From: Dyella terrae | Lineage (GTDB): Bacteria; Pseudomonadota; Gammaproteobacteria; Xanthomonadales; Rhodanobacteraceae | Direction of reading: 5' to 3' | Assembly (NCBI RefSeq): GCF_022394535.1 | Contig: NZ_CP089414.1 | Coordinates: 682,001 to 746,000 of the forward strand | DNA: 64,000 nt | Part shown: positions 1-64,000 of the stretch, piece by piece | Layout of the letters: each line of letters opens with the position of its first letter | Position numbering within the stretch: position 1 is the stretch's first letter | The notes under the pieces: model-generated | Databases searched by the model: none | The model's input: only the letters and a program-made list of their open reading frames with translations | What the model was told of the DNA's origin: nothing | Position numbers and translations under genes: made by a program

Positions 1-645
1 CGCGGAGAAGAGGCGCAACAGTGCGCCGGCTTCGCCGCTGTCGCGGGCGGCACGCACACCGGCGTCGAAGGCTTCGGTATCGATGTCGCTGTTCTCGCCG
101 TCGGACACGACTGCGCTGAGGATGGAGTGGTGGCGCAATAGAGCGAATAGTTCGCCCGTCATCAGCGTCGTGATGTGGGTGATGCGGCCGTCGTGCGTCG
201 TTACCCACTTGCTGTGCGTGCCAGGTAGCACCAGTGTGCGTTCGCCGGTGGCATCGCTGGGTAGTGCGCCGAATACCTGGGTCTCCTCTCCGCGCATCAC
301 GTCAGGGCCAGTGACATCGCGCACGCCGGGCACGATGTGTAGTGAGCGGCCGTCGCCAGCGTCTACCGAACGGATGCCGGCTGCCAGCGCGCCGAGGTCG
401 GCGGGTGCGTTGATGTAAGGCACCTCGAGCCAGCCCTGACGGCTGCCAACCATGCCGGCACTCAGTAGTGGCAGGCCGGTTGGCCAGCCGGCGAGTACGT
501 CAGCCAGCGCGCCTGCAAAGCCGCCATGGGGAAGTTGGCGGACACCCCAGGTGCGATGGCGGCGTTCGCTGACCTCGCCATGGGCGTCGAACAGGAAGGC
601 GCGCAGGCTGGAGGTGCCCCAGTCCAGGCCGATCAGTCGCATCAT
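1..645 (-). CDS. dgoK: 2-dehydro-3-deoxygalactonokinase, 3' end cut by window edge
   Basis: Kinase of the De Ley-Doudoroff galactonate pathway: it phosphorylates 2-keto-3-deoxygalactonate with ATP in the cytoplasm, giving the aldolase substrate. The visible 215 codons start MMRLIGLDWGTSSLRAFLFD, the glycine-rich phosphate-binding start of the DgoK family. They also include the conserved stretches LSAGMVGSRQGW, PGVRDVTGPDVMRGEETQ and LPGTHSKWV. The C-terminal third lies outside the window. Two ATGs are adjacent (645 and 642). The gene begins about 4 bases after the stop of the GntR gene on the same strand, so the two are almost certainly cotranscribed and the regulator is probably local. Family assignment is firm; specificity for the galacto rather than the gluco epimer is inferred from the motifs and from the galactoside genes nearby. 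Confidence 0.93.
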   Translation of the reverse strand, partial: MMRLIGLDWGTSSLRAFLFDAHGEVSERRHRTWGVRQLPHGGFAGALADVLAGWPTGLPLLSAGMVGSRQGWLEVPYINAPADLGALAAGIRSVDAGDGRSLHIVPGVRDVTGPDVMRGEETQVFGALPSDATGERTLVLPGTHSKWVTTHDGRITHITTLMTGELFALLRHHSILSAVVSDGENSDIDTEAFDAGVRAARDSGEAGALLRLFSA

Positions 646-649
646 CGAT

Positions 650-1417
650 TCAGCTCTCTGCCGAGCGGCCCTTCTGCATGTTGGCGCGCGACTCCTCCAC
701 CACGCCAAGCATGGCGAGGCGGGCCGCCTCTGGGTCGCTGCGACGAATCGCTTCGAGCACCTTGCGGTGGGCGGGCAGTGCGGACTTGAAGTTCTTGGCG
801 GTACGCGCGGACAGCACAAAGAATGTGCCAAGTGCGTTCTCGATCACCGTGAACAGCGAAATCATCAGCTCGTTGTTGGTGGCATTGAGTACGGCCTCAT
901 GGAAAGCAAGATCGGCGACCGCCCAGGCCTCCAGGTCGACGGCGGCTTCCATGGCCGCGTAGGCCTCGTCGATCTGCTGCAATTGTTCGTAGGTGCGCTG
1001 TTTTGCGGCAGCAACGGCGGCACCCGGTTCGATCACCTCGCGCATCTCTGCCAGCTTGCGCACGAAGTCTTCGGTGGGCATCAGTTCGCAGCGCCATGCC
1101 AGCACGTCGGCGTCGAGCTGCTGCCAGGAGCGTGCGTCGCGCACGCGGGTGCCAACCTTGGTGCGCGATTCAACCAGCCCCTTCGCGGAGAGCACTTTCA
1201 TCCCCTCGCGCAGCGCTGTGCGACTCACCTCAAGCTGCTCGGCGAGCAGTTCCTCGCGAGGGAGTAGTTCGCCGGGCTTGAGGCTGCCACCAATGATGCG
1301 TTGACCGAGTTCGTGAACCACATGGCCGTGCAGGCTGCGAGTGGGCGTGGTTGCAGCCCGTGCTCGGCGTGCACGTACGGAGGAGGGTGGGCTGGAGTGT
1401 TTGGTCATGGGGTGCAC
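650..1417 (-). CDS. GntR family (FadR/FCD subfamily) transcriptional regulator
   Basis: A 255-residue cytoplasmic repressor-type protein. Residues about 28-95 form the winged helix (GGSLKPGELLPREELLAEQL followed by VSRTALREGMKVLSAKGLV). Residues about 115-240 form an all-helical FCD effector domain with the usual metal-binding pattern (AVADLAFHEAV, PAHRKVLEAIRRSD). It heads the transcript leading into dgoK, so it is probably a DgoR-like sensor of galactonate or 2-keto-3-deoxygalactonate; that ligand is inference. A TTGTCACACAA palindrome lies 23 bases upstream of its start, which suggests autoregulation, and related sites precede the transporter and glycosidase genes. The Arg/Thr/Pro-rich first 25 residues are unusual, so a downstream start cannot be excluded. 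Confidence 0.9.
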   Translation of the reverse strand: MHPMTKHSSPPSSVRARRARAATTPTRSLHGHVVHELGQRIIGGSLKPGELLPREELLAEQLEVSRTALREGMKVLSAKGLVESRTKVGTRVRDARSWQQLDADVLAWRCELMPTEDFVRKLAEMREVIEPGAAVAAAKQRTYEQLQQIDEAYAAMEAAVDLEAWAVADLAFHEAVLNATNNELMISLFTVIENALGTFFVLSARTAKNFKSALPAHRKVLEAIRRSDPEAARLAMLGVVEESRANMQKGRSAES

Positions 1418-1439
1418 CTCTGCATGGCAGTCGGCCTAA

Positions 1440-1450
1440 TTGTCACACAA
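1440..1450. promoter_or_regulatory. Candidate operator TTGTCACACAA of the GntR regulator
   Basis: An 11-bp near-palindrome TTGT-n3-ACAA, 23 bases before the GntR start and within the divergent region facing the TonB receptor. Near-identical sites occur at 8106-8116 and 8171-8181. FCD-type GntR proteins generally bind short palindromes of this size. Binding by the adjacent regulator is inference. Confidence 0.55.
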
Positions 1451-1860
1451 GAAACTATTTAGCAAAGGCGCTATGTCGCGTTCTTTGCACTACTTTAATA
1501 CTACTAATGGTCTTTGTGGCAAGGGCGAATAAATTTTTTTGCGACTTGTGATGCGTCGCCACATGGCATTGATGATGACAATTTTCGCTTTATATCCGGA
1601 GGATATGTCTTATTTCTTCGCCGTGCTGGCATCGGTGCTGTTGCGCCGCACCTAAAAAGTCGCTCTAGGTGGCGGCAAGTTCGTGTTGTTATTAATCATA
1701 CCATATGCTCATATGCCGATCCACGCGGACCGGCCTTCTTGTCGGTTGGCGTCGCACAGAGGGTTCGCTTCGGTGAACTCGAGCGACCTCGGCGGTCGCT
1801 GCCATCACCTGGTGGCACGGCTACCAAACAAGAACAGCGTCTTTGGGAGAGGAAGACATC
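1451..1860 (+). promoter_or_regulatory. AT-rich leader/promoter region of the TonB receptor gene
   Basis: About 410 bases without a convincing gene between the divergent GntR and TonB receptor genes. Positions 1480-1710 are clearly AT-richer than the neighbourhood. A weak variant of the shared operator (TAATCATACCA, 1693-1703) lies in a stretch containing CATATG twice. The receptor has a purine-rich ribosome site (GGGAGAGG) about 8 bases before the ATG at 1861. I could not assign a confident -35/-10 pair. Confidence 0.4.
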
Positions 1861-4686
1861 ATGCAGACGAAGAAGCTCACGGTGGGCATCCGCAATGCGT
1901 TGTTGTGCGCGTTCGGCGCCGCATGCGGGTTGGGGGTGAACGATCTTTACGCGCAGGTCGCGACGTCCGCTGCGGCGCCTGCGCCTGCGCCAGCGACATC
2001 GGCCGCGCAGGATGGGGGCGCTGCCGCCACTGATGCGCAAAAGAACGCAACCAATCTCAATGCCGTGCAGGTGACCGGTCAGCTGGAGTCGCTGCTGCGC
2101 GCGCAAGAAACCAAGCGCGATGACATCGGCGTGGTCGATTCGGTGTCCGCTGCGGAAGCGGGCCAGTTCCCTGACCAGAATGTTGCCGATGCATTGCAGC
2201 GCGTACCGGGTGTGTCGGTGAATCGCAGTGGAGGCGAATCCTCCCAGATCACTGTGCGCGGCTTTGGCCCGCAATTCGTCAACGTGCTGGTGAATGGGCG
2301 TGACATGGCCTCATCCTCAACCGACCGCGCGTTCGATTTCGACGTGCTGCCGGTGGAGTTATTGCAGCAGGCGGTGGTCTACAAGACCGGCATGGCCAAC
2401 CTCGACGAGGGCGGCATCGGTGGCACCGTCAATCTGGTGACTGCGCAGCCCATGGATTTCAACGGCTTCCACGCCTCTGCGAGCGCGGGTGGCATGAACG
2501 ACACCTCGGCTGGCGGCAAGGTCACGCCCAAGGTGTCGGGCATCATTGGCAATACCAACGCCGACCATACCTTCGGTTGGCTGGTCTCGGCGGTTTACTA
2601 CAAGCGCGACCACGAGACCCAGTCGGTGGATACCTCCGGCTGGATGCATATGGGCTTCCCGTGGGTAAATCCGAACTACACGGACGTCTATCTTCCGCAG
2701 AGCCTGCAAGGCTCGGTCACTCACGAGAAGCGCACTCGCCAGGCGCTCAGTGGTGCGATCGACTGGAAGCCTATCGACGACCTCACTGTGAAAGTGGATG
2801 GCTTGTACTCCGAGTACAAGGTGGACTACGGCTACAACGCTTTCGGCCTGTATACCAATCCGTATGTGATCGACTCCATCACTCCGGGCGCAAACAACAC
2901 CGCGCAATCCTTCAGCGAGAACGCGACGGGCGGCATGTCAAACGACTACATCAAGGAGTCCAATCCACGTGACTCCAAGAACATGCAGTTTGGCCTCAAT
3001 CTGAACTACCAGATCGACAAGGACACGCAAATCGATCTTGATTCCTCGGTTTCGCGCGCCTGGAACAAGCAATCGGCGAACGGTTACTTCGTGGTGGTGG
3101 GTACGCGCAACATCGGCGTCAATCCGGCTTGGACCAATAACGGCGACAGCCTGTTACCCAGCTACACCGATTTTCTCTCGCCCACCGACGTCAATGATCT
3201 GCATGCACACGTGACCAACGAGGGTACGCAGAGCCCGAATGTGAGCAACGGCATTTTTGCGAACCGACTGCACCTTTCGCACACGTTCCAGGAAGGCGTG
3301 CTGTCCCGGTTGGACTTTGGTCTGGAGCAGTCGTCCCAAACCAAGACGATGGATACCTACAACACGCCCAACAGTTTCGGCTGTGCGGAATATTGTGGTT
3401 ACGTAGCGACCATCCCTGCTTCAGCGATCGGCGCGCACGTGGCGAATTTCGGCTCGCTGGTCGGCGGCGTCTCGCCGGGCTTCCCGTCGCAGTGGGTCGA
3501 CTATGACGTCAACAAGCTGTTCGCTTATCTCGCCACGCCTGCCGCGTACAATCAGCTGCCGAACGCCGACGCTTTCAAAGCGCAGTTGGACGCCAATGGC
3601 GGCAGCTTTGGTGCAATCCCCGATCCACAGAAGTACAGCCGCATCCACGAACTGGTGCGCGCGGCCTACGCGATGGGTACGCTCGACGGCAACATGGGCG
3701 AGATGCCGTGGGAATTGAACCTGGGCCTGCGCTATACCAAGACCGATACGACCTCAGAGGCCTATTCGGTACCGCTGGTGTCGCTGGTAGTAAATCCCAA
3801 TGACCCGACCAATGCGATCCCGACCTACGGCTCGATATCGCCGATCAGCGCACACGGTAGCTACAGCAACTGACTGCCGTCGGCGAGCTTCCGCCTGAAC
3901 CTGCGTGATGACCTGCTGTTCGGCGCCGCTGTGTCCAAGACGCTCACGCGTCCGGATCTAAGCAACCTGTCTGCTGCGGTCGGCTACGATTTCCGTCCCA
4001 CCGACCAGACCATCACCAAGGGCAACGCGGAGTTGAAGCCCTATCTCTCCAAAAACCTGGACCTGGGCTTGGAGTGGTACTTTGCCGATACCAGCTACGT
4101 GTCGCTGGATACCTTCTACAAGAAGGTGGACAACTTCAGCACGCTGGTGACCAGCACCACCGAGGTGCTCGGCTTTCCGTTCCTGCTGACTGAGCCTGTG
4201 AACCTCAATAGCGCCGCCATCAAGGGCGCGGAGTTCACCTTCAATTACCAGTTCACCCACTTGCCATCGCCGTTCGACGGTCTGGGTGTGGCGACCAATT
4301 ACACCTATGTGACCAGTAGTGCATCGGCCAGTGGTAGCGAGATCAGCACCACTGGCAAGTTCGCCATCCCTGGCATTGGTAACTCATCCAACGCGAGCCT
4401 GTTCTACCAGAAGGGTCCGGTGGAGTTGCGTCTGGCCTACAACTGGCGCCAGGCCTACCTGAACTCGATTGCCGGTGCGCAGGGTCAGCCGACCACCGTC
4501 AAGTCCTATGGGCAGCTCGACTTCAGTGGCACCTACCATCTGAACAAGAACGTCTCGTTCTACCTGCAGGCAACCAACCTCAATAACGAGAAGATCTATC
4601 AGTATCAGGTGTATCTGGATCGCGAAAGCTACGCCGAGGCCGATGGCCGGACGATTGCTGCTGGCGTGCATATCGACTGGAAGTAA
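1861..4686 (+). pseudogene. TonB-dependent outer-membrane receptor, interrupted by an in-frame TGA
   Basis: Outer-membrane active transporter of the large Xanthomonad type, probably for galacto-oligosaccharides given its neighbours. The frame runs 941 codons. It has a signal peptide ending near LYAQ, an Ala/Pro-rich linker, a TonB-box-like VQVTG, a plug domain (FPDQNVADALQRVPGVSV, TVRGFGPQFVNVLVNGR, GIGGTVNLVTA) and then the beta-barrel. Codon 671 (3871-3873) is TGA, followed by C. The same frame continues without any shift into LPSASFRLNLRDDLLFGAAV, the standard barrel motif that in this family follows Trp (Y..WLPS). A single TGG-to-TGA change explains the break. Alternatives are sequencing error or leaky UGA-C readthrough. 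The ATG at 1861 is supported by a good ribosome site. If the stop is real, the barrel lacks its last ~270 residues and should not insert. Confidence 0.85.
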
Positions 4687-4782
4687 GCTGGTTTGACCTA
4701 GTTCGTGGCGTATCTGCGGCGAACTGTATCGAGCGGCTGCGTCCATCAGGGCGCGGCCGCTTGCATCATGAAGGGTATGGAT

Positions 4783-5703
4783 ATGATCGAACTGAGCGGC
4801 ATGGCGTTAGCGGCAGGCATTAGTCCGCCATTCGGCGGCGGCCTGGCCTATTTCGACGCGTGGCGCGAGGGCGTCAGGGTTCCGCTGATGCGGCCGCTAC
4901 GATCACCCGCGATGTCGCCGGGTGCGTTCGAGCCGAACCGACTGGCCTGCTATCCGTTGGTGCCCTGGAGTAACCGCATCGACCGCGGCGGTTTTGAGGT
5001 GGATGGCGCGCATGTCGCGCTGTTGCCGAACCGTGCGGATGATCCGTATCCGATTCACGGCACCGCTTGGCAGCGGGCATGGCGGGTGGAGCAAGATGGG
5101 CCGGACGGCGCTTTGCTCGTGCTCGACGATGCGACGCCGGGCGCCTATACCTACCGGGCGGAGCAGCGCTATGCACTGCGCGGCGACACGCTGCGTATAG
5201 CGCTGACGGTGCGCAACGAGGGTGGAGCGCCGCTGCCGTTCGGACTCGGGCTACATCCGTTTTTCCTGCATCATGACGGTGCGCGCTTGCGCGCTGCGGC
5301 GACGCAGGTGTGGCTCAATGATGGCCATTCCCCGATTCCGGTCGAACGTGTCGCGGTGCCGTCAGCCTGGGATTTTCGCACCGGCCGTGCGCTGCCCGAC
5401 GATGAGATCAACCACTGTTTCGTCGGATGGAATGGCCGGGCGACCATCGAGTGGCCGGGGCTAGGGTTGGCGCTCGACCTTGCTGCTGATATGGATGCCT
5501 TCATTCTCTACACGCCAGCGGGCACTGACTTTTTCTGCTTTGAGCCGGTGGATCATTGCATCGATGCTGTGCATCGCCCTGGTGGTGCGTTCGCCAATGG
5601 CATGACGCGATTGGCGCCGGGTGAGCGGCTGACACGGCATGTTGCATTCCGTGTGCGCCCGTTGGCAGCGGACGCTGCGCCGCCTTCTCCCTTTGGCCCC
5701 TGA
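4783..5703 (+). CDS. Aldose 1-epimerase family protein
   Basis: Cytoplasmic mutarotase-like enzyme of about 306 residues that interconverts alpha and beta anomers of a hexose, probably galactose here. Family features visible are NRLACYPLVPWSNRI near the N-terminus, the PIHGTAWQRAW segment carrying one catalytic His, GLGLHPFFLHHD carrying the second, and FFCFEPVDH with the C-terminal carboxylate region. The start at 4783 is chosen because AAGGG lies 8-9 bases upstream; in-frame ATGs at 4768 and 4777 are alternatives. It follows the TonB receptor by about 100 bases and precedes the SDR gene by 19, which fits one transcript. It would supply the anomer used by the dehydrogenase encoded next. Substrate is inferred from context. 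Confidence 0.88.
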   Translation: MIELSGMALAAGISPPFGGGLAYFDAWREGVRVPLMRPLRSPAMSPGAFEPNRLACYPLVPWSNRIDRGGFEVDGAHVALLPNRADDPYPIHGTAWQRAWRVEQDGPDGALLVLDDATPGAYTYRAEQRYALRGDTLRIALTVRNEGGAPLPFGLGLHPFFLHHDGARLRAAATQVWLNDGHSPIPVERVAVPSAWDFRTGRALPDDEINHCFVGWNGRATIEWPGLGLALDLAADMDAFILYTPAGTDFFCFEPVDHCIDAVHRPGGAFANGMTRLAPGERLTRHVAFRVRPLAADAAPPSPFGP

Positions 5704-5722
5704 TGTTGCGAGGTTACTTTCC

Positions 5723-6535
5723 ATGAATGCAAGCACCCACCACTTCAGCGCCACAGGTCAGCCGCGTCTACGGGGCAAGTGCGCACTGATCACCGGTGCG
5801 GGCAGTGGCATAGGCAGCGCCATCGCTGAACTGTTCGCGCGTGAAGGTGCGGATCTCGTTCTGCTTGACCTCACCGTGCCTCCCGCCATGGAGGTCGGTG
5901 AGTGGCTGATACAGGCGACCGGCCGCCGCATCGTTACGGTGAGTGCGGATGTGTCTTCGTTGGCGCAGGTGGAGGCGGCGTTTGCCGAGGCGCTGGGCGC
6001 TTTCGATGGGCTGGATATCCTGATCAACTGCGCTGGCGTCAACGTGTTTGGCGATCCGCTTCAGGCGACGGAAGAGGACTGGCGCCGCTGCCTGGATACC
6101 AACCTCGCAGGCGCATGGCACTGCATCCGCGCAGCCTTGCCATCCATGCTCGCGGCGGGCTACGGCCACATCGTCAATATTGCCTCGGTGCACGGACACA
6201 AAATCATTCCCGGCGCGTTCCCGTATCCGGTCGCAAAACACGGGCTGATCGGGTTGACTCGTTCGCTGGGTATTGAATATGCCGCGCGCGGCATCCGCGT
6301 TAACTCGATCTCGCCGGGGTTGATCATGACGCCGGCGGCTGAACGCTATTTCCAGTCCTGTCCCGATCCGGAAGCGGAACGTCGCCGGCAGGCAGAGCTA
6401 CTGCCGTGCAAGCGCATCGGCCAGCCGGAAGAGGTAGCCTATGCGGCGTTGTTTCTTGCCAGTGACGAGGCGCGCTTCATCAATGCCACCGATCTGCTGA
6501 TCGATGGTGGGCGCAGCCAGATCTACCACGACTGA
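5723..6535 (+). CDS. SDR family oxidoreductase, probable galactose 1-dehydrogenase
   Basis: Classical short-chain dehydrogenase of 270 residues, NAD(P)-dependent and cytoplasmic. It shows the cofactor motif TGAGSGIG (about residues 29-36), NCAG, the catalytic serine S155 (NIASVHG) and the YPVAK motif with Y168 and K172, then RVNSISPGLIMTP and the typical C-terminal LLIDGG. With a mutarotase upstream and a 2-keto-3-deoxygalactonate kinase in the locus, the likely role is oxidation of galactose to galactonolactone, the first step of the De Ley-Doudoroff route. No galactonolactonase, galactonate dehydratase or aldolase is visible, so those steps must be encoded beyond the window. SDR sequences do not fix substrate, so the specific name is inference. 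The start follows GCGAGG by about 10 bases. Confidence 0.85.
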   Translation: MNASTHHFSATGQPRLRGKCALITGAGSGIGSAIAELFAREGADLVLLDLTVPPAMEVGEWLIQATGRRIVTVSADVSSLAQVEAAFAEALGAFDGLDILINCAGVNVFGDPLQATEEDWRRCLDTNLAGAWHCIRAALPSMLAAGYGHIVNIASVHGHKIIPGAFPYPVAKHGLIGLTRSLGIEYAARGIRVNSISPGLIMTPAAERYFQSCPDPEAERRRQAELLPCKRIGQPEEVAYAALFLASDEARFINATDLLIDGGRSQIYHD

Positions 6536-6553
6536 GCACTTGCTCTGCTGGAA

Positions 6554-6573
6554 GGCGGGAGATCGCTCCCGCC
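6554..6573. terminator. GC hairpin between convergent SDR and MFS genes
   Basis: A perfect 8-bp stem, GGCGGGAG/CTCCCGCC, with the 4-base loop ATCG, in the 70 bases between two convergent genes. No clear T-run follows on either strand. It may be a weak bidirectional terminator or an mRNA 3'-end stabiliser. Confidence 0.55.
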
Positions 6574-6605
6574 AGTCTGGTCTCAAGCCGGGCTGCGGCG
6601 ACGAT

Positions 6606-8039
6606 TCAATCCGAGCGGCCCGTCAATCGCGCTTCCATCGCCTCCAGCGGTACGCCGGTCGTTTCGGGTACGCGTCGCAGAATGAACACGAAGCCGCTCG
6701 CGCAGATCAATCCGTAGGTCCAGAAGCTGCCCGCAGGCCCCAGGCGCGCATTGAGCCAGGGAAAGCTGTAGGTAAGCACGAAGCAGGCGGTCCATAGGGA
6801 GAACACACCCAATGCCACGGCCTGCGCGCGGATGCGGTCAGGGAAGATCTCGGCCAGTAGCACCCAGGTCACTGGCGCCAGTGTGGTGGCGTACACCGCA
6901 ATAGCCGCCAGTACCAGCAGTAGCACGGGCAGGCCCGTCACGTGCAGCGCGTAGGCAGCGCCGATCAGTGCGTAGATGATGGCCAATGCACTCGCGCCGA
7001 CCAGCATCAGGCGGCGGCGCCCCCAGCTATCGACCAGCCGCAGCGCGAGCACGGTGAACACCAGGTTCACCGTGCCGGTGGCGACGATGGACTTGAGCGC
7101 ATCATTCACGTCGAAGCCGGCTGACGCGAAGATGTCCTGCGCATAGTTGAAGATCACGTTGATGCCGCACCACTGCTGAAACACTGCCAGCACTACGCCA
7201 ATCACCAGGATGGGGCGTACTTCAGGTGCCAACAGTGAAAAGCGCCTAGCGTTGCTGGTTGCCCCGTCGTGAGTCGCTCGGATCGCGGCGAGCACTTCGC
7301 GCGCGTAATCTGCGCCGCCAATGCGTTCAAGTACGGTGGCGGCCTGAGCATCGCGGCCGCGCCGACTCAGCCAGCGCGGTGACTCGGGAATCGTCAGTGC
7401 AAGCAGCAGGAAAAGCACTGCGGGCACGCCGCCGGAAAGGAACATCCAGCGCCAGCCGTGCTGCACGTTCCACGATTGCAATAGTGCTGCGGCGTCCATG
7501 CCCGCCGGTACAGGGCGGGCGATCCATAGGTTGACCAGCTGAGCGATTAGTACGCCGATCACGATAGTTAGCTGATTGATCGCAACCAGGCGGCCACGGA
7601 CTGCCGCTGGGCTGACCTCCGCGATGTACATCGGTGACAGGCCGGAAGCCAGGCCGATACCGATGCCGCCGACGATGCGGAACGCTGCAAACGAGAGTGC
7701 GTCATTTGCTTCGGCGGCGCCGATCGCGCTGACAACAAACAATACCGACGCGATGATCAGCGAGGGGCGGCGGCCGTAGCGGTCAGCGAGCATGCCTGCG
7801 CACATGGCGCCAACGATGCAGCCGACCAGCGCCGAGCTCATCAGCCAGCCGGACATAGCTGGGTTGCGCACGCCAAAGTAAGTCTCGTAGAACAGCTTGG
7901 CGCCACCGATCACTACCCAGTCGTAGCCAAACAGCAGCCCGCCGAGTGCCGCTACCAGGCAGATCAGCCAGAGGTAAGCGGTGGGTGCGACGGCGGCGCT
8001 GTCGGGCAGGGTGCCCGGCATCGAGAAATCGTTATGCAT
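6606..8039 (-). CDS. MFS sugar porter (galactose/hexose:H+ symporter family)
   Basis: A 477-residue inner-membrane transporter with 12 expected helices, of the sugar porter family (GalP/XylE/AraE type). Signatures in order are GGLLFGYDWVVIGG in helix 1, the loop motif ADRYGRRPSL, PMYIAEVSPAAVRGRL, PESPRWL in the central loop, the second-half loop DSWGRRRL, and PETTGVPLEAME near the C-terminus, a variant of the usual PETKG. It probably carries galactose released by the neighbouring glycosidase across the inner membrane. It is divergent from the GH36 gene. The TTGTCATACAA site at 8106-8116 lies about 67 bases upstream of the start, so repression by the GntR protein is likely. Confidence 0.92.
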   Translation of the reverse strand: MHNDFSMPGTLPDSAAVAPTAYLWLICLVAALGGLLFGYDWVVIGGAKLFYETYFGVRNPAMSGWLMSSALVGCIVGAMCAGMLADRYGRRPSLIIASVLFVVSAIGAAEANDALSFAAFRIVGGIGIGLASGLSPMYIAEVSPAAVRGRLVAINQLTIVIGVLIAQLVNLWIARPVPAGMDAAALLQSWNVQHGWRWMFLSGGVPAVLFLLLALTIPESPRWLSRRGRDAQAATVLERIGGADYAREVLAAIRATHDGATSNARRFSLLAPEVRPILVIGVVLAVFQQWCGINVIFNYAQDIFASAGFDVNDALKSIVATGTVNLVFTVLALRLVDSWGRRRLMLVGASALAIIYALIGAAYALHVTGLPVLLLVLAAIAVYATTLAPVTWVLLAEIFPDRIRAQAVALGVFSLWTACFVLTYSFPWLNARLGPAGSFWTYGLICASGFVFILRRVPETTGVPLEAMEARLTGRSD

Positions 8040-8105
8040 GAGGACATCGGCTCCGCGGGCAGGGTGCGCCCGAGTGGGTGTGGCATGTGCGTCTTGTTTT
8101 GTAAA

Positions 8106-8116
8106 TTGTCATACAA
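8106..8116. promoter_or_regulatory. Candidate operator TTGTCATACAA before the MFS gene
   Basis: A good palindromic copy of the shared motif (TTGT-CAT-ACAA), 67 bases upstream of the MFS start codon. On the minus strand it sits between a possible TTGTCT -35 and TACAAA -10, a position suited to repression. The promoter assignment is tentative because the spacer is only about 15 bases. Confidence 0.6.
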
Positions 8117-8170
8117 AAAGACAAGAAGCAAGGACGGGTTATCGCCTATTTATCGATGACTTGTTGCCAA

Positions 8171-8181
8171 TGGTCATACAA
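8171..8181. promoter_or_regulatory. Candidate operator TGGTCATACAA before the GH36 gene
   Basis: Third copy of the motif, one base off the copy at 8106 and 65 bases from it (centre to centre). It overlaps a -10-like TACAAT at 8177-8182 that would serve the plus-strand alpha-galactosidase gene starting at 8294. Two sites in one divergent promoter region would allow co-repression of transporter and glycosidase. Confidence 0.55.
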
Positions 8182-8293
8182 TATGTTTGCATCCATGAAT
8201 CCACTCGCTCGGCGTGTTGCGTCATGGGCGTCTATTCAAAATCGCCGCGCACGATGACGTGACGGCTGCAACAATCTTTGAGGAGCGCGCTAG

Positions 8294-10564
8294 GTGATGC
8301 GACATTCCAGCGGCAAGATGTGCGCCACGGCACTCGTGTTGAGCTTTCTATGGGGCGGTGCTGCGCCAATGTCGCTGGCGGCCGCGCCCGCTGCAGCAAA
8401 AGCAGCGGCTAATGCTGGATCGGTGATCCGCTACGACGCTGCGCACAAGTTGTTCCGAATCGATGCGGGACATGTCACCTACGCTTTTGGCATGGATCCT
8501 GAGGGTGTGTTGCAGACGCTCTATTGGGGTGCGCGACTGGCTGCGGATGATCCTCTGGGCCCTGCGCATGTATCGCCGGGGTACTCCTCGTTCGACTCGC
8601 CGGGCAGCACGTCGCCCCAGGAGTACGCAGGCTGGGGCGGTCGCATCACCATCGCGCCGGACCTCAAAGCGCATTTCGCTGACGGCAATCGCGATTTGGT
8701 GATGCATTACGCAAGTCATCGCATCGATGGCAACGCGCTTGAGGTGGAGCTGCGTGATATCCGTCTCGATGTGTCAGTGTGGCTGCGTTACACAGTCGAT
8801 CCGGCGACAGGCATCATCGGCCGCTCCGCGCGCATCGAAAATCGCACCGCGCAGGCGATGACTGTCGATGAGGCCTCGGCAGCGAGTTGGAACCTGCCGG
8901 CAGGCGACGACTACTCGCTGCGCTACCTCACTGGCGCCTGGGCGCGCGAATGGCATCTGCAGACCCGTGCCATCGTGCCGGGCGCCACCGAGCTTGGTAG
9001 CCGGCGCGGCACCACTGGCGACCAGAACAACCCGTGGTTCGCCATTGAGCGTGGCGGTCAGTGGAATGAGGAGCACGGCGACGTGTGGTTCGGCGCGTTG
9101 GCCTGGAGTGGCTCCTGGCACATCCGTGTTGACCAGGACGTGCTGCATCAGGTGCGCGTCACCGGTGGCTTCAATCCGTTCGACTTCGCCTATCGGCTGG
9201 CCCCTGGGCAGTCGCTGCAAACACCCGTGTTCTACGCGGGCTACACCTCGGGCGGTGTCGGTGAGGCATCGCGGTTGATGCACCGCTTCGAGATGAACAC
9301 CGTGCTGCCCGAGCGTGCCGAAACCAAGCTTCGGCCGGTGTTGTACAACTCATGGGAGGCCACCGAGTTCAAGGTTGATGAAGCCGGCCAGGAGAGGCTG
9401 GCGGAGGCGGCGGCCAAGCTCGGTGTAGAGCGCTTCGTCGTTGATGACGGCTGGTTTGGCGCGCGCAACAGTGATCACGCAGGCCTGGGCGACTGGACGG
9501 TCAATCGCGACAAATTTCCGCACGGCCTCGCACCGCTGATCAGCAAGGTGCATGGGCTGGGCATGAGCTTCGGTCTATGGGTCGAGCCGGAGATGGTCAA
9601 TCCCGACAGCGATCTGTACCGCGCGCACCCGGATTGGGCGCTGCACTTCGATGGCCGTCCGCGTAGCGAGGGGCGCAACCAGCTCGTGCTCAACCTCGCC
9701 CGCAAAGACGTCGCCGATTACGTGTATGGCGAGCTCGATCGCTTGCTGTCAGACAACGACATTCAATTTCTCAAGTGGGACTACAACCGCAACTGGACCG
9801 AGCCGGGCTGGCCGGAGGTTGCGCCGGAGGAACAGCAGAAAGTCTATGTAGCCTTTACCGACAACCTGTACGACATCATCCGCCGGCTGCGCGCGCGGCA
9901 TCCCGGTGTGGAGATCGAGTCATGTTCCGGCGGTGGCGCGCGCGTGGATCTGGGCATTATGGGCCTGACTGACGAGGTGTGGCCCTCGGACAACACCGAT
10001 CCGTCAGACCGTCTGTCCATCCAGGATGGCTTCACCTACGCCTATGCGCCCGGCGTGATGATGGCCTGGGTTACCGGCTCACCGAACTGGGTGAACGACC
10101 GGCGCAGTTCGCTGGACTTCCGTTTCTTGTCTTCGATGCAGGGCGGGCTCGGCATTGGCGCCAACATCCTTGAATGGACGTCGGAAGAAAGCGCCGTCGC
10201 GCAGCGCTATGTGGCTGAGTACAAGCGCATCCGCACTACCGTGCAGCGCGGCCTGTTGTACCGCGTGTTGTCGCCGCGCGACGAGTCGCCGCGATCAGCT
10301 ACTGAGTCGGTGGCCGTCGACGGAAGCCAGGCCGTGTTGTTCGCCTTCCAGCGGCAAGGCCACGAAGCCGAGCCGTATCCCACGCTGCGCCTGCGCGGAC
10401 TAGATCCGAAAGCGCGCTACCGCCATCGCCTGATTCATGGCGAAGCGGTAGAAGGCACACCCGTCGAAGCCAGTGGTACGTATTGGATGAACCAGGGCAT
10501 CGGCTTAGACGTCCGCGGTGATCTGCAGGCGGCCGGTGTGGTGTTCGAGCGAGTGGGGTCGTAG
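8294..10564 (+). CDS. Secreted GH36 alpha-galactosidase
   Basis: Retaining alpha-galactosidase of 756 residues that releases galactose from melibiose- or raffinose-type oligosaccharides. An N-terminal signal sequence (SFLWGGAAPMSLAAAPA) places it in the periplasm or outside. An N-terminal beta-sandwich (about residues 40-330) precedes the barrel. The barrel shows VVDDGWFGAR, LGDWTVN, FGLWVEPEMVNPDSDLY, the nucleophile D496 in FLKWDYNR and the acid/base D566 in WPSDNTDPSDR, plus ESCSGGGARVD. Length matches bacterial GH36 enzymes. GTG at 8294 or ATG at 8297 can serve as start; GAGGAG lies 8-11 bases upstream. It is divergent from the sugar porter under the same candidate operators, and its product would feed that porter and the oxidative pathway nearby. 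Confidence 0.95.
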   Translation: MMRHSSGKMCATALVLSFLWGGAAPMSLAAAPAAAKAAANAGSVIRYDAAHKLFRIDAGHVTYAFGMDPEGVLQTLYWGARLAADDPLGPAHVSPGYSSFDSPGSTSPQEYAGWGGRITIAPDLKAHFADGNRDLVMHYASHRIDGNALEVELRDIRLDVSVWLRYTVDPATGIIGRSARIENRTAQAMTVDEASAASWNLPAGDDYSLRYLTGAWAREWHLQTRAIVPGATELGSRRGTTGDQNNPWFAIERGGQWNEEHGDVWFGALAWSGSWHIRVDQDVLHQVRVTGGFNPFDFAYRLAPGQSLQTPVFYAGYTSGGVGEASRLMHRFEMNTVLPERAETKLRPVLYNSWEATEFKVDEAGQERLAEAAAKLGVERFVVDDGWFGARNSDHAGLGDWTVNRDKFPHGLAPLISKVHGLGMSFGLWVEPEMVNPDSDLYRAHPDWALHFDGRPRSEGRNQLVLNLARKDVADYVYGELDRLLSDNDIQFLKWDYNRNWTEPGWPEVAPEEQQKVYVAFTDNLYDIIRRLRARHPGVEIESCSGGGARVDLGIMGLTDEVWPSDNTDPSDRLSIQDGFTYAYAPGVMMAWVTGSPNWVNDRRSSLDFRFLSSMQGGLGIGANILEWTSEESAVAQRYVAEYKRIRTTVQRGLLYRVLSPRDESPRSATESVAVDGSQAVLFAFQRQGHEAEPYPTLRLRGLDPKARYRHRLIHGEAVEGTPVEASGTYWMNQGIGLDVRGDLQAAGVVFERVGS

Positions 10565-10583
10565 CGGATCATTGATCCGCTAC
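10561..10583 (+). terminator. Hairpin at the end of the alpha-galactosidase gene
   Basis: A perfect 10-bp stem, GTAGCGGATC/GATCCGCTAC, with loop ATT. The stop codon TAG (10562-10564) lies inside the 5' arm. No strong T-run follows, so it may be a Rho-assisted or 3'-stabilising structure. Confidence 0.6.
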
Positions 10584-10635
10584 GGAGAACCCAGTGCGCT
10601 TGGCGGCGACGAGGGTGATCCATTGCTCTTTGCGC

Positions 10636-10920
10636 TCAGGCAATGCGCAAGCCTGTCGGGAACGCATAAACCTTGCCCGTGTCCGCTCCGCCACTTCGCG
10701 CCTTTTTCCAGGGCGGGGAGAGGTTGCTTCTCGATAGCAGGTCGTAGACCTTTTCCCTTACCCAGTCCCGCTGACCGGGTGGAACCCGGTCTTTGATCGC
10801 ATTGGCGCGGTCAAAAAATTCGATCCAATACTTTGCGCTGCCATTAGGCTGCAGCATACATGGAACGATTGCTGCCAAGTATCTAATTTCGTTATCTATT
10901 TGGTTTTGACTTAAAGGCAT
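10636..10920 (-). CDS. Small hypothetical protein
   Basis: A 94-residue, probably cytoplasmic protein that I do not recognise. It has no signal peptide or membrane segment. It is rich in Trp and charged residues in an orderly way (QPNGSAKYWIEFFDRANAI, PPGQRDWVREKVYDLLSRS, PPWKKAR), typical of a real folded protein. The ATG at 10920 is chosen because GGTGA lies about 6 bases upstream; a longer open frame reaches 11070 but its extra part looks non-coding. It stands alone, downstream of the YkgJ gene on the same strand with a gap of about 260 bases. Confidence 0.6.
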   Translation of the reverse strand: MPLSQNQIDNEIRYLAAIVPCMLQPNGSAKYWIEFFDRANAIKDRVPPGQRDWVREKVYDLLSRSNLSPPWKKARSGGADTGKVYAFPTGLRIA

Positions 10921-11177
10921 CACTGTCACCGTGGCCACATTCAAGACTAACGATTTAAAGGCAAGAGGTGACATCCATAACCGCGAACGAAAGCCAATAC
11001 TTGGCGGCGGGTACGCGGATGCGGGGTGAGCGTAGGAAGACCACCTCTCACCAGTAAGACGTTTGACCACGCCAGGAAGGAAATCCTTCGGGCGAGCGGC
11101 TTCAATCCGGCCAGGTTGGGGTCCGGCCGCTACTGGGCGGCAGAGTGGTTCGACGTGTGGCTAGGGCGCAGTAGAAC

Positions 11178-11504
11178 CTACGCGGCCGATTCGTACCGTG
11201 CGCTGACGGCTACGGGGTCGTTGTACTCGGCGCGAACGCTCTTGCAATAGGGTCCATTCATCACAAAGCGGCGGCATACAGCGGGACGGCTTTCATAGAT
11301 TCCACAGTTCATGCGTACGCTGTTCAAGGCTACGCACCAGCCGTCCTCTCCTCGCTTCATCACATGCAAGCCTTCTGGCGAGTGGGTGGTGAGGTGGCTA
11401 GGGATGGAATCTTCCGGTTGCAGGACGACCGTGAGACGACAGCAAACGGCCTCGCACAAGGAGCACTGTGCAGGGTCTTTGGCGGCGTTGGCTGTCTGAA
11501 TCAT
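11178..11504 (-). CDS. YkgJ family cysteine-cluster protein
   Basis: A 108-residue protein of the YkgJ/UPF0153 family. It shows CSLCEAVCCRL near the N-terminus, a central WCVALN...MNCGIYESRP motif and VCRRFVMNGPYC at the C-terminal side, a set of cysteines likely to bind a metal or Fe-S cluster. The reaction is not established for the family. The ATG (11502-11504) overlaps the stop of the upstream methyltransferase gene as ATGA, so translation is probably coupled and that start is preferred over an in-frame TTG six bases earlier. Length matches the E. coli homologue, about 109 residues. Confidence 0.85.
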   Translation of the reverse strand: MIQTANAAKDPAQCSLCEAVCCRLTVVLQPEDSIPSHLTTHSPEGLHVMKRGEDGWCVALNSVRMNCGIYESRPAVCRRFVMNGPYCKSVRAEYNDPVAVSARYESAA

Positions 11505-12172
11505 GTGCAAGAAGGCTCTCCGCCTCGAATGTAGTGCAGAAGGTTGCCACGGTACGGTGGTGTATCGCGGTCATCCATGGGGCAGCGCTCTTCGGTCAGT
11601 ACGAAGTGTTGCTCTGCCAATAGCTGGGTGAAGTGCTGACTGTGGTCACTGCCGGGGTCGGTAATCACCACCTCCGCCGATGGGTAGGCGTGCCGCTTGA
11701 CGACTTCGGCGAGTAGTCGCGCTTGTGCCGATTCGTACAGCACATCACTCGCAATAATGGCATCGAAGCGACCTATCGATAGCTCGGGGGCATCCCAGGG
11801 GAGTCGATGGAAGTCAACGGTGGGTAGTGCGTTAAGTGCTGCGTTATAGCTAAGAAAGGACTTGGCCAAGGGGTGTACGTCCGATGCAACGATATCGGCG
11901 CCACGACGCTTGAGGACAAGGCAGGCCAATCCGATGCCGCACCCCAGTTCGAGGATGCGCTTTCCGTCTAGAGCGAAGCGATGCATGGCCTGGGCGAGAA
12001 GACGCTCCGATGGCCAGAGCTGACCGAAAAGCCCCCATTGCGTAGCCGAAAGCCCCGTGTGTTTACGGTGCCCTTTGGGGTCGGAAAACTGCTGCTTATC
12101 GCTCAGAACCCGCAGGCGGTACGTGTGGCCACCGATAGAGAGCTGCTCGTTGCGGGTTGCATAGACTTGCAT
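11501..12172 (-). CDS. Class I SAM-dependent methyltransferase
   Basis: A 223-residue cytoplasmic methyltransferase. Motif I is ILELGCGIGLACLVLKRRGA (about residues 95-114), motif II VASDVHPLAKSFLSYN, and motif IV FDAIIASDVLYE. The latter is the (D/E)xxY-like signature of the lysine methyltransferase-like (METTL/EEF1A-KMT, family 16) group, so a protein substrate is plausible but not shown. GGGAG lies about 7 bases before the ATG at 12172. The stop overlaps the start of the YkgJ-family gene by one ATGA, forming a two-gene operon; the metal-cluster protein could be a partner or substrate, which is speculation. Confidence 0.85.
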   Translation of the reverse strand: MQVYATRNEQLSIGGHTYRLRVLSDKQQFSDPKGHRKHTGLSATQWGLFGQLWPSERLLAQAMHRFALDGKRILELGCGIGLACLVLKRRGADIVASDVHPLAKSFLSYNAALNALPTVDFHRLPWDAPELSIGRFDAIIASDVLYESAQARLLAEVVKRHAYPSAEVVITDPGSDHSQHFTQLLAEQHFVLTEERCPMDDRDTPPYRGNLLHYIRGGEPSCT

Positions 12173-12673
12173 TGATGCTCCCGGAGAGGCCCTTCAAAGA
12201 GGGCGAGGTGAAAGAGGGGAGCGAGGCATGTAGCCCAACAGGCCAATCATGACACGAGAGACGAGGATGTACTTGCGTAACTCACAGTACACCTCGCGTC
12301 ACGCAGGTGACTCGCGTCATGAGCCGACACTTGACCTGACTTGGCGTTGGCCTTGATCGAGTAAGCGACGGCGTTGCCCATGGTTCAAATCGCGCGCTAC
12401 CGCATCCTGCGTCCAGTAGATGATGGCGTGCGATTGGAGGTCGCGCCGGAATGGCCTGCATCGCGCGAAAAACGATCGGTTTTCCGGTAGTTGTGTTCCA
12501 CCTCGGTTGTATCGCGCTTCTTTGCAGAGCCGCGGTAAACGTCATGGATATCAGATAGCGAGATCGGCTTGGTAGGTGGCGCCATGGGCAAGTTCCTTGG
12601 CAATCGGGGGACGCACAGGCCATATCGATCTCTCGAGTTCGAGTGATCGATATGGAAGAAAACGGTCTATCGA
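12173..12673. other. Gene-poor stretch with a possible decayed minus-strand gene
   Basis: No convincing intact gene. On the minus strand a frame begins near 12585 (ATG with AAGGA 8 bases upstream; MAPPTKPISLSDIHDVY). It looks protein-like for about 40 codons and then continues better in another frame (RRDLQSHAIIYWTQDAVARD) down to about 12290, as if frameshifted. No family is recognised. Short repeats containing CGCGTCA occur around 12295-12320. Codon character is weak throughout, so this may be decayed sequence. Confidence 0.35.
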
Positions 12674-12979
12674 CTAATGAAGGCTGTGATACCAAAGCGC
12701 TTCCATGCCAAGGCGAGTAGCGCACACCACCGCCCGATCCACGGTAACAAAATCAGCCTCGCGGAGACGGCGTAGATCGGCAACATGTCCAATGGCGTAC
12801 AGCGACAACGGACAGCGCTTTACGACCTCACTCAATAGCGCCCATTGCTTGCAACTCAAACCCCGGGTTTGATGCGTGATCATGCGCTCTTGGTCGCGAA
12901 CTTCCGTGCACACTGTCATATGAGTGAGCGCGGAGAAGTAGGGTGAACTAGCCCACCATACGCCCTTGTGGATCGCCAA
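12674..12979 (-). CDS. Small hypothetical protein, possibly winged-helix-like
   Basis: Up to 101 codons. The second half (CKQWALLSEVVKRCPLSLYA, then DLRRLREADFVTVDRAVV) has the helix-turn and hydrophobic spacing of a small DNA-binding or regulatory fold, but I do not recognise a family. The outermost start is a TTG at 12979 without a ribosome site. ATGs at 12919 and about 12889 are alternatives, and none has a strong Shine-Dalgarno sequence. It may be a real short gene or a remnant. Confidence 0.4.
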   Translation of the reverse strand: MAIHKGVWWASSPYFSALTHMTVCTEVRDQERMITHQTRGLSCKQWALLSEVVKRCPLSLYAIGHVADLRRLREADFVTVDRAVVCATRLGMEALWYHSLH

Positions 12980-13109
12980 GTGTTAGTTTCTTCGCTTTAT
13001 GTTCCACGCGGGCATCATGCGAGAGCGCTTCCGGGCCATCCCGTACCTTCACATGTAACCTTCATCGGAGGAGTAGTGTCAGTTCACGGTATTCCGTGGA
13101 GGGGCGGCT

Positions 13110-13331
13110 ATGCATGATCTATCTGGCATCACCAGCAATGGCTTTGATTACACCGCTCAGTACGATGCGGCGGCGCTGGATAGTGTCATTTGGGCCGCTA
13201 CCTTCAGGAAGAGCGGGATCTATCGAGGGGTGCGGCACGGACGCGTCTTCGACGTTTCGAAACGGCAGAGTCCTGACGTAAAGCTCGCCGTGATGGAGGA
13301 CATCGAGGAGATATGGGTCAACGAGCACTGA
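13110..13331 (+). CDS. Small hypothetical protein
   Basis: A 73-residue protein, unrecognised. The start is well supported: GGAGGGG lies about 6 bases before the ATG at 13110. The sequence has mixed composition ending in VMEDIEEIWVNEH, an amphipathic acidic helix, with no membrane segment. The gene stands alone on the plus strand, about 740 bases before the giant RHS gene. Confidence 0.5.
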   Translation: MHDLSGITSNGFDYTAQYDAAALDSVIWAATFRKSGIYRGVRHGRVFDVSKRQSPDVKLAVMEDIEEIWVNEH

Positions 13332-14068
13332 CGGCCATTGGCGCGTAGCGTTGCCTCGCACGCGACCGGACCTTGTATGCCCTTCATGCGATCGCGTTCG
13401 CACACACTACGAACATGTGTTGGCGAAACGAGCTGCAGATTACGTTTTCGAACCGCAGCGGACATTAGCTTCGAGGCCGCCTTACTTATCGCGTTACCGG
13501 CATGAATGCCTGACGCTTTCATCTGCAAGAGCGTCGCTGCTGGTCTGATAGGTTGCGTTGCTTTGCTCGGCCCTCGTATCGATCGCGTACTCGATTGGGT
13601 GGATGCGCTCATCTGTCGATTTATCCGACACCCATGTCGAGCGTGTCGCTTGACTCCAACGGGCGGAGCCAGGGCATCCGCGGTTCGCTGTATACCCCGG
13701 GGCCATCATTAGTCGTGGATGCTGGGCTGCCGATGGATTTGAGCCTGAAGCGCCCGAATGGTCGCCTCGGTTGAGGGCGGGGATTCGGGGTAGTGGCTGG
13801 GGGTAATTGGTGGCGGGCGTTATCGTGGGTGAGGCGGGGCTGCTCTCGACCTGCAGAGCCAGTTTGGCTGCCCCAAACGACGCCTCTGGTGGCGCGGCCC
13901 TCACAGGAGGGCTCCCGTGTGTCACCTGGGGAATGCCCCGCGGCTTCTTTCGGGGGGTGAAGAAAAAAACGATCGGACCCCTAAACTTCTTCCTTTCATC
14001 CTGGATAGACATCAGAGGCCCAGCTTTGCGTGGGGCCTACTTACTGAGCCTATCTGGGGATTGGTCGA
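13332..14068. other. Long intergenic region upstream of the giant RHS gene
   Basis: No gene that I can support; open frames here are low-complexity Arg/Ser/Pro-rich products of GC bias. A hairpin (AGGCCC 14016-14021 with GGGCCT 14033-14038) lies 30 bases before the RHS start codon and could affect expression. G-rich (13952-13958) and A-rich (13963-13970) runs precede it. The region is probably the promoter/leader of the toxin gene; no confident -35/-10 was found. Confidence 0.4.
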
Positions 14069-17000
14069 ATGGTCGCAGTCATTTCGGGGAACGGTCTGGG
14101 TCTGGGTAACACGTCCTTGACCCAGTTGGGGCAAACGTCAGGAGGACAGGCGTCCATCGGGCAAGCCGGGGGCGGTCAATACCTCAACCTGGCCACCGGC
14201 AACCTGGTGCTGCAGAACGCCGATGAAGGCCTCATCGTCGACGGGCTCCCTCTGAATCTGCTGCGCACCTATAACAGCCTCGGGCAAGCGAGCGGCAACC
14301 AGGGGTGGTTGTTTGGTTTTACGCGCAACCTGAGTGCTGTCACCGGCACCCTGAATACCGCAGGCAGCACGCTCTCGCGCATTGCCGATGACGGCTCCAC
14401 CGTCACCTACGCTTACAACGCCACCCTGGGCGTATACGTGAGCCAAGGGCAAAGCAGCGCCGGCGATACGTTGTCATGGAACGCGACCACGTCTAACTGG
14501 ACCTGGACCGACGGCGCCAGTCGCGTGCAGGAAACCTACAACGCCAGTGGCCAGCTGCAGACCCTGAGCGACCCGGAGACCGGCGCGAGCTACAGCTTTG
14601 GCTACAACGCCAGCAACACTCTGAACACCATCACCGCCAGCGACGGCGATCAACTGCAGTTGGGATACACCAACGGCGCTCTGACCAGCCTGACGATCAG
14701 TGAGATTCCGCCGGGCGGCAGTACCGCCGTCGTGCGCCAGCAGGTGACCTACGGCTACGACAGCCAGGGCCGCCTGCAGACGGTCACCACCACGTTGGCC
14801 TCGGACACCCATAGCAGCAGTACCGCCAGCTACAGCACCAGCTATACCTACGACGGCACCAGCGACCGTGTCACCTCGGTGACCCAGAGTGACGGCACCA
14901 CCGTCAGCTACACCTACGCCGCGGACAGCAATGGCACCGAACGTGTCGCCACCATCACCACTGGTACGGGCGCCGCGGCGCAAACGCTCACGCTGGGCTA
15001 CAACCTAGTCACCGACACCACCACGGTGACCGACGGCCTCGGCAATATCACCACCTACACGTACAACGCCGCCGGTGAGCTCGTGCAGGTGGCGGCGCCG
15101 GCCGTGAACGGCGGCAGCCCAACCACCCAGTACAGCTACGACGCCAATGGCAACGTGCTGCAGGTCACCGACGCCAACGGCGGCATCACTAGCTACACCT
15201 ACGATGCCAACGGTAATCGCCTGAGTGCGGAAGACTCGACCGGTCACACCGTTACTTACACCTATAACGCAGACAACCAGGTCACCAGCCAGACCACTTA
15301 CAGCGTGGCTGCCCAGGGCGTGCCCGGGCAGAGCGGCTACGTGGCTCCCAGCGGTGCGCAGACCACGTACTACGTGTACGACGCCAGCGATCGCCTCAAC
15401 TATGTGATCGACCCGGTGGGCAACGTCACCGAGCACGACTACGGCACCAGCAGTGGGTTAACGGTGCTGACCAGCACCAAGCAATACGTGGGTGTGAGCT
15501 ACGCCCTGGCAGGGCTGAGTCCGAGCACGCCGCCGACCCTGGCGCAACTGCAGGGCTGGGTGGCGGGCGGCAACGTACAAGCTGTGCTTGGCCAAATGGT
15601 GCGCACAGACTACAGCTACGACGTACGCGGCCAGCTGAGCCAGTCAATCCAGTGGGATGTGCTCAATAGCAGCGGGCTGGGCACGCTTAGTGGCGATGTC
15701 GGCGCCACGGTCACCCGCTTCACCTATGACGCCCAGGGGCACCTGCTACAGAGTGCGACGGCGCGCGGTAGCAACCGCACCACCCTGGAGACCACCAGCT
15801 ACACCTACGACGGCCTTGGTCGCCTGCTCAGCAGCACAGATCCGGTGGGCAACGTCACCAGCTATGTCTATACCGACAGCGGCAACCAGCTGGCCATCAC
15901 CCAGGCGAATGGCCTGATCACCACGCAGGTGCGCAACAGTGCCGGCGAACTGGTCAGTAGCACTCAATCGGCCAGCGGGCAGGCCAGTCGCGTCACGTCG
16001 TATCTGTACAACGCTGCCGGGCAGGCGGTGGCGACCATCGATCCGGCCGGCAACGTCAGCTACACCTTTTACGATGCGGATGGCCGCGTTGCCGGTACGG
16101 TGGACGCAACGGGCGCGGTGATCGCCTATACGTACGACGCAGATGGGCATGTCATCGCCACCACGCGGTACGCGACCTTGCTCAGCACCGTTGGCTGGGT
16201 CAGTGGCGGCGCCCTTACCAGCAGCTACCCCGCTAGCCTGCCGGTGCCCACGAGCACCGCAAACGACCGTGCCGCGCACACGCTATATGACGCAGCAGGT
16301 CGCGTCATTGCCACCATCGATGCGGTGGGTAACGTCGTGACCACCGCGTACGATGGTGAGGGCAATGCGCTTGGCACCACGGCCTACGCCACGGCGCTGA
16401 CCGGCACGCAATTGACGAGTCTTGGTGCAGCCCCGAGCTGGAGCGCCTTGCAGGCGGACCTGGTCACTAGCGCCAACGATCGGACCACGCACATCATTTA
16501 CGACGCCGACAATCGTCCGGTGGCGAGCGTCGATGCTGCCGGCTACGTCACCGTCTCAACCTATGACACGGCCGGTCGAATCGTAAAGACCACGGCATAC
16601 GCCACTGCGCTGACTTCTGCCCAGCTAACTGCCCTGGGTGCCGCGCCGGCGCTAGCTGCGGTGCAGGCGGACATCGCCACGAATCCGGCTGACCAGACCA
16701 CTCGTACGTACTACAACGACCAGGGCCAGGTTGTTGCGCAGATCGACGCGGATGGTTACCTGACCACGACGTCCTATGACCAGACCGCGCACACCGTTGT
16801 CGATACGCGTTACGGCACCGCGCTGACCTCCGCGCAGCTCAGCTCCCTCACCGGCAGCGAGAGCACCGCGGCTCTCGTGGCGTTGCTCGGCTCATCGCCC
16901 GCCACCCAATCGACCACCAGTGCTTACGACGCCGATGGGCGGCTGTCCCAGCTCACCGCGGTGGATGGAACGGTAACCGTATACAGCTACAACACCGTCG

Positions 17001-20000
17001 GCCAGTTGTTGTCCAAGACGAGCACGCCTACCAGTGGTCAGGGCAGCGCACGCACAACCAGCGCCACCTATGACGCCTTCGGCGATGTCGCCACTGCTAC
17101 GGATGGCAATGGCAAGGTCACCACGTATACGTACAACGTACTGGGCCAGCGCACCACAGCCACGGATGCCCTGGGCAACACCACCTGGACCTACTACGAC
17201 GCCGATGGTCGCGTCGCATACACGGTGCAGGGTCAGCCCAGCGGTGCCACGCTCAATGCGAATGGCGACCTGGTCGCCTATACCTACAACGCGTTCGGCC
17301 AGGTGGCGAGCACGCGTCGCTACGCCGGCATGCTTACACTTACTACCGGCACAAGCAGTGGCAGCACACTTAATGCTGCAAACGCGACCACGGCGCAGGT
17401 GGCCGCTGCGGCAACTGCGCTGGCCAACCCGGCCACGGATAGCACTGCAACCTATACCTACACGCTCGACGGCCAGGTCGCCGGCACGATCGATCAACTC
17501 GGTTACCAGACCGCCAGCATCTACGACGCCTTCGGTGACCTGATACAGCAGCAACAGCAGTTGAGTGGCCCCAGTAACGCATTGGCCGCGGCCAATAGCA
17601 CCATCACTACCTACGCCTATGACGCGCGTGGCGAGCGCACTGGCCAAACGGATGGTGCAGGCAGCGCCGTTGCCAGCAGTACAAGTAACGCCTACGACGC
17701 CTTTGGTCGCCTGATAAGCGCGACGGATGCGCGCGGTAACACCATCACCTACAGCTACGACAATCTCGGCCGCCAGGTAAGTTCCTCGCAGGTCGTGCAG
17801 GGCGCGACACGCACCACGCAGACGACCTACGATGCGTTTGATCGCGTGATGTACACGACCGATGGTGCTGGCAACGTCACCACGTACCAGTACGACCTGG
17901 CCAATCACAAAACCATCGTCACCACGGCCGATGGCGTCACCGTGACCACGGTGCGCGATGCCTTTGGCGATGTGGTGACCGTCACGGACGGTGCCGGCGA
18001 CGTCACCACCTACACGTACGACGGCGACGGCAATCTGCTCACCACCAAGGATGCGCTGGGCAACCTCAGCAGCAATCAGTACGACGCGGACGGCCACCTG
18101 ACTCAGACGACGGACGCTACCGGCCACGTCGTTACCTACACCTACGATGCCAGCGGCCACGTGTTGGTTCGTACGGTCGATCCGTCAGGCCTGAATCTCG
18201 TCACGAGCTACGCTTATGACGGTGAAGGCCGCGAACTAAGCGTTACCGATCCCACCGGTTCGGTGACCGCGTACAGCTACGACGCCGACGGCCATGTGCT
18301 AACCCAGGTGCAGGATGCCGGTACCGGCAAGCTCAACCTCACCACCACCTACACGTACGACGGTGCCGGCAGACAGCTCACTGTCACCGTGGGCGCGGGC
18401 ACGAGTGCAGCACGGACTACCCAGTATGTGTACGACAACCTGGAGCGCCTGAGCCAGACGATCGTCGATCCATCCGGCCTGCACCTCGCGACCAGCTACA
18501 CGTACGACGGCAACGACAATCTCACCAGCGTCACGGATGCGAATGGGAACATCACGCGTACCGTTTACAACGAAGCCGACGAGGCCGTCCTGAGCGTCGG
18601 CGCCACCGGCGCCGTGGTGCAAAAGACGTACGACGCTGATGGTCGCATCACTTCCGTGCACGCGTATGCCACACCGCTGACGAGCGCACAGTTGAGTGCG
18701 CTGGGCAGTGCGCCAAGCCTCGCGCAGGTTCAAGCCGATCTCACGGCGACGGGGGCGGATCAAGTCTCCTACACCGCTTACAACGCCGAGGGTCAGGTGC
18801 GTTACAGCATCGATCCATCGGGCTACGTGACGGAGACGCGTTACGACAGCGCGGATCGCGTAAGCGAAGTGCTTGCCTACGCCTACGCTGCCACCGTCTC
18901 CGCCAGCACGGCAGCAGCCTTGCAGCAAGGCACAGCGTTGGCTTCGCTTGCTCCTTTGGTCAGCGGTGCCGGCAATACCGATGCCAACGCCCAGGCGACG
19001 CTTCATCTATACGACGCGGATGGCCGTCAGCGCTTCACCGTGCAACAGAACACGGTGAATGGCCAGCTTGTGGGTGAGGTAACCGAGCAGCGCTATGACG
19101 CGGCGGGTCGCGTCACTGCCGCCGTTCAATACGGCAGCCTGCTGACGCTTTCGGCTGGCCAGTCGCTGGCTTTGCAATGGTCGACCAGTAGTGTGGCTCA
19201 GGCCTTGGCTAGTGCACCGAGCCATGTCACTGCGCAGGTGTACGACAACGCCGGTCGCCTGCGCTACAGCGTCGACGCCACCAGCCATGTCACCGAAACA
19301 CAGTACGATGTTGATGGCAGGGTTACCGCGACCATCGCCTATGCCAACGCCATCACCCTGCCGGGTACAGCGACGGTAGCCTCGATGGCGAGTGCGGTGA
19401 GTGCTGCTAACAGCGGCACCAGTGGCGCACGGCTGACCACGACGACCTACGATGCCGCCGGCCGCGTCACCGCGACGGGCGATGCGCTGGGCACCAATGC
19501 AAGTTTCCAGTACGACGCCACCGGTCTGCAGACTGTCCGCACGAATCGCGACGGTCAGCAGACCTACGTGCTTTATGACAAGGCGGGTCGTAAGACGCTC
19601 GAGCAAAGCCCCGCTGTCACCGTTGGCAGTTACAACAGCAGTACGCAGCAGTACCAGACCGCCACGCAGTATCTGTACACCACCTACAGCTACGACAGCG
19701 TCGGTAACGTCACGGCGATCGGTCAGGGCACCGGTCCCGATTCGGCCCATGTAACCACGCTGTACACGACAAACTACGGCTACGATGCCGCCAATCACCA
19801 AACCAGCACGACCTACGCGGGTGTGGCCAGTACGCATGTGACGTACAACGCGCTCGGGCAGGCCGTGGTGGATCAGGATGCCGACGGCCACTACCAGTAC
19901 AAGGCATACAACGCCGATGGCGAACTGGCTTACAGCATCGACGGCGATGGCTACGTTACCGCCACTGCGTACGATGCTTATGGCAACGCACTCACCACCA

Positions 20001-23000
20001 CGCGCTACGCCAACGCGCTCAACGTCGGCGCCATCAGTGGCTGGGGTGCCGGCCAGCCGCTAAGCCTGGCGCAGGTGCAGCAAGGGCTGGTTGCATCGGG
20101 TAGCGATCGCACCGTTGCCACGACCTATAACCAGCTGAACCAGAAAACCCAGGTCCAGCAATCGTCGATCGCCATCGTGCTGACGGTGGGTCCCTTGGCA
20201 GGGCAAGGGGCGAACGGCTCGCCCACAACCACCTTCACCTACGACGCCTATGGCAACCAGACCAGCAGCGCTGTACTGATCCAGCCGGCATTGACGGTGG
20301 GCTCCACCAGCTCATCGGCTGTCTGGGCCACCACGTACAACTACTACGACGCACTGAACCACCAGGTGATGACGGTTGACCCCGTGGGTTACGTCACCAC
20401 GACCGCTTACGATGCCTTCGGCGGCATAACCCGTGTCACGCAGTATGCGCAGGCCATTGGTACCAGTGGCCTCACCACGGCCGCCCAGCCAGGGTTGCCT
20501 GCGGCAGGCACCTATGCCACCGGTTATGACCGGGTCATTGCTTACGGCTACGACGCCATCGGTCGCAAAACCAGCGAGTCCGACACCGGTGAATACGATG
20601 CAGTGGGTGGTACGGCTGGCCAGTTCAACTGGTCCGCTGGCGCCACCACGGCGAGCAGCGTCACCACCTATGGGTACGATGGCGAAGGCCGCCTCACCAG
20701 CCTTACCGTAAACGGACGTACGACGACCACTGCCTATGACGCGGCCGGTCGAGTGATCAGCGTCACGGGGCCCTCGCGTCAGGTCTTGGTCGACAACTGG
20801 CAGAGCCAGTTGGCGAGTACCTCGCTAGACCTGACCACCAGCAGCCTGTACACCACGGTCAGCCCGGTCACCACCAGTCTGTACGACGCACTCGGCAACC
20901 TGCTCACGACTACGGTTTCTGCGGGTTCGCAGTCGCAGGTCACGCATTATTTCTACGACGCACTCAATCATCAGACGGGTGAGTCGGACACCATGGGCAA
21001 CTGGTTTGCCACCACGTACGACAACAATGGCAATGTCCTAACCCAGAGCTCGACACTCACCGGCAATGCGGGCTCGGTGGCCGTTACCACCACCTACACG
21101 TACGACGCCAACAACCAACAGTTGAGCACAGTGACGCAGCGCAGTGGCGTCGGCGGTAGCGATACCTACTCGCAGGTGCAGTACAACGCGTTCGGCGAAG
21201 TGATTGCGCGCGGCGACAACAACGGTCTGGAGGCCCAGTACACCTACAACAATGCGGGTCAGCTCAGCACGGCTCCGGATGCCAAGAGCGGCGCCATACA
21301 TACCTACGGATATGACCTGGCAGGCCATCAAGGTGTGGATGGCATCTATGTAACGGGTGGCAGCCAGCGCACCTGGACGGTCAATACCCTTGATCTGGAT
21401 GGTCGGGTCGTGTCGCGCACCACGCCGAGCAGTTCGGCGTCCACGGGCAGCAATGGCACGGGCCAGCGCTTCACGTATGACAGGTGGGGCAATGTCAGCT
21501 CGCAGACCGACGAAAACGGCAACACCACCCACTTCTACTACGACAGCCAAAACCGCCTAATTCAGCAGGTGGAGCCGAATGTGCTTGTCGTGTCGGCCAG
21601 CGGCGTACGCACGTGGCAACAGCCGACCAAGGAGTGGTACTACAGCGTTGATGGCTGGCAGATCGGCTCCATCGACGAAAACGGCAATCAGAGCTGGAAT
21701 GCCGTTGACGCGGTGGGCAACGTGGTCATTGCGCAGGATGGCGTGGGCAATCGCACCTACACCGGCTACGACTCGCTGGGTCGTGCCGTCGCGCAGCAGA
21801 ACCCGCCGACTAACACCGCCACCGGCACCTACGCACGCATCACCTACACCAATTACAACGCGCTCAGCCAGATCGTGCAGCAGGGTGATTTCCTGCTCAA
21901 CAGCACTGGCAACGGTCGCACGCAGCAGGCGCAGCAGACGTACGCACTCGACTCCAACGGCGACCGCATCCAGGTCACCGATGCGCTGGGCAATACCAGC
22001 TACTACAGTTACGACAGCCAGCATCGCGTACTGACCAGCCAAACCGCCATCCAGCATCAAAGCGGTTGGCAGGAGAGCTACACCTACGATGCCAGCGGCA
22101 ACAAGATCGGCTACACCGACGCCAACGGCAATTCGGAAAGCTGGAACTACGACTACTTCGGTCGCGTGCAGTCGCACGTCGACCTGAGCGGCGCCACCAC
22201 CACCTACACCTATGACGCCAGCTCCGGCCTGCTGGTGAAGCAGGTCAGCAACTGGGCGCCGAGCGGGCAGGGCAATCCAGGCTATGTGCCGGGCCAGCTT
22301 ACCGGCAGTGGCAGCGAGCAGGATTACAGCTACTACGCGGACGGACAGGTCCAGCAACTCACGCAAAAGGTCGCTGGCGCGACCTCCGAGTGGGACACCT
22401 ATCAGTACGACGCCAACGGTAACCAAACCAACGACACCACCTACACCATGGATGGCGGCGGGCTGGCGGTGCATAACGCCACCAGCACCAACTACGACAG
22501 CCATAACCGCATCACCACGGTAACCACGGTCAACCCGGACAACAGCGTTGCCAGTACCCGTACCGTCTACAACTACGACGCGGCCGGCAACCGTCGCGCG
22601 GTGTTCGTGCAGAGCGCCTACGGCAATGCCGCGGCCATCAGTGGCAGTGGCGCACCGCCCACGGGCGGTCCTGGTACGCAGACGGCACCGGCGGGAAGCT
22701 ACTGGAATACCAACATCAGTGGCACGTTCACCGACAACGTCGGTTTCGGGCTGACCTTCAGCGCCACCGGCCTGCCGAGCTGGTTGTCGTTGAACAGCAA
22801 TGGTGTATTCAGCGGCACACCCACGACAGCCGGCAGTTGGACGGTGGCGGTCACCGCCACCGACGTCAACGGCCAGAGCGTGACCACCAATGTCGTGGTC
22901 AACGTGCCCGTCGCGGCACCGGTGTTCAGTGCTGGCGCCGCCAACCAGATCGGCGGCGTGGGCGGCGCGCTCAACTTCAGCGTGCTGGGTGCCACCGATC

Positions 23001-26000
23001 CAAACGGCGCCGCCATCACCTACAGCGCTAGCCAGTCTGGCGGTGGGGCACTACCTTCGTGGCTCAGCTTCAACGCCAGCACGCTGGCGTTCTCCGGCAC
23101 GCCCGTGCCGGGCAGTGTGGGCACCTACACCATTGCCGTTACGGCTACCGCAGCCAATGGCGGCGTGACCACGGAGACCTTCACGCTCAACGTGCAGTCC
23201 ACGCCGCCCGTCATCAACGGCACGCTCAGCAGCCAGACGGTCTACGGCACGCGCCAGTTCGCCTTCGGTTTCAATACCGGCGCGTTCTACGAAAGTGACG
23301 GCGACACGCTGAGTTACACAGCCGGCACGTACCAGATGCAAACCATTCCGGGCGAGCCGGTCACGGAAAACGACTCACCACTGCCGGACTGGATGACGTT
23401 CTACACCAACACGCTCACGTTTAGCGGCACGCCGCCACAGAGTGCCGTGGGGCAAACGTTCAACATCTACGTCAAGGGCAAGAATCCGCAAGGGCAGTAC
23501 GTCGAGGGCTATTTCAGCGTTACCGTTGCCCAGTACGTGCAGCCGCCGCCGGTCTACAACGGCAACCTGGCCAACCAGTCGGGCGTCATTGGCGGTGCGT
23601 CGCTCAACCTGCCGCTGACACCCAATGCGTTCACCGAGTCGGATGGCGGAGCACTCACCTATACAGGCTTGGTGCTCATTCCGGCGCATACGCTCACCAT
23701 CAACCGGGGTGGCGAGCCCATCGATACCCAGGTGGCTGCTTCGTGGGTGACGATGAATTTCGTGGGACTGAGTGTCAATGCTTCAACCGGCGCGGTCACT
23801 GGCGTGCCGGTGGCCATGAGGTACGAAACGTCGTCGTTCTCGACCCCGGTTTACGCAACGATCAGCAGCTACCAGATCCAGATCACCGCGACCAATGCAC
23901 AGGGTGGTGCGGCCTCGGGCATCTTCACCCTGAACAATACGTATGCGCCTGTTACTGTAGCCAACCCCATGCCGGCGCAGACGTATACGCCAAACACGGC
24001 TTTCAGTTACACCATGCCGTCCAACGTGTTCTACGACCCCACCGGCAACACGCTGACGTATAGCGTGAGCAATCTGCCGAGCTTCATGACTTACACCAAT
24101 GGCTACTTCGGCAACAACGGTCAGTCCGCTCCAGTGGGAACGTATTACATCACGGTCACTGCGCGCGACCCCATTTCGGGGAACACCGCCAGCACCACGC
24201 TTACGGTCAATGTCGCGAACGTACCGCCCGCCTTCACTGCCGGCGCAACCAATATTTCGACGATGCAGAACCAGGCCTTCACCTATCAGCCGGCCGGCGC
24301 TGTTGACGCCAACGGCGATGCCATCACCTACATGGCGGGCTACTGGAACGGTTCAAGCTGGACCGGGCTGCCTTCCTGGGTGAGCTTCAACGCATCCACC
24401 CACACCTACACTGGCACGCCGCCGTCCCCCGGCAGCTACACGTTTTCGATGTGGGCCACTGACTCCCATGGCGCGGGCGTATACGAGACATTCACGGTCA
24501 ATGTTTCCGCCCAGCCCCAGCCGCCGCAGTACGTCGGCACCATGAACGGCAAGCTCTTTGATTTCGCCTATCCGAAGGCTGTATCCATCAGCATCGCTAA
24601 CCAGTTCATCGACCCGCAAGGGGCGGCGATCAACTACACATACTCATCGTCCACTGGCGGGATCGTGCCGTCGTGGCTGTACTTCAACGCGTCAACCCTG
24701 ACGTTCACGGGCAACCCCAACATCCTGCGCGACAGCTATCTGACGTACGGGATCACGCTGACCGCCACCGACGCCAACAACGGCCTGTCCACCAGCATCA
24801 CCTTCACCATCGGCTACCAGGGCAAGTCCACCGGGGTCAACTCCATGGCGATGCAGGCGCAGTCCGTGCAAGCGGTCCAGGCCGCGCAAGCTGGTGTGCC
24901 CGACCTCCAGAGCTTCTGGTTCACCTACGACGCAGACAATCGCACCGTCGTGAACAACGGCGCGCTGAGCAATGGACAGATCGTGCTCACGGGTGGCACG
25001 TACGAAGATCCCTCGTTCGCGAACCAGTACGACGCCGCCGGTAACGTCGTCATCCGTAACTCCGTCAATTCGGTCGCATATACCCCGACCTTTACCCACA
25101 ACGTGACCTACAACGCTGGCGACTTGTTGAGCCAGCAGATGGTTTACGACGGCCGCAACGAACTGGCGCAGTCGTACTACCTCGTTGATACGACCATTGG
25201 CCAGAGCAATTTGGGCGTGCAGACCAAGTATTGGTATGACGCTGACGGTCATCAGATCGGTAACAACAACTACTTTGCATCCAATGCCCTCGAGCCGGAG
25301 CAAGGCCTGCCCGACATGCCGAACGGCACCATGTACATGCCTATTGGCGGGTGGCTCGAGTATGGCGCGGCCACAAGCTACAACGCTGATGGCCAGGTAA
25401 CACAGCAGGTGAGCTGGGGCGGCCCGACGCGCGATTGGCACCAGTTGGGCCTGATCTGGGAGAACGGCAACCCCATGCCGGATGAAGGGCAGACGGCCGT
25501 GCCCACGACCGCCAGCGACGGCCAGGCCGTCATGGCATCCACCACGACGTACACCGCCTTCGACCATGAGGACAACGTCACCTCCTACAGCTTCTACCAG
25601 CCGGGCGTGACAGGTGGCAATCCGGCCTACGGCGCCAACTACACCGTCAGCTACATCCGCAAGGATGGCTATCTGGAGCAAAGCACGGCTGGCACGCCGA
25701 CCGTCAGCGGATATCTGCCCGCTACCGACACCAGTTACTACGACGCCTTCGGCCAGCGCATCGCCGTCTCGCAGACCAGCCAGAACGGTGCCGGCAACGC
25801 CCAGAACGTCACTCGCGTGTTCGCCTATAACGCTACCGGAGAAATCCTTGAGCGTCGCACCGGCACCTCCAGTGGCAGCACGTTCACGCCCAATGGTGGC
25901 AACGGCACCGACCACTATGTCTACGCCAACGGCCAACAGATCGGGGACATGGATGAAGCTGGCGACATCAACGTCTCCGGCACGCTCACCGGTTTCAGCA

Positions 26001-28249
26001 GCGGCAACCCCACGCAGTACGTAGTGGCCTCCGGCGACACGCTGGAAAGCATCGCCCAGTCGGTCTACGGCAACAGCAGCCTGGCGTACATCATTGCTGC
26101 CGCCAATGGACTCACAAGTGATAGCGGCCTGGTAGTCGGGCAGGCGATCACTGTGCCGTCGGTGACGACGAATGCGAATACATCAACCACGTTCAAGCCG
26201 TATAACCCGGGGCAGATTATTGGCAGTACGACGCCGAGTTTGCCGGCGGCTCCTCCGCCGCCGCCGTCGAGTCATTGCAGTGGGTTGGCGGAGATTGTGG
26301 TGGCGGCAGTTATCGTCGTTGCAAGCATTTACACGGCAGGGCTTGCAGCAGAAGCCATGGGCGCAACAGCAAGCTCTACGTGGGCGGCCGGTGCGGCGGC
26401 GATGACTGGCGCGAGCTCTGCGGGGGTCGGTGCGAGTATGGCCGCAGCCGCGGCCGGTGGTTTTGTGGGGAGCTTGGCAGGGCAGGCGGCTGGCGATGCA
26501 ATGGGCGTCAGCCATGGGTTCTCACTGGCAGCGGCCCTCACCAGTGGCCTTGCGTCGGGCTTGACTGCAGGCATTGGCGGGGCGATTGGTGGTCAGGGCG
26601 ATGACTTCTCCATTGTTGCCAACAGTCAAGGTCATCTAGAGCCGGTCGGCGCCGGGCTTCTGGCCGGAGGCCAATATGCAAGTAATTCATTGGTTTCGAA
26701 GGTCACCGGTCAGGCGTCGCACTTCAGTTGGGCTGGATTGATCTCCACTGCGGTCACCTCGGGGATTACCGCTGATGCGGGTCTGGTCAGCGAGCCACTA
26801 CAGAGCATGGGGCTTAGCTCGGGGTCGTTCGGGAGTGATCTGGCGGCGGGCATTCTGTCCAGTGGAGTGAGTCGCGAGACCACCAAGCTGTTGGGTGACG
26901 ACCATGTGGCTAGTTGGGGCCAGACTCTGGAGGATGCGTTTGGGAATGCGTTGGGGAATGCCGCTATCGCAGGAATGAACAGCCCGAGCACCGCGCAGCA
27001 GGGCTTTAGTTTCGACTTCACTAAGGGCGGGCAGGGTGTAGGCGACACGATGGCCAGCGCGATCGATGGCAACGTTGCCTTGGCCGAAGGTTATGGCGGT
27101 CAATCACAAGATCCATTGAGCAATTTACCGCAGGTGCAATCCACCGATGAGCCCACGCTAGTGCAGCCTGGCGACGTGACGCGCTTCAAATGGAGCGCCG
27201 ATGGGTCTCACATTAGCTGGACCGAGCATCAGCAGGAGGTCAGCTATTCCAGTGGAGGGGGCGATGACTCGGAGCTTCTGCCTATCCCTCAAGGGAATGC
27301 CATAACGGATCTTGCACCGGTTACCGTGAATGGAGTTACGGATCTCCCCATGCCGGATCACTTCGATGCCTTGTATCCGACAACGAATGCAGGTGGCGCG
27401 CAGATGGAGATTGGGGGATTCAGCGCTACGCCAAGTACCTTCGCAAGCAGGATGTACGACAGCGCCCAAGCAAGTGCTGATGCACTGACCGTGGCCGACG
27501 AGGTTTATACGCCGGGAATGGCCGGTATAACGCGTCTGACGCCGAAGGTGCTGGATGGCATAGGTCAACTCTGGGGAGGCCTCTTCGCATCCTCCTACGG
27601 AGGGGTGCTGCAGGGCACAAATCCATTCACGCAGGCGTCAATCAATGCTGCGGATGTCAAAAATACACGCTTCAATGTCGCGGCAAATATCGCGGTGTTG
27701 GGCGTTTCCGCAGCAGAGGATGGCCTTGAATCGATTGCCTCCCTCTTGAGAGGCACCTTTCAGAAGACTGCAGACGATGGAGTTCAAAACACGGCATCAA
27801 AATTGACTTTCGATCCATCGCTAAACGTTGTAGACAAGAATTTCTCTGTCAGAACGGGGCAAATCCTGGCGGATAATCCAGTGGGCTCCGCGAGCTATGC
27901 GCGACTACAAAGCCAAGGTACCAATGTGGTCTTTGTGAATGATCCAGAGATGGCATCCATGGGATGGTTTGACCCCAATGCCAATGAGGTGCGAGTGAAT
28001 ATGTTGCTACACTCCTCACCGGAGGATGCTGCGTCCACTATTGTTCATGAGGCCACGCATCAGAACGGATTCTTCAATGGCATTCCGCAGAATACTCAGT
28101 ACACGGAGTATCAGGCGTTTAGGAACGAATACCTGTTCCAGAACGGCGTGAGGCCACCATTGAACGAGCGGATGAACATTTGGAACGACGTGCAACAGCT
28201 CTACCCTGATCTTCCTCAGGGTAAATATCCTTTTGGAGGTCAGCCATGA
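14069..28249 (+). CDS. Giant YD-repeat/RHS-type polymorphic toxin with Ig-like, LysM and HEXXH tip
   Basis: A 4726-residue protein. No classical signal peptide. Residues 28-90 carry the opening motif GQYLNLATGNLVLQ...LLRTYNSLG. Residues about 90-2850 are dense YD repeats (YDxxGR/TxxTDxxGNVTxYxYD) with a longer internal unit around ALTSAQLTALGAAP seen several times. Residues about 2857-3590 are He_PIG/Ig-like repeats (LPSWLSLNSNGVFSGTP and variants). A second YD stretch follows, then a LysM domain (VVASGDTLESIAQSVYG, about 3981-4031), a polyproline hinge and a Gly/Ala-rich hydrophobic stretch (about 4072-4150). From residue 4291 (FGNALGNAAIAGM) the tip is variable. It ends in an HEATH zinc motif (H4660, E4661, H4664) with probable third ligand E4680 in EYQAFRNE, so it is a candidate metallopeptidase toxin. 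The hallmark DxxGRxxSxDP of classical Rhs was not seen. The distal tip is AT-richer than the core, a sign of exchange. Delivery route unknown. Confidence 0.9.
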   Translation: MVAVISGNGLGLGNTSLTQLGQTSGGQASIGQAGGGQYLNLATGNLVLQNADEGLIVDGLPLNLLRTYNSLGQASGNQGWLFGFTRNLSAVTGTLNTAGSTLSRIADDGSTVTYAYNATLGVYVSQGQSSAGDTLSWNATTSNWTWTDGASRVQETYNASGQLQTLSDPETGASYSFGYNASNTLNTITASDGDQLQLGYTNGALTSLTISEIPPGGSTAVVRQQVTYGYDSQGRLQTVTTTLASDTHSSSTASYSTSYTYDGTSDRVTSVTQSDGTTVSYTYAADSNGTERVATITTGTGAAAQTLTLGYNLVTDTTTVTDGLGNITTYTYNAAGELVQVAAPAVNGGSPTTQYSYDANGNVLQVTDANGGITSYTYDANGNRLSAEDSTGHTVTYTYNADNQVTSQTTYSVAAQGVPGQSGYVAPSGAQTTYYVYDASDRLNYVIDPVGNVTEHDYGTSSGLTVLTSTKQYVGVSYALAGLSPSTPPTLAQLQGWVAGGNVQAVLGQMVRTDYSYDVRGQLSQSIQWDVLNSSGLGTLSGDVGATVTRFTYDAQGHLLQSATARGSNRTTLETTSYTYDGLGRLLSSTDPVGNVTSYVYTDSGNQLAITQANGLITTQVRNSAGELVSSTQSASGQASRVTSYLYNAAGQAVATIDPAGNVSYTFYDADGRVAGTVDATGAVIAYTYDADGHVIATTRYATLLSTVGWVSGGALTSSYPASLPVPTSTANDRAAHTLYDAAGRVIATIDAVGNVVTTAYDGEGNALGTTAYATALTGTQLTSLGAAPSWSALQADLVTSANDRTTHIIYDADNRPVASVDAAGYVTVSTYDTAGRIVKTTAYATALTSAQLTALGAAPALAAVQADIATNPADQTTRTYYNDQGQVVAQIDADGYLTTTSYDQTAHTVVDTRYGTALTSAQLSSLTGSESTAALVALLGSSPATQSTTSAYDADGRLSQLTAVDGTVTVYSYNTVGQLLSKTSTPTSGQGSARTTSATYDAFGDVATATDGNGKVTTYTYNVLGQRTTATDALGNTTWTYYDADGRVAYTVQGQPSGATLNANGDLVAYTYNAFGQVASTRRYAGMLTLTTGTSSGSTLNAANATTAQVAAAATALANPATDSTATYTYTLDGQVAGTIDQLGYQTASIYDAFGDLIQQQQQLSGPSNALAAANSTITTYAYDARGERTGQTDGAGSAVASSTSNAYDAFGRLISATDARGNTITYSYDNLGRQVSSSQVVQGATRTTQTTYDAFDRVMYTTDGAGNVTTYQYDLANHKTIVTTADGVTVTTVRDAFGDVVTVTDGAGDVTTYTYDGDGNLLTTKDALGNLSSNQYDADGHLTQTTDATGHVVTYTYDASGHVLVRTVDPSGLNLVTSYAYDGEGRELSVTDPTGSVTAYSYDADGHVLTQVQDAGTGKLNLTTTYTYDGAGRQLTVTVGAGTSAARTTQYVYDNLERLSQTIVDPSGLHLATSYTYDGNDNLTSVTDANGNITRTVYNEADEAVLSVGATGAVVQKTYDADGRITSVHAYATPLTSAQLSALGSAPSLAQVQADLTATGADQVSYTAYNAEGQVRYSIDPSGYVTETRYDSADRVSEVLAYAYAATVSASTAAALQQGTALASLAPLVSGAGNTDANAQATLHLYDADGRQRFTVQQNTVNGQLVGEVTEQRYDAAGRVTAAVQYGSLLTLSAGQSLALQWSTSSVAQALASAPSHVTAQVYDNAGRLRYSVDATSHVTETQYDVDGRVTATIAYANAITLPGTATVASMASAVSAANSGTSGARLTTTTYDAAGRVTATGDALGTNASFQYDATGLQTVRTNRDGQQTYVLYDKAGRKTLEQSPAVTVGSYNSSTQQYQTATQYLYTTYSYDSVGNVTAIGQGTGPDSAHVTTLYTTNYGYDAANHQTSTTYAGVASTHVTYNALGQAVVDQDADGHYQYKAYNADGELAYSIDGDGYVTATAYDAYGNALTTTRYANALNVGAISGWGAGQPLSLAQVQQGLVASGSDRTVATTYNQLNQKTQVQQSSIAIVLTVGPLAGQGANGSPTTTFTYDAYGNQTSSAVLIQPALTVGSTSSSAVWATTYNYYDALNHQVMTVDPVGYVTTTAYDAFGGITRVTQYAQAIGTSGLTTAAQPGLPAAGTYATGYDRVIAYGYDAIGRKTSESDTGEYDAVGGTAGQFNWSAGATTASSVTTYGYDGEGRLTSLTVNGRTTTTAYDAAGRVISVTGPSRQVLVDNWQSQLASTSLDLTTSSLYTTVSPVTTSLYDALGNLLTTTVSAGSQSQVTHYFYDALNHQTGESDTMGNWFATTYDNNGNVLTQSSTLTGNAGSVAVTTTYTYDANNQQLSTVTQRSGVGGSDTYSQVQYNAFGEVIARGDNNGLEAQYTYNNAGQLSTAPDAKSGAIHTYGYDLAGHQGVDGIYVTGGSQRTWTVNTLDLDGRVVSRTTPSSSASTGSNGTGQRFTYDRWGNVSSQTDENGNTTHFYYDSQNRLIQQVEPNVLVVSASGVRTWQQPTKEWYYSVDGWQIGSIDENGNQSWNAVDAVGNVVIAQDGVGNRTYTGYDSLGRAVAQQNPPTNTATGTYARITYTNYNALSQIVQQGDFLLNSTGNGRTQQAQQTYALDSNGDRIQVTDALGNTSYYSYDSQHRVLTSQTAIQHQSGWQESYTYDASGNKIGYTDANGNSESWNYDYFGRVQSHVDLSGATTTYTYDASSGLLVKQVSNWAPSGQGNPGYVPGQLTGSGSEQDYSYYADGQVQQLTQKVAGATSEWDTYQYDANGNQTNDTTYTMDGGGLAVHNATSTNYDSHNRITTVTTVNPDNSVASTRTVYNYDAAGNRRAVFVQSAYGNAAAISGSGAPPTGGPGTQTAPAGSYWNTNISGTFTDNVGFGLTFSATGLPSWLSLNSNGVFSGTPTTAGSWTVAVTATDVNGQSVTTNVVVNVPVAAPVFSAGAANQIGGVGGALNFSVLGATDPNGAAITYSASQSGGGALPSWLSFNASTLAFSGTPVPGSVGTYTIAVTATAANGGVTTETFTLNVQSTPPVINGTLSSQTVYGTRQFAFGFNTGAFYESDGDTLSYTAGTYQMQTIPGEPVTENDSPLPDWMTFYTNTLTFSGTPPQSAVGQTFNIYVKGKNPQGQYVEGYFSVTVAQYVQPPPVYNGNLANQSGVIGGASLNLPLTPNAFTESDGGALTYTGLVLIPAHTLTINRGGEPIDTQVAASWVTMNFVGLSVNASTGAVTGVPVAMRYETSSFSTPVYATISSYQIQITATNAQGGAASGIFTLNNTYAPVTVANPMPAQTYTPNTAFSYTMPSNVFYDPTGNTLTYSVSNLPSFMTYTNGYFGNNGQSAPVGTYYITVTARDPISGNTASTTLTVNVANVPPAFTAGATNISTMQNQAFTYQPAGAVDANGDAITYMAGYWNGSSWTGLPSWVSFNASTHTYTGTPPSPGSYTFSMWATDSHGAGVYETFTVNVSAQPQPPQYVGTMNGKLFDFAYPKAVSISIANQFIDPQGAAINYTYSSSTGGIVPSWLYFNASTLTFTGNPNILRDSYLTYGITLTATDANNGLSTSITFTIGYQGKSTGVNSMAMQAQSVQAVQAAQAGVPDLQSFWFTYDADNRTVVNNGALSNGQIVLTGGTYEDPSFANQYDAAGNVVIRNSVNSVAYTPTFTHNVTYNAGDLLSQQMVYDGRNELAQSYYLVDTTIGQSNLGVQTKYWYDADGHQIGNNNYFASNALEPEQGLPDMPNGTMYMPIGGWLEYGAATSYNADGQVTQQVSWGGPTRDWHQLGLIWENGNPMPDEGQTAVPTTASDGQAVMASTTTYTAFDHEDNVTSYSFYQPGVTGGNPAYGANYTVSYIRKDGYLEQSTAGTPTVSGYLPATDTSYYDAFGQRIAVSQTSQNGAGNAQNVTRVFAYNATGEILERRTGTSSGSTFTPNGGNGTDHYVYANGQQIGDMDEAGDINVSGTLTGFSSGNPTQYVVASGDTLESIAQSVYGNSSLAYIIAAANGLTSDSGLVVGQAITVPSVTTNANTSTTFKPYNPGQIIGSTTPSLPAAPPPPPSSHCSGLAEIVVAAVIVVASIYTAGLAAEAMGATASSTWAAGAAAMTGASSAGVGASMAAAAAGGFVGSLAGQAAGDAMGVSHGFSLAAALTSGLASGLTAGIGGAIGGQGDDFSIVANSQGHLEPVGAGLLAGGQYASNSLVSKVTGQASHFSWAGLISTAVTSGITADAGLVSEPLQSMGLSSGSFGSDLAAGILSSGVSRETTKLLGDDHVASWGQTLEDAFGNALGNAAIAGMNSPSTAQQGFSFDFTKGGQGVGDTMASAIDGNVALAEGYGGQSQDPLSNLPQVQSTDEPTLVQPGDVTRFKWSADGSHISWTEHQQEVSYSSGGGDDSELLPIPQGNAITDLAPVTVNGVTDLPMPDHFDALYPTTNAGGAQMEIGGFSATPSTFASRMYDSAQASADALTVADEVYTPGMAGITRLTPKVLDGIGQLWGGLFASSYGGVLQGTNPFTQASINAADVKNTRFNVAANIAVLGVSAAEDGLESIASLLRGTFQKTADDGVQNTASKLTFDPSLNVVDKNFSVRTGQILADNPVGSASYARLQSQGTNVVFVNDPEMASMGWFDPNANEVRVNMLLHSSPEDAASTIVHEATHQNGFFNGIPQNTQYTEYQAFRNEYLFQNGVRPPLNERMNIWNDVQQLYPDLPQGKYPFGGQP
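26937..26964. repeat. 28-bp core/tip junction repeat, copy 1
   Basis: These 28 bases are identical to 35922-35949. They encode FGNALGNAA at the junction between conserved core and variable tip of the giant RHS protein. Weaker similarity continues for about 30 bases downstream. Upstream similarity stops at once. Confidence 0.9.
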
Positions 28250-28492
28250 AGTCTTTGATCGCAGGCAAGGTTTCCAGTGCTGAGACGGTAAAGCTTATTG
28301 GCGAAGGATGGGAGTTGCACTGTCCCATCTGCAATGCAACCGTCAAGACGGTTCCGGAGCATTGGGTAAAAGGCACCCCCCCTACATGGAATTGAGTGTC
28401 CTGCTGATCAACGCCATTTCATGGTTCACTTCGATGACGGCGCTACGATGAGGGAGATGCGCGATCGCATGAAGGCAAGATCTCCTAAGTAG
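28246..28492 (+). pseudogene. Candidate immunity gene for the HEXXH tip, frameshifted in a C tract
   Basis: The ATG overlaps the RHS stop codon (ATGA), the usual place for a cognate immunity gene. The first frame reads MKSLIAGKVSSAETVKLIGE, then HCPICN, and stops at 28393-28395 after 49 codons. Directly after the 7-C tract (28375-28382 region) a second frame continues in convincing protein sequence (LHGIECPADQRHFMVHFDDG...RARSPK type ending) to TAG at 28490-28492. Removing one C gives a single protein of about 81 residues with CxxC plus a later Cys, a zinc-ribbon-like look. The break may be a sequencing error, a true inactivation or a phase-variable tract. No known immunity family is recognised. 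Confidence 0.65.
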
Positions 28493-28579
28493 CGAATGTT
28501 TTAATAGGCGCACGCCTCGTGCCGATAAGCCGATAAGGGGCCGGAGGTAGTTAAATAAGGCTCGTTTGTCGCTGAGAAG

Positions 28580-28605
28580 CGTCCGCCTCGTGCGGACGTT
28601 TTTCT
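28580..28605 (+). terminator. Rho-independent terminator after the first toxin/immunity cassette
   Basis: Stem CGTCCGC/GCGGACG with loop CTCGT, followed directly by TTTTTC and more T. It would end the RHS-immunity transcript, before the DUF2384 gene. Confidence 0.8.
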
Positions 28606-28640
28606 TTATGATGGCCTTCGGTCTTTCGACGGAGTGCTGC

Positions 28641-28844
28641 GTGGCGATCGTTGATGATCTACGTGTGAGGCGCGTCCTGCAGGCCGTCGAGGCGATATCG
28701 GGTGATCGCGACAAAGCGGTTGCGTGGCTACAGGAACCGCTCGTCACGTTCGGCGGCAAGACCGCTCTGGAGCTTGTCGCCGAAGGCCGCACCGACGATC
28801 TGCTGGGTTACCTAGCCTCGTTCGAATCCGGCTACGTCGGTTGA
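28641..28844 (+). CDS. Short DUF2384 (Xre/MbcA/ParS toxin-binding) protein, copy A
   Basis: A 67-residue protein consisting only of the C-terminal toxin-binding domain of Xre/MbcA/ParS antitoxins: EAISGDRDKAVAWLQEPL, FGGKTALELVAEGRTDDLL, and a C-terminal helix. The N-terminal DNA-binding half of full-length family members is missing. GTG at 28641 is preferred because GGAG lies 6 bases upstream; an in-frame ATG at 28611 would start inside the terminator T-run. No RES-type toxin gene is adjacent. A diverged second copy (38055-38255) follows the other tip/immunity cassette, so it is either a cassette-linked gene or a decayed antitoxin duplicated with it. Confidence 0.7.
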   Translation: MAIVDDLRVRRVLQAVEAISGDRDKAVAWLQEPLVTFGGKTALELVAEGRTDDLLGYLASFESGYVG

Positions 28845-28865
28845 GCGGATGGCCCACAACGATCA

Positions 28866-28905
28866 CGTGACATCGGTAGCGCGATGATCCGCTACCGATG
28901 TCACG
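28866..28905. repeat. 16-bp perfect inverted repeat with 8-base loop
   Basis: Arms CGTGACATCGGTAGCG (28866-28881) and CGCTACCGATGTCACG (28890-28905), loop CGATGATC. No T-run follows, so it is unlikely to be a simple terminator. It lies just upstream of a small gene at the left side of the mobile-looking module and could be an operator, a recombinase site or an RNA hairpin. Confidence 0.75.
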
Positions 28906-28921
28906 CACGGGAGAAAGATGG

Positions 28922-29185
28922 ATGAGCTACGCCACCGACGATGCCGAGATGTCGAGCGCCCGCGAGATCCTCTACCTATGCCGAGGCAAGCTGCTAGGCG
29001 AGATCCGTCAGGAGGCATCGAGCAGCCAGCCCGATGCGCGGCGCGTGGCTGACCTGGAAGGCATGCTGGACCAGCTGCGTGACGACATCCGCGCCGTCCA
29101 GGCAGGTGACCGTGCGGTGATCACGCGTGCCCGCGTGCTCTACGGTCGGCTTGTGCGCGCATGGTGCGCACCGGCAGCGCACTGA
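28922..29185 (+). CDS. Small helical hypothetical protein of the mobile module
   Basis: An 87-residue, highly charged helical protein with heptad-like spacing (DLEGMLDQLRDDIRAVQ), no membrane segment and no recognised family. GGGAGAAAG lies 6-7 bases before the ATG at 28922. It lies between the 16-bp inverted repeat and the 11-bp tandem array. Its position next to repeat arrays and a primase gene suggests a replication or partition accessory role; this is inference only. Confidence 0.6.
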   Translation: MSYATDDAEMSSAREILYLCRGKLLGEIRQEASSSQPDARRVADLEGMLDQLRDDIRAVQAGDRAVITRARVLYGRLVRAWCAPAAH

Positions 29186-29191
29186 CTAGTT

Positions 29192-29289
29192 GCATCATCG
29201 CTGCATCATTTTTGCCGCATATCTGCATCACGATGCGTCATTCTCGCATCATCGTTGCAGCAATATCGCATCATCCGTGCATCACGCCG
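29192..29289. repeat. Iteron-like array: nine ~11-bp units, consensus GCATCAT
   Basis: Units begin at 29192, 29203, 29214, 29225, 29235, 29246, 29257, 29268 and 29279, a spacing of 11 bases with one of 10. Five units begin GCATCAT, GCATCAC or similar exactly; 29214 (GCCGCAT), 29235 (GCGTCAT) and 29257 (GCAGCAA) are degenerate. Helical phasing puts all units on one DNA face, as in plasmid iterons. T-rich DNA follows around 29342-29372. Confidence 0.8.
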
Positions 29290-29306
29290 TGGCCCGCTGG
29301 GCCACG
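29288..29306. repeat. Short perfect inverted repeat after the 11-bp array
   Basis: CGTGGCCC/GGGCCACG with loop GCT, overlapping the end of the ninth array unit. A T-rich run follows some 35 bases later. It may be part of an origin-like structure. Confidence 0.6.
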
Positions 29307-29550
29307 TGATCGTGTCTGACCTTCTTGGCGTGTGCGTGGCGGCTTTTTTTGGGTGTTTTGGGCCGATTTTTGCCCTTAACTCTTAAGCCGATCCGCCATA
29401 CACCATACGCACCTCTGCGGGTGCGCCAAGTGCCTGATCGCGCGGCATATATGCAGAAATGATGCACGACGCGATGTTTACACGGCTTATACACGACACC
29501 CCGCAAAGCCTTATCTGACGCCATTTCGGTGTAAACATGCGTTATACAGC

Positions 29551-29610
29551 CCGTCCGCGAACATGCGCGACTATGCGCGAACATCTGCGACTGTATGCGA
29601 CGACGTGCGA
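29551..29610. repeat. Second phased array: six 10-bp units ending GCGA
   Basis: Six consecutive 10-base blocks each end in GCGA: the second to fourth read ACATGCGCGA, CTATGCGCGA, ACATCTGCGA. The period is exactly 10 bases, different from the 11-base array about 260 bases upstream. Between the arrays an 8-bp inverted repeat (GTTTACAC 29476-29483, GTGTAAAC 29529-29536) is also present. No gene is supported between 29186 and 29801; the stretch looks like a non-coding control or replication region. Confidence 0.7.
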
Positions 29611-29680
29611 TCGGTCGCCGGATCGCGCATCGGCGCACGTTGTCGCGGATGAGCGCAAAGGAACAGACGGCAAGATGTGT

Positions 29681-29709
29681 CATGTGGGCCCACAAAGTGG
29701 CCCCACATG
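29681..29709. repeat. Strong hairpin with AAA loop
   Basis: CATGTGGG pairs with CCCACATG, then one mismatch, then CCAC/GTGG closing an AAA loop. It belongs to the non-coding region with the repeat arrays. It could be a single-strand initiation site or an origin hairpin; no function is shown. Confidence 0.55.
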
Positions 29710-29801
29710 ACCGGGCCTTACTCGCGCTGCGCACTCGACGGAAAGCACGCACGGCAAGGCGCACGGCGCAGCCGTGGCCACGCGAAGGCTGAGAGGGAAG
29801 G

Positions 29802-30035
29802 TCAGTCGCGCGTATCGAGTAGGGCGCGGCGGGTCACGTCCACGTTGTGGCGTTGCCGCTGCCAAGCGCGTTGCTCGGCAATCAGGGCGGCCAGGCGCTC
29901 GGCATCAGGGTACGGCTTGGCCTTCTCGGCCTGGACGAGCAAGCGAAGTTCACCAGCTCGCATCGCCCAGCGTGTCTTGTGCAGGTAAGCGAGGTTGCGC
30001 TCGCCAAGCCGGCGGTCCAGGTCATCACTCGACAT
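29802..30035 (-). CDS. Small hypothetical protein of the mobile module
   Basis: A 77-residue, Arg-rich helical protein (LDRRLGERNLAYLHKTRWAM, then AERLAALIAEQRAWQRQRHN). No family recognised. A strong ribosome site, GGAGGAACC, precedes the ATG at 30035. The gene starts about 50 bases after the terminator of the XRE gene and reads toward the repeat arrays. Charge and helicity suggest a nucleic-acid-associated accessory protein; this is inference. Confidence 0.65.
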   Translation of the reverse strand: MSSDDLDRRLGERNLAYLHKTRWAMRAGELRLLVQAEKAKPYPDAERLAALIAEQRAWQRQRHNVDVTRRALLDTRD

Positions 30036-30083
30036 GGTGGTGGTTCCTCCCGGATGACGTGCCGGTGAGATGGTCTTTATCTT

Positions 30084-30130
30084 AAAAGAAAACCCACCGC
30101 TCAGGCCGCTGTCGCGGCCCGTGCGGTGGG
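30084..30130 (-). terminator. Rho-independent terminator of the XRE gene
   Basis: On the minus strand a stem CCCACCGC/GCGGTGGG (30123-30130 with 30093-30100) encloses an inner stem GGCCGC/GCGGCC and is followed by TTTTCTTTT. It is a clear intrinsic terminator about 160 bases after the XRE stop codon. Confidence 0.85.
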
Positions 30131-30287
30131 CTCTATGCGATGCCTGCCCGTGGGCGGATCGTTATCGTCTAGCCGCTCATCGACCCGACACGGACGTTTT
30201 CAGTGTACTGAAAGGCCGCGAGTGGGATGGAGCTAGTGCAGGATAGGCAAACACCGGTAAAGGTATATAACTCGGCGCCTTTGCCGC

Positions 30288-30683
30288 TTAGCGGCCCGCC
30301 TGAGCCAGCATGGAATCGAGCACTTCCGTGATGAGGCGCTGCTTGGCTTTAGGTAACTGACTGACCAGCTCCAACTGCCGTTGTAGTTTGGGAGCAGGGC
30401 CACGCTTGCCCGTTGTCTTTGCCGAGGCGCTACCGAGCAAGTCTTCCATGGCGACATCCAACGCCTTCGCCACCATCGTCAGCGTCTCCACGCCGATGCG
30501 CACGGTGCCGCCCTCGTAGTGGGCCAGGGTCTGCTGAGCAATGCCCAAGGCCTTGGCCAACTCGACCTGCGTGATGCCGCGCGCTTTGCGGTGCTCGGCG
30601 ATGCGTTGGCCTAGTTGTTCGTAAAAGGCGCGGTCAGCGGCGGCCATGAGGGTATCTGGCAGAAAGGACGTGCTGGCGAGCAT
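30288..30683 (-). CDS. XRE family helix-turn-helix regulator
   Basis: A 131-residue cytoplasmic regulator. The HTH_XRE domain covers about residues 22-82 (QRIAEHRKARGITQVELAKA, LGIAQQTLAHYEGG, LTMVAKALDVAMEDLL), followed by a basic linker and a helical tail. GAGGA lies 8-9 bases before the start at 30683; an in-frame ATG 36 bases downstream is possible. It is divergent from the primase-helicase gene and most likely controls it through the short inverted repeat in the shared promoter, as a phage- or plasmid-type repressor would. Its own transcript ends at a strong terminator (30084-30130). Confidence 0.88.
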   Translation of the reverse strand: MLASTSFLPDTLMAAADRAFYEQLGQRIAEHRKARGITQVELAKALGIAQQTLAHYEGGTVRIGVETLTMVAKALDVAMEDLLGSASAKTTGKRGPAPKLQRQLELVSQLPKAKQRLITEVLDSMLAQAGR

Positions 30684-30707
30684 AGGCGGTGATCCTCGGG
30701 TGACGAG

Positions 30708-30736
30708 TTGACAATACTCGTATTACGGGTACTCTG
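30708..30736 (+). promoter_or_regulatory. Promoter and operator between the XRE and primase genes
   Basis: TTGACA at 30708-30713, with TACTCT at 30730-30735 after 16 bases, fits a plus-strand promoter for the primase gene. The spacer contains AATAC-TC-GTATT (30713-30724), a perfect inverted repeat suited to binding by an XRE dimer. Confidence 0.5.
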
Positions 30737-30796
30737 CCAGCGAGTTATTTTTCTCCCAACCCCCTTGACAGGTTTTTCGGCCGGAGGCCGTTTTTG

Positions 30797-33700
30797 ATGG
30801 CCCGTATTCCCGAACACGAGATCGAGCAGCTCAAACGCGAGGTGTCACTGGTTCGGTTGATCGAGGCCGATGGGATCGCCCTAGCCAAGCAGGGCAAGGA
30901 CTATGCGGGTCTGTGCCCGTTCCACGAGGAGGCGACGCCCTCGCTGATCGTGACGCCAACCAAGAACCTGTATCACTGCTTTGGCTGCAATGCGGCCGGC
31001 GGCCCGATCGACTGGGTGATGCAGCGCCGTGGCGTGAGCTTCCGGCACGCCGTCGAGCTGTTGCGCGAGGGTCTTCCTTTAGCCGCCGGGGTGGAGGCGG
31101 CACCCGTGTCACGTTCGACCGTGCGCACGCTGACCGCGCCGCTGGCCACGGACACCGAGGATGCCGAAGCCCTGCAGCGTGTGGTCGGTTTTTATCACCA
31201 GACCTTGAAGGGCAGCGAGGACGCCCTGGCGTACCTGACGGCGCGCGGCCTCAATCACCCGGAATTGATCGATCATTTTCAGCTCGGCTACGCCAACCGC
31301 ACCCTGGCCTATCGCTTGCCGGAAAAGAACCGCAGCGCCGGCGCGGCGATGCGTACGCAGCTGCAACGGCTGGGCATCCTTCGCGAGAGCGGGCACGAGC
31401 ACTTCAACGGCTCGCTGGTCGTGCCGGTGTTCGACGCGACGGGGCGCGTGGTGGAGCTGTACGGTCGCAAGCTGCTGGACAACCTGCGTGCGGGCACGCC
31501 CAAGCACCTGTATTTGCCCGGCCCACATGCCGGTGTGTGGAACGCCGCCGCACTGACGTCCTCGCGCGAGATCATCCTATGCGAGGCACTGATCGACGCG
31601 ATGACGTTCTGGTGTGCCGGTTATCGTCACGTCACCGCCGCCTACGGCGTGCACGGCTTCACCGACGAGATGCTGGCCGCGTTTCAGCAACACCGGGTCG
31701 AGCGGGTGATGATCGCCTACGACCGCGACGACGCCGGCAACCAGTCCGCCGAGGCCCTCGCGGAAAAGCTCATGGCTGTCGGCATCGACTGCTATCGGGT
31801 GCTGTTTCCGAAGGGCATGGATGCAAACGCGTACGCGTTGCGCGTGCAGCCGGCCGGTCGCAGTCTGGGCTTGGCGTTGCGCCAGGCCGAATGGATGGGC
31901 AAGGGGCGTGCGCCGACGCGGCCGCGCGTGCTCAATGCCGCCATTGATCTGCCGTCCGCTGTGATCGAGGAAGGCCATGACGCGGCGGCACCGACCGTCG
32001 AGGCCGAGCCGGCAACCGAGGCCGTGTTACCGGCCTCACCACTGCCCGACGCGCCGACGTCCGCGACGCCGGCCTATCAGGTCGTCGGTGAGGAAATGCG
32101 CCTGTTGCTGGGCGACCGTTTTTACCGCGTGCGTGGCCTGCCCACGAAACCGCTGCCCGAGCAGCTGAAGGTGAATCTGCTGGTCAAAGACCCGGCCAGC
32201 GAGGGCTATTACGTCGATACGGTGGACCTCTACAGCGCGCGGCAACGCCAGGTGTTCGGCAAGCAAGCCAGCCTGGAAGTGGGCGCGAGCGAGGAGGCGA
32301 TCAAGAAGGATCTGGGTCAGCTGATTCTCGCGCTGGAAGGCTGGCAAGAGCAGCAACTCGTGCAGGCCCGCCAAGCCCAAGCGCAGGCCACGCTGAGCGA
32401 CACCGATCGCGCCGCCGCGCTGGAGCTGCTGCAAACGCCGGACCTGATGGATCGCGTGCTGACCGATTTTTCCCGCTGCGGCGTGGTGGGTGAAGCGGTG
32501 AACAAGCAGGTCGTCTATTTAGCCGCTGTTTCGCGCAAGCTCGATCGTCCGTTGGCCGTGATGGTGCAAAGCTCCAGCGCCGCCGGCAAGTCGTCGCTGA
32601 TGGATGCGGTGCTGCGTTTCGTGCCGCCGGAAGAACGCGTGCAGTACAGCGCGATGACCGGGCAAAGCCTGTTCTATCTGGGCGACAAGGATCTGCGCCA
32701 TAAGATCCTGGCGATCAGCGAGGAGGAGGGCGCCAGTCAGGCCAGCTATGCGCTGAAACTGCTGCAGTCCGAAGGCGAAGTATCGATAGCCAGCACCGGC
32801 AAGAACGCCCAGACAGGCCAGCTGGAAACCCAGGAATACCGTGTCGAAGGCCCGGTGATGCTGTTCAGCACCACCACCGCGATCGACCTGGACGAAGAGC
32901 TGTTGAACCGCTGCCTCGTGCTCAGCGTGGACGAATCGCGCGAGCAGACCCAGGCCATCCATGCGCAACAGCGCCTGCGCCGCACGCTCGATGGCCTGAG
33001 GGCCAGCGAAGACAAGGCCCGACTCACCGCGCTGCACCAGAACGCGCAGCGCTTGCTGCGCCCGCTGAAAGTGGTCAATCCGTACGCCGAACGGCTGACC
33101 TTTCTCAGCGACAAGACCCGCATGCGCCGCGACCACGAGAAATACCTGGCCCTGATCGACGCCATCGCCTTGCTGCACCAGTGCCAGCGCGAGGTGAAGC
33201 GCGAGAGTTATCACGGCGCCGTCATCGAGTACGTCGAGGTGAGCGTGGCCGACATCGCCCTGGCCAACCGACTTGCCCACGCGGTGCTGGGCAGCACGCT
33301 GGACGAGCTGCCGCCGCAAACGCGGCGCCTGCTGGGCTTGCTCACCGCATGGGTGCGCAGCGAAGCAGCGCAGCAGGGCTGCGCGCCGTCCGCGTTGCGT
33401 TTCACGCGCAAACAGGTGCGTGATGTGACGGGCTGGGGACAAACCCAGCTCAAGGTCCATCTGGGCCGCCTGGAAGACATGGAATACCTCGCCGTGCATC
33501 GCCAGCCCTTCGGCAAGGGGATCGCCTACGAGCTGCGTTTTGATGGCGAGGTAGCCAGCGATGCGCCGCACCTGATGGGCCTGATCGATGCAGCCACCTT
33601 GTACGCCTACGACGACGAAAAGTCGGGAGCAACGGATGCATGGTCGGGGTCGGATCGGCCCGCTGTCGGCACGGCATCGGCCATGGATCGGTCACCTGAC

Positions 33701-33835
33701 ATCACGGCGCAGGTCAATGACAGCGCCGTTTTTGCCACACCGTCGATGCAATCGCTGGAAACTGCACGTCCGGGCACGCGCCGCACATCGCATCGTAGTG
33801 ATGGGGCTTCTTCTTTAGCTGCTGTGCCGGCGTGA
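30797..33835 (+). CDS. CHC2 zinc-finger primase with Toprim and helicase-like domains
   Basis: A 1012-residue replication protein. The N-terminal DnaG-type zinc finger has C40, H43, C61 and C64 (LCPFHEE...YHCFGCNAAGG). A DnaG-like core follows, then a Toprim domain (ILCEALIDAM near residue 263, DRDDAGNQSAEAL near 310). An acidic/Pro linker leads to a C-terminal ATPase with P-loop SSSAAGKSSLMD near residue 591 and the Walker-B-like ILAISEEEG. A winged-helix-like tail contains KQVRDVTGWGQTQLKVHLGR. This layout resembles plasmid, phage or satellite primase-helicases. The ATG at 30797 is preferred (GGAGG 10 bases upstream). Four bases separate its stop from the recombinase start, so the two are cotranscribed. 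It is probably the replicative engine of a mobile element. Confidence 0.88.
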   Translation: MARIPEHEIEQLKREVSLVRLIEADGIALAKQGKDYAGLCPFHEEATPSLIVTPTKNLYHCFGCNAAGGPIDWVMQRRGVSFRHAVELLREGLPLAAGVEAAPVSRSTVRTLTAPLATDTEDAEALQRVVGFYHQTLKGSEDALAYLTARGLNHPELIDHFQLGYANRTLAYRLPEKNRSAGAAMRTQLQRLGILRESGHEHFNGSLVVPVFDATGRVVELYGRKLLDNLRAGTPKHLYLPGPHAGVWNAAALTSSREIILCEALIDAMTFWCAGYRHVTAAYGVHGFTDEMLAAFQQHRVERVMIAYDRDDAGNQSAEALAEKLMAVGIDCYRVLFPKGMDANAYALRVQPAGRSLGLALRQAEWMGKGRAPTRPRVLNAAIDLPSAVIEEGHDAAAPTVEAEPATEAVLPASPLPDAPTSATPAYQVVGEEMRLLLGDRFYRVRGLPTKPLPEQLKVNLLVKDPASEGYYVDTVDLYSARQRQVFGKQASLEVGASEEAIKKDLGQLILALEGWQEQQLVQARQAQAQATLSDTDRAAALELLQTPDLMDRVLTDFSRCGVVGEAVNKQVVYLAAVSRKLDRPLAVMVQSSSAAGKSSLMDAVLRFVPPEERVQYSAMTGQSLFYLGDKDLRHKILAISEEEGASQASYALKLLQSEGEVSIASTGKNAQTGQLETQEYRVEGPVMLFSTTTAIDLDEELLNRCLVLSVDESREQTQAIHAQQRLRRTLDGLRASEDKARLTALHQNAQRLLRPLKVVNPYAERLTFLSDKTRMRRDHEKYLALIDAIALLHQCQREVKRESYHGAVIEYVEVSVADIALANRLAHAVLGSTLDELPPQTRRLLGLLTAWVRSEAAQQGCAPSALRFTRKQVRDVTGWGQTQLKVHLGRLEDMEYLAVHRQPFGKGIAYELRFDGEVASDAPHLMGLIDAATLYAYDDEKSGATDAWSGSDRPAVGTASAMDRSPDITAQVNDSAVFATPSMQSLETARPGTRRTSHRSDGASSLAAVPA

Positions 33836-33839
33836 TCCG

Positions 33840-34949
33840 ATGGCTCGCCGCACCGCGCGCCGCTCGCGTTTCCTGACGCCGGTCGGCAACCCCGCCGATC
33901 CCGAGGGCTTGTTCGCTTACCTGCAGCGCTACCTGGAACACCTCGGGATCAAGGGCTACACCGAAGCCGGTATCCACAACACCGAGCGCTACGTACGCGC
34001 ATTCATTCGATGGTGTGAACCCCGTGCGCTGACACGGCCCACCGAAATCACCAAGCCGATCATCGAGCGCTACCAGCGGCATTTGTTCTATCACCGCAAG
34101 GACAACGGCGAGCCGCTCAGCGTGTTCAGTCAGCGCAGCGCCTTGGTGCCGCTGCGTGGGTTTTTTCGCTGGCTGACCAAGCAAAATTACCTGCTCTACA
34201 ACCCGGCCAGCGACCTGGAATTGCCGCGCTTGAAGCGCGTGTTGCCGCGGCACGTGCTGACCGAGGCGGAAGCCGAGCGGGTGCTAGCACTGGCCGATGT
34301 GCGCACACCGATCGGTATTCGCGACCGGGCGATGATGGAGGTGCTGTATTCCACCGGCTTGCGCCGCATGGAGCTGGCCAACCTGCGCGTGTACGAGATC
34401 GATCGGGCACGCGGCCTGGTGTTCGTCAACCAAGGCAAATGGCAGAAGGATCGCTGGGTGCCGGTGGGCGAGCGGGCGATGGCATGGGTGCAAACGTATC
34501 TCGACCAGGTGCGCCCGCAGATCGTGATGCCGCCGGACGACGGCACGTTGTTCCTGACGCGTGCCGGTGTGCCGTTCAACGAAGCGTGGCTCTCCACCAC
34601 GGTTTCGGCGTACGTGCAGAAGGCCAACCTGGGCAAGCAGGGCGGTTGCCATTTGTTCCGGCACACCATGGCCACGCTGATGTTGGAGAACGGCGCCGAT
34701 ATCCGTTTTATCCAGGCCATGCTCGGCCACGCCGACCTCAAATCGACACAGATCTACACCCACGTCGCGGTCACGCAACTGAAGGCCATCCACGAGGCCA
34801 CGCACCCGGCCAAGTCGCGCCGCGCGGCGGCGAAGGGCACCGGCGAGCCGGCCACCGCCAATGAGCTGTTCGCCGCGCTTGAGGCCGAGGCGGACGAAGA
34901 AGGCTTGAGGCGGACGAAGAAGGCTGAGGGCGGGGTGGCGTCCGGTTGA
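33840..34949 (+). CDS. Tyrosine recombinase/integrase (XerC/D-like)
   Basis: A 369-residue site-specific recombinase. The N-terminal SAM-like core-binding domain (about residues 22-125) has YLEHLGIKGYTEAGIHNTER and ALVPLRGFFRWL. The catalytic domain shows R175 (YSTGLRRMEL), H271 and R274 (HLFRHT), H297 (LGHADL) and the nucleophile Y306 (QIYTHV). All catalytic residues are present, so it is probably active. The tail of about 60 residues is rich in Ala, Glu and Lys and carries a short tandem repeat (EEGLRRTKKAE region; GAGGCGGACGAAGAAGGC duplicated around 34887-34922). It directly follows the primase-helicase gene. It probably moves or resolves the element; its target site is unknown. Confidence 0.92.
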   Translation: MARRTARRSRFLTPVGNPADPEGLFAYLQRYLEHLGIKGYTEAGIHNTERYVRAFIRWCEPRALTRPTEITKPIIERYQRHLFYHRKDNGEPLSVFSQRSALVPLRGFFRWLTKQNYLLYNPASDLELPRLKRVLPRHVLTEAEAERVLALADVRTPIGIRDRAMMEVLYSTGLRRMELANLRVYEIDRARGLVFVNQGKWQKDRWVPVGERAMAWVQTYLDQVRPQIVMPPDDGTLFLTRAGVPFNEAWLSTTVSAYVQKANLGKQGGCHLFRHTMATLMLENGADIRFIQAMLGHADLKSTQIYTHVAVTQLKAIHEATHPAKSRRAAAKGTGEPATANELFAALEAEADEEGLRRTKKAEGGVASG

Positions 34950-34974
34950 CCGTGTGTGTACAATGTGTATACAC
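34946..34974 (+). promoter_or_regulatory. Promoter with perfect GTGTATACAC palindrome before the toxin-antitoxin pair
   Basis: TTGACC (34946-34951) and TATACA (34968-34973), 16 bases apart, form a plausible promoter. A perfect 10-bp palindrome, GTGTATACAC (34965-34974), covers the -10, and a related half (GTGTGTACA) lies just upstream. Ribbon-helix-helix antitoxins usually repress their own operon at such sites. Confidence 0.6.
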
Positions 34975-34988
34975 AGAGGTATGCCGCC

Positions 34989-35264
34989 ATGACCACCGTT
35001 GCTCGCCAAACCACCATCAACCTGCGCGCCCAGGCGCCGCAGCGCAGCCTGATCGACCAGGCGGCCCGTGTTGCCGGCAAGAGCCGCACGGACTTCATGC
35101 TGGAAGCAGCTTGCGAGAAGGCCCAGCAGGTGTTGCTGGACCAGACCGTGTTTGCCCTGGATGCGACACGCTTCAAGCGCTTCCAGGCGCTGCTCGATGC
35201 GCCCGTGGCGCACGGTGCGGCTCTGCGCAAGCTGCTGCGCCGGCAGGCGCCGTGGGAGGCGTGA
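34989..35264 (+). CDS. DUF1778 ribbon-helix-helix antitoxin
   Basis: A 91-residue TacA/AtaR-type antitoxin. The N-terminal RHH domain (TINLRAQAPQRSLIDQAARV, AGKSRTDFMLEAA) binds operator DNA; the C-terminal tail (DATRFKRFQALLDAP) wraps and neutralises the GNAT toxin. The ATG at 34989 follows AGAGG by about 10 bases and gives the standard length; an upstream start at 34956 would lie inside the operator. The stop overlaps the toxin start (GTGA), so translation is coupled. Confidence 0.9.
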   Translation: MTTVARQTTINLRAQAPQRSLIDQAARVAGKSRTDFMLEAACEKAQQVLLDQTVFALDATRFKRFQALLDAPVAHGAALRKLLRRQAPWEA

Positions 35265-35761
35265 AGCGACCGCCGCTCCGGGCGCCGGCGCCACTGGCCG
35301 ATGCCCATCGGTTGGACGACTTCCGGTGCACCGAGCCGGCGCTGGAAACTTGGCTGAAACAGCGGGCCCGACGTAACCAACTGGACGGTGCTTCGCGCTG
35401 CTACGTAGTGTGTGCCGGCGAGGACGTGGTGGGTTACTACGCCTTGGCTGCCGGCGCCGTCTCGCATGAACAGGCCCCGGGCAACGTCCGCCGCAACATG
35501 CCCGATCCGATCCCGGTGATCGTGCTGGGGCGGCTCGCGGTGCACGCGGACTGGTCGGGCCAGGGCATCGGCGCCGGGCTCCTCAAGGATGCCGTGCTGC
35601 GCGCCCTGAGGCTGTCGCAGGAGATGGGCATCCGCGCGCTGCTGTGCCATGCCATCAACGAAGACGCCAAGCGGTTTTACCTGCATCACGGCTTCGTCGT
35701 GTCACCGATCGAACCGCTGACGGTGATGCTGAACCTGGCGAAGGTGCCGACGATCGACTGA
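35261..35761 (+). CDS. GNAT acetyltransferase toxin (TacT/AtaT-like)
   Basis: A 166-residue GNAT protein of the toxin group paired with DUF1778 antitoxins. It probably blocks translation by acetylating the amino group of charged aminoacyl-tRNA; the tRNA preference cannot be read from sequence. It contains CTEPALETWLKQRARRNQ, VVGYYALAAGAVSHE, the acetyl-CoA loop motif AVHADWSGQGIGAGLL, and NEDAKRFYLHHGF before the final strand. The GTG at 35261 overlaps the antitoxin stop. As the last gene of the mobile module, followed by a strong terminator, it may act as an addiction system that stabilises the module. Confidence 0.9.
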   Translation: MKRPPLRAPAPLADAHRLDDFRCTEPALETWLKQRARRNQLDGASRCYVVCAGEDVVGYYALAAGAVSHEQAPGNVRRNMPDPIPVIVLGRLAVHADWSGQGIGAGLLKDAVLRALRLSQEMGIRALLCHAINEDAKRFYLHHGFVVSPIEPLTVMLNLAKVPTID

Positions 35762-35812
35762 TCCATCGGTGCACATTCTTGGCGATCGCTGGGGGGCAAA
35801 AAACGCACGTCG

Positions 35813-35842
35813 GGGGTGGCGAGTTTTCGCCACCCCTTTTTT
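35813..35842 (+). terminator. Rho-independent terminator after the GNAT toxin
   Basis: Stem GGGGTGGCG/CGCCACCCC with loop AGTTTT, followed by six T. It insulates the mobile module from the orphan toxin tip downstream. The 80 bases between it and the junction repeat at 35922 hold nothing I can identify. Confidence 0.9.
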
Positions 35843-35921
35843 GCGCGTTCCGCCTTGCCTAACGTCTTGCTGCCACGACGAAAAATCGCGCCGCATTGAG
35901 CGAACACACGTCAGTCGATTC

Positions 35922-35949
35922 CGTTTGGGAATGCGTTGGGGAATGCCGC
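35922..35949. repeat. 28-bp core/tip junction repeat, copy 2
   Basis: Identical to 26937-26964 and in the same codon phase (TTT at 35924 matches the codon start at 26939). It marks the exact left edge of the displaced toxin tip. No similarity to the RHS core is seen upstream of it. Confidence 0.9.
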
Positions 35950-37201
35950 CATCGCGGGGATGAGTAGCCCAGGCGCAGCACAGACATCTATCCGGCAGGG
36001 CTCAAGTCCGGACTGGAATAACGCGCTATCCACGTACAATGCAGAGGGTGCGTCAGGTTGGCGGGAGCAAAATGCCGCGATGAGCTATGCACTGAATAGC
36101 AGCTCTTCCGTGGCAGCGGTCAACGGTGGTGGCGATACAGGCGGGGACTACCTGAGCCTGAAGGCCTCGTCGATCGACGACTTGTATAGCGCTGCCCAGG
36201 AGCTTAAAGCCACCGGCGCTCCCCAGGTGAGCTTCAGCACAATGTCGACCGATCAGGTCGAGTCGTATGTGCACGATTACAGCCAGCTAGGGATTTATCA
36301 GCCTGATGCGCAGACCCTAGCAACGGTCAATGTGACACCGACGGCGGAGGACATGGCAGCTGCCGGCCTTGGAAATGCCGGTGGTGGTTACGAGTTTGGC
36401 GGTACGCATGGCATCTCCGACACGGAGGCATTCTTTACCTTCAATCGGGCAGGTCAGTTCCTGAGTGGTGTGGGGCACCAACTCAAGGGAATGGCGACTA
36501 GCTCGATGATGGTCAATCCGCTGACGATGCCGGTCGTGTTGCCTCAGATGGTGAACCAGCTGAGTGATCGCTACACCCAAGCCTATAGCCAGGGCCAACT
36601 GGGTGACGCCGTGCTACAGGATGCGGGCGGTGCGGTTCACGGACTTGTGATGTCCACGCCCGTGGGTTTCATCAAAGCGCTCAACGAAAAGGATACGATG
36701 GGCGGCATGGAGCGGCTGGGTTCGTCGACGGTGGACGCGGCGATGTGGGTGGTGCCGGGAGCTATCGAAGGAATTCGGGCGGGCTCAGTTCCAAACACGG
36801 GAAGCCCAAACATTGTCTATCGCGCACTGAATGCCGATGATGCGGCGGCTCTTGATGCAGGCGGTGGATTGTCAGCGAAGGCGCCAGACGGAACCTGGAC
36901 GGCTGCTGAGCACATTGCCAATGCAGGACCAGGTACTGGTGGAGCTGCTGCAAATAGCCCCTGGATATCGACCACTCGATCCCTTGAGGTTGCGCAGGGT
37001 TACGAGGGAGGGAATGGAATTGTGGCGATTGATCTGAGCAAGGTGGATGCACCTTACGTTGAGCTGTGGAAGCAAGCTCCTCCGACATTGGTGGGTGGTC
37101 CACAGTCCATTCCCTATTGGCGTTCTCTGTACGCGCAGGAAGTAACGGTGAATCAGGCCATTCCCAGGAATGCAATTATCGGATGGGTGAAGACACCATG
37201 A
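35924..37201 (+). pseudogene. Orphan RHS C-terminal tip with ADP-ribosyltransferase-like domain
   Basis: A displaced alternative tip of the giant RHS protein, about 425 codons. It opens with FGNALGNAAIAGM, as at residue 4291 of the intact protein. No proper start exists: the frame runs back only to a TGA at 35897, and the first usable codon is a TTG at 35936 without ribosome site, so it is probably silent. Helical and Gly-rich sequence leads to a C-terminal domain with VYRALNADD (near 36817), WISTTRS (near 36962) and QEVTV (near 37135), the R-S-E order of ADP-ribosyltransferase toxins. The toxin call rests on these three motifs. Its stop overlaps the start of a small gene (ATGA), as expected for toxin and immunity genes. 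Confidence 0.75.
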
Positions 37202-37539
37202 CCGAGATGCGGGAAATGCAGGAGGATCTGAAGGAGAGACTATTCAGGTTTCTTCTTCCGATCCAGACGGAGCGCTATGTGGATCACCGCGCTTTTGAAG
37301 AGGTGATTGCGCGAGCAAACGACGCGGCACGACTGTTGAAGTCGCATGAGCTAGTTTCCAAGGCACTGCTAAACGATCTGCATATGACTTCGAAGGTGCT
37401 TCGCGCAGAGGCCGCTCATATCAAGCCAGAGACGGAAGCAATGCTTAAAATGGCAGGCAGGTTGGAATTTGTATTTGACTTGATTCTTCTGGGAGAGTCA
37501 CCGGAGGATCGAGTCTCTGGCGTCGCTCGAATCGTTTGA
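37198..37539 (+). CDS. Candidate immunity protein of the orphan ART tip
   Basis: A 113-residue, all-helical, soluble protein of no recognised family (RYVDHRAFEEVIARANDAAR, then TEAMLKMAGRLEFVFDLILL). Its ATG overlaps the stop of the orphan tip, the typical place for an immunity gene, and the DNA is AT-richer than the RHS core. GGTGA lies about 8 bases upstream; an in-frame ATG at 37183 is possible. If the tip is silent, the gene may persist as protection against kin that carry the active ART tip. Function rests on position only. Confidence 0.6.
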   Translation: MTEMREMQEDLKERLFRFLLPIQTERYVDHRAFEEVIARANDAARLLKSHELVSKALLNDLHMTSKVLRAEAAHIKPETEAMLKMAGRLEFVFDLILLGESPEDRVSGVARIV

Positions 37540-37570
37540 TTTTAGAAAATAGCCTGAGGAAGTGAGCGAA

Positions 37571-37999
37571 ATGGAGCAGAGTCGTGGCCAGGTCCCCTCA
37601 TTGCATGTGCCTATGCAGGTGAATATTTCGGGGTTTGATGTGGTGGATGAAAGCCTTCACATGATCGAGTGGCTCCGGCGCGGAAAGGATTTCCGCAGCT
37701 TCGTTGTGAATGACGTCGAGGCGGAACTCTATGCCCAGGACCAAGGTGCTCAGCTGCTCTCCGTTGATTGCGGGATACCGGAGTACGAAACCAAGCTGCA
37801 GCCAGATAGGTCGGGTGACAAAGCTATCGTTACTCAGTTTGGCGTGGTTTTCCCGATTACGGTTCGTGTTGTGGGAGGGGATGGACGGCGCTGGAAATTG
37901 CAAGTTAGGCACGGCTATCAAGCAACAAACATGGATGTGCCAGGTAAGTTCAACTTGCAGATGAATTTCACAATTATTGCTCACGAGGCCGAGGCTTGA
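37571..37999 (+). CDS. Hypothetical protein, possible second immunity gene
   Basis: A 142-residue protein of mainly beta character (LHVPMQVNISGFDVVDESLH, VVFPITVRVVGGDGRRWKLQ), with no signal or membrane segment and no recognised family. It follows the first candidate immunity gene by about 30 bases. The ATG at 37571 has GAGGA about 10 bases upstream; a GTG at 37562 is too close to that site. It could be another immunity protein or an orphan from an older cassette. Confidence 0.55.
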   Translation: MEQSRGQVPSLHVPMQVNISGFDVVDESLHMIEWLRRGKDFRSFVVNDVEAELYAQDQGAQLLSVDCGIPEYETKLQPDRSGDKAIVTQFGVVFPITVRVVGGDGRRWKLQVRHGYQATNMDVPGKFNLQMNFTIIAHEAEA

Positions 38000-38054
38000 T
38001 GTGACACATGTTTTGATGGTCTGCGTCCAACACATCGTGCAAGGGTGATGAAAG

Positions 38055-38255
38055 GTGTTTCCTGACGTTAGCCCCTCTGTAGCCAGAGTCATATCGTCAG
38101 TCGAAGCGATATCGGGCGATCACGACAAAGCGGTGGCCTGGCTGCAGGAACCGATTGCAACGTTCGGAGGCAAAACTGCCCTAGAGCTGGTCGCCGAGGG
38201 CCGTACCGATGACCTGCTGGAAAACAGGGGTCAGAGTGCACTTTTTGATGCATGA
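38055..38255 (+). pseudogene. DUF2384 protein copy B, truncated at the 3' end
   Basis: Matches copy A (28641-28844) across EAISGDxDKAVAWLQEP...FGGKTALELVAEGRTDDLL, with many silent and a few replacement differences. The match ends at about 38220, where RAYT-derived sequence begins (GGGGTCAGAGTGCACTTTTT), replacing the last helix by ENRGQSALFDA. The start is a GTG at 38055. It lies downstream of the second tip/immunity cassette, just as copy A follows the first. Confidence 0.7.
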
Positions 38256-38530
38256 GCCCCTTTGCGGGGTCGGCCAATTTTGGCCGGTCCTGCACGCCGA
38301 TTGAGTTGGGCCTCGATCGCTGCGCGAAACCGCTCGGAACCCAAGGCATGCTGACGTTGAAGATGGAGCCGAATGCTGCCGAGGTCATCGGGAGATAGCA
38401 CTTCGTCTACCAGGGCGCGGTAAGCCTCGCAGCGTTCGGCCTGCGTGTTGCCGAGTGAGAGGTAGCTGGCATGCGAGTAGATGAGCTTGTTGTCTTGCGG
38501 TGTGGGTGGCGTAGCTTGACCAGGACTAGC
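38231..38530 (-). pseudogene. 3' fragment of a REP-associated tyrosine transposase (RAYT)
   Basis: C-terminal part of an IS200-like Y1/RAYT protein: YLSLGNTQAERCEAYRALVD, LSPDDLGSIRLHLQRQHALG, and the terminal KIGRPRKG tail. The catalytic HUH and tyrosine regions are missing. The frame ends in AGTGCACTCTGACCCC, a sequence commonly seen at RAYT/REP boundaries. It is a dead remnant whose edge truncates DUF2384 copy B and marks the right end of the toxin island. Confidence 0.75.
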
Positions 38531-38584
38531 TCGCAGGATGCGCCACCAAGCGCGCGCAGGCGCCGGTGTTACCACCCAAGCCCA

Positions 38585-38977
38585 TCACTTCTTCAAGCTG
38601 CGAATCATCTCGACAAACTGCGCATGGAATCGCTCATCGATATCCATCGCCTGATTGATCCGCTCGATCATCGGCTGAAACTGCGTGTTCTGCCTGAACT
38701 CGCCACCGAACTCCCACAGAATGATTTCCCGTAGCGTCGGCTCCCGCACGCGGCTGGTGGAATCGCTGTCATCCGGATCTACGTTGGCCAGCAGTGTTCG
38801 CAGGCGCTGACGCAGCTGTTCGATGGAGTGTGTTTGCGTTATTGCAGCCTGGTTTTTGCCGGTGAGCAACGTTGGCGATGCCGTGGCGGAGGAGCCCGTC
38901 GACTTGGCCTTGCCCTGAGCCAGGGCACGCATCGTTTCCAGTAACGAAGAGCCTGGGGTGATGCGGTCGGTCGGCAT
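38585..38977 (-). CDS. Hypothetical protein divergent from the flagellar cluster
   Basis: A 130-residue cytoplasmic protein. The N-terminal half is Ser/Thr/Gly/Lys-rich and probably disordered. The C-terminal half is helical (TLREIILWEFGGEFRQNTQF, then DIDERFHAQFVEMIRSLKK). No family recognised. AAGGA lies 8 bases before the ATG at 38977. It is transcribed away from the flagellar run, from the far side of the same 460-base intergenic region. A regulatory link to that cluster is possible but unsupported. Confidence 0.6.
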   Translation of the reverse strand: MPTDRITPGSSLLETMRALAQGKAKSTGSSATASPTLLTGKNQAAITQTHSIEQLRQRLRTLLANVDPDDSDSTSRVREPTLREIILWEFGGEFRQNTQFQPMIERINQAMDIDERFHAQFVEMIRSLKK

Positions 38978-39440
38978 GCTGTGGTTCCTTGGTGCGATCA
39001 ACGCAGTGAGTTTAACGGTGAAGGTGCGGACGAGTGGGTCGCCGGTGCACTGCAAGGGGTGTTTGCCGGACTTGTTCGGGGTCTTAGCGGCGAAGCAACA
39101 GGCATCTGGCTGCCTCGGCCGCCGCCAGAACTTGCGAACGTCAAATTCATGCAAGTGATTTTACGGAGTTTAATAGCGCAATATATTGCGATCCATTTGG
39201 CTTATTGACAGCTTCTTGACAGCGCACCTAGTCTCGCCGCGTCGCAGCCCAGATCAACATCACGGATCTGCTGGACAGCGCGGGGGCGCTGTTTTGAGGG
39301 GCTGGAATGCTAGGGGGCGTACGGTTTTTCGCCGTGCGTAAATGGATTTACGTGTACGAAATCATTCCGGACGCCGGGCGGCATTTCGCCCAGTTCTTCG
39401 TATCTATCCGCGGGCAGCATCGAAAGTTTAGGGTCGTCGC
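38978..39440. promoter_or_regulatory. Intergenic region upstream of the flagellar-type operon
   Basis: No gene is supported. It contains the palindrome at 39177-39190, two TTGACA boxes (39205-39210 and 39216-39221) with only weak -10 matches, and a GG-N10-GC pair (39199-39200, 39211-39212) in TTGGC...AGCT that loosely resembles a sigma-54 element. A hairpin-like stretch (CGTACG... around 39317-39356) lies closer to the TPR gene. A short open stretch ending at 39297 reads AQINITDLLDSAGALF but lacks a start. Confidence 0.45.
39177..39190. promoter_or_regulatory. Perfect 14-bp palindrome CGCAATATATTGCG
   Basis: A perfect dyad, AT-rich in the centre, about 15-30 bases upstream of two TTGACA boxes and 250 bases before the first gene of the flagellar-type run. 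Its form suits a dimeric activator or repressor. No known consensus is matched with confidence. Confidence 0.5.
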
Positions 39441-40592
39441 ATGAGTCGCGTCGCATCCCTGGAAGCTTTTGCGGACCGCGACCCAACCAATCCCGATCTT
39501 CTTTGCGATCTGCTCGACAGCCTGGTGCTGGAGGGGCAGGTTCAGCGCGCTCGCGAGCGGCTGGAGCGGGCTCCGCAGGCGCTGCGTGCCATGCCGGGCG
39601 TGGTGTTTCGCGATGCACGGTTGGCGCTGGTCGAGGGTGATCTGCCCAAAGTCATTGCGCTGCTGAACCCGCTGGTTTCAGCGCTGCAGCCGGCACCGGC
39701 CGGGTTGTGCCATGACTTGGCCTATGCGCAGTTCACGCTGGGTGAGCCCGATGAGGCGTTGCGCACGTTGAGCAGGGCGTCGGCCGTCGAAGGTGATGAC
39801 GTCATTTCCATTGCACTGTTGACCGCGCGCATCTGGCATCGCCAGCAACGCATTCGCGAGGCGCTTGCCTTGTTGGATGGTTTGCATGACCCGTCGCGAC
39901 AGGCCGAGATCGACGGTTTGCGTGCACTGTTGCTGCTGGACCATGGCCAGGTATCCGATGCAGCGCGTGAGGCATCCCGCGCGTTGTCGCTGGATCCAGC
40001 GCAGTTCGAAGCCGGGCTGGTGAGCGGTTCGTTGGCATTGTCGGCGCGGCACGAGGATGCGGTTTCGATCTTTCAGCGACTGGTCGCCATGCGGCCGAAT
40101 GTCGGACGGGCTTATCTTGGCCTGGGCGAAGGGCTGATGATGTCCGGCGATATCGTGGCGGCCACGGCCGTGCTCGATCGCGCTGTGACGTACATGCCCG
40201 ATCACATCGGTACGTGGCATGCGCTGGCGTGGTGCCAATTGCTGCAGGGCAAGCTGGACGATGCGCAGCGGAGCTTTGATCAGGCGTTTGCGCTGGATCG
40301 TACGTTTGGCGAAACACACGGTGGTCGAGCCCTGATCCACGCGCTTCGCGGCGAGCGCGAAGCGGCCAGCGAATCGATCAAGCGTGCGCTACGGCTCGAT
40401 CCCCATGGGCGCAATGCGCGCTACGCGCAGAGCGTGCTTCTGCTGGATGAGGGCCGGGAGGCGGAGGCGCAGTCGATCATCCAGGATCTGGTGGCATCGC
40501 CCCAGGCGGGGCGTCCGCTGGTTTCGCCGGATTTCGTCAATACGCTGCGCGACCTGCTGCGTCCGAAGCAGGGCGGCAGCCGTGGACACTGA
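39441..40592 (+). CDS. Tetratricopeptide repeat protein heading the flagellar-type operon
   Basis: A 383-residue soluble protein made of about nine TPR units, e.g. AGLCHDLAYAQFTLGEPDEA, LVSGSLALSARHEDAVSIFQ, GRAYLGLGEGLMMSGDIVAA and TWHALAWCQLLQGKLDDAQR. There is no signal peptide and no membrane helix, so it is probably cytoplasmic. TPR scaffolds in secretion operons often act as chaperones or assembly platforms; that role is inference here. It overlaps fliQ by 11 bases, so it is translationally tied to the export genes and is a true member of the operon. It is not a standard flagellar gene. Confidence 0.8.
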   Translation: MSRVASLEAFADRDPTNPDLLCDLLDSLVLEGQVQRARERLERAPQALRAMPGVVFRDARLALVEGDLPKVIALLNPLVSALQPAPAGLCHDLAYAQFTLGEPDEALRTLSRASAVEGDDVISIALLTARIWHRQQRIREALALLDGLHDPSRQAEIDGLRALLLLDHGQVSDAAREASRALSLDPAQFEAGLVSGSLALSARHEDAVSIFQRLVAMRPNVGRAYLGLGEGLMMSGDIVAATAVLDRAVTYMPDHIGTWHALAWCQLLQGKLDDAQRSFDQAFALDRTFGETHGGRALIHALRGEREAASESIKRALRLDPHGRNARYAQSVLLLDEGREAEAQSIIQDLVASPQAGRPLVSPDFVNTLRDLLRPKQGGSRGH

Positions 40593-40845
40593 TGTCGCCA
40601 TGCATTTGCTCGCACAAACACTGCTGACGGCGGCGAAGGTGAGTGCGCCCATTCTTGTCGCCACGTTGCTGGTGGGCGTCGTCATCTCCATCGTGCAGGT
40701 GGTGACGCAGATTCAGGAAATGACGCTGACCTTCATCCCGAAGCTCGTGGTGGTGGTGGTGATGTTCGTGATCACGGGCGCCTGGATGATGGCGGTGGTG
40801 GTGGAGTTCACGCGGCATTTGTTTGGCCTGGTCGCGGGAATGTAA
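40582..40845 (+). CDS. fliQ: Flagellar export gate protein FliQ
   Basis: An 87-residue inner-membrane subunit of the FliPQR export gate, with two helices (APILVATLLVGVVISIVQVV and the second half FIPKLVVVVVMFVITGAWMM) and the conserved VTQIQEMTLTFIPK between them. The GTG at 40582 gives the standard length and N-terminus; an ATG at 40600 would be 6 residues shorter. The GTG lies inside the end of the TPR gene. In most genomes fliQ follows fliP directly; here the P-Q junction is the break point of the cluster, with fliP at the far end. Confidence 0.93.
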   Translation: MDTDVAMHLLAQTLLTAAKVSAPILVATLLVGVVISIVQVVTQIQEMTLTFIPKLVVVVVMFVITGAWMMAVVVEFTRHLFGLVAGM

Positions 40846-40850
40846 GCGCA

Positions 40851-41615
40851 GTGAAGATGGATACGGATCTTGTTGTTTTTCTGCTGGCTATGGCGCGCTT
40901 TTCGCCCTTGCTGATGGTGCCCGCGCTGGGCCCGCTGGCGTGGGTGCCGGGGTATGTGCGCGTGATCATGCTGACGGCGTTGAGCGTGATTGCGCTCGGT
41001 TCGGCGGACATGCACGCCATCCAGGCGCATGTCACGGAGTCGCCCTGGCTGTTCGGGCTCGCCATGGCGGGCGAAAGCCTGGTCGGGCTTACCTTTGCGC
41101 TGGCGACGGTGCTGCCTATGGCTGCCTTGGGCTTTGCAGCCCGCATGGTGGACATGCAGTCGGGCGTGGCGGCGGCCAGCGTGCTCAACCCCTCCACCCG
41201 CACAACGGAATCACTGTTTGGCACGGTGATTCAGTGGAGCGGCATGGTGGTGTTTTTTGCGCTCGGCCTGCACGTGGTGCTGTTGCGCGGGCTGGTGTCG
41301 TCGATGCAGCTGGTGCCCATCGGCAGCGGCAGCGTGGTGGTTTCTCCGGGAACGTTCCTCGGCCTGCTGTCGACGCAGTTCCTGCTTGGCTTGATGGTGG
41401 TGCTGCCGGTGATCCTGGGTCTGTTTGCCATCGATCTGGGTACGGCGTACGCAAGTCGCTCCATGCCGCAGGCCAACATCTATTTCGTGGCGCTTCCGTT
41501 GAAGCTGCTGGCCGGCTTTACGCTGCTGGCGGCAACGTTGAGTTTTGCGCCGCCGCTGATCGAACGGTTGTTCCGCAACGCCTTTGCTGCGTTGCCGATG
41601 ATGGGAGGCCACTGA
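40851..41615 (+). CDS. fliR: Flagellar export gate protein FliR
   Basis: A 254-residue inner-membrane gate component. It shows the N-terminal FLLAMARFSPLLMVPALG, several hydrophobic helices, the family motif GFAARMVDMQSGVAAASVLNP and the C-terminal PQANIYFVALPLKLLAGFTLL. Length matches FliR (about 260). Start is GTG 40851 or ATG 40857. It lies 5 bases after fliQ and 1 base before flhB. Confidence 0.93.
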   Translation: MKMDTDLVVFLLAMARFSPLLMVPALGPLAWVPGYVRVIMLTALSVIALGSADMHAIQAHVTESPWLFGLAMAGESLVGLTFALATVLPMAALGFAARMVDMQSGVAAASVLNPSTRTTESLFGTVIQWSGMVVFFALGLHVVLLRGLVSSMQLVPIGSGSVVVSPGTFLGLLSTQFLLGLMVVLPVILGLFAIDLGTAYASRSMPQANIYFVALPLKLLAGFTLLAATLSFAPPLIERLFRNAFAALPMMGGH

Positions 41616-41616
41616 G

Positions 41617-42690
41617 GTGGCCGAGAACGATCAGAACAAGACCGAGCAACCGACGCCGTTCCGTCTTGAGGAGGCGCGGAAGAAGGGGCAGGTACCACGT
41701 AGCCCGGAGATGACTGGCCTGGTGGTGACCTTGGTGTTCAGCGTAACGCTGTGCATCACCGCCTACACCTTGGCGCATGCCTGGGGCCGCTCGTTCGAGC
41801 GCATGATGTTGATGGCGGGCAATGCACCGGCGCCTTCAGTCGGCCTTATGCGCTGGATTGGCGCCACTTTTCACCCGGTATGGCAGGCGATGGTGCCGCT
41901 GGTGATCGCATTGGTGATCGCGGCCGTGGTGGCCAACCTCGTGCAGACCGGGCCGGTGTTCAGCACCGAGCCGCTCAAGCCTGACTTCTCCCGCCTGAAT
42001 CCGGCGCAGGGCTTCAAGCGGATCTTCTCGATGCGCCTGCTGTGGGATCTTTTCAAGCTGACCTTCAAGGTTTCCTTGCTCGGCGGCCTGGCCTGGCTGT
42101 TGGCCGGCAAGCTGCAGCACCAGGTGCTGGCGACCGCCAATGCGGCACCCAGGGCGGCGGGCGTGCTGCTGCAATCGGTGTATGTGCGGGTCACGGTCTG
42201 GACGTTGGCCGCGCTGGCGTTTGTGGCGCTGTTGGATCTGTTGTTCTCGCGCCGCGAGTACCTGCGCAAGTTGCGCATGAGCCACAACGACATCAAAGAC
42301 GAAGTAAAACGGCGCGAAGGCGACCCGGACATCCGCCAGAAGCGCAAGCGCTTGATGGTGGAGCTGCTCAAGCAGTCGCGATCCATCCGCCGTGTGCCGG
42401 AGGCGGACGTGGTGCTTACCAACCCCACGCATCTTGCGGTGGCGTTGCGTTATCGGCCGCGCACCATGCGTTCGCCGGTGGTACTCGCCAAAGGCACTGA
42501 TGCCGTGGCTGCTGCCATGCGCAGCAAGGCCGCCGTGTCGGGCGTGCCTTGCCTGCGCTCGCCGGCACTGGCCCGTGCGCTGTTCCGCGAATGTGGCGTG
42601 GATCGGACGGTTCCCGATCATCTCTATAGCCAGCTGGCCCCGGTGTATCGCTGGCTCATGCGTCGGCCCGGCAACAGGATTTTCTCGTGA
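41617..42690 (+). CDS. flhB: Flagellar export switch protein FlhB
   Basis: A 357-residue export component with four membrane helices and a cytoplasmic autocleaving domain that switches substrate class from rod/hook to later substrates. The start is EQPTPFRLEEARKKGQVPRS, typical of the family. The cleavage motif NPTH is intact at N269-P270-T271-H272 within VVLTNPTHLAVALRY. An intact switch in a cluster without filament genes is notable. The GTG start has GGGAGG about 10 bases upstream; the stop overlaps flhA (GTGA). Confidence 0.95.
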   Translation: MAENDQNKTEQPTPFRLEEARKKGQVPRSPEMTGLVVTLVFSVTLCITAYTLAHAWGRSFERMMLMAGNAPAPSVGLMRWIGATFHPVWQAMVPLVIALVIAAVVANLVQTGPVFSTEPLKPDFSRLNPAQGFKRIFSMRLLWDLFKLTFKVSLLGGLAWLLAGKLQHQVLATANAAPRAAGVLLQSVYVRVTVWTLAALAFVALLDLLFSRREYLRKLRMSHNDIKDEVKRREGDPDIRQKRKRLMVELLKQSRSIRRVPEADVVLTNPTHLAVALRYRPRTMRSPVVLAKGTDAVAAAMRSKAAVSGVPCLRSPALARALFRECGVDRTVPDHLYSQLAPVYRWLMRRPGNRIFS

Positions 42691-44747
42691 ACACGCTCTT
42701 CGGTCAGATATGGAGCGGCAAGCGCGACATGGCGCTGGTGTTGGGCATGGTCGGCATCCTGATCATCCTGTTCACGCCCATTCCGCCGGGGTTGCTCGAC
42801 TTTCTGCTGGTGCTCAACTTTACGACGGCACTGTTGGTGCTGCTCATTACGTTCTTCACCGAGACGCCGCTGAGCTTCTCCACGTTTCCGTCACTGCTGC
42901 TGATCACCACGCTGTTCCGCCTTGCGCTGAACATTTCGGCGACGCGCCTGATTCTGGACAAGGGCAATGCGGGGCGGGTGATCAACGCGATTGGCTCGTA
43001 CGTGGTGGGCGGCAACTACGTGATCGGCCTGGTGGTGTTCCTGATTCTGGTGGTAGTGCAGTACGTGGTGGTCACCAGTGGCGCGCAGCGCGTAGCGGAA
43101 GTGGCGGCGCGCTTCACCCTGGACAGCATGCCCGGCAAGCAGATGAGCATCGACGCCGACATGAACATGGGGCTGATCGATCAACATGAGGCCAAGCGTC
43201 GCCGTGCCCTGGTTGAGCGCGAGGCTAGCTTTTACGGCGCAATGGACGGCGCGACCAAGTTTGTGAAGGGCGATGCCATCGCCGGCATCATGATCATCCT
43301 GATCGACATCATCGGTGGGCTTGCCGTGGGTATGGCCCAGCGCGGCTTGCCTTGGTCGGATGCAGCCCACCAATACACCTTGCTCACGGTTGGCGACGGC
43401 ATCGTGACGCAGATTCCCTCGCTGGTGATTGCGGTAGCGACGGGCATCATCATCACGCGCGCGGCCTCCGATGCGCAGCTGGGTACCGAGGTGACGCGGC
43501 AGGTGCTGTCCAACTCGCGCACGCTGCTGATCGTGGCGTTGGCGTTGCTGGGCGTGCTGATGCTGCCCGGTCTGCCGGCATGGCCGGTGTTGGTGGTGTT
43601 GGCAGGCGTTTGCGCGTTGATTTTCTTCTCCGTGCGCAGCAAGCAGTCGAAGGGACAAGATGAGCAAGAGCAGGCGATGCCCGAAACACCGGCTGCTCGC
43701 TCCGAGGAAGACATTTACAAGTTGATGGCGGTCGAGCCGATCGAGATCCATCTCGGTACGGCGATCGTGGCCACGTACAAAGCCAAGAATCTGGATCTGG
43801 GCGAACGTATCGCCACGTATCGCAAGCAGTACGCGCTGGAGGCAGGTTTCATCCTGCCGAAGGTGAAGTTGATCCAGGAGGCGCCGCTGCCCGAACGGGG
43901 CTACGAGCTGCACGTGCAAGGTTCACGGGCGGGAAAGGGCGAGTTGCATTTCGATGCGTTGCTAGCCATTGATCCGGGTGGCAAGCGTCCGCGCCTGGAA
44001 GGCAAGGAAACCAAAGACCCTGCCTATGGCCTGCCTGCGCTATGGATATCCCCGGACCAGCGGCAGTTCGCTCGCGGGGCGGGTTACACCTTGGTCGATC
44101 CGGAAACGGTGTTGATCACCCATCTGGGCGAAGTAGTGAAGCGGTATGCGCCCGAGCTGCTGACCCGCGCGGAAACCGAACGGCTGGTCACGCGCGTGCG
44201 TGAACAGCAGGCATCGCTGGTGGATGAACTGATTCCTGGTGTCATGTCTTACACAGACGTCCAAAAGGTGCTCCAACAGTTGCTGCGAGAGCAGGTCAGC
44301 ATCCGCAATATCGAGGCCATCCTCGAAGTGCTGGTCGACGCGGGCAAGACGCTCAAGCAGACCGACGAGTTGGTGGAGCGCGTGCGCGAGCGGCTTGGGC
44401 CGGTGATCTGCCAGCGCGTAAGCAATGCGCAGGGCGAATTGCACGTACTGACGCTGGCGACAGAGCTGGAGCGCAATATCGTTACGGCGCTGCGCCAACG
44501 CGAGGGCGCTGGCCTGTTGCTCAGCGATCCTGGGCAGTTGGAGGCGCTGCTTGGCGGCTTGGCCAAACAATCCGAGGCGATGATGGTTCGTAGCCATCTG
44601 CCTGTGCTGCTTTGCCCCAGTGCGCTGCGCCGGCATCTTCGCGCGCTCGTCCAGCGCAGCCTTCCCCATATCACCGTGCTCGGCATCAACGAGGTGCCGG
44701 CCTCCCTGGCAGTGAAGTCATTTGGCGTCGTCACGGCGACGCAGTGA
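42687..44747 (+). CDS. flhA: Flagellar export gate protein FlhA
   Basis: A 686-residue inner-membrane component of the nonameric export ring, near full family length. It has eight expected helices with LLITTLFRLALNISATRLIL, the FHIPEP signature zone (RFTLDSMPGKQMSIDADMN), and the cytoplasmic domain that docks chaperone-substrate complexes. The C-terminal domain is complete (VTLxxE-type helices and a final HITVLGINEVP). The GTG at 42687 overlaps the flhB stop. No flhF or flhG follows; instead rod genes begin. Confidence 0.95.
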   Translation: MNTLFGQIWSGKRDMALVLGMVGILIILFTPIPPGLLDFLLVLNFTTALLVLLITFFTETPLSFSTFPSLLLITTLFRLALNISATRLILDKGNAGRVINAIGSYVVGGNYVIGLVVFLILVVVQYVVVTSGAQRVAEVAARFTLDSMPGKQMSIDADMNMGLIDQHEAKRRRALVEREASFYGAMDGATKFVKGDAIAGIMIILIDIIGGLAVGMAQRGLPWSDAAHQYTLLTVGDGIVTQIPSLVIAVATGIIITRAASDAQLGTEVTRQVLSNSRTLLIVALALLGVLMLPGLPAWPVLVVLAGVCALIFFSVRSKQSKGQDEQEQAMPETPAARSEEDIYKLMAVEPIEIHLGTAIVATYKAKNLDLGERIATYRKQYALEAGFILPKVKLIQEAPLPERGYELHVQGSRAGKGELHFDALLAIDPGGKRPRLEGKETKDPAYGLPALWISPDQRQFARGAGYTLVDPETVLITHLGEVVKRYAPELLTRAETERLVTRVREQQASLVDELIPGVMSYTDVQKVLQQLLREQVSIRNIEAILEVLVDAGKTLKQTDELVERVRERLGPVICQRVSNAQGELHVLTLATELERNIVTALRQREGAGLLLSDPGQLEALLGGLAKQSEAMMVRSHLPVLLCPSALRRHLRALVQRSLPHITVLGINEVPASLAVKSFGVVTATQ

Positions 44748-44754
44748 GGAGTCC

Positions 44755-45432
44755 ATGAGTAACGTCATTTCCAGTATTGCCAGTTACCTCAGCCGGGACG
44801 TCGAGTCGCTCGATGTCATCGGCCAGAACGTCGCGAACATGCGGACGGCCGGCTATCGCACCGAGCGTCTCAAGGGTGACTTCCGTACTGCGACCGGCGC
44901 CGATGACCGCGCCCTCAGCATGCTGGATGGCAACCTCGACAAGACCGGCGCGCCGCTGGATCTCGCCATTCAGGGTGCGGGCTTCTTCGTGGTGGACCAG
45001 AACGGCCAGGAGCGCCTGACGCGCAATGGGCAGTTTCATATCGACGCCGATCACCAGCTGGTGGATGCCATGGGCCGCCCCGTGTTGGGCGAAGCTGGGC
45101 CGATCACGCTCGACAGTGCCTCCGTACACATTGGTGTCGATGGCGCCATCAAGGATGGCGACAAAGAGATCGACACGCTGAGGATCGTCGGCATCGCCAA
45201 CGCCGATGGCTTGCGCGAGATCGGCGATGGCCTCTATGCGTACGACGGTGCGACCGGCGACTGGAACGGCACCTTGCACCAGGGTGCACTGGAGCGCTCC
45301 AACGTCGACCCCGGCACCGAAATGGTGCGCCTGATGGAAGTGACTCGGCACGCGCAATCCGTGCAACGCGCCATTCAGGCCTATGACGCCGCCATGCAGG
45401 GCGGTATTTCCCACCTTGGCGACAACGCCTGA
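44755..45432 (+). CDS. flgF: Flagellar proximal rod protein FlgF
   Basis: A 225-residue periplasmic rod subunit exported by the type III gate, so without signal peptide. The N-terminal rod motif is ESLDVIGQNVANMRTAGYRT, a variant of the usual NNxANxxTxGYK. The core has LDLAIQGAGFFVVDQNGQERLTRNGQF, and the C-terminal helix is SNVDPGTEMVRLMEVTRHAQ. It is slightly shorter than typical FlgF (about 250). GAGGAG lies 4 bases before the ATG. Confidence 0.9.
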   Translation: MSNVISSIASYLSRDVESLDVIGQNVANMRTAGYRTERLKGDFRTATGADDRALSMLDGNLDKTGAPLDLAIQGAGFFVVDQNGQERLTRNGQFHIDADHQLVDAMGRPVLGEAGPITLDSASVHIGVDGAIKDGDKEIDTLRIVGIANADGLREIGDGLYAYDGATGDWNGTLHQGALERSNVDPGTEMVRLMEVTRHAQSVQRAIQAYDAAMQGGISHLGDNA

Positions 45433-45442
45433 GGAGCACGAG

Positions 45443-46210
45443 ATGATCGACGCGCTTTATATCGCTACCTCCGGCCTGAAAAGCCAGCAGAGCCAGATCG
45501 ATACGCTCTCCAACAATATTTCCAACATGCAGACGCCGGGCTTCAAGGCCAAGCGCGTTGCGTTCGGCGACATCGCGACCATGTCGCCTGCCCAGGTGGC
45601 CGCAGGGCTTTCGCCGGAGAGCGAAGGCGCCGGTTCGGAAATTATTGCCACGACAGCGCTGTTCTCGCAGGGTCAGGTGATGCAGACCAACAACACCTGG
45701 GATCTCGCCATTCAGGGCAGCGGCTTCTTCGAGGTGGTGGACGGTAACGGCAACCATCTGTACACCCGCGCCGGCCAACTTCACGTGGATAGCGAGGGCT
45801 ACCTCTCTACGGTCGATGGCAATCGATTGGCGCAGGAAATCCAGATTCCGCCGGACGCCGCGCAAATTCAGATCAACCAGAGTGGGCAGATCTACGCGAA
45901 CGTCGGCGGCAGTGCCACGCAAACATTGTTGGGCACGATCGAGCTGAGCGTGTTCCCTTCTGCGGACGGGCTGCAATCGGTGGGTGGCAACAATTTTTCA
46001 GCCACGCAGGCCTCGGGTGACCCCAGCGTGGAGAAGGCGAACGAGAACGGCACTGGCAGCATTCTGCAGGGCTCACTGGAGAGCTCGAATGTGGACATGG
46101 TGTCGGAGATGTCTTCGCTGGTGATCGCGCAACGGGCCTATCAGCTCAATGCACGCGTGCTGCAGGCATCTGACCAGATTCTCGACACCATCAATAATCT
46201 CCGGCAGTAA
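45443..46210 (+). CDS. flgG: Flagellar distal rod protein FlgG
   Basis: A 255-residue distal rod subunit of normal length. It begins ALYIATSGLKSQQSQIDTLS and NNISNMQTPGFKAKR, then LAIQGSGFFEVV, LYTRAGQLHVDSEGYL, and ends with SSNVDMVSEMSSLVIAQRAY. GAGGAG precedes the start by about 7 bases. It follows flgF by 10 bases, the usual order. Confidence 0.95.
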   Translation: MIDALYIATSGLKSQQSQIDTLSNNISNMQTPGFKAKRVAFGDIATMSPAQVAAGLSPESEGAGSEIIATTALFSQGQVMQTNNTWDLAIQGSGFFEVVDGNGNHLYTRAGQLHVDSEGYLSTVDGNRLAQEIQIPPDAAQIQINQSGQIYANVGGSATQTLLGTIELSVFPSADGLQSVGGNNFSATQASGDPSVEKANENGTGSILQGSLESSNVDMVSEMSSLVIAQRAYQLNARVLQASDQILDTINNLRQ

Positions 46211-46212
46211 GC

Positions 46213-46917
46213 ATGCGCCTGCTTCTTTTCGCTCTCGCCATCTTGTTGTTGCCCCTGCGCCTTATGGCCGGGGATGCGCAGCAGACAGTGGTCGCATCCC
46301 GACTGGTCGATGCGGCCCAGATCGTGCTGCGCGAGCGCCTGCCGGGCAACGGCGATGCGACGCTGTCCACCATGGGGGCGCCGGAGGACGTTCGCGTACC
46401 CACCGGTGCGGTGAGCATCAAAGCCCGCGACGTCAGCGGGCGCTGGCCGCGTTCGCGCGTTGGCGTGCCGGTGGATGTGTTGGTCGATGGCAGGGTTGTT
46501 CGGTCTGCCACAGTGTGGTTTGCCGTGAGCGTTCGCGGCAAAGCGCTCACTTACAGCGAGGACGCTGCCATGGGTGTGCCGGCGCAGTCCCTGCGTACGC
46601 AGGCCGCCGACATTGACATGGCGGCGCTCCAGGAAACGCCAGTCGAAAGCCCCGAAGCACTAGATGGCCTGCGCCTGCGCAGGCCGGTGCAGGCGGGCGC
46701 GCCCGTTCTGTCGAGTGATTTTGAAAAGATTCCAGACGTCGATCGACGGGAGAAGGTGCGTGTGCTCGCGAGCTACGGCGCCATTCATCTGACGACGCAC
46801 GGCGTCGCCAACAGCACGGGGAATGCGGGGGACGTGGTTCCCGTGCTGGTTGATGGTGCCGATGTGCCGGTGCGTGCTCGGGTTACCGATAAGGGAGTGG
46901 TCGAAGTTGTCCAGTAA
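46213..46917 (+). CDS. flgA: P-ring assembly chaperone FlgA
   Basis: A 234-residue periplasmic protein with a signal peptide (MRLLLFALAILLLPLRLMAG). The C-terminal SAF-like domain (RLRRPVQAGAPVLSSDFEKI, then VRVLASYGAIHLTTHGVANS and VVPVLVDGADVPVRARVTDK) is typical of FlgA, which prevents premature FlgI assembly. Its presence with flgI and flgH argues for a complete periplasmic and outer-membrane bushing. Confidence 0.88.
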   Translation: MRLLLFALAILLLPLRLMAGDAQQTVVASRLVDAAQIVLRERLPGNGDATLSTMGAPEDVRVPTGAVSIKARDVSGRWPRSRVGVPVDVLVDGRVVRSATVWFAVSVRGKALTYSEDAAMGVPAQSLRTQAADIDMAALQETPVESPEALDGLRLRRPVQAGAPVLSSDFEKIPDVDRREKVRVLASYGAIHLTTHGVANSTGNAGDVVPVLVDGADVPVRARVTDKGVVEVVQ

Positions 46918-47497
46918 ACACGTCATTGCGCTCATTCTGGCCTGCGTGCTGATGGCGCCGCGCTTGCATGCTCAGCATGCCGACGGCTCGATGATCGAGC
47001 CGGATACCTATCGGGGCCTGGCTGCCGACCGGCGTGCCCATCAGGTGGGGGACACCCTCACCGTGGTGGTCACCGAGACGGCGCAGGCATCCGCCAGCGC
47101 CAATACCGATGCGGATAGCGGCGTACAGCTTGCTGCCAACGTGCAGAGCAAGCGTTCGCAACATAACTACGGCGTCGGTTTGTCAGGTTCGGATGCGGGT
47201 GAAGGCAAGACGACCCGCGCCGGCATGCTACAGGCGCAGCTGACGGTGCGCGTCATGGCCGTGGAAGGCGACGAGATGCTACGCATTCGCGGTGAGCAGA
47301 CCGTGGTTGTAAACGGCGAGAAACAACACTTCGCGCTGACGGGACTTGTGCGGCCGGAGGACATCTCGTCCACAAACGTGATCCTTTCCAATCGGATCAG
47401 CGAAGCGAACATCGAGTTCACCGGCCAGGGCGACGTATCCGAAGCCCAGCGCCGCAGCATCCTTTATCGCATTACGCGCTGGTTGCACCTCATATGA
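46907..47497 (+). CDS. flgH: Flagellar L-ring protein FlgH
   Basis: A 196-residue outer-membrane L-ring subunit: DRRAHQVGDTLTVVVTETAQ, QAQLTVRVMAVEGDEMLRIR, GLVRPEDISSTNVILSNRIS and a C-terminal DVSEAQRRSILYRITRWLHL. TTG at 46907, 9 bases after GGGAG and overlapping flgA, is the best start. FlgH is normally a lipoprotein; here the leader is SSKHVIALILACVLMAPRLHAQ, where the lipobox (ILAC) is poor and lies early, while LHAQ suits signal peptidase I. Lipidation is therefore doubtful. Confidence 0.9.
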   Translation: MSSKHVIALILACVLMAPRLHAQHADGSMIEPDTYRGLAADRRAHQVGDTLTVVVTETAQASASANTDADSGVQLAANVQSKRSQHNYGVGLSGSDAGEGKTTRAGMLQAQLTVRVMAVEGDEMLRIRGEQTVVVNGEKQHFALTGLVRPEDISSTNVILSNRISEANIEFTGQGDVSEAQRRSILYRITRWLHLI

Positions 47498-48606
47498 AAT
47501 ATCTTGGCTTTGTCATTGCGTTGCTGGGCATAACCGCATTTCCCGTGCACGCGGATGCTGTCAGCGTCCGCCTGAAGGAAATCGCCCGCATCGAGGGCGT
47601 GCGCGATAACCCGTTGACAGGATACGGCCTAGTGATCGGCTTGGCCGGTACGGGCGATACGAGCAAGAACCACCTCACGGTGCAGTCGGTGGCCAGTACG
47701 CTGAGCCACTTTGGCGTGAACATCAGCCCCGATGATCTCAATAGTCGCAACGTGGCGGCTGTGCTCGTGACGTCGACATTGCCGGCGTTTGCCGAATCAG
47801 GGCAGAAGCTGGATGTGTCGGTGTCCTCGCTGGGTGATGCGCGCAGCCTGTCGGGCGGCGTATTGCTGCTGACGCCACTCAACGGCCCGGATGGAAAGCT
47901 TTATGCCCTCGCGCAGGGTGCGCTTTCCGTCGGCGGTTACGACGTGCGCTCGTTCGGCAGCGTGGAGCAGAAAAATCACCCCACGGTGGGCCGCGTGCCA
48001 GATGGTGCATCGGTCGAAAGGGAGGCGCCACTGGGGCTCAATACGGACAGCCGCACGCTGGACGTCGTGCTTTACCAGCCGGATTTCACCACGGCCGAGC
48101 GAGTGGCTGAATCCTTGCGTCGCAACGCAGGCGTCAACGCCGTGGCGGAACACGCCGGCAAGGTAAAGGTGGTGTTTCCCTCGCCGCAGACTGACATGGT
48201 GCGGGCCATTTCAATGATCGAGAACGTGCCGGTGGTGCCCGATGCCATTGCTCGCGTGGTGGTCAACGAGCGCACCGGAACCGTGGTGTCGGGCGGTGAC
48301 GTGCGACTTGGCAGCGTGACCATCTCGCAAGGCGATCTGCGCGTCTCGGTGCAGACCGACTACCTCGTGTCGCAGCCCGAGGGGCTTATCAACCCCTCTC
48401 GCAATATCGGCACGGCGGTCGTGCCGCAGTCGACCATCCGCGTGCAGGACCCGGAGGCCCGCATGGTCAACATGCCCAACGGCGCCACCGTGGCCGATCT
48501 GGTCGGGGCACTGCGTGCCATCCATCTGTCGACGCGGGACGTGATCACCATTCTTCAATCCATCAAGGCCGCCGGCGCGTTGCACGGCGACCTGGTTATT
48601 CAGTGA
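47494..48606 (+). CDS. flgI: Flagellar P-ring protein FlgI
   Basis: A 370-residue periplasmic P-ring subunit with signal peptide (MKYLGFVIALLGITAFPVHA). It has the family core RLKEIARIEGVRDNPLTGYG, LVIGLAGTGDTSKNHLTVQS, DVSVSSLGDARSLSGGVLLL and the C-terminal VADLVGALRAIHLSTRDVIT. Length matches the family. The ATG overlaps the flgH stop (ATGA). flgJ, which usually follows, is absent. Confidence 0.95.
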   Translation: MKYLGFVIALLGITAFPVHADAVSVRLKEIARIEGVRDNPLTGYGLVIGLAGTGDTSKNHLTVQSVASTLSHFGVNISPDDLNSRNVAAVLVTSTLPAFAESGQKLDVSVSSLGDARSLSGGVLLLTPLNGPDGKLYALAQGALSVGGYDVRSFGSVEQKNHPTVGRVPDGASVEREAPLGLNTDSRTLDVVLYQPDFTTAERVAESLRRNAGVNAVAEHAGKVKVVFPSPQTDMVRAISMIENVPVVPDAIARVVVNERTGTVVSGGDVRLGSVTISQGDLRVSVQTDYLVSQPEGLINPSRNIGTAVVPQSTIRVQDPEARMVNMPNGATVADLVGALRAIHLSTRDVITILQSIKAAGALHGDLVIQ

Positions 48607-48614
48607 GGCATGCC

Positions 48615-48983
48615 ATGGATCTGACTACTGAGGCTTTGCGCCTGAGCATGGGGCTGGCGCGAACACGCGCGGAAGTGGCGAGCGCCAATATCGCCAATGT
48701 CGACACCCCGGGGTACCGCGCGCAGCGCGCGGATTTCGGGCAGGCCGTGGGACTTCTGCAGCAGGCCGCCTCCCATGCCGAGATGAGTGGCGAGACGCTA
48801 CGTGTGGAAGGGGAGCGGGACATTGCTTCGAAAGTCACGAGATCGGACGCAGACGATGCGGGCGTGCAGCTTGATGGCGAGGTGGCCGATCTCGAGGCCG
48901 CCAGCACGGACTATCAGTCGATGACGGCTGTGCTTTCCCGTCGTTTCTCACTCATGCAGCTTGCGCTGGCAGGCAGGAACTAA
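48615..48983 (+). CDS. flgB: Flagellar proximal rod protein FlgB
   Basis: A 122-residue rod subunit with ARTRAEVASANIANVDTPGY, the consensus rod/hook N-terminal motif, and a C-terminal helix (DYQSMTAVLSRRFSLMQLAL). The ATG at 48615 is chosen because GTGAGG lies about 6 bases upstream; a GTG at 48603 is possible. It is followed by flgC after two bases. Confidence 0.9.
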   Translation: MDLTTEALRLSMGLARTRAEVASANIANVDTPGYRAQRADFGQAVGLLQQAASHAEMSGETLRVEGERDIASKVTRSDADDAGVQLDGEVADLEAASTDYQSMTAVLSRRFSLMQLALAGRN

Positions 48984-48985
48984 TC

Positions 48986-49399
48986 ATGGTGGATCAGATT
49001 TTTGCGGCGACACGCTACGGCCTTGAGTACGAGCGTCTGAGGCTGGAGGCGGCGAGCCACAACATTGCTGTCGCCAATACGCCCAGCGACAGTTCGCGGT
49101 CTTCGCAGTTGATGCGCGTATCCACCACGTTTCTTCCGCATGTGGGCGTGCAGGGCGCGGATGCCGGGCATTGGCCGCGCGCCATGCTGGTTGGCACGCA
49201 AGCTGCCGAGCGCAAGGTGCACGATCCGTCGGATCCGGCCGCGGACAAGGACGGCATGGTGAGCTACCCGAAAGTGGATATGGTCCAGGAAATGAGCGAA
49301 CTGATGGACGCCAGCCGAGCCTATGAGGCAAACGTCAGGGCGTTCAATACGCTGCGTGGCATGGCGCTGCATGCGCTGGATCTGGGCGGTGGCGCATGA
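48986..49399 (+). CDS. flgC: Flagellar proximal rod protein FlgC
   Basis: A 137-residue rod subunit: LRLEAASHNIAVANTPSDSS (a variant of the NIANxxTPGY motif) and the typical C-terminal GMVSYPKVDMVQEMSELMDA, SRAYEANVRAFNTLR. The second half is highly typical, the first-half motif somewhat altered. It overlaps fliE by four bases. Confidence 0.92.
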   Translation: MVDQIFAATRYGLEYERLRLEAASHNIAVANTPSDSSRSSQLMRVSTTFLPHVGVQGADAGHWPRAMLVGTQAAERKVHDPSDPAADKDGMVSYPKVDMVQEMSELMDASRAYEANVRAFNTLRGMALHALDLGGGA

Positions 49400-49698
49400 G
49401 CATCGCGGCCATTGACCCCATTGCGATCGGAAAGATCGACGCGGCGCACGAGGCTACGCCACTTAACCTTACCCAGGGAGAAAAGTTCATCGATGCCCTG
49501 GGTGATGGACTCAACAGCATCAACGCGGATCTTTCGCAGGCCGACTCGCTGGCACGGCAGATGGCTGCGGGCGATAAGGTGCCCGTGCACGACGTGATGA
49601 TCGCCTTTGAGCAGGCGCACCTGAAGTTGCAGATGGCAGTGGAGGTGCGCAACCGAGTGGTGGATGCGTACCAGAACCTGACCAACATGCAGTTGTAA
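49396..49698 (+). CDS. fliE: MS-ring/rod junction protein FliE
   Basis: A 100-residue adaptor between MS ring and rod, with FIDALGDGLNSINADLSQAD and the typical C-terminal VPVHDVMIAFEQAHLKLQMA, VEVRNRVVDAYQNLTNMQL. Normal family length. Order flgB-flgC-fliE-fliF is standard. Confidence 0.93.
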   Translation: MSIAAIDPIAIGKIDAAHEATPLNLTQGEKFIDALGDGLNSINADLSQADSLARQMAAGDKVPVHDVMIAFEQAHLKLQMAVEVRNRVVDAYQNLTNMQL

Positions 49699-49737
49699 TC
49701 GTACGTCGTGGACGGCAGTTCTATGCCCGGAGCAGGT

Positions 49738-51162
49738 ATGCAGCAGTTTTTCTCTAATCTATCCCGACGTTCTCGCGTCGCCTTCGCATTGGGGGCGCTC
49801 GCTATTGTGGGGATCACCGGCGGAGCCGCGTGGTGGCTGGGCCACCCTGATTACGGCGTGCTATTTCGCGACCTGAAGGATGCGGACGCCGCCGAAATCA
49901 CCATGGCGCTGGGCCAGATGCAGGTTCCTTATCGCATTACGGATGGCGGGCATTCGATCCTGGTGCCCGGCGATGCCGTGTACGACACGCGCATGAAGCT
50001 CGTATCTCAAGGCGTTCCCAAGGGTGGGAGCGTCGGGTTCGAGTTGTTCAAGGATTCGGACTATGGCGTGACGGAATTCGCCCAGCGCGTGAATTTCCAG
50101 CGCGCGTTGCAGGGCGAGCTGGAACGCACTATTGATGCGATGGACGAGGTGTCGTCGTCGCGCGTGCACCTGACCATTCGGCGGGACGATCTGTTCGCGC
50201 ACGACGGTGATGCCTCCAAAGCCTCCGTGAGCATTGCCATCAAGCCGGGCAAGCACGTGGATGCCCGCCAGGTGGTGGGTGTGCAGCGCCTTGTCGCATC
50301 CGCGGTCGAAGGATTGACGTCGGACGCCGTGGTGGTGCTCGACGGCAACGGCACGGTGCTGTCCGCGCACGCTGTGGATGGCTCTGGCTTTGCCGCAGAC
50401 GACCGCATGGACGAGCAGTCGCATCTCGAGTTGCAGTTGCGCCAGAAGGTGTCGACATTGCTGCACCGCGCACTCGCCAACGACGATTTCACCGTGTCGG
50501 TGGATGTTCGCCTCAACTACGACCACGTGAAGCAAGTGCGCGAGCGCCTTATTGCACAGGGTAAGGACGGTAACGGGCTGTTGGTCAGGGAAAAAACCGG
50601 ATCCAGCGGTAAGTCCGCCGACGACTCCGATCCCGATCGCCTGAAGCCCGGCTCGTCGAGCACTGACCGCGAAGTGGAGTATGCGCACGGACGCGAGCAA
50701 GAAGAGATCGTGCAGGCGCCTGGGCGTATTGAGCGAATTTCCGTGGGCATCGTGGTGCCAGACGCCATGCCTTCGGGCGAGTTGTCCAAACTATCGGATG
50801 TGGTCTCCGCGGGTCTGGGCCTGGATCCGAATCGGGGCGACAAGGTGGATATCGCATCCATCGCGCCGCCGGTGACCCTGGCGAACGACAAGCCTCATGT
50901 GGCGAGCACGAACGGATCCTCGGCCGAGACCTCGTCGGTGGACGATACCGATGGTGCGCAGCAAGCCCGGGGTGACGCCATGCGTGTGAGTCGCATGCCT
51001 ACCTGGGCCTATCTCGCCCTTGGCGCGGGAGCGTTCCTGCTGGTCGCGCTGTGGATGGCCTTTAGCACGCGCCCCCGCCCCCGCCGGCTTACCGCGCCGG
51101 AACGCGAAGAGGCGCTCCAGCGACTCCGTCAGTGGATTTCCACGGCTGAGGTGAAGTCGTGA
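49738..51162 (+). CDS. fliF: Flagellar MS-ring protein FliF
   Basis: A 474-residue inner-membrane ring protein, shorter than the usual 530-570. It has an N-terminal helix (SRVAFALGALAIVGITGGAA), ring-building motifs (DYGVLFRDLKDADAAEITMA, VPKGGSVGFELFKDSDYGVT, FAQRVNFQRALQGELERTID, VSSSRVHLTIRRDDLF), a disordered loop and a second membrane helix (YLALGAGAFLLVALWMAF). Only about 35 residues follow that helix. In motile flagella this tail binds FliG, so the short tail fits the reduced FliG encoded next. ATG at 49738 is chosen for GGAG 5 bases upstream; GTG at 49708 has no ribosome site. Confidence 0.9.
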   Translation: MQQFFSNLSRRSRVAFALGALAIVGITGGAAWWLGHPDYGVLFRDLKDADAAEITMALGQMQVPYRITDGGHSILVPGDAVYDTRMKLVSQGVPKGGSVGFELFKDSDYGVTEFAQRVNFQRALQGELERTIDAMDEVSSSRVHLTIRRDDLFAHDGDASKASVSIAIKPGKHVDARQVVGVQRLVASAVEGLTSDAVVVLDGNGTVLSAHAVDGSGFAADDRMDEQSHLELQLRQKVSTLLHRALANDDFTVSVDVRLNYDHVKQVRERLIAQGKDGNGLLVREKTGSSGKSADDSDPDRLKPGSSSTDREVEYAHGREQEEIVQAPGRIERISVGIVVPDAMPSGELSKLSDVVSAGLGLDPNRGDKVDIASIAPPVTLANDKPHVASTNGSSAETSSVDDTDGAQQARGDAMRVSRMPTWAYLALGAGAFLLVALWMAFSTRPRPRRLTAPEREEALQRLRQWISTAEVKS

Positions 51163-51608
51163 ATGCAGCGGGCATGCGCAAGGCGGCGGTTTATCTGGCG
51201 TCGCTGCATCCAACGGATCGACGCTGGTTGTTGGCGCAGTTGCCCGTGGCGTCGGCGCAACAGTTGTGGGCGCTTGCCGAAGAAGCAGAGCCTCTGGTTC
51301 GCGCGATGCCTGAATCGCTGCACGCGCTGTTGGCGGAGCAGGATCAGCACGATGCTATTGAAGTGCCCACGCCAGACCTTTTGATCGGAGCAATCAATAC
51401 GCTCGATGAACCATGGGCGGCGCGGATGATCGCCGGTGCTGCGCGGGATCACGCGGAAATCTATCTCGCCGCCTGTTTCCGGCAGCGCGCCATCGGCATA
51501 CGCAGCGAACTGATGACGTTGCCGCAGAAGTTTCCCGCGGCACTGGCGCAGTGTCTTGCTGAGGAGCTGTCCTTGATGGCCAATCAGGCTGAGGCGGCAT
51601 CCGCATGA
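51159..51608 (+). CDS. Severely reduced FliG-like protein
   Basis: A 149-residue cytoplasmic protein at the FliG position between fliF and fliH. Residues 5-45 (MRKAAVYLASLHPTDRRWLL, AQLPVASAQQLWALAEEAE) resemble the N-terminal FliF-binding domain of FliG. FliG is normally about 330 residues with an EHPQ-containing middle domain and a charged C-terminal torque helix; neither is present, and no downstream frame supplies them. The ATG overlaps the fliF stop and the stop overlaps fliH, so it is not an obvious truncation by frameshift. It could be a minimal C-ring adaptor similar in role to the small proteins of virulence secretion systems. A FliG origin is inferred from position and weak motif. 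Confidence 0.6.
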   Translation: MNAAGMRKAAVYLASLHPTDRRWLLAQLPVASAQQLWALAEEAEPLVRAMPESLHALLAEQDQHDAIEVPTPDLLIGAINTLDEPWAARMIAGAARDHAEIYLAACFRQRAIGIRSELMTLPQKFPAALAQCLAEELSLMANQAEAASA

Positions 51609-52240
51609 TCCGCCGTTTGTCCGATGCCATGGGTGCAGATAGCGCCATGCCCTATCTGCCCACGCAGGTTGCGTCTTCCGCAATGCCGGAAGTGGCGCCC
51701 GCAGACACCAAGGCTTATAGCGACGGCTACCGCGAGGGATTCGAGGCGGGCGATGAAGATAGTCGGCGCGAAGCCGAAGCAAGATTGGCTGCGATCGAGA
51801 ATGAGCTGCGCGGTCGATTCGAAACGGCTGAGTCATTGCTACATGCCGAGCGCGAGCGCCTGTCCGTCCTTCTGGAGCGGCTGGCAGAGTCCGAAGCCCA
51901 GCGTGTGATGGCGATGGAGGCCGCAGCCTTCGAGATCGCCTTGCTTTGCATTTCAAAAGCGTTTGGCGAGCGTGATGGCGATCAGGCGCTTATCGGCCGC
52001 CTGGTCTCCGGCATGGTGCAGGAATTTCGTTCGGACGCTGTGCGTCTGCAGGTGGCGGATAGCGACAGACAGCTGTTGCCCGAGCAAATCGACGGCATGG
52101 CTATCGAGTCAGATCCCGCAATGTCGCCAGGCTCCTGTGCGCTGGTCACTCAGCGCGGGCGCATTGAGACGTCCATCGCCGAGCGCCTGACGACCATCCA
52201 TCAGGCCATGGTCGATTCGCTCCAAGGGGCAGGACCCTGA
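51605..52240 (+). CDS. fliH: Flagellar export ATPase regulator/stator FliH
   Basis: A 211-residue cytoplasmic peripheral-stalk protein. It has a flexible N-terminus, a glycine/acidic segment YSDGYREGFEAGDEDSRREA with spaced small residues typical of FliH, a long coiled coil (about residues 50-110), and a V-ATPase E-like C-terminal domain (FEIALLCISKAFGERDGDQA). It holds FliI at the C-ring through FliN. Overlaps both neighbours by a few bases. Confidence 0.88.
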   Translation: MIRRLSDAMGADSAMPYLPTQVASSAMPEVAPADTKAYSDGYREGFEAGDEDSRREAEARLAAIENELRGRFETAESLLHAERERLSVLLERLAESEAQRVMAMEAAAFEIALLCISKAFGERDGDQALIGRLVSGMVQEFRSDAVRLQVADSDRQLLPEQIDGMAIESDPAMSPGSCALVTQRGRIETSIAERLTTIHQAMVDSLQGAGP

Positions 52241-53565
52241 TGGGTGCCGCGGTGGCGAAGCTCGAACGTATCCTTGCCAGTGCTACCTGGGTGCGTCGCG
52301 TTGGACGCTTGGTGGCGTTCAATGGCCTGGTGATCGAAGCCGAGGGTCCGGATGCGGTGATCGGCGAGTTGTGCCATGTCTTCGGCGATGCCAATGAAGC
52401 GCCGGTGCTTGCCGAAGTGGTGGGCTTTCGCGAAGGCCGCGTACTGTTAATGCCGTTCGGTCACCTTCGTGGCAAGCCGGTGGGAGCCGTCGTGGAGGCG
52501 CTCGGTCGTCGACTGCGTGTCCCTGTAGGGCGCGACATGATCGGCAGAGTGTCGGACGCCTTCGGCAATCCGCTCGATGATAAGCCGCCGTTCCGCGCCG
52601 AGACGGACCGGGACCTGTATGGAAGTGCCATCAATCCCTTGGCGCGTGCACCACTGAGCGAGGGCCTCGAAACTGGCGTTCGTGCCATCGACACCTTGGT
52701 GCCCTTGGCCAAGGGGCAGCGCGTTGGCATCTTCGCGGGCAGTGGCGTGGGAAAGAGCACCTTGCTTGGCATGCTCGCCGGTCATGTCCGTGCAGACGTC
52801 ATCGTGGTTGGGTTGATCGGGGAGCGTGGTCGCGAAGTCGCGGACTTTCTCCACGATGCGCTGAGCAAGGAGGGGCGGGCACGCTCCGTATTGATCGTGG
52901 CGACCGCTGACCAGCCGGCGCTGCAGCGTACTCATGCCGTCCATGCTGCCCATGCCGTGGCCGAGTATTTCCGGGATCTCGGCAAGGACGTCCTGCTGGT
53001 GATCGATTCCATCACGCGATTCGCTATGGCTCAGCGCGAAGTGGGGCTGGCCACGGGGGAGCCGCCGACATCTCGCGGCTACCCGCCGTCGGTGTTCAAT
53101 CTGTTGCCACAGATCCTGGAGCGTGGAGGAAGCCTGAAGGGCTCCGGGACGATCACCGCCATCTACAGCGTGCTGGTGGAAGGCGACGACATGAACGAGC
53201 CCGTCGCTGATCACATGCGCGCGATTCTCGATGGCCATATCGCGCTCTCGCGTGATCTGGCATCGCGTGGGCAGCTTCCAGCGATCGATCTTCTCTCCAG
53301 CATCAGTCGCCTGCAGTCCAAGGTATGTCAGGCCGATGAGCTTGAGTTGATGCAACGCGTTCGTTCCATGATCGCAGTTCATGAAGCCTCGCGTGACCTG
53401 GTGGACATGGGGGCATATCAAGCGGGCGCGAACCCGTCGCTGGACGAGGCCCTGCGACGCCATCCGGATATGGTCGAGTTCATTCGCCAGATGCCCGGTG
53501 AACGGACCACGAAGGAGCGCAGCATGCATATGCTTCGCGAGCTGATGACAAAGGGCGCGGAATGA
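52240..53565 (+). CDS. fliI: Flagellum-specific ATPase FliI
   Basis: A 441-residue export ATPase homologous to F1 beta. Walker A is GSGVGKST at residues 167-174 (K172), followed by VIVVGLIGERGREVADFL, the Walker B region DVLLVIDSITRFAMAQREVG, and EPPTSRGYPPSVFNLLPQIL with SYSVLVEGDDMNEP-type sequence after it. All catalytic motifs are intact, so ATP-driven export is likely. The start overlaps the fliH stop (TGATG). Confidence 0.95.
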   Translation: MGAAVAKLERILASATWVRRVGRLVAFNGLVIEAEGPDAVIGELCHVFGDANEAPVLAEVVGFREGRVLLMPFGHLRGKPVGAVVEALGRRLRVPVGRDMIGRVSDAFGNPLDDKPPFRAETDRDLYGSAINPLARAPLSEGLETGVRAIDTLVPLAKGQRVGIFAGSGVGKSTLLGMLAGHVRADVIVVGLIGERGREVADFLHDALSKEGRARSVLIVATADQPALQRTHAVHAAHAVAEYFRDLGKDVLLVIDSITRFAMAQREVGLATGEPPTSRGYPPSVFNLLPQILERGGSLKGSGTITAIYSVLVEGDDMNEPVADHMRAILDGHIALSRDLASRGQLPAIDLLSSISRLQSKVCQADELELMQRVRSMIAVHEASRDLVDMGAYQAGANPSLDEALRRHPDMVEFIRQMPGERTTKERSMHMLRELMTKGAE

Positions 53566-54011
53566 ACGCACGTAAGGTTCGTTCCTACGAGGTCATGCGT
53601 CGCCTGGCTCACGTGCGCGAGTCACAGGCCTCGCTTGAACTGGCGGCGGCTATACGCGTCGAGGATGCGGCGGCAAAGGATGCAGCCGAAGCCGAGGCGC
53701 TTCGTGTTGCCGCAGCGGATGCGCGCTATCGCTGCCTTCATGTGCCCGGTGGCATGCCTATGGGCGAATACGCTTTGCTGACGACCCTGTGTGATTCGCT
53801 GCATGAGCGCGAAGCTGCAGCCAATGGCGCGTTGCAGGAGGCGGCGGAGCGCCGTCTGGCGAAAGCCGAGCACGCTGCGATGGCGGGTCGGTTCGTCGAT
53901 CGCGTTGAGGATGAGTTGACCGTAAGCCGGCAGGCCTTCGCGTCGGTGCGTGAGGGGCGGTCGCTCGCGGATTCGCTCGACCTTTGGGTCAACGCCAGGG
54001 AGGGCGACTGA
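53562..54011 (+). CDS. fliJ: FliJ-like coiled-coil export chaperone
   Basis: A 149-residue, Ala/Arg/Glu-rich antiparallel coiled coil (RRLAHVRESQASLELAAAIR; VAAADARYRCLHVPGG in the turn; long second helix). Size, position after fliI and architecture fit FliJ, the central stalk of the ATPase that also escorts chaperones. Sequence identity of FliJ is low in general, so position carries much of the weight. Confidence 0.78.
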   Translation: MNARKVRSYEVMRRLAHVRESQASLELAAAIRVEDAAAKDAAEAEALRVAAADARYRCLHVPGGMPMGEYALLTTLCDSLHEREAAANGALQEAAERRLAKAEHAAMAGRFVDRVEDELTVSRQAFASVREGRSLADSLDLWVNAREGD

Positions 54012-54817
54012 TGGATCTTCTGCCGGTGCTCGGTGCCGCGGGTAGTTCGAACTTCAATAGCGCGCAGGGATCGTCTGCGGATTTCGCCGATGTGTTGAAG
54101 AAAGAGCCTGAACAAAAGCCGTCATCCAGAACACAGGATGAGTCGGCGGTGGCCATCGCGCGGCGTGAAGAGGCAGAGGGCGAGGCTTCGCGGCAAGGTC
54201 TGGCATCGCCAGACGAATCGAGCGAGGTACGCGCGGCGCTCGCTGTTTCATCCAGTGTGTTGTCGGCATCGGATATCGCGACGGTGGAGCAGGTGTTGTC
54301 AATGCGGGTGTTTGGGTTGCACTTGACGGCATCGGGTTATCTGTCTGAGTACGCCTTGTCGACATCGCAAACCACGCCATCGGATGAGCGCGAAACGGTC
54401 GTCAATGACGCGGCGACGAGCCAGGCCGAAATTGCAATAAACGACCCCGAGGAAATGGCGGGACGCCCGCTTGCATCGGTATCCGATGTCGATGAGCGCG
54501 GCCTTTTTGTCGGCCTCGAATCACCCGTGGAGTCATTGCTTGGCACGCCAGACGATGACGCGATGGCCATGCAAGCCATGATGGGCGCAGCAGCATGGAC
54601 CGAAACCCGCTGGCAGGAGCGCTCTGTTCGCCTGTTCCAAAGGGCGGGCGGGAAGCACGTGGCGTGGTTGCGCGATTACACGCTTTCAGAAGACGAAGCC
54701 CGGTACTTGTCCGTTGAGCTCGTTCGGCATTGGCTCAGCCAGGGTATTTCCCTGCAAAGCATCGTTTGGAACGGCCGAGAACTCTGGTCATCCAACAACC
54801 TCAGTCAAGGAGAGTGA
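54011..54817 (+). CDS. Divergent protein at the FliK position
   Basis: A 268-residue protein, start ATG at 54011 overlapping the fliJ stop (TGATG). The first ~180 residues are low-complexity, acidic and Ser-rich (KKEPEQKPSSRTQDES, etc.) and probably unfolded, as the ruler part of FliK would be. The C-terminal 80 residues form a compact domain (RSVRLFQRAGGKHVAWLRDY, TLSEDEARYLSVELVRHWLS, GISLQSIVWNGRELWS). I do not see the conserved FliK substrate-switch domain. It lies between fliJ and flgD, where fliK normally sits, so it may be a divergent hook- or rod-length ruler. Function is inference from position and layout. Confidence 0.6.
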   Translation: MDLLPVLGAAGSSNFNSAQGSSADFADVLKKEPEQKPSSRTQDESAVAIARREEAEGEASRQGLASPDESSEVRAALAVSSSVLSASDIATVEQVLSMRVFGLHLTASGYLSEYALSTSQTTPSDERETVVNDAATSQAEIAINDPEEMAGRPLASVSDVDERGLFVGLESPVESLLGTPDDDAMAMQAMMGAAAWTETRWQERSVRLFQRAGGKHVAWLRDYTLSEDEARYLSVELVRHWLSQGISLQSIVWNGRELWSSNNLSQGE

Positions 54818-54818
54818 C

Positions 54819-55238
54819 ATGTCCGTCGAAGCCATCGGCAGTTCGTTGAGTACGTCCGATCCATCCGCTTTGTCGAGCTCGGGCATCAACGAGCAGGATT
54901 TCATCAAGCTGTTCGTCAGCGAGCTGCAGTTCCAGGATCCCATGCAGCCGCTGGACAACAGCCAGTTCCTCACGCAGCTCGCGCAGTTCGTGAGCATTGA
55001 ACAGCAAAGCGAGGAGGTCAGCGGTATCAATAACCTTCTGACGCTCGACTCGTCCGATCAATCGCTAGGCTTGCTCTCGCACACCGTGCAGGTCGCCAAC
55101 GCCGATGGCTCGACGACCACGGGCAAGGTGACCGGCATTCAATACACCAGCAATGGTGTGCAGATGACTATCTCCACAGGCACGAGCAACGTGGTGACGA
55201 ATGTCGGCCTGTCCCAGATCCAGCTCGTCACTCCCTGA
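54819..55238 (+). CDS. flgD: Short hook-cap protein FlgD
   Basis: A 139-residue hook scaffolding protein with the diagnostic motif FIKLFVSELQFQDPMQPLDN, SQFLTQLAQFVSIEQQSEEV, then LLSHTVQVANADGSTTTGKV. FlgD is usually 220 residues or more with FnIII/tudor-like C-terminal domains; here only one short beta domain follows. The core export and polymerisation region is complete. AAGGAGAG lies 6 bases before the ATG. Confidence 0.9.
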   Translation: MSVEAIGSSLSTSDPSALSSSGINEQDFIKLFVSELQFQDPMQPLDNSQFLTQLAQFVSIEQQSEEVSGINNLLTLDSSDQSLGLLSHTVQVANADGSTTTGKVTGIQYTSNGVQMTISTGTSNVVTNVGLSQIQLVTP

Positions 55239-55248
55239 GGATTGACCC

Positions 55249-56409
55249 ATGCCAAGCATCATGCAGGCTCTGTACAACAGTGTTTCCGGGCTTTTCAGCT
55301 TCTCCCAAACGCTGAATACGATCAGTAATAACGTGAGCAACATGAATACGCCCGGCTTTCGCGGGAGTGATTCGTTTCTTGAGAACGTGCTGGACGACGA
55401 TGGCTCCAAGGTGGCGGGCTCCGGCCTGAATCTGAGCGAAGGTCAGATCGAGCAGACCAGCACGGCCACCGATGTCGCCATTGATGGTAAGGGTTTCTTC
55501 ATTCTGCAAGACCCACAGGGTGTCACCTACTACACGCGCTCCGGCCAGTTCCAGTTCAATGACAAGGGTCAGTTGGTTGATTCGGTCAATCAGTACGTGG
55601 TTCAGGGCTACGCCACGAACGGCAGCTATGGCCCGATCGATATCTCGTCATTGCAGAAGCTTCCGGCGCAAGCGACGACTTCGATATCCATGGCGGGAAA
55701 TATCGTGCCGAGCACCCCGGATACCGTGAACAACGTGACCGTTTATGACGCGCAGGGCAATTCGCATGTGCTCAGCGTCAGCCTGACGAACAGTACAACG
55801 ACGACAGGCAGCTGGGCCGTCAATATTGCCGACAGTAGCGGCAAGTCGCTAGGCAGCGGCGAAATCCGCTTCAGTACGGATGGAACATTGCAGGCCGGTT
55901 ACACGACGGTAACCGCCACCGGCAACTGGGGACCTGGTCCTCAGGCACTGACTTTCAACTTCGGCACGGCCGGAGGCCTGTCAGGTACTACGACCTTCTC
56001 CGGTGGAACAGCAACGCTAGCTGCGCAGGTGAAGGACGGCCATGGCGTGGTGGGTCTTAGTTCGGAGAGCTTTGACTCCACCGGGACGTTGCAGCTCAGT
56101 TATGCGGATGGCGAAACCAAGCAAGGCCCGCAGCTCGCGCTAGCGACATTTCAGGACGAATCGAGCCTGACGATGATTCAGGGCAATTTGTACCTGCAGC
56201 CACAGACACAGACGGCTCAGATTGGCAAGCCGAGCTCCACTGTTTTCGGAAAGATCGACGGCAGCAGCCTGGAGATGTCGAATGTGGACCTTACCCAGGA
56301 ACTGGCTGACATGATCGTCATTCAGCGCGGTTATCAAGCGAGCTCCCGTGTCATGACTGTGTCCAGCGACATGCTCCAGCAGCTCTACGATTCCACGCGA
56401 GGTGGATGA
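55249..56409 (+). CDS. flgE: Flagellar hook protein FlgE
   Basis: A 386-residue hook subunit of normal size. N-terminal LYNSVSGLFSFSQTLNTISN, NVSNMNTPGFRG; core DVAIDGKGFFILQDPQGVTY, YTRSGQFQFNDKGQLVD, GYATNG; C-terminal SSLEMSNVDLTQELADMIVI, QRGYQASSRVM. Complete D0 helices at both ends suggest it can polymerise. Hook-filament junction genes (flgK, flgL) do not follow, so the structure would end at the hook. Confidence 0.94.
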   Translation: MPSIMQALYNSVSGLFSFSQTLNTISNNVSNMNTPGFRGSDSFLENVLDDDGSKVAGSGLNLSEGQIEQTSTATDVAIDGKGFFILQDPQGVTYYTRSGQFQFNDKGQLVDSVNQYVVQGYATNGSYGPIDISSLQKLPAQATTSISMAGNIVPSTPDTVNNVTVYDAQGNSHVLSVSLTNSTTTTGSWAVNIADSSGKSLGSGEIRFSTDGTLQAGYTTVTATGNWGPGPQALTFNFGTAGGLSGTTTFSGGTATLAAQVKDGHGVVGLSSESFDSTGTLQLSYADGETKQGPQLALATFQDESSLTMIQGNLYLQPQTQTAQIGKPSSTVFGKIDGSSLEMSNVDLTQELADMIVIQRGYQASSRVMTVSSDMLQQLYDSTRGG

Positions 56410-57158
56410 TGACCGATGCCTTGCGTTTTGGTTGGCTGGGTGAATCGCGGCGCATACCGCTGCACGCACTGCTGGCTCGGGAAGTCTCCGAATGGTCCAG
56501 GGACTGGTGGCTGGAGCATTCCTCCGCCGCGATCGATGTGTACCCGCTCGATGAATGGCTGCCTGTCGATAGCGAGGTTTCCACTTGGCGGATGGGCGAG
56601 GGCTGGTTCCAGCTTCACGCGCATCAAGGTGAGGCCGCATTGGGGGCCTATCTTGCGGCCACCGGCAGCACCGATGCCTCCGCTCTTGCTGAGCGAATAG
56701 GCGCGCGCGCATTGGCTGACCTGATCGCAAGGGTGGCTAAGCGTGCGGCGGTGCGCGCCCATGCAGCCACGGCGATTGCCGCTCCGGCAGCGGCTTGTCA
56801 TCGGCCAGAACTCGGCGCCTATATGGCCACACTTTCGCTGGGCAGTCACACCCTTGCCATGGCCATGGACCGCACGGTGGTGGACCTGCTGGTTCCTCCT
56901 AAAAAGCACGAGAAGACGACGCTTGTTGGGCGTGCGCAGGCGATAGGCGGTGCGAGCGTTGCTTTGGAAGTTTGCATCGCGCTCGGCACCTCTTCGCTCT
57001 CGCAACTGGACAACCTGCAGGTCGGTGAGGTGCTCGTCGGAGACGCCCTGTTGACTGCGCCTGTTGAGCTGCGCGCGGCTGGATCGGGTGCAGTGGCTCT
57101 CGCAAAACTCGGTGTCGGGCAATCGTCCCGCATTGTCACGCTTACTCATTCCATCTGA
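56406..57158 (+). CDS. Short FliM/HrcQ-like C-ring protein with SpoA domain
   Basis: A 250-residue cytoplasmic C-ring protein at the fliM position. The C-terminal ~80 residues are a SpoA domain (VALEVCIALGTSSLSQLDNL, QVGEVLVGDALLTAPVELRA). The N-terminus (MMTDALRFGWLGESRRIPLH) lacks the LSQxEIDAL CheY-binding motif of FliM, and the middle CheC-like domain with its GGxG element is not evident. FliM is normally about 330 residues; the layout is closer to HrcQ/YscQ of non-flagellar secretion systems. It starts by overlapping the flgE stop (ATGATG). A signal-responsive rotary switch is unlikely. Confidence 0.7.
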   Translation: MMTDALRFGWLGESRRIPLHALLAREVSEWSRDWWLEHSSAAIDVYPLDEWLPVDSEVSTWRMGEGWFQLHAHQGEAALGAYLAATGSTDASALAERIGARALADLIARVAKRAAVRAHAATAIAAPAAACHRPELGAYMATLSLGSHTLAMAMDRTVVDLLVPPKKHEKTTLVGRAQAIGGASVALEVCIALGTSSLSQLDNLQVGEVLVGDALLTAPVELRAAGSGAVALAKLGVGQSSRIVTLTHSI

Positions 57159-57173
57159 ACTCGGAACACCCCT

Positions 57174-57476
57174 ATGAACGAAGATACTGTTGCCGCCGAG
57201 GCCATCACCACGAAAACGGAGGCGCCCGAAGTTCACCCGCTTATCAAGCGCAATCTCTCGCTGCTTGGCCACGTCAATGTCGCGCTGGACGTGGTGGTCG
57301 GGCAGGCGAACGTCTCGGTGGATCGACTGTTCTCCCTGGCGAAGGGCGATGTGGTAACGCTCGATGCGGACATGGATGCGCCGGTTGCGATTCGCCTGGA
57401 TGGAAAGATTGTCGCGATGGGCTACCTAGTTGCCGTGGGCGACCAGTTTGGCGTCAAGATCTCGGAGATCCTCTGA
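57174..57476 (+). CDS. fliN: Flagellar C-ring protein FliN
   Basis: A 100-residue SpoA-domain protein with NLSLLGHVNVALDVVVGQAN, SVDRLFSLAKGDVVTLDADM and VAIRLDGKIVAMGYLVAVGD, FGVKISEI at the end, the standard FliN core. It forms the base of the C-ring and docks FliH-FliI. Length is slightly below E. coli FliN. It follows the short FliM gene by 15 bases. Confidence 0.93.
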   Translation: MNEDTVAAEAITTKTEAPEVHPLIKRNLSLLGHVNVALDVVVGQANVSVDRLFSLAKGDVVTLDADMDAPVAIRLDGKIVAMGYLVAVGDQFGVKISEIL

Positions 57477-57477
57477 C

Positions 57478-57879
57478 ATGCTCGGATGCGGAAGCATCGC
57501 GCTGGCGATCTTCCAGGCGGCGCCAGCCTCAGGCGGAATTCCGTTTCGCACGGAATCCGCCGTTTCGATGGATCGTCTGGTGCTCGCCATGGTGGTGCTT
57601 GTGCTGGTCTTGGTCTGTCTGGTGGCCGCCCTTTACCTTGCTCGCAAGAAGGGCTGGTTGAACCGCATAGCGCCACATGCCTCAACGGGGCAAGGGCAGG
57701 GTGGTCGGTCGGAGTTGTCTCTGCGGACATCCCGGCGCATCTCAGCCTTTACATCCGTTCACGTGCTTGCACACGGTGATCGCGAATTCGTGGTCGTAGA
57801 ATCCGTTCGTGGTGCCACGGCGCAGGTTCAGATGTTGCCGGTGCCATTCGCCGGCGAAGCTCAGGAGCGTTCGCCGTGA
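57478..57879 (+). CDS. fliO: Flagellar protein FliO
   Basis: A 133-residue protein with one membrane helix (LVLAMVVLVLVLVCLVAALY) and a basic cytoplasmic segment ending in VHVLAHGDREFVVVESVRGA, similar to the FliO domain that assists assembly of the FliP ring. The start ATG directly follows the fliN stop. Position between fliN and fliP is standard. Confidence 0.85.
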   Translation: MLGCGSIALAIFQAAPASGGIPFRTESAVSMDRLVLAMVVLVLVLVCLVAALYLARKKGWLNRIAPHASTGQGQGGRSELSLRTSRRISAFTSVHVLAHGDREFVVVESVRGATAQVQMLPVPFAGEAQERSP

Positions 57880-58613
57880 AGAGTCGCGCTTGGGCTCTAT
57901 TGGCTTGTGGCTTTGCTTGCCTGTTCGCCACCGGCATGCTTCACAGCGAGCCGCTGCCGGGATTCTTCAGTCGCCTGGCCAGCGATGACTACTCGCCCGT
58001 ACTTCGCTCTTTCATCATGCTGTCGGCGCTGGCATTTCTCCCGCTGATGGTCATTGCACTGACAAGCTTCACGCGAATCATCGTGGTGCTGTCCCTGCTC
58101 AGAAACGCGCTCGGACTGCAGCAGACGCCACCCAATAGCGTGCTGCTCACGCTGGCGATCTTCCTGACGTTGTTCTCGATGAATCCCGTCTTCGAGGCGG
58201 TCAGGCAATCCGCGGTTGAGCCTTACAGCAGACACGAAATTTCCGCTGACGTGGCTATCGCCAAAGGGTTCGAGCCGTTCAAGCATTTCATGGTGCGTCA
58301 GACCCGCGAGGAGGATCTGCGTGCCGTGGTGCAGATGGCCAAGGTGCCGATGCCCAAGTCAATCGACGAGGTTGGGGCCCTCCAGCTTATTCCCGCTTTC
58401 ATGCTGAGCGAGTTGCGCACGGCCTTCCAGATCGGCTTCGTCATCTTCCTTCCGTTCTTGTTGATCGATCTGGTCGTTGCGGCGATCTTGATGGCGCTTG
58501 GCATGATCATGCTTCCACCCACAACGATAAGCCTGCCTCTTAAGATCCTGCTTTTCCTTCTGGTCAATGGCTGGGCACTTCTTGCCCAGGCGCTGCTTAG
58601 TAGCTACCACTGA
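57876..58613 (+). CDS. fliP: Flagellar export gate protein FliP
   Basis: A 245-residue inner-membrane gate subunit with a cleavable signal peptide. Family motifs are SFTRIIVVLSLLRNALGLQQ, TPPNSVLLTLAIFLTLFSMN, PVFEAVRQSAVEPY, IPAFMLSELRTAFQIGFVIF and PFLLIDLVVAAILMALGMIM, closing with LPLKILLFLLVNGWALLAQA. Complete. GTG start overlaps the fliO stop. It is 17 kb away from its usual neighbour fliQ, since the cluster is broken between P and Q. Confidence 0.95.
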   Translation: MKSRAWALLACGFACLFATGMLHSEPLPGFFSRLASDDYSPVLRSFIMLSALAFLPLMVIALTSFTRIIVVLSLLRNALGLQQTPPNSVLLTLAIFLTLFSMNPVFEAVRQSAVEPYSRHEISADVAIAKGFEPFKHFMVRQTREEDLRAVVQMAKVPMPKSIDEVGALQLIPAFMLSELRTAFQIGFVIFLPFLLIDLVVAAILMALGMIMLPPTTISLPLKILLFLLVNGWALLAQALLSSYH

Positions 58614-59328
58614 CTGGCGTCGAGTATTGGACGCACACGAACACCAGCTTTGGGAGCGCTGGAGGGGTGGCCAGGACCACGTGGCCAGAGGCGAGCTGGT
58701 GGCCAGACACTCGGACTGGGCGCGCCAGATCGCCCGGTCCATCTATCGTCGCGTTTACGGTCTCTCCGGTATGTGGGAGGACTGCGCGCAGAACGCACTG
58801 GTGGGCTTGCTGGAGTCCATCGACCGGTTCGACCCCGCGCGGGGCATTGATTTCGAGCTCTACGCGCGTTATCGCGTGCGCGGTTGTGTTTTCAACGGGT
58901 TGAGGCTGTTGCGGCAAGGCCCGGAACGAATTGTCGGAAGAGAGGCGCGGAACGAGGTCGTCCGGGAGCGGGTGGAGTCGATTCAGGATGATGTGCCGGT
59001 TGACCCTCTGGAGGCTTTCGTTGCGACCGCTGTCGGGCTTGGATTGGGCGTTTTACTTGAAGCCCAGTCGCTACCCTTGGCATCCCTTCAACCGGATGCC
59101 TATGCGGTGACTGAGGAGAGGCAGCGAGACGCGTTGCTGGCTGATTGCGTTGCTGCGCTTCCAGAACGAGAGCGCCTGATACTCGTTTTGCACTACTACC
59201 ATCACCTGCCATTTATCCAACTGGCTGAGCGCATGGAGGTCACCAAAGGCCGCGTGTCCCAGTTGCACAAACAGGCGATTGGGCGGCTAAGGCGCATGTT
59301 GCAAGACCACTGGACGGAATCAGTCTGA
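58567..59328 (+). CDS. Sigma-28 (FliA-like) RNA polymerase sigma factor
   Basis: A sigma factor of the FliA/RpoF type, up to 253 residues. Region 2 is MWEDCAQNALVGLLESIDRF, DPARGIDFELYARYRVRGCV, FNGLR; region 4 is LPERERLILVLHYYHHLPFI, QLAERMEVTKGRVSQLHKQA, IGRLRRML. The start is unclear: the ATG at 58567 overlaps fliP by 47 bases and lacks a ribosome site, while a TTG at 58627 would leave only about six residues before LWERW. It closes the flagellar-type run. In motile bacteria this sigma drives filament and chemotaxis genes, none of which are in view, nor is an anti-sigma FlgM. Its targets may be effectors of this system elsewhere. Confidence 0.85.
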   Translation: MAGHFLPRRCLVATTDWRRVLDAHEHQLWERWRGGQDHVARGELVARHSDWARQIARSIYRRVYGLSGMWEDCAQNALVGLLESIDRFDPARGIDFELYARYRVRGCVFNGLRLLRQGPERIVGREARNEVVRERVESIQDDVPVDPLEAFVATAVGLGLGVLLEAQSLPLASLQPDAYAVTEERQRDALLADCVAALPERERLILVLHYYHHLPFIQLAERMEVTKGRVSQLHKQAIGRLRRMLQDHWTESV

Positions 59329-60011
59329 TTTGCGACAGCTGGGCGGCTGGCGGAGTCCGGAACGGTGGTTGCCGACGTCTGTCGGCACACGGGGATTGCC
59401 AGGGCGATGTTCTACGCGTGGAAGAAGAAGTGCGCGAGTCGGGCATGGGTTTCGGTCTGCTCCATACGCACACCGGTCCGGATGGCTAAGTCACTACGTG
59501 GAATCAAAACGCGACGATGCGTGCGCAAGGGCAATAGTCTTGGCTATGGCATTGCTTTTGGGTTCTTACGTCTTGGTTTTTCCAGGTGCGACTCAATGGT
59601 TAGTGCCAAGTGGTGAGTACGCACACCGACGAAGTTGATCAGTCGAACCCATGGATCGTGATCGGCGCGCCAGGGTCTTGATCAGCGTTGGCCCATGTGC
59701 CGGAATCGGCCAGGAGCGGTCATATGTTTGTACTGGAAGCACGCCCATGCCTCGAAGCACCGCAATTCGCCACGTCTGCGTTGGGATTTGGGCGGCTGCC
59801 ATGGCTGAACGTCATCGGGCGATATGTCCGTACTATGGACTCCCTCTGCAAGGGCCCCGTGCCCTAGCGTCCGTGTGCATTCGACATGAACGCTAGAGCT
59901 AAGCGATGCTTGGCGAAGGGGGGGGGCCATATACGGATCCAGCTAGGGAGACATCTCCTGGGGCGAGCAGGTTTTTAACTACTGTGAATTTCGGGACATT
60001 CAAGGCGGAGC
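59329..60011. other. Non-coding/decayed stretch after the flagellar-type cluster
   Basis: Apart from the IS3 orfA remnant at 59344-59448 I see no supported gene. Open frames between 59450 and 59930 have poor codon character. A run of nine G lies near 59919-59927. No clear terminator follows the sigma factor. The region may be the relic of insertion-element decay plus the promoter of the sensor kinase. Confidence 0.45.
59344..59448 (+). mobile_element. IS3-family orfA remnant
   Basis: One frame reads RLAESGTVVADVCRHTGIAR, AMFYAWKKKCAS, the helix-turn-helix part of IS3-type OrfA (VADVCRxxGISxATFYxWK). About 35 codons are kept, without start, orfB or terminal repeats. It lies 15 bases after the sigma gene, so an insertion once abutted the end of the cluster. 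Confidence 0.6.
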
Positions 60012-63000
60012 TTGTCGGCAGGAATGTGCAGCGTTGTCACGAACCGATCTGAACGACAGTTCGTCAGGCGCCTCCGGCCTGGGCGAGGGCGAAGCTTCGC
60101 GTTGTTGTTCTTCCTGGCGTGGAGCTTACTAAGCACGCACGCGACCCTTGCCGTGCAATTGCCTGTTGCCATGCTAGGTCGGGACGTCGGCCTGGATAAG
60201 CAGGAAGTACGAACCCTCTATCAGGATCACGCCGGGTTCGTTTGGGTTGGCACGAGCACGGGCCTGTATGTGTTCGATGGCTCAAGCTTTCTGCAAATGG
60301 GGAATGCACAGGGGTTTCAGTCCGCCGAGGTCATCGGCATGGCTGAAGGCAGCTCTGGCGATTTCTGGGTCGCGACGCTTGCGGGTATGCAGGTGCGCCA
60401 GCAGGGGCGGTTCTCCGCATTCAATCCTGGGGGCATGCCCTTAGTGGCCGATCGCGGTCAGACATTTGTCGTGCAGTCTGACGACAGGCTGTTGGTGGTC
60501 AGTGAGCACCAGTTGCTGGTTGTGACTCGGAAGGGTAGCGAAGGCTGGCGGGTGCGGCCTATGTTTTCTCGAAAGCAGCGCCAGGAAGATCCGACGCTGA
60601 ATCGGGTTAGCACGGTAACGGTGCAGGGAGATGCCATCTGGTTTGGCTGTGGCGACGGATTGTGCCGCCTTAACCAGGGGTTGGTAAGCCATTTTGGCGC
60701 TGGTGAGGGTGTGCGCCCGAGTCATTGGCAGGGCCTCTTATCGGCACGTGATGGCAGCTTGTGGGCGCTAGGTCAGGGCACGGTGCTTCGCCGGGCGCCG
60801 GGGGCGAATGCCTTTATCCAGCAAGACATTCCCGCAGGGCAGTCATGGTTGGACGGAGCCAGCGGCTTGCTGGCGGAAGATGCGCGAGGGAGCTTGGTCA
60901 TCGGCACCAAGACAGGTCTTTTGCGCCTGGATGGCAACGGCTGGAGAGTTTTCGGCAATGCCTTTGGGCTCATGCCGGTGCCCATCCAACCAGTATCCAC
61001 GCTGCTCACCGACCGCGATGGCAGCCTGTGGATAGGAAACGACGGCTGGGGCGTCGTGCATTGGAGTGCAAGCCGCTTCGTCGAGAACTGGAGTTCCTGG
61101 CAAGGATGGGATGGGCCGGAGCCCGCGGCGCTGAGTCGTGTGGACGCGCTTACCCTCTGGACTCCCGACGATGGTGAGCTTCCATCGGGTCCGGGTGACC
61201 AGCGCAGTCGCCGATGGCCTTTGACCTCGCTACCCCCGGGGCAGGCGCATATGAAGCGAACCGCGAAGGACGGCTCTGTGTGGACGTTTCACTTCGATGG
61301 CCGGATCACGCGACGCCGGCCCGGTGAAACCCGAACGTCGCCGGTGGTCAGCCTGAAAAGCTACATCCGAGGGGTCAAGACGAGTCGCTCGGGCGACTTC
61401 TGGATCTATACACAGGGCGGTATCGATGTTCTGAATCCAGAGACGGCAGCGGTGACGCACGACGAAGGTTTGCTGCCTGGCACGAGCTGTTTCGGCGTGG
61501 CGGAAGACCATGCCGGTTACATGTGGGCGGCCTGCAATACGGGGATCTATCGCCATGACGGCGTGTGGAATCACGTCGTCGTGCAACCCGTGAACAATGC
61601 CGACGGCTACGAGAGCATCACCATTACACCAGACGGCAGGTTGTGGGTCGGAACATCACACGCCGAGCTACTCGTGGGAGAAGCAACTGCCTCCGACGAT
61701 CTGGTCATGCAGCCGGTGGGCAGAGATGCGTTGCGCGACGTGTCGAGGTTGGATTTTCTCGAAACTGACGCACGAGGATGGCTCTGGGTGGGGAGCCCCA
61801 TGGGCCTGGATATCTTCGATGGCACCCGCTGGTCGCGCTTGGCCTCACGGGATGGTTTGCTTTTGGATGAGTCGGGTGTGATGGCTTTTCATGCCGAAAC
61901 CGACGGTTCGGTATGGATCAATTCGAAGGCTGGTCTATCGCATCTGATCGATCCCGCTCGACTGCTCGCACCGCCAGCGTGGCATGCCAAGGTTATTGCG
62001 GCGGACTATGGCGAGGGCGATCTCTTCTCTACGCCGTCGGCGCGATTCGAGGAGGGCAAGACCCTCTCGTTGCGCGTGGCTGTACTCGGTAACAGCACAG
62101 GGAATCCGGTTCGTTATCGTTACCGCCTGGAGGGCGTGGACAAGGATTGGCGGGAAACCAACGACAGCACCGTCAGTTACCTGCTGCCTAGTTCCGGTAC
62201 GTTTCGTTTCGAGGTGCAGGCCATCGATTTGAATCGAGGGCGCATATCTGCCCCCGAGGCCTGGGCGTTTGTGTTGACGGCGCCCTGGTGGCAGTCCCCA
62301 TGGACAGCACTGCTGGTACTTCCCATCGTGTTTATAGCCATCGTTCTGATGTGGCGCTGGCGAAGCAGTGCCCTGATTGCCAGGACCCGGCAACTTGAGC
62401 AGATCGTGGAGCGCCGCACGGCTCAGCTCCGGGCCGCGCTTCATGCGCGCAATGATCTGCTGGCGAGGATCAGCCACGACCTGCGGTCGCCGCTCTCCAA
62501 CATCATCGAATGCGTCAACCGGTGGCGTGCCGGTGACGCCAAGCGCGACTACCCCCGCATCATCGAACAAAGCGTATGGCAGCAAATCGCTTTGATCGAT
62601 GACTTGCTGGAATTTGCGCAGGACGAGCATGCCGGTGCGGAGCTGGAGGAGACGGGAGGCTATTTGCATGCCTTCCTGACGGAAGTTGCGGCGCAGGCAT
62701 GGTTGATGGCCGAACGAGGATCGAATCGGTTCGTCTATCGCTTTGATGAGCGCCTTCCCATCCTGATCAAGGTCGATTTTCGACGGTTGCGGCAGGTGCT
62801 CACGAACCTGCTGGGCAATGCGGCCAAGTTCACTCACGAAGGGCTTGTCGAATTCGATGTCAGCGTGGATGCGCACGAAGAGGAGCGCGTGCGCGTGCGC
62901 TTCACGGTTAGGGATAACGGCATCGGCCTTGCGTCTGAAGAGATCGACTCCCTGATGAAACCGTTTGTACGCGGCGCAAATGTCGAACATCGGGAAGGCA

Positions 63001-63554
63001 GCGGACTTGGCCTGTCGATCGTCGCGCAGTGGCTGGATCGCATGCGCTCCAGACTCGATGTGCGTCAATTGGCGACCGGCGGCAGCGAGTTCATCTTTGT
63101 GGTGACATTCGACCTGGCGGACGAGTCGGAAGCGACCTCCAATCTGCTGGATGACGACCCCATGGACGAGAGCCTCGATGGCCGCGGCCGGGTCATCGTC
63201 GTCGTGGATGACCAGCAGCAGAATCGCGACATGATCTGCGATCTGCTCGATAGCTACGGCTTTGCGAGCTTCCCGGCCGGTGACGGCAACGAAGCCCTGG
63301 CGATCATCGAGGAGCACCCGCCGGCCATGGTGATCACCGATCAGTACATGGATGGCATGAATGGATGGGTGCTGCTGGATGCACTGCGAAGGACGCAGCC
63401 GGATTTGCCCGTGGTGCTCTGTTCCGCTGCGCCGCCTCGTCGTCCTGCCGGCTGCGAGCCAGACCTGGATTTCGACGCCGTGCTCATCAAGCCCATCAGC
63501 GTTCGCCTGTTGTTGCAGGTTGTCGTGAGCCGGCTTGATGCGCTGCCTTCGTGA
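60012..63554 (+). CDS. Hybrid sensor histidine kinase with periplasmic propeller and receiver
   Basis: A 1180-residue inner-membrane sensor. A signal-anchor near residues 28-48 leads to a periplasmic region with many Reg_prop-like repeats (e.g. LYQDHAGFVWVGTSTGLYVF, LTDRDGSLWIGNDGWGVVHW, ETDARGWLWVGSPMGLDIFD) forming beta-propellers, then a Y_Y_Y domain (YRYRLEGVDKDWRETNDSTV). A membrane helix lies at about 764-783. The HisKA motif is ISHDLRSPLSN with phospho-acceptor H822; the HATPase shows LLGNAAKFT, VRDNGIGLASEEI and GSGLGLSI. The C-terminal receiver has D1110 in VITDQYMDGMNG. No DNA-binding domain is fused, so an unlinked phosphotransfer partner or regulator is needed. Such sensors often detect polysaccharide breakdown products. 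Start TTG 60012 or ATG 60024 is uncertain. Confidence 0.9.
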   Translation: MSAGMCSVVTNRSERQFVRRLRPGRGRSFALLFFLAWSLLSTHATLAVQLPVAMLGRDVGLDKQEVRTLYQDHAGFVWVGTSTGLYVFDGSSFLQMGNAQGFQSAEVIGMAEGSSGDFWVATLAGMQVRQQGRFSAFNPGGMPLVADRGQTFVVQSDDRLLVVSEHQLLVVTRKGSEGWRVRPMFSRKQRQEDPTLNRVSTVTVQGDAIWFGCGDGLCRLNQGLVSHFGAGEGVRPSHWQGLLSARDGSLWALGQGTVLRRAPGANAFIQQDIPAGQSWLDGASGLLAEDARGSLVIGTKTGLLRLDGNGWRVFGNAFGLMPVPIQPVSTLLTDRDGSLWIGNDGWGVVHWSASRFVENWSSWQGWDGPEPAALSRVDALTLWTPDDGELPSGPGDQRSRRWPLTSLPPGQAHMKRTAKDGSVWTFHFDGRITRRRPGETRTSPVVSLKSYIRGVKTSRSGDFWIYTQGGIDVLNPETAAVTHDEGLLPGTSCFGVAEDHAGYMWAACNTGIYRHDGVWNHVVVQPVNNADGYESITITPDGRLWVGTSHAELLVGEATASDDLVMQPVGRDALRDVSRLDFLETDARGWLWVGSPMGLDIFDGTRWSRLASRDGLLLDESGVMAFHAETDGSVWINSKAGLSHLIDPARLLAPPAWHAKVIAADYGEGDLFSTPSARFEEGKTLSLRVAVLGNSTGNPVRYRYRLEGVDKDWRETNDSTVSYLLPSSGTFRFEVQAIDLNRGRISAPEAWAFVLTAPWWQSPWTALLVLPIVFIAIVLMWRWRSSALIARTRQLEQIVERRTAQLRAALHARNDLLARISHDLRSPLSNIIECVNRWRAGDAKRDYPRIIEQSVWQQIALIDDLLEFAQDEHAGAELEETGGYLHAFLTEVAAQAWLMAERGSNRFVYRFDERLPILIKVDFRRLRQVLTNLLGNAAKFTHEGLVEFDVSVDAHEEERVRVRFTVRDNGIGLASEEIDSLMKPFVRGANVEHREGSGLGLSIVAQWLDRMRSRLDVRQLATGGSEFIFVVTFDLADESEATSNLLDDDPMDESLDGRGRVIVVVDDQQQNRDMICDLLDSYGFASFPAGDGNEALAIIEEHPPAMVITDQYMDGMNGWVLLDALRRTQPDLPVVLCSAAPPRRPAGCEPDLDFDAVLIKPISVRLLLQVVVSRLDALPS

Positions 63555-63599
63555 TGCCCGCTCACATCCAAGATATCGTGCGCCGTATCCTCGAAGGCG

Positions 63600-64000
63600 T
63601 CAGGCCATGATCGCGGCTGGCTCAACGCCCGCGATGGATGCCTTTTCAAGGTGCTTGCGGATAAATCGGATCATGTCGTGCGTGGCATGGCCTGCGGCTT
63701 CGCGCTGTCGCGTCAGTGCATATAAGGGCCGTATTGGCATGGCGTCGGTCGGGCAGGCGACCTGAAGTTGCCCTTGTCGAATATCGTCATGGCACAGATA
63801 GAGCGGCAGACAGGCAAAGCCCAGCCCGGCGCGTGCGGCGGCCATGAGCGAGCTCACCTGGTTGCTGGCAAAGCGTGGCGATGATCGGCGGCCGTGGGAT
63901 ACCGACAACTTTGCGGGCTCCCAACCAACCAACTCGATAAGCTGTTGATCGGGTATCGAGCCAGGGCTATCGGGTCGGCCTGCTTGCGCTAGCAGGCGAG
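63600..64000 (-). CDS. LysR family regulator, C-terminal part only
   Basis: The frame is open to the window edge, so the N-terminal helix-turn-helix and start lie outside. The visible ~133 residues are the end of the substrate-binding domain: RFASNQVSSLMAAARAGLGF, ACLPLYLCHDDIRQGQLQVA, PIRPLYALTRQREAAGHATH, DMIRFIRKHL. This is the usual LysR pattern of the second lobe. It converges with the sensor kinase across 45 bases; no terminator hairpin is obvious there. Effector and targets cannot be inferred. Confidence 0.85.
   Translation of the reverse strand, partial: RLLAQAGRPDSPGSIPDQQLIELVGWEPAKLSVSHGRRSSPRFASNQVSSLMAAARAGLGFACLPLYLCHDDIRQGQLQVACPTDAMPIRPLYALTRQREAAGHATHDMIRFIRKHLEKASIAGVEPAAIMA

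Follow-up and report, generated by a model that had tools for sequence, protein, structure and literature searches.

We propose that a flagellar gene cluster found in Dyella encodes a hook-basal body that neither rotates nor bears a filament and instead acts as a type III exporter, and that a giant RHS/YD-repeat protein has replaced flagellin as its main late substrate, a reading to which we assign a probability of about 0.72. The new finding is that signal-less giants of the RHS/YD-repeat type accompany the cluster. Its components, the reduced switch, this co-occurrence and a promoter element were read at the sequence level from a 64,000-nucleotide stretch of DNA (the window) and from related genomes. 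The functional unit probably reaches beyond the cluster at 39441-59328 to take in the giant gene (14069-28249) and a small gene with its promoter (38585-39431).

Gene content of the cluster

Pfam scans of 30 open reading frames (ORFs) at 39441-59328 of the Dyella sp. window, taken together with relatives, identify export gate, ATPase, MS/P/L rings, rod and hook, as in a flagellum. They confirm the uninterrupted plus-strand run, hook cap included, that a preliminary description had placed between a TPR gene and a sigma factor gene. FliR and the FliJ-, FliK-, FliO- and FliG-like proteins were named from position and conservation in relatives; all other proteins in the following list, among them a FliM/N C-domain protein and a sigma-70 region 2/4 protein, were identified by Pfam.

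39441..40592, +, TPR protein, first cluster gene (Pfam TPR; many relatives have a homologue at their cluster), possibly a chaperone or scaffold
40600..40845, +, fliQ (PF01313; ORF from 40384, with an ATG at 40600 that agrees with relatives)
40851..41615, +, fliR
41617..42690, +, flhB with NPTH autocleavage motif (PF01312)
42687..44747, +, flhA (PF00771; 40% identity with the genome's canonical FlhA)
44755..45432, +, flgF
45443..46210, +, flgG
46213..46917, +, flgA, P-ring chaperone (PF13144)
46823..47497, +, flgH, L ring (PF02107; ORF start given, true start probably later)
47494..48606, +, flgI, P ring (PF02119)
48603..48983, +, flgB (PF00460)
48986..49399, +, flgC (PF06429)
49396..49698, +, fliE (PF02049)
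49708..51162, +, fliF, MS ring (PF01514/PF08345), with C-terminal REEALQRLRQW tail
51159..51608, +, reduced fliG, 149 aa: FliG_N-like half and one ARM domain
51605..52240, +, fliH (PF02108)
52240..53565, +, fliI ATPase (PF00006, PF18269)
53562..54011, +, fliJ-like
53984..54817, +, fliK-like (FliK unmatched in Pfam)
54819..55238, +, flgD, hook cap (PF03963)
55249..56409, +, flgE, hook (PF07559, PF22692)
56406..57158, +, fliM, 250 aa, without N-terminal CheY-binding motif (PF01052 below cut-off; Foldseek)
57174..57476, +, fliN (PF01052)
57430..57879 (ORF start), +, fliO-like
57876..58613, +, fliP (PF00813)
58567..59328, +, FliA/WhiG-type sigma factor (PF04542/PF04545; TIGR02479)

As had also been claimed, none of the 30 scanned ORFs encodes a filament, junction, FlgJ, stator, FliL, FlhF/G or Che protein. 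The NPTH motif is present in FlhB of 24 of the 27 cluster regions.

The cluster FliG has 149 aa compared with 337 aa for the canonical protein, and the single FliG_C match in the genome is the canonical gene. Length and this sole match support the absence of a torque domain from the cluster protein, but the ARM domain of its structural model fits FliG_M and FliG_C about equally, within one Z unit. Across the 27 cluster regions the FliG profile goes unmatched in three and matches fragments only in four. The REEALQRLRQW tail of FliF may be the receiver of this FliG. No LSQEEIDALL-like start occurs among the second-type FliM rows seen, which open with an FGWLGESRR-like stretch in Dyella and variously elsewhere; the genome's own canonical FliM begins MSDLLSQEEIDALL, with the LSQEEIDALL-like motif that we take to be the CheY motif. 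A model of the cluster FliM retrieved FliM chains by Foldseek (E 6.3e-6), but with a TM of 0.38 and a model pLDDT of 72. The reduction described earlier thus stands for the length of FliG and for the CheY motif, and FliM is less reduced than had been stated.

The genome also carries a complete ordinary flagellar cluster at about 4.72-4.77 Mb, 4 Mb from the window cluster, where Pfam identifies FliG, FliM, FliC, FliD, FliS, FlgJ, FlgK, FlgL, MotA and FlgH/I and the remaining genes are named by position and similarity only. Filament and stator genes sit in a full flagellum elsewhere in the genome and not in the window cluster.

Distribution and conservation

We read the cluster in 25 genomes and three plasmids, its gene order being nearly constant; a further nine genomes, recognized by a full-length FliM match only, bring the carriers to 34. 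Gene order is identical in five relatives and therefore not due to chance, and the gene set is kept, in near-fixed order, in gamma- and beta-proteobacteria, so that an order once thought distinctive is near-fixed across families and not peculiar to this organism. Second-type FlhA forms one clade, on one side of a branch with support 100/100. With our genome's canonical proteins as queries, no FliC, FliD, FlgK or FlgL was found inside 19 second-type clusters. Flagellin and FliG_C both go undetected in 8 of the 34 carriers, two of which (G460 and G476) are single-contig genomes. Comparison, through conservation in several families and through these eight carriers, lends good support to a flagellum-derived, hook-ended export machine that needs no filament. 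Of the hook-ended secretion or adhesion machine first suggested, the export part is borne out by this comparison and gains a dedicated giant substrate; we found nothing in support of adhesion.

A giant RHS/YD-repeat protein accompanies the cluster

Upstream of the cluster lie a giant gene and a displaced piece resembling its end.

14069..28249, +, giant RHS/YD-repeat protein, 4726 aa (Pfam RHS_repeat E 4e-160, He_PIG, LysM; N-terminal family A8)
35900..37201, +, orphan C-terminal cassette with the FGNALGNAAIAGM junction common to the giant
37066..37999, +, a pair of small ORFs following the cassette (no Pfam match)

The YD/RHS core of the window giant also matches TIGR01643 and is accompanied by putative Ig and LysM domains; Pfam accessions vary among its homologues. 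Across carriers the giants have a median length of 4824 aa and reach 12948 aa, and chains of 4000-13000 residues would far exceed the usual size of type III substrates, a point against their export by this route. At the FGNALGNAAIAGM junction the orphan cassette and the giant are 68% identical over 31 aligned columns (84% over 62 bp of DNA), as would be expected of a family with a variable C-terminal domain and displaced cassettes, like the RHS/YD polymorphic toxins. The two small ORFs are, from their position, possible immunity genes.

The giants share a common N-terminus (MVAV..GNGLGL) that was found in 33 of the 34 cluster carriers and in none of the 279 other genomes searched. Within a set of 233 genomes of the family it occurs in 21 of 22 carriers and 0 of 211 others (Fisher p 5e-29), and in a second genome set in 12 of 12 carriers and 0 of 68 others (p 2e-14), both values being uncorrected for kinship. 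With the genomes that supplied the profile excluded, the counts are 15/16 and 7/7 carriers. All three cluster plasmids also bear such a giant, and three partial matches in cluster-less genomes are without the giant N-terminus. For 27 of the 34 carriers the contig with the cluster also holds a giant no more than 45 kb from fliM; the other seven have none on the cluster contig, six of them holding copies on other contigs and one (G200) none. Seventeen of the 56 chromosomal N-terminal matches fall in open frames shorter than 2000 aa, some at contig ends and some possibly broken. The window giant has no positively charged, signal-like N-terminus and no PAAR domain reported by Pfam, and lysine and arginine are absent from the first 12 residues in 12 of 12 giants. 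We consider the window giant a likely late substrate of the cluster.

A sigma factor and its candidate promoters

The best NCBIfam match of the cluster's sigma factor is TIGR02479 (E 3e-29, below the curated cut-off), and elements of sigma-28 geometry precede two genes outside the cluster.

13981..14006, +, promoter element CTAAAC-N16-GGAT, 88 nt upstream of the ATG of the giant gene
38585..38977, -, conserved 130-aa gene, divergent from the cluster in Dyella (tblastn)
39406..39431, -, second element, pointing to the 130-aa gene, a candidate target with its ATG 429 nt downstream

The pattern [CA]TAAAC-N16-[GCA]GA[TC] stands upstream of 50 of the 56 giant copies with readable upstream DNA, including 36 of 42 copies not used for writing it; the element was found before 38 of 40 giant copies compared with 2.2% of random 200-mers. 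The six readable copies without it belong to G724 (two), G476 (one), G460 (two of five) and G450 (one). Over the whole 5.36-Mb genome, CTAAAC-N16-SGAT gives four matches, the one before the window giant among them, and its reversed control seven, so that the total is not above control. Canonical FliA, in genomes that have it, could read the element too. The 130-aa protein belongs to no Pfam, NCBIfam or PADLOC family; tblastn matches to its gene, some of them weak, occur in 19 of the 27 cluster regions including our own, and the element is present in six of the nine regions where the gene is divergent (absent in G013, G015 and G248).

Discussion

We infer a mechanism in which the operon would make gate, rings, rod and hook together with a dedicated FliA-type sigma factor, and FlhB, its NPTH site kept, would switch specificity with the FliK-like protein once the hook is complete. 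The sigma factor would then act at the sigma-28-geometry promoters to transcribe the giant gene and possibly some small accessory genes as well, while small TPR proteins or the 130-aa protein may keep the giant export-competent and deliver its conserved N-terminus to FlhA. The giant would pass unfolded through rod and hook and fold outside into a YD shell bearing a variable, toxin-like C-terminal domain, presumably directed at neighbouring microbes.

Alternatively, the machine could export adhesins, hook material or regulators, and the giants could be surface proteins that only share its regulation and reach the outside by a different path. Excerpts of one study report FlgD secretion by L. enzymogenes (PMC9927559), several genes of its flagellar type III secretion system (FT3SS) influence twitching (PMC7277350), and giants sometimes lie far from the cluster, as with the five scattered around the G460 chromosome, two of them without the element. 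We nevertheless judge this explanation unlikely, since the missing N-terminal lysine and arginine typical of Sec or Tat, the near-perfect phylogenetic coupling and the flagellin-type promoter element before the giants are together hard to explain without export by the cluster machine. A second or lateral flagellum, which would rotate by relying on the canonical one for its filament, junction proteins and stators, is quite improbable, given the eight carriers without detected flagellin or FliG_C, the two single-contig genomes among them, the shortened FliG and the lost CheY motif of FliM.

Slightly more improbable still is a decaying remnant of a second flagellum, now being lost. The absence of filament, junction, stator and chemotaxis genes would fit such decay, as would fliF in G476 and flgI in Undibacterium, each split in two frames, and excerpts of a 2015 Lysobacter comparison term such genes apparently non-functional (PMC4657364). 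Against this, the gene set persists in near-fixed order in two proteobacterial classes, eight carriers retain it with no other flagellum detected, the L. enzymogenes FT3SS exports foreign flagellin, and second-type FlhA is one clade, which makes repeated independent decay unlikely. An injectisome-like system delivering effectors into eukaryotic cells has export gate and ATPase homology to type III secretion in its favour, along with TPR proteins that resemble class II chaperones by their TPR match, and is highly improbable for a cluster with L/P rings, rod, hook and FlgD in whose scanned ORFs no secretin, needle or translocon was found.

Returning to export of the giants, we think it reasonably likely that the cluster represents a new class of secretion pathway, found in gamma- and beta-proteobacteria and partly plasmid-borne, in which a giant polymorphic-toxin-like RHS/YD protein of up to 12948 aa supplants the propeller and, under sigma-28 control, exits through a stationary rod and hook. 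If so, an organelle of motility was turned over to secretion yet retained the sigma-28 logic of its late genes. The same reading would account for the persistence of a flagellum without propeller in soil bacteria, both the non-flagellated and the doubly equipped. The Lysobacter FT3SS would then have a natural cargo and giant signal-less YD proteins a way of being delivered, and the sharp physical question would arise of how a chain of 4000-13000 residues passes through a flagellar channel.

Comparison with known systems

The cluster resembles the canonical flagellum in export gate, ATPase, MS/P/L rings, rod, hook, hook cap, FliA-type sigma factor and late-promoter logic, but differs in having no filament, junction, stator or chemotaxis genes, in its reduced FliG and in the separate clade of its FlhA. 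The FT3SS of the non-flagellated L. enzymogenes, L. capsici and L. gummosus is probably a member of this cluster type. L. enzymogenes is missing fliC, and its secretion of foreign flagellin stops upon deletion of flhB or fliI (PMC7277350). Second-type clusters are present in genomes of the same order as Lysobacter, among them G460 (6.24 Mb) with a full cluster and its five giants, and giants carry names from L. capsici and L. hankyongensis. A published BLAST comparison with X. oryzae called fliG, fliM, fliE and flgB lost in the Lysobacter FT3SS, whereas this cluster type has each of the four in a divergent form. We found no RHS cargo for the Lysobacter FT3SS in the literature covered, partly as excerpts and without a 2020 CSBJ paper (PMC7688988); the same Lysobacter genomes hold a separate, secretin-less type III gene set too, according to excerpts of the 2015 comparison (PMC4657364).

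A likeness extends to the needle-less T3SS* of Myxococcus xanthus, described in excerpts of its report as an incomplete system tied to predation (PMC10433427). T3SS* lacks outer-membrane components, whereas our cluster keeps L/P rings and hook. With RHS/YD polymorphic toxins and bacterial teneurin-like proteins the giants share the YD-repeat shell and variable C-terminus. Excerpts of a 2026 paper note that some teneurin-like proteins have no signal peptide and no known delivery machinery, and call their delivery unresolved (PMC13018210). Unlike RHS/YD toxins, the window giant shows no PAAR domain by Pfam and no charged, signal-like start, and the giants as a group possess a distinct conserved N-terminus that is tied to an export cluster.

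Results

Cluster content and the canonical flagellum

The flagellar-type run placed at 39441-59328 by the preliminary description is borne out by Pfam on 30 ORFs and by conservation in five relatives, which also give its order: TPR-fliQ-fliR-flhB-flhA-flgF-flgG-flgA-flgH-flgI-flgB-flgC-fliE-fliF-fliG(reduced)-fliH-fliI-fliJ-fliK(like)-flgD-flgE-fliM-fliN-fliO-fliP-sigma. The window is positions 682001-746000 of a single 5.36-Mb contig.

Features in window coordinates
14069-28249: giant gene of 4726 aa carrying RHS, putative Ig and LysM domains; the TPR gene follows 11 kb further on
Promoter element 1: 88 nt ahead of the giant gene
Promoter element 2: upstream of a 130-aa gene in divergent orientation, 429 nt from the ATG of that gene
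30288-35761, between giant gene and orphan cassette: DnaG-type primase and tyrosine recombinase (Pfam), HTH and GNAT-like ORFs (by eye)
35900-37201: orphan C-terminal cassette
39441-59328: filament-less flagellar-type cluster
60012-63554: large hybrid sensor kinase, after the sigma gene in this strain; no tblastn match in the DNA compared from five relatives
65970-75686 (beyond the window end, 3' of the cluster; DNA stretch L032:1970-11686): two-partner-secretion protein of 3239 aa containing 28 YDG stretches; it does not belong to the giant family

The genes that the description proposed seeking elsewhere (fliC, flgKL, fliD, motA, full fliG and fliM) do exist in this genome, but in a separate, complete canonical cluster that holds a second FlhA, at 4752716, to which the window FlhA is 40% identical. 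There, Pfam identifies FliC, FliD, FliS, FlgJ, FlgK, full FliG, full FliM and MotA; FlgL is assigned by Pfam and position, and FliE-FliR, FlhB, FlhF/G, FliA and the Che genes are named by position and similarity only. Canonical flgH and flgI appear as one 621-aa open frame with both Pfam domains (4725986-4727851; L033:3986-5851), possibly a fusion or a read error. The FlhB motif NPTH is kept in 24 of 27 second-type cluster regions (the others being one NPVH, one gene out of reach and one partial gene lacking the motif), making a substrate switch plausible.

Distribution and gene order

A FliM-like profile matched 23/233 genomes of the family set (one of them, G064, lacking the cluster), 28/398 of the order set (22 full-length), 5/369 of the class set and 42/349 of the phylum set, many of these last with the C-domain only; the class and phylum counts include this genome. 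Gene order was read in 25 genomes (the window, five relatives, eight family members and eleven further genomes), only from flgB on in G102, only from flgE on in G469, and to contig or stretch limits in G768 and G724. Nine further family or order genomes with a full-length FliM match alone (G086, G087, G089, G091, G099, G190, G200, G201 and G450) bring the carriers to 34. Flagellin and FliG_C are both present in 26 of these; the other 8, the same for both searches, gave neither.

Order is constant with three exceptions: the TPR gene can change place, the start of the cluster is permuted in G1142, and fliH has moved in Undibacterium. Some small genes of distant members were not picked up by profiles. 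The arrangement, which looked distinctive in the description, is not peculiar to this organism. In an unrooted, long-branched tree that excludes injectisome sequences, one branch (support 100/100) splits the FlhA of 24 second-type clusters from 17 canonical FlhA. Clusters also lie on plasmids of Burkholderia ubonensis (pMSMB2035, conjugative by typing), Undibacterium (pUYM01) and Variovorax sp. PDNC026, two read for order on annotated records and the third scanned with profiles; on the Undibacterium plasmid the annotation splits flgI into two frames (L160:25306-26438). The second-type cluster is widespread and partly plasmid-borne.

A giant protein family accompanies the cluster

A single giant ORF is found again and again in cluster flanks, and many such ORFs are homologous RHS/YD-repeat proteins with a common N-terminus. 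Close to its end the window giant bears an HEATH metalloprotease-like motif, and the orphan cassette shares the junction of this giant; displaced C-terminal cassettes with a common junction are frequent in polymorphic toxins. The primase/recombinase stretch is possibly a mobile element that parted the gene from its cassette.

Searched against a protein database, residues 1-90 of the giant matched 155 proteins. Among the best 120 of these, named sources include Dyella, Luteibacter, Lysobacter, Pseudoxanthomonas, Thermomonas, Rhodanobacter, Frateuria, Herminiimonas, Pseudoalteromonas (P0239, P0247 and P0248, with the same N-terminus) and one Caulobacter record, and Pfam accessions differ, several being toxin families. 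A giant filed as Dyella sp. is 99% identical to ours over those residues.

A profile built on residues 1-80, run over whole genomes, matched 22/233 genomes of the family set, or 21 once G180 was dropped, and all 21 are carriers; the one family carrier of 22 lacking a match is G200, a 91%-complete assembly. In G180, a family member lacking the cluster, an RHS-type protein starts with a Sec-type signal peptide (by eye), not with the GNGLGL N-terminus (L273). Among the 80 genomes of a second set, selected by handle (14 raw matches, two partial), the N-terminus occurs in 12/12 carriers and 0/68 others. The profile was built with sequences from six first-set and five second-set carriers; leaving these genomes out, it matches 15/16 and 7/7 carriers, respectively.

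Partial matches apart, 33 genomes hold 56 giant N-termini, 39 in open frames above 2000 aa (2392-7853, median 4824 aa); the remaining 17 lie in shorter frames, some of which abut contig ends. All three plasmids encode giants, of 4897, at least 5198 and 12948 aa. The last (pUYM01 record 129783-168629; L160, L276), annotated as a tandem-95 repeat protein, adjoins the plasmid cluster, carries the giant N-terminus and promoter element, and is the largest candidate substrate among those found here. Five giant genes are spread around the 6.24-Mb single contig of G460, one beside the cluster (L249, L262-L265).

A promoter element upstream of giant genes

Sigma-28 promoters are spaced as TAAA-N15-GCCGATAA. 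Upstream of the first 14 giant copies stands CTAAAC (ATAAAC twice), then 16 bases, then [GCA]GA[TC], which is this spacing. Where 200 nt upstream were readable (40 copies), the element precedes 38, 36 times at 63-100 nt before the start and once each at 117 and 195, against a background of 2.2% in 20000 random 200-mers from the same loci. Overall it is found in 50 of 56 scorable copies (three more being unscorable), and in 36 of the 42 outside those used to write the pattern, some copies in these counts being near-identical to each other; in G460 it is present in three of five copies and absent from two. Across the own genome, CTAAAC-N16-SGAT is matched 4 times and the reversed pattern 7 times, which puts the count no higher than chance; two of the four fall within the window. 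Homologues of the 130-aa gene occur in 19 of 27 cluster regions, and a TPR gene of ~190 aa lies near cluster or giant in nine, being itself preceded by the element in G335 and G501.

Discussion

Together the parts make a flagellum halted at the hook stage, whose sigma factor has no dedicated flagellin to activate. The giant, signal-less, preceded by a flagellin-type promoter and present wherever the machine tends to occur, is on the most economical view its probable late substrate. Export of the giant, chaperone roles and targets are inferred. The original proposal of a filament-less secretion machine was right in kind, and we sharpen it to a widespread, partly plasmid-borne exporter with a probable cargo.

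In the literature covered, to which the 2020 CSBJ FT3SS paper that may report cargo does not belong, we found no published link to giant RHS proteins. PMC4657364 describes, in three Lysobacter species, a flagellar cluster of 22 genes that includes the hook and a sigma gene, considered non-functional, and L. antibioticus as lacking it. L. enzymogenes, according to PMC7277350, lacks fliC and exports foreign flagellin in an flhB- and fliI-dependent manner, and only FliR among its parts complements Salmonella, partly. PMC9927559 calls fliG, fliM, fliE and flgB lost from the L. enzymogenes FT3SS, which is said to work without a FliG homologue. The second-type cluster described here does contain divergent fliG, fliM, fliE and flgB, so BLAST sensitivity may lie behind the published losses, which for L. 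enzymogenes itself is an inference.
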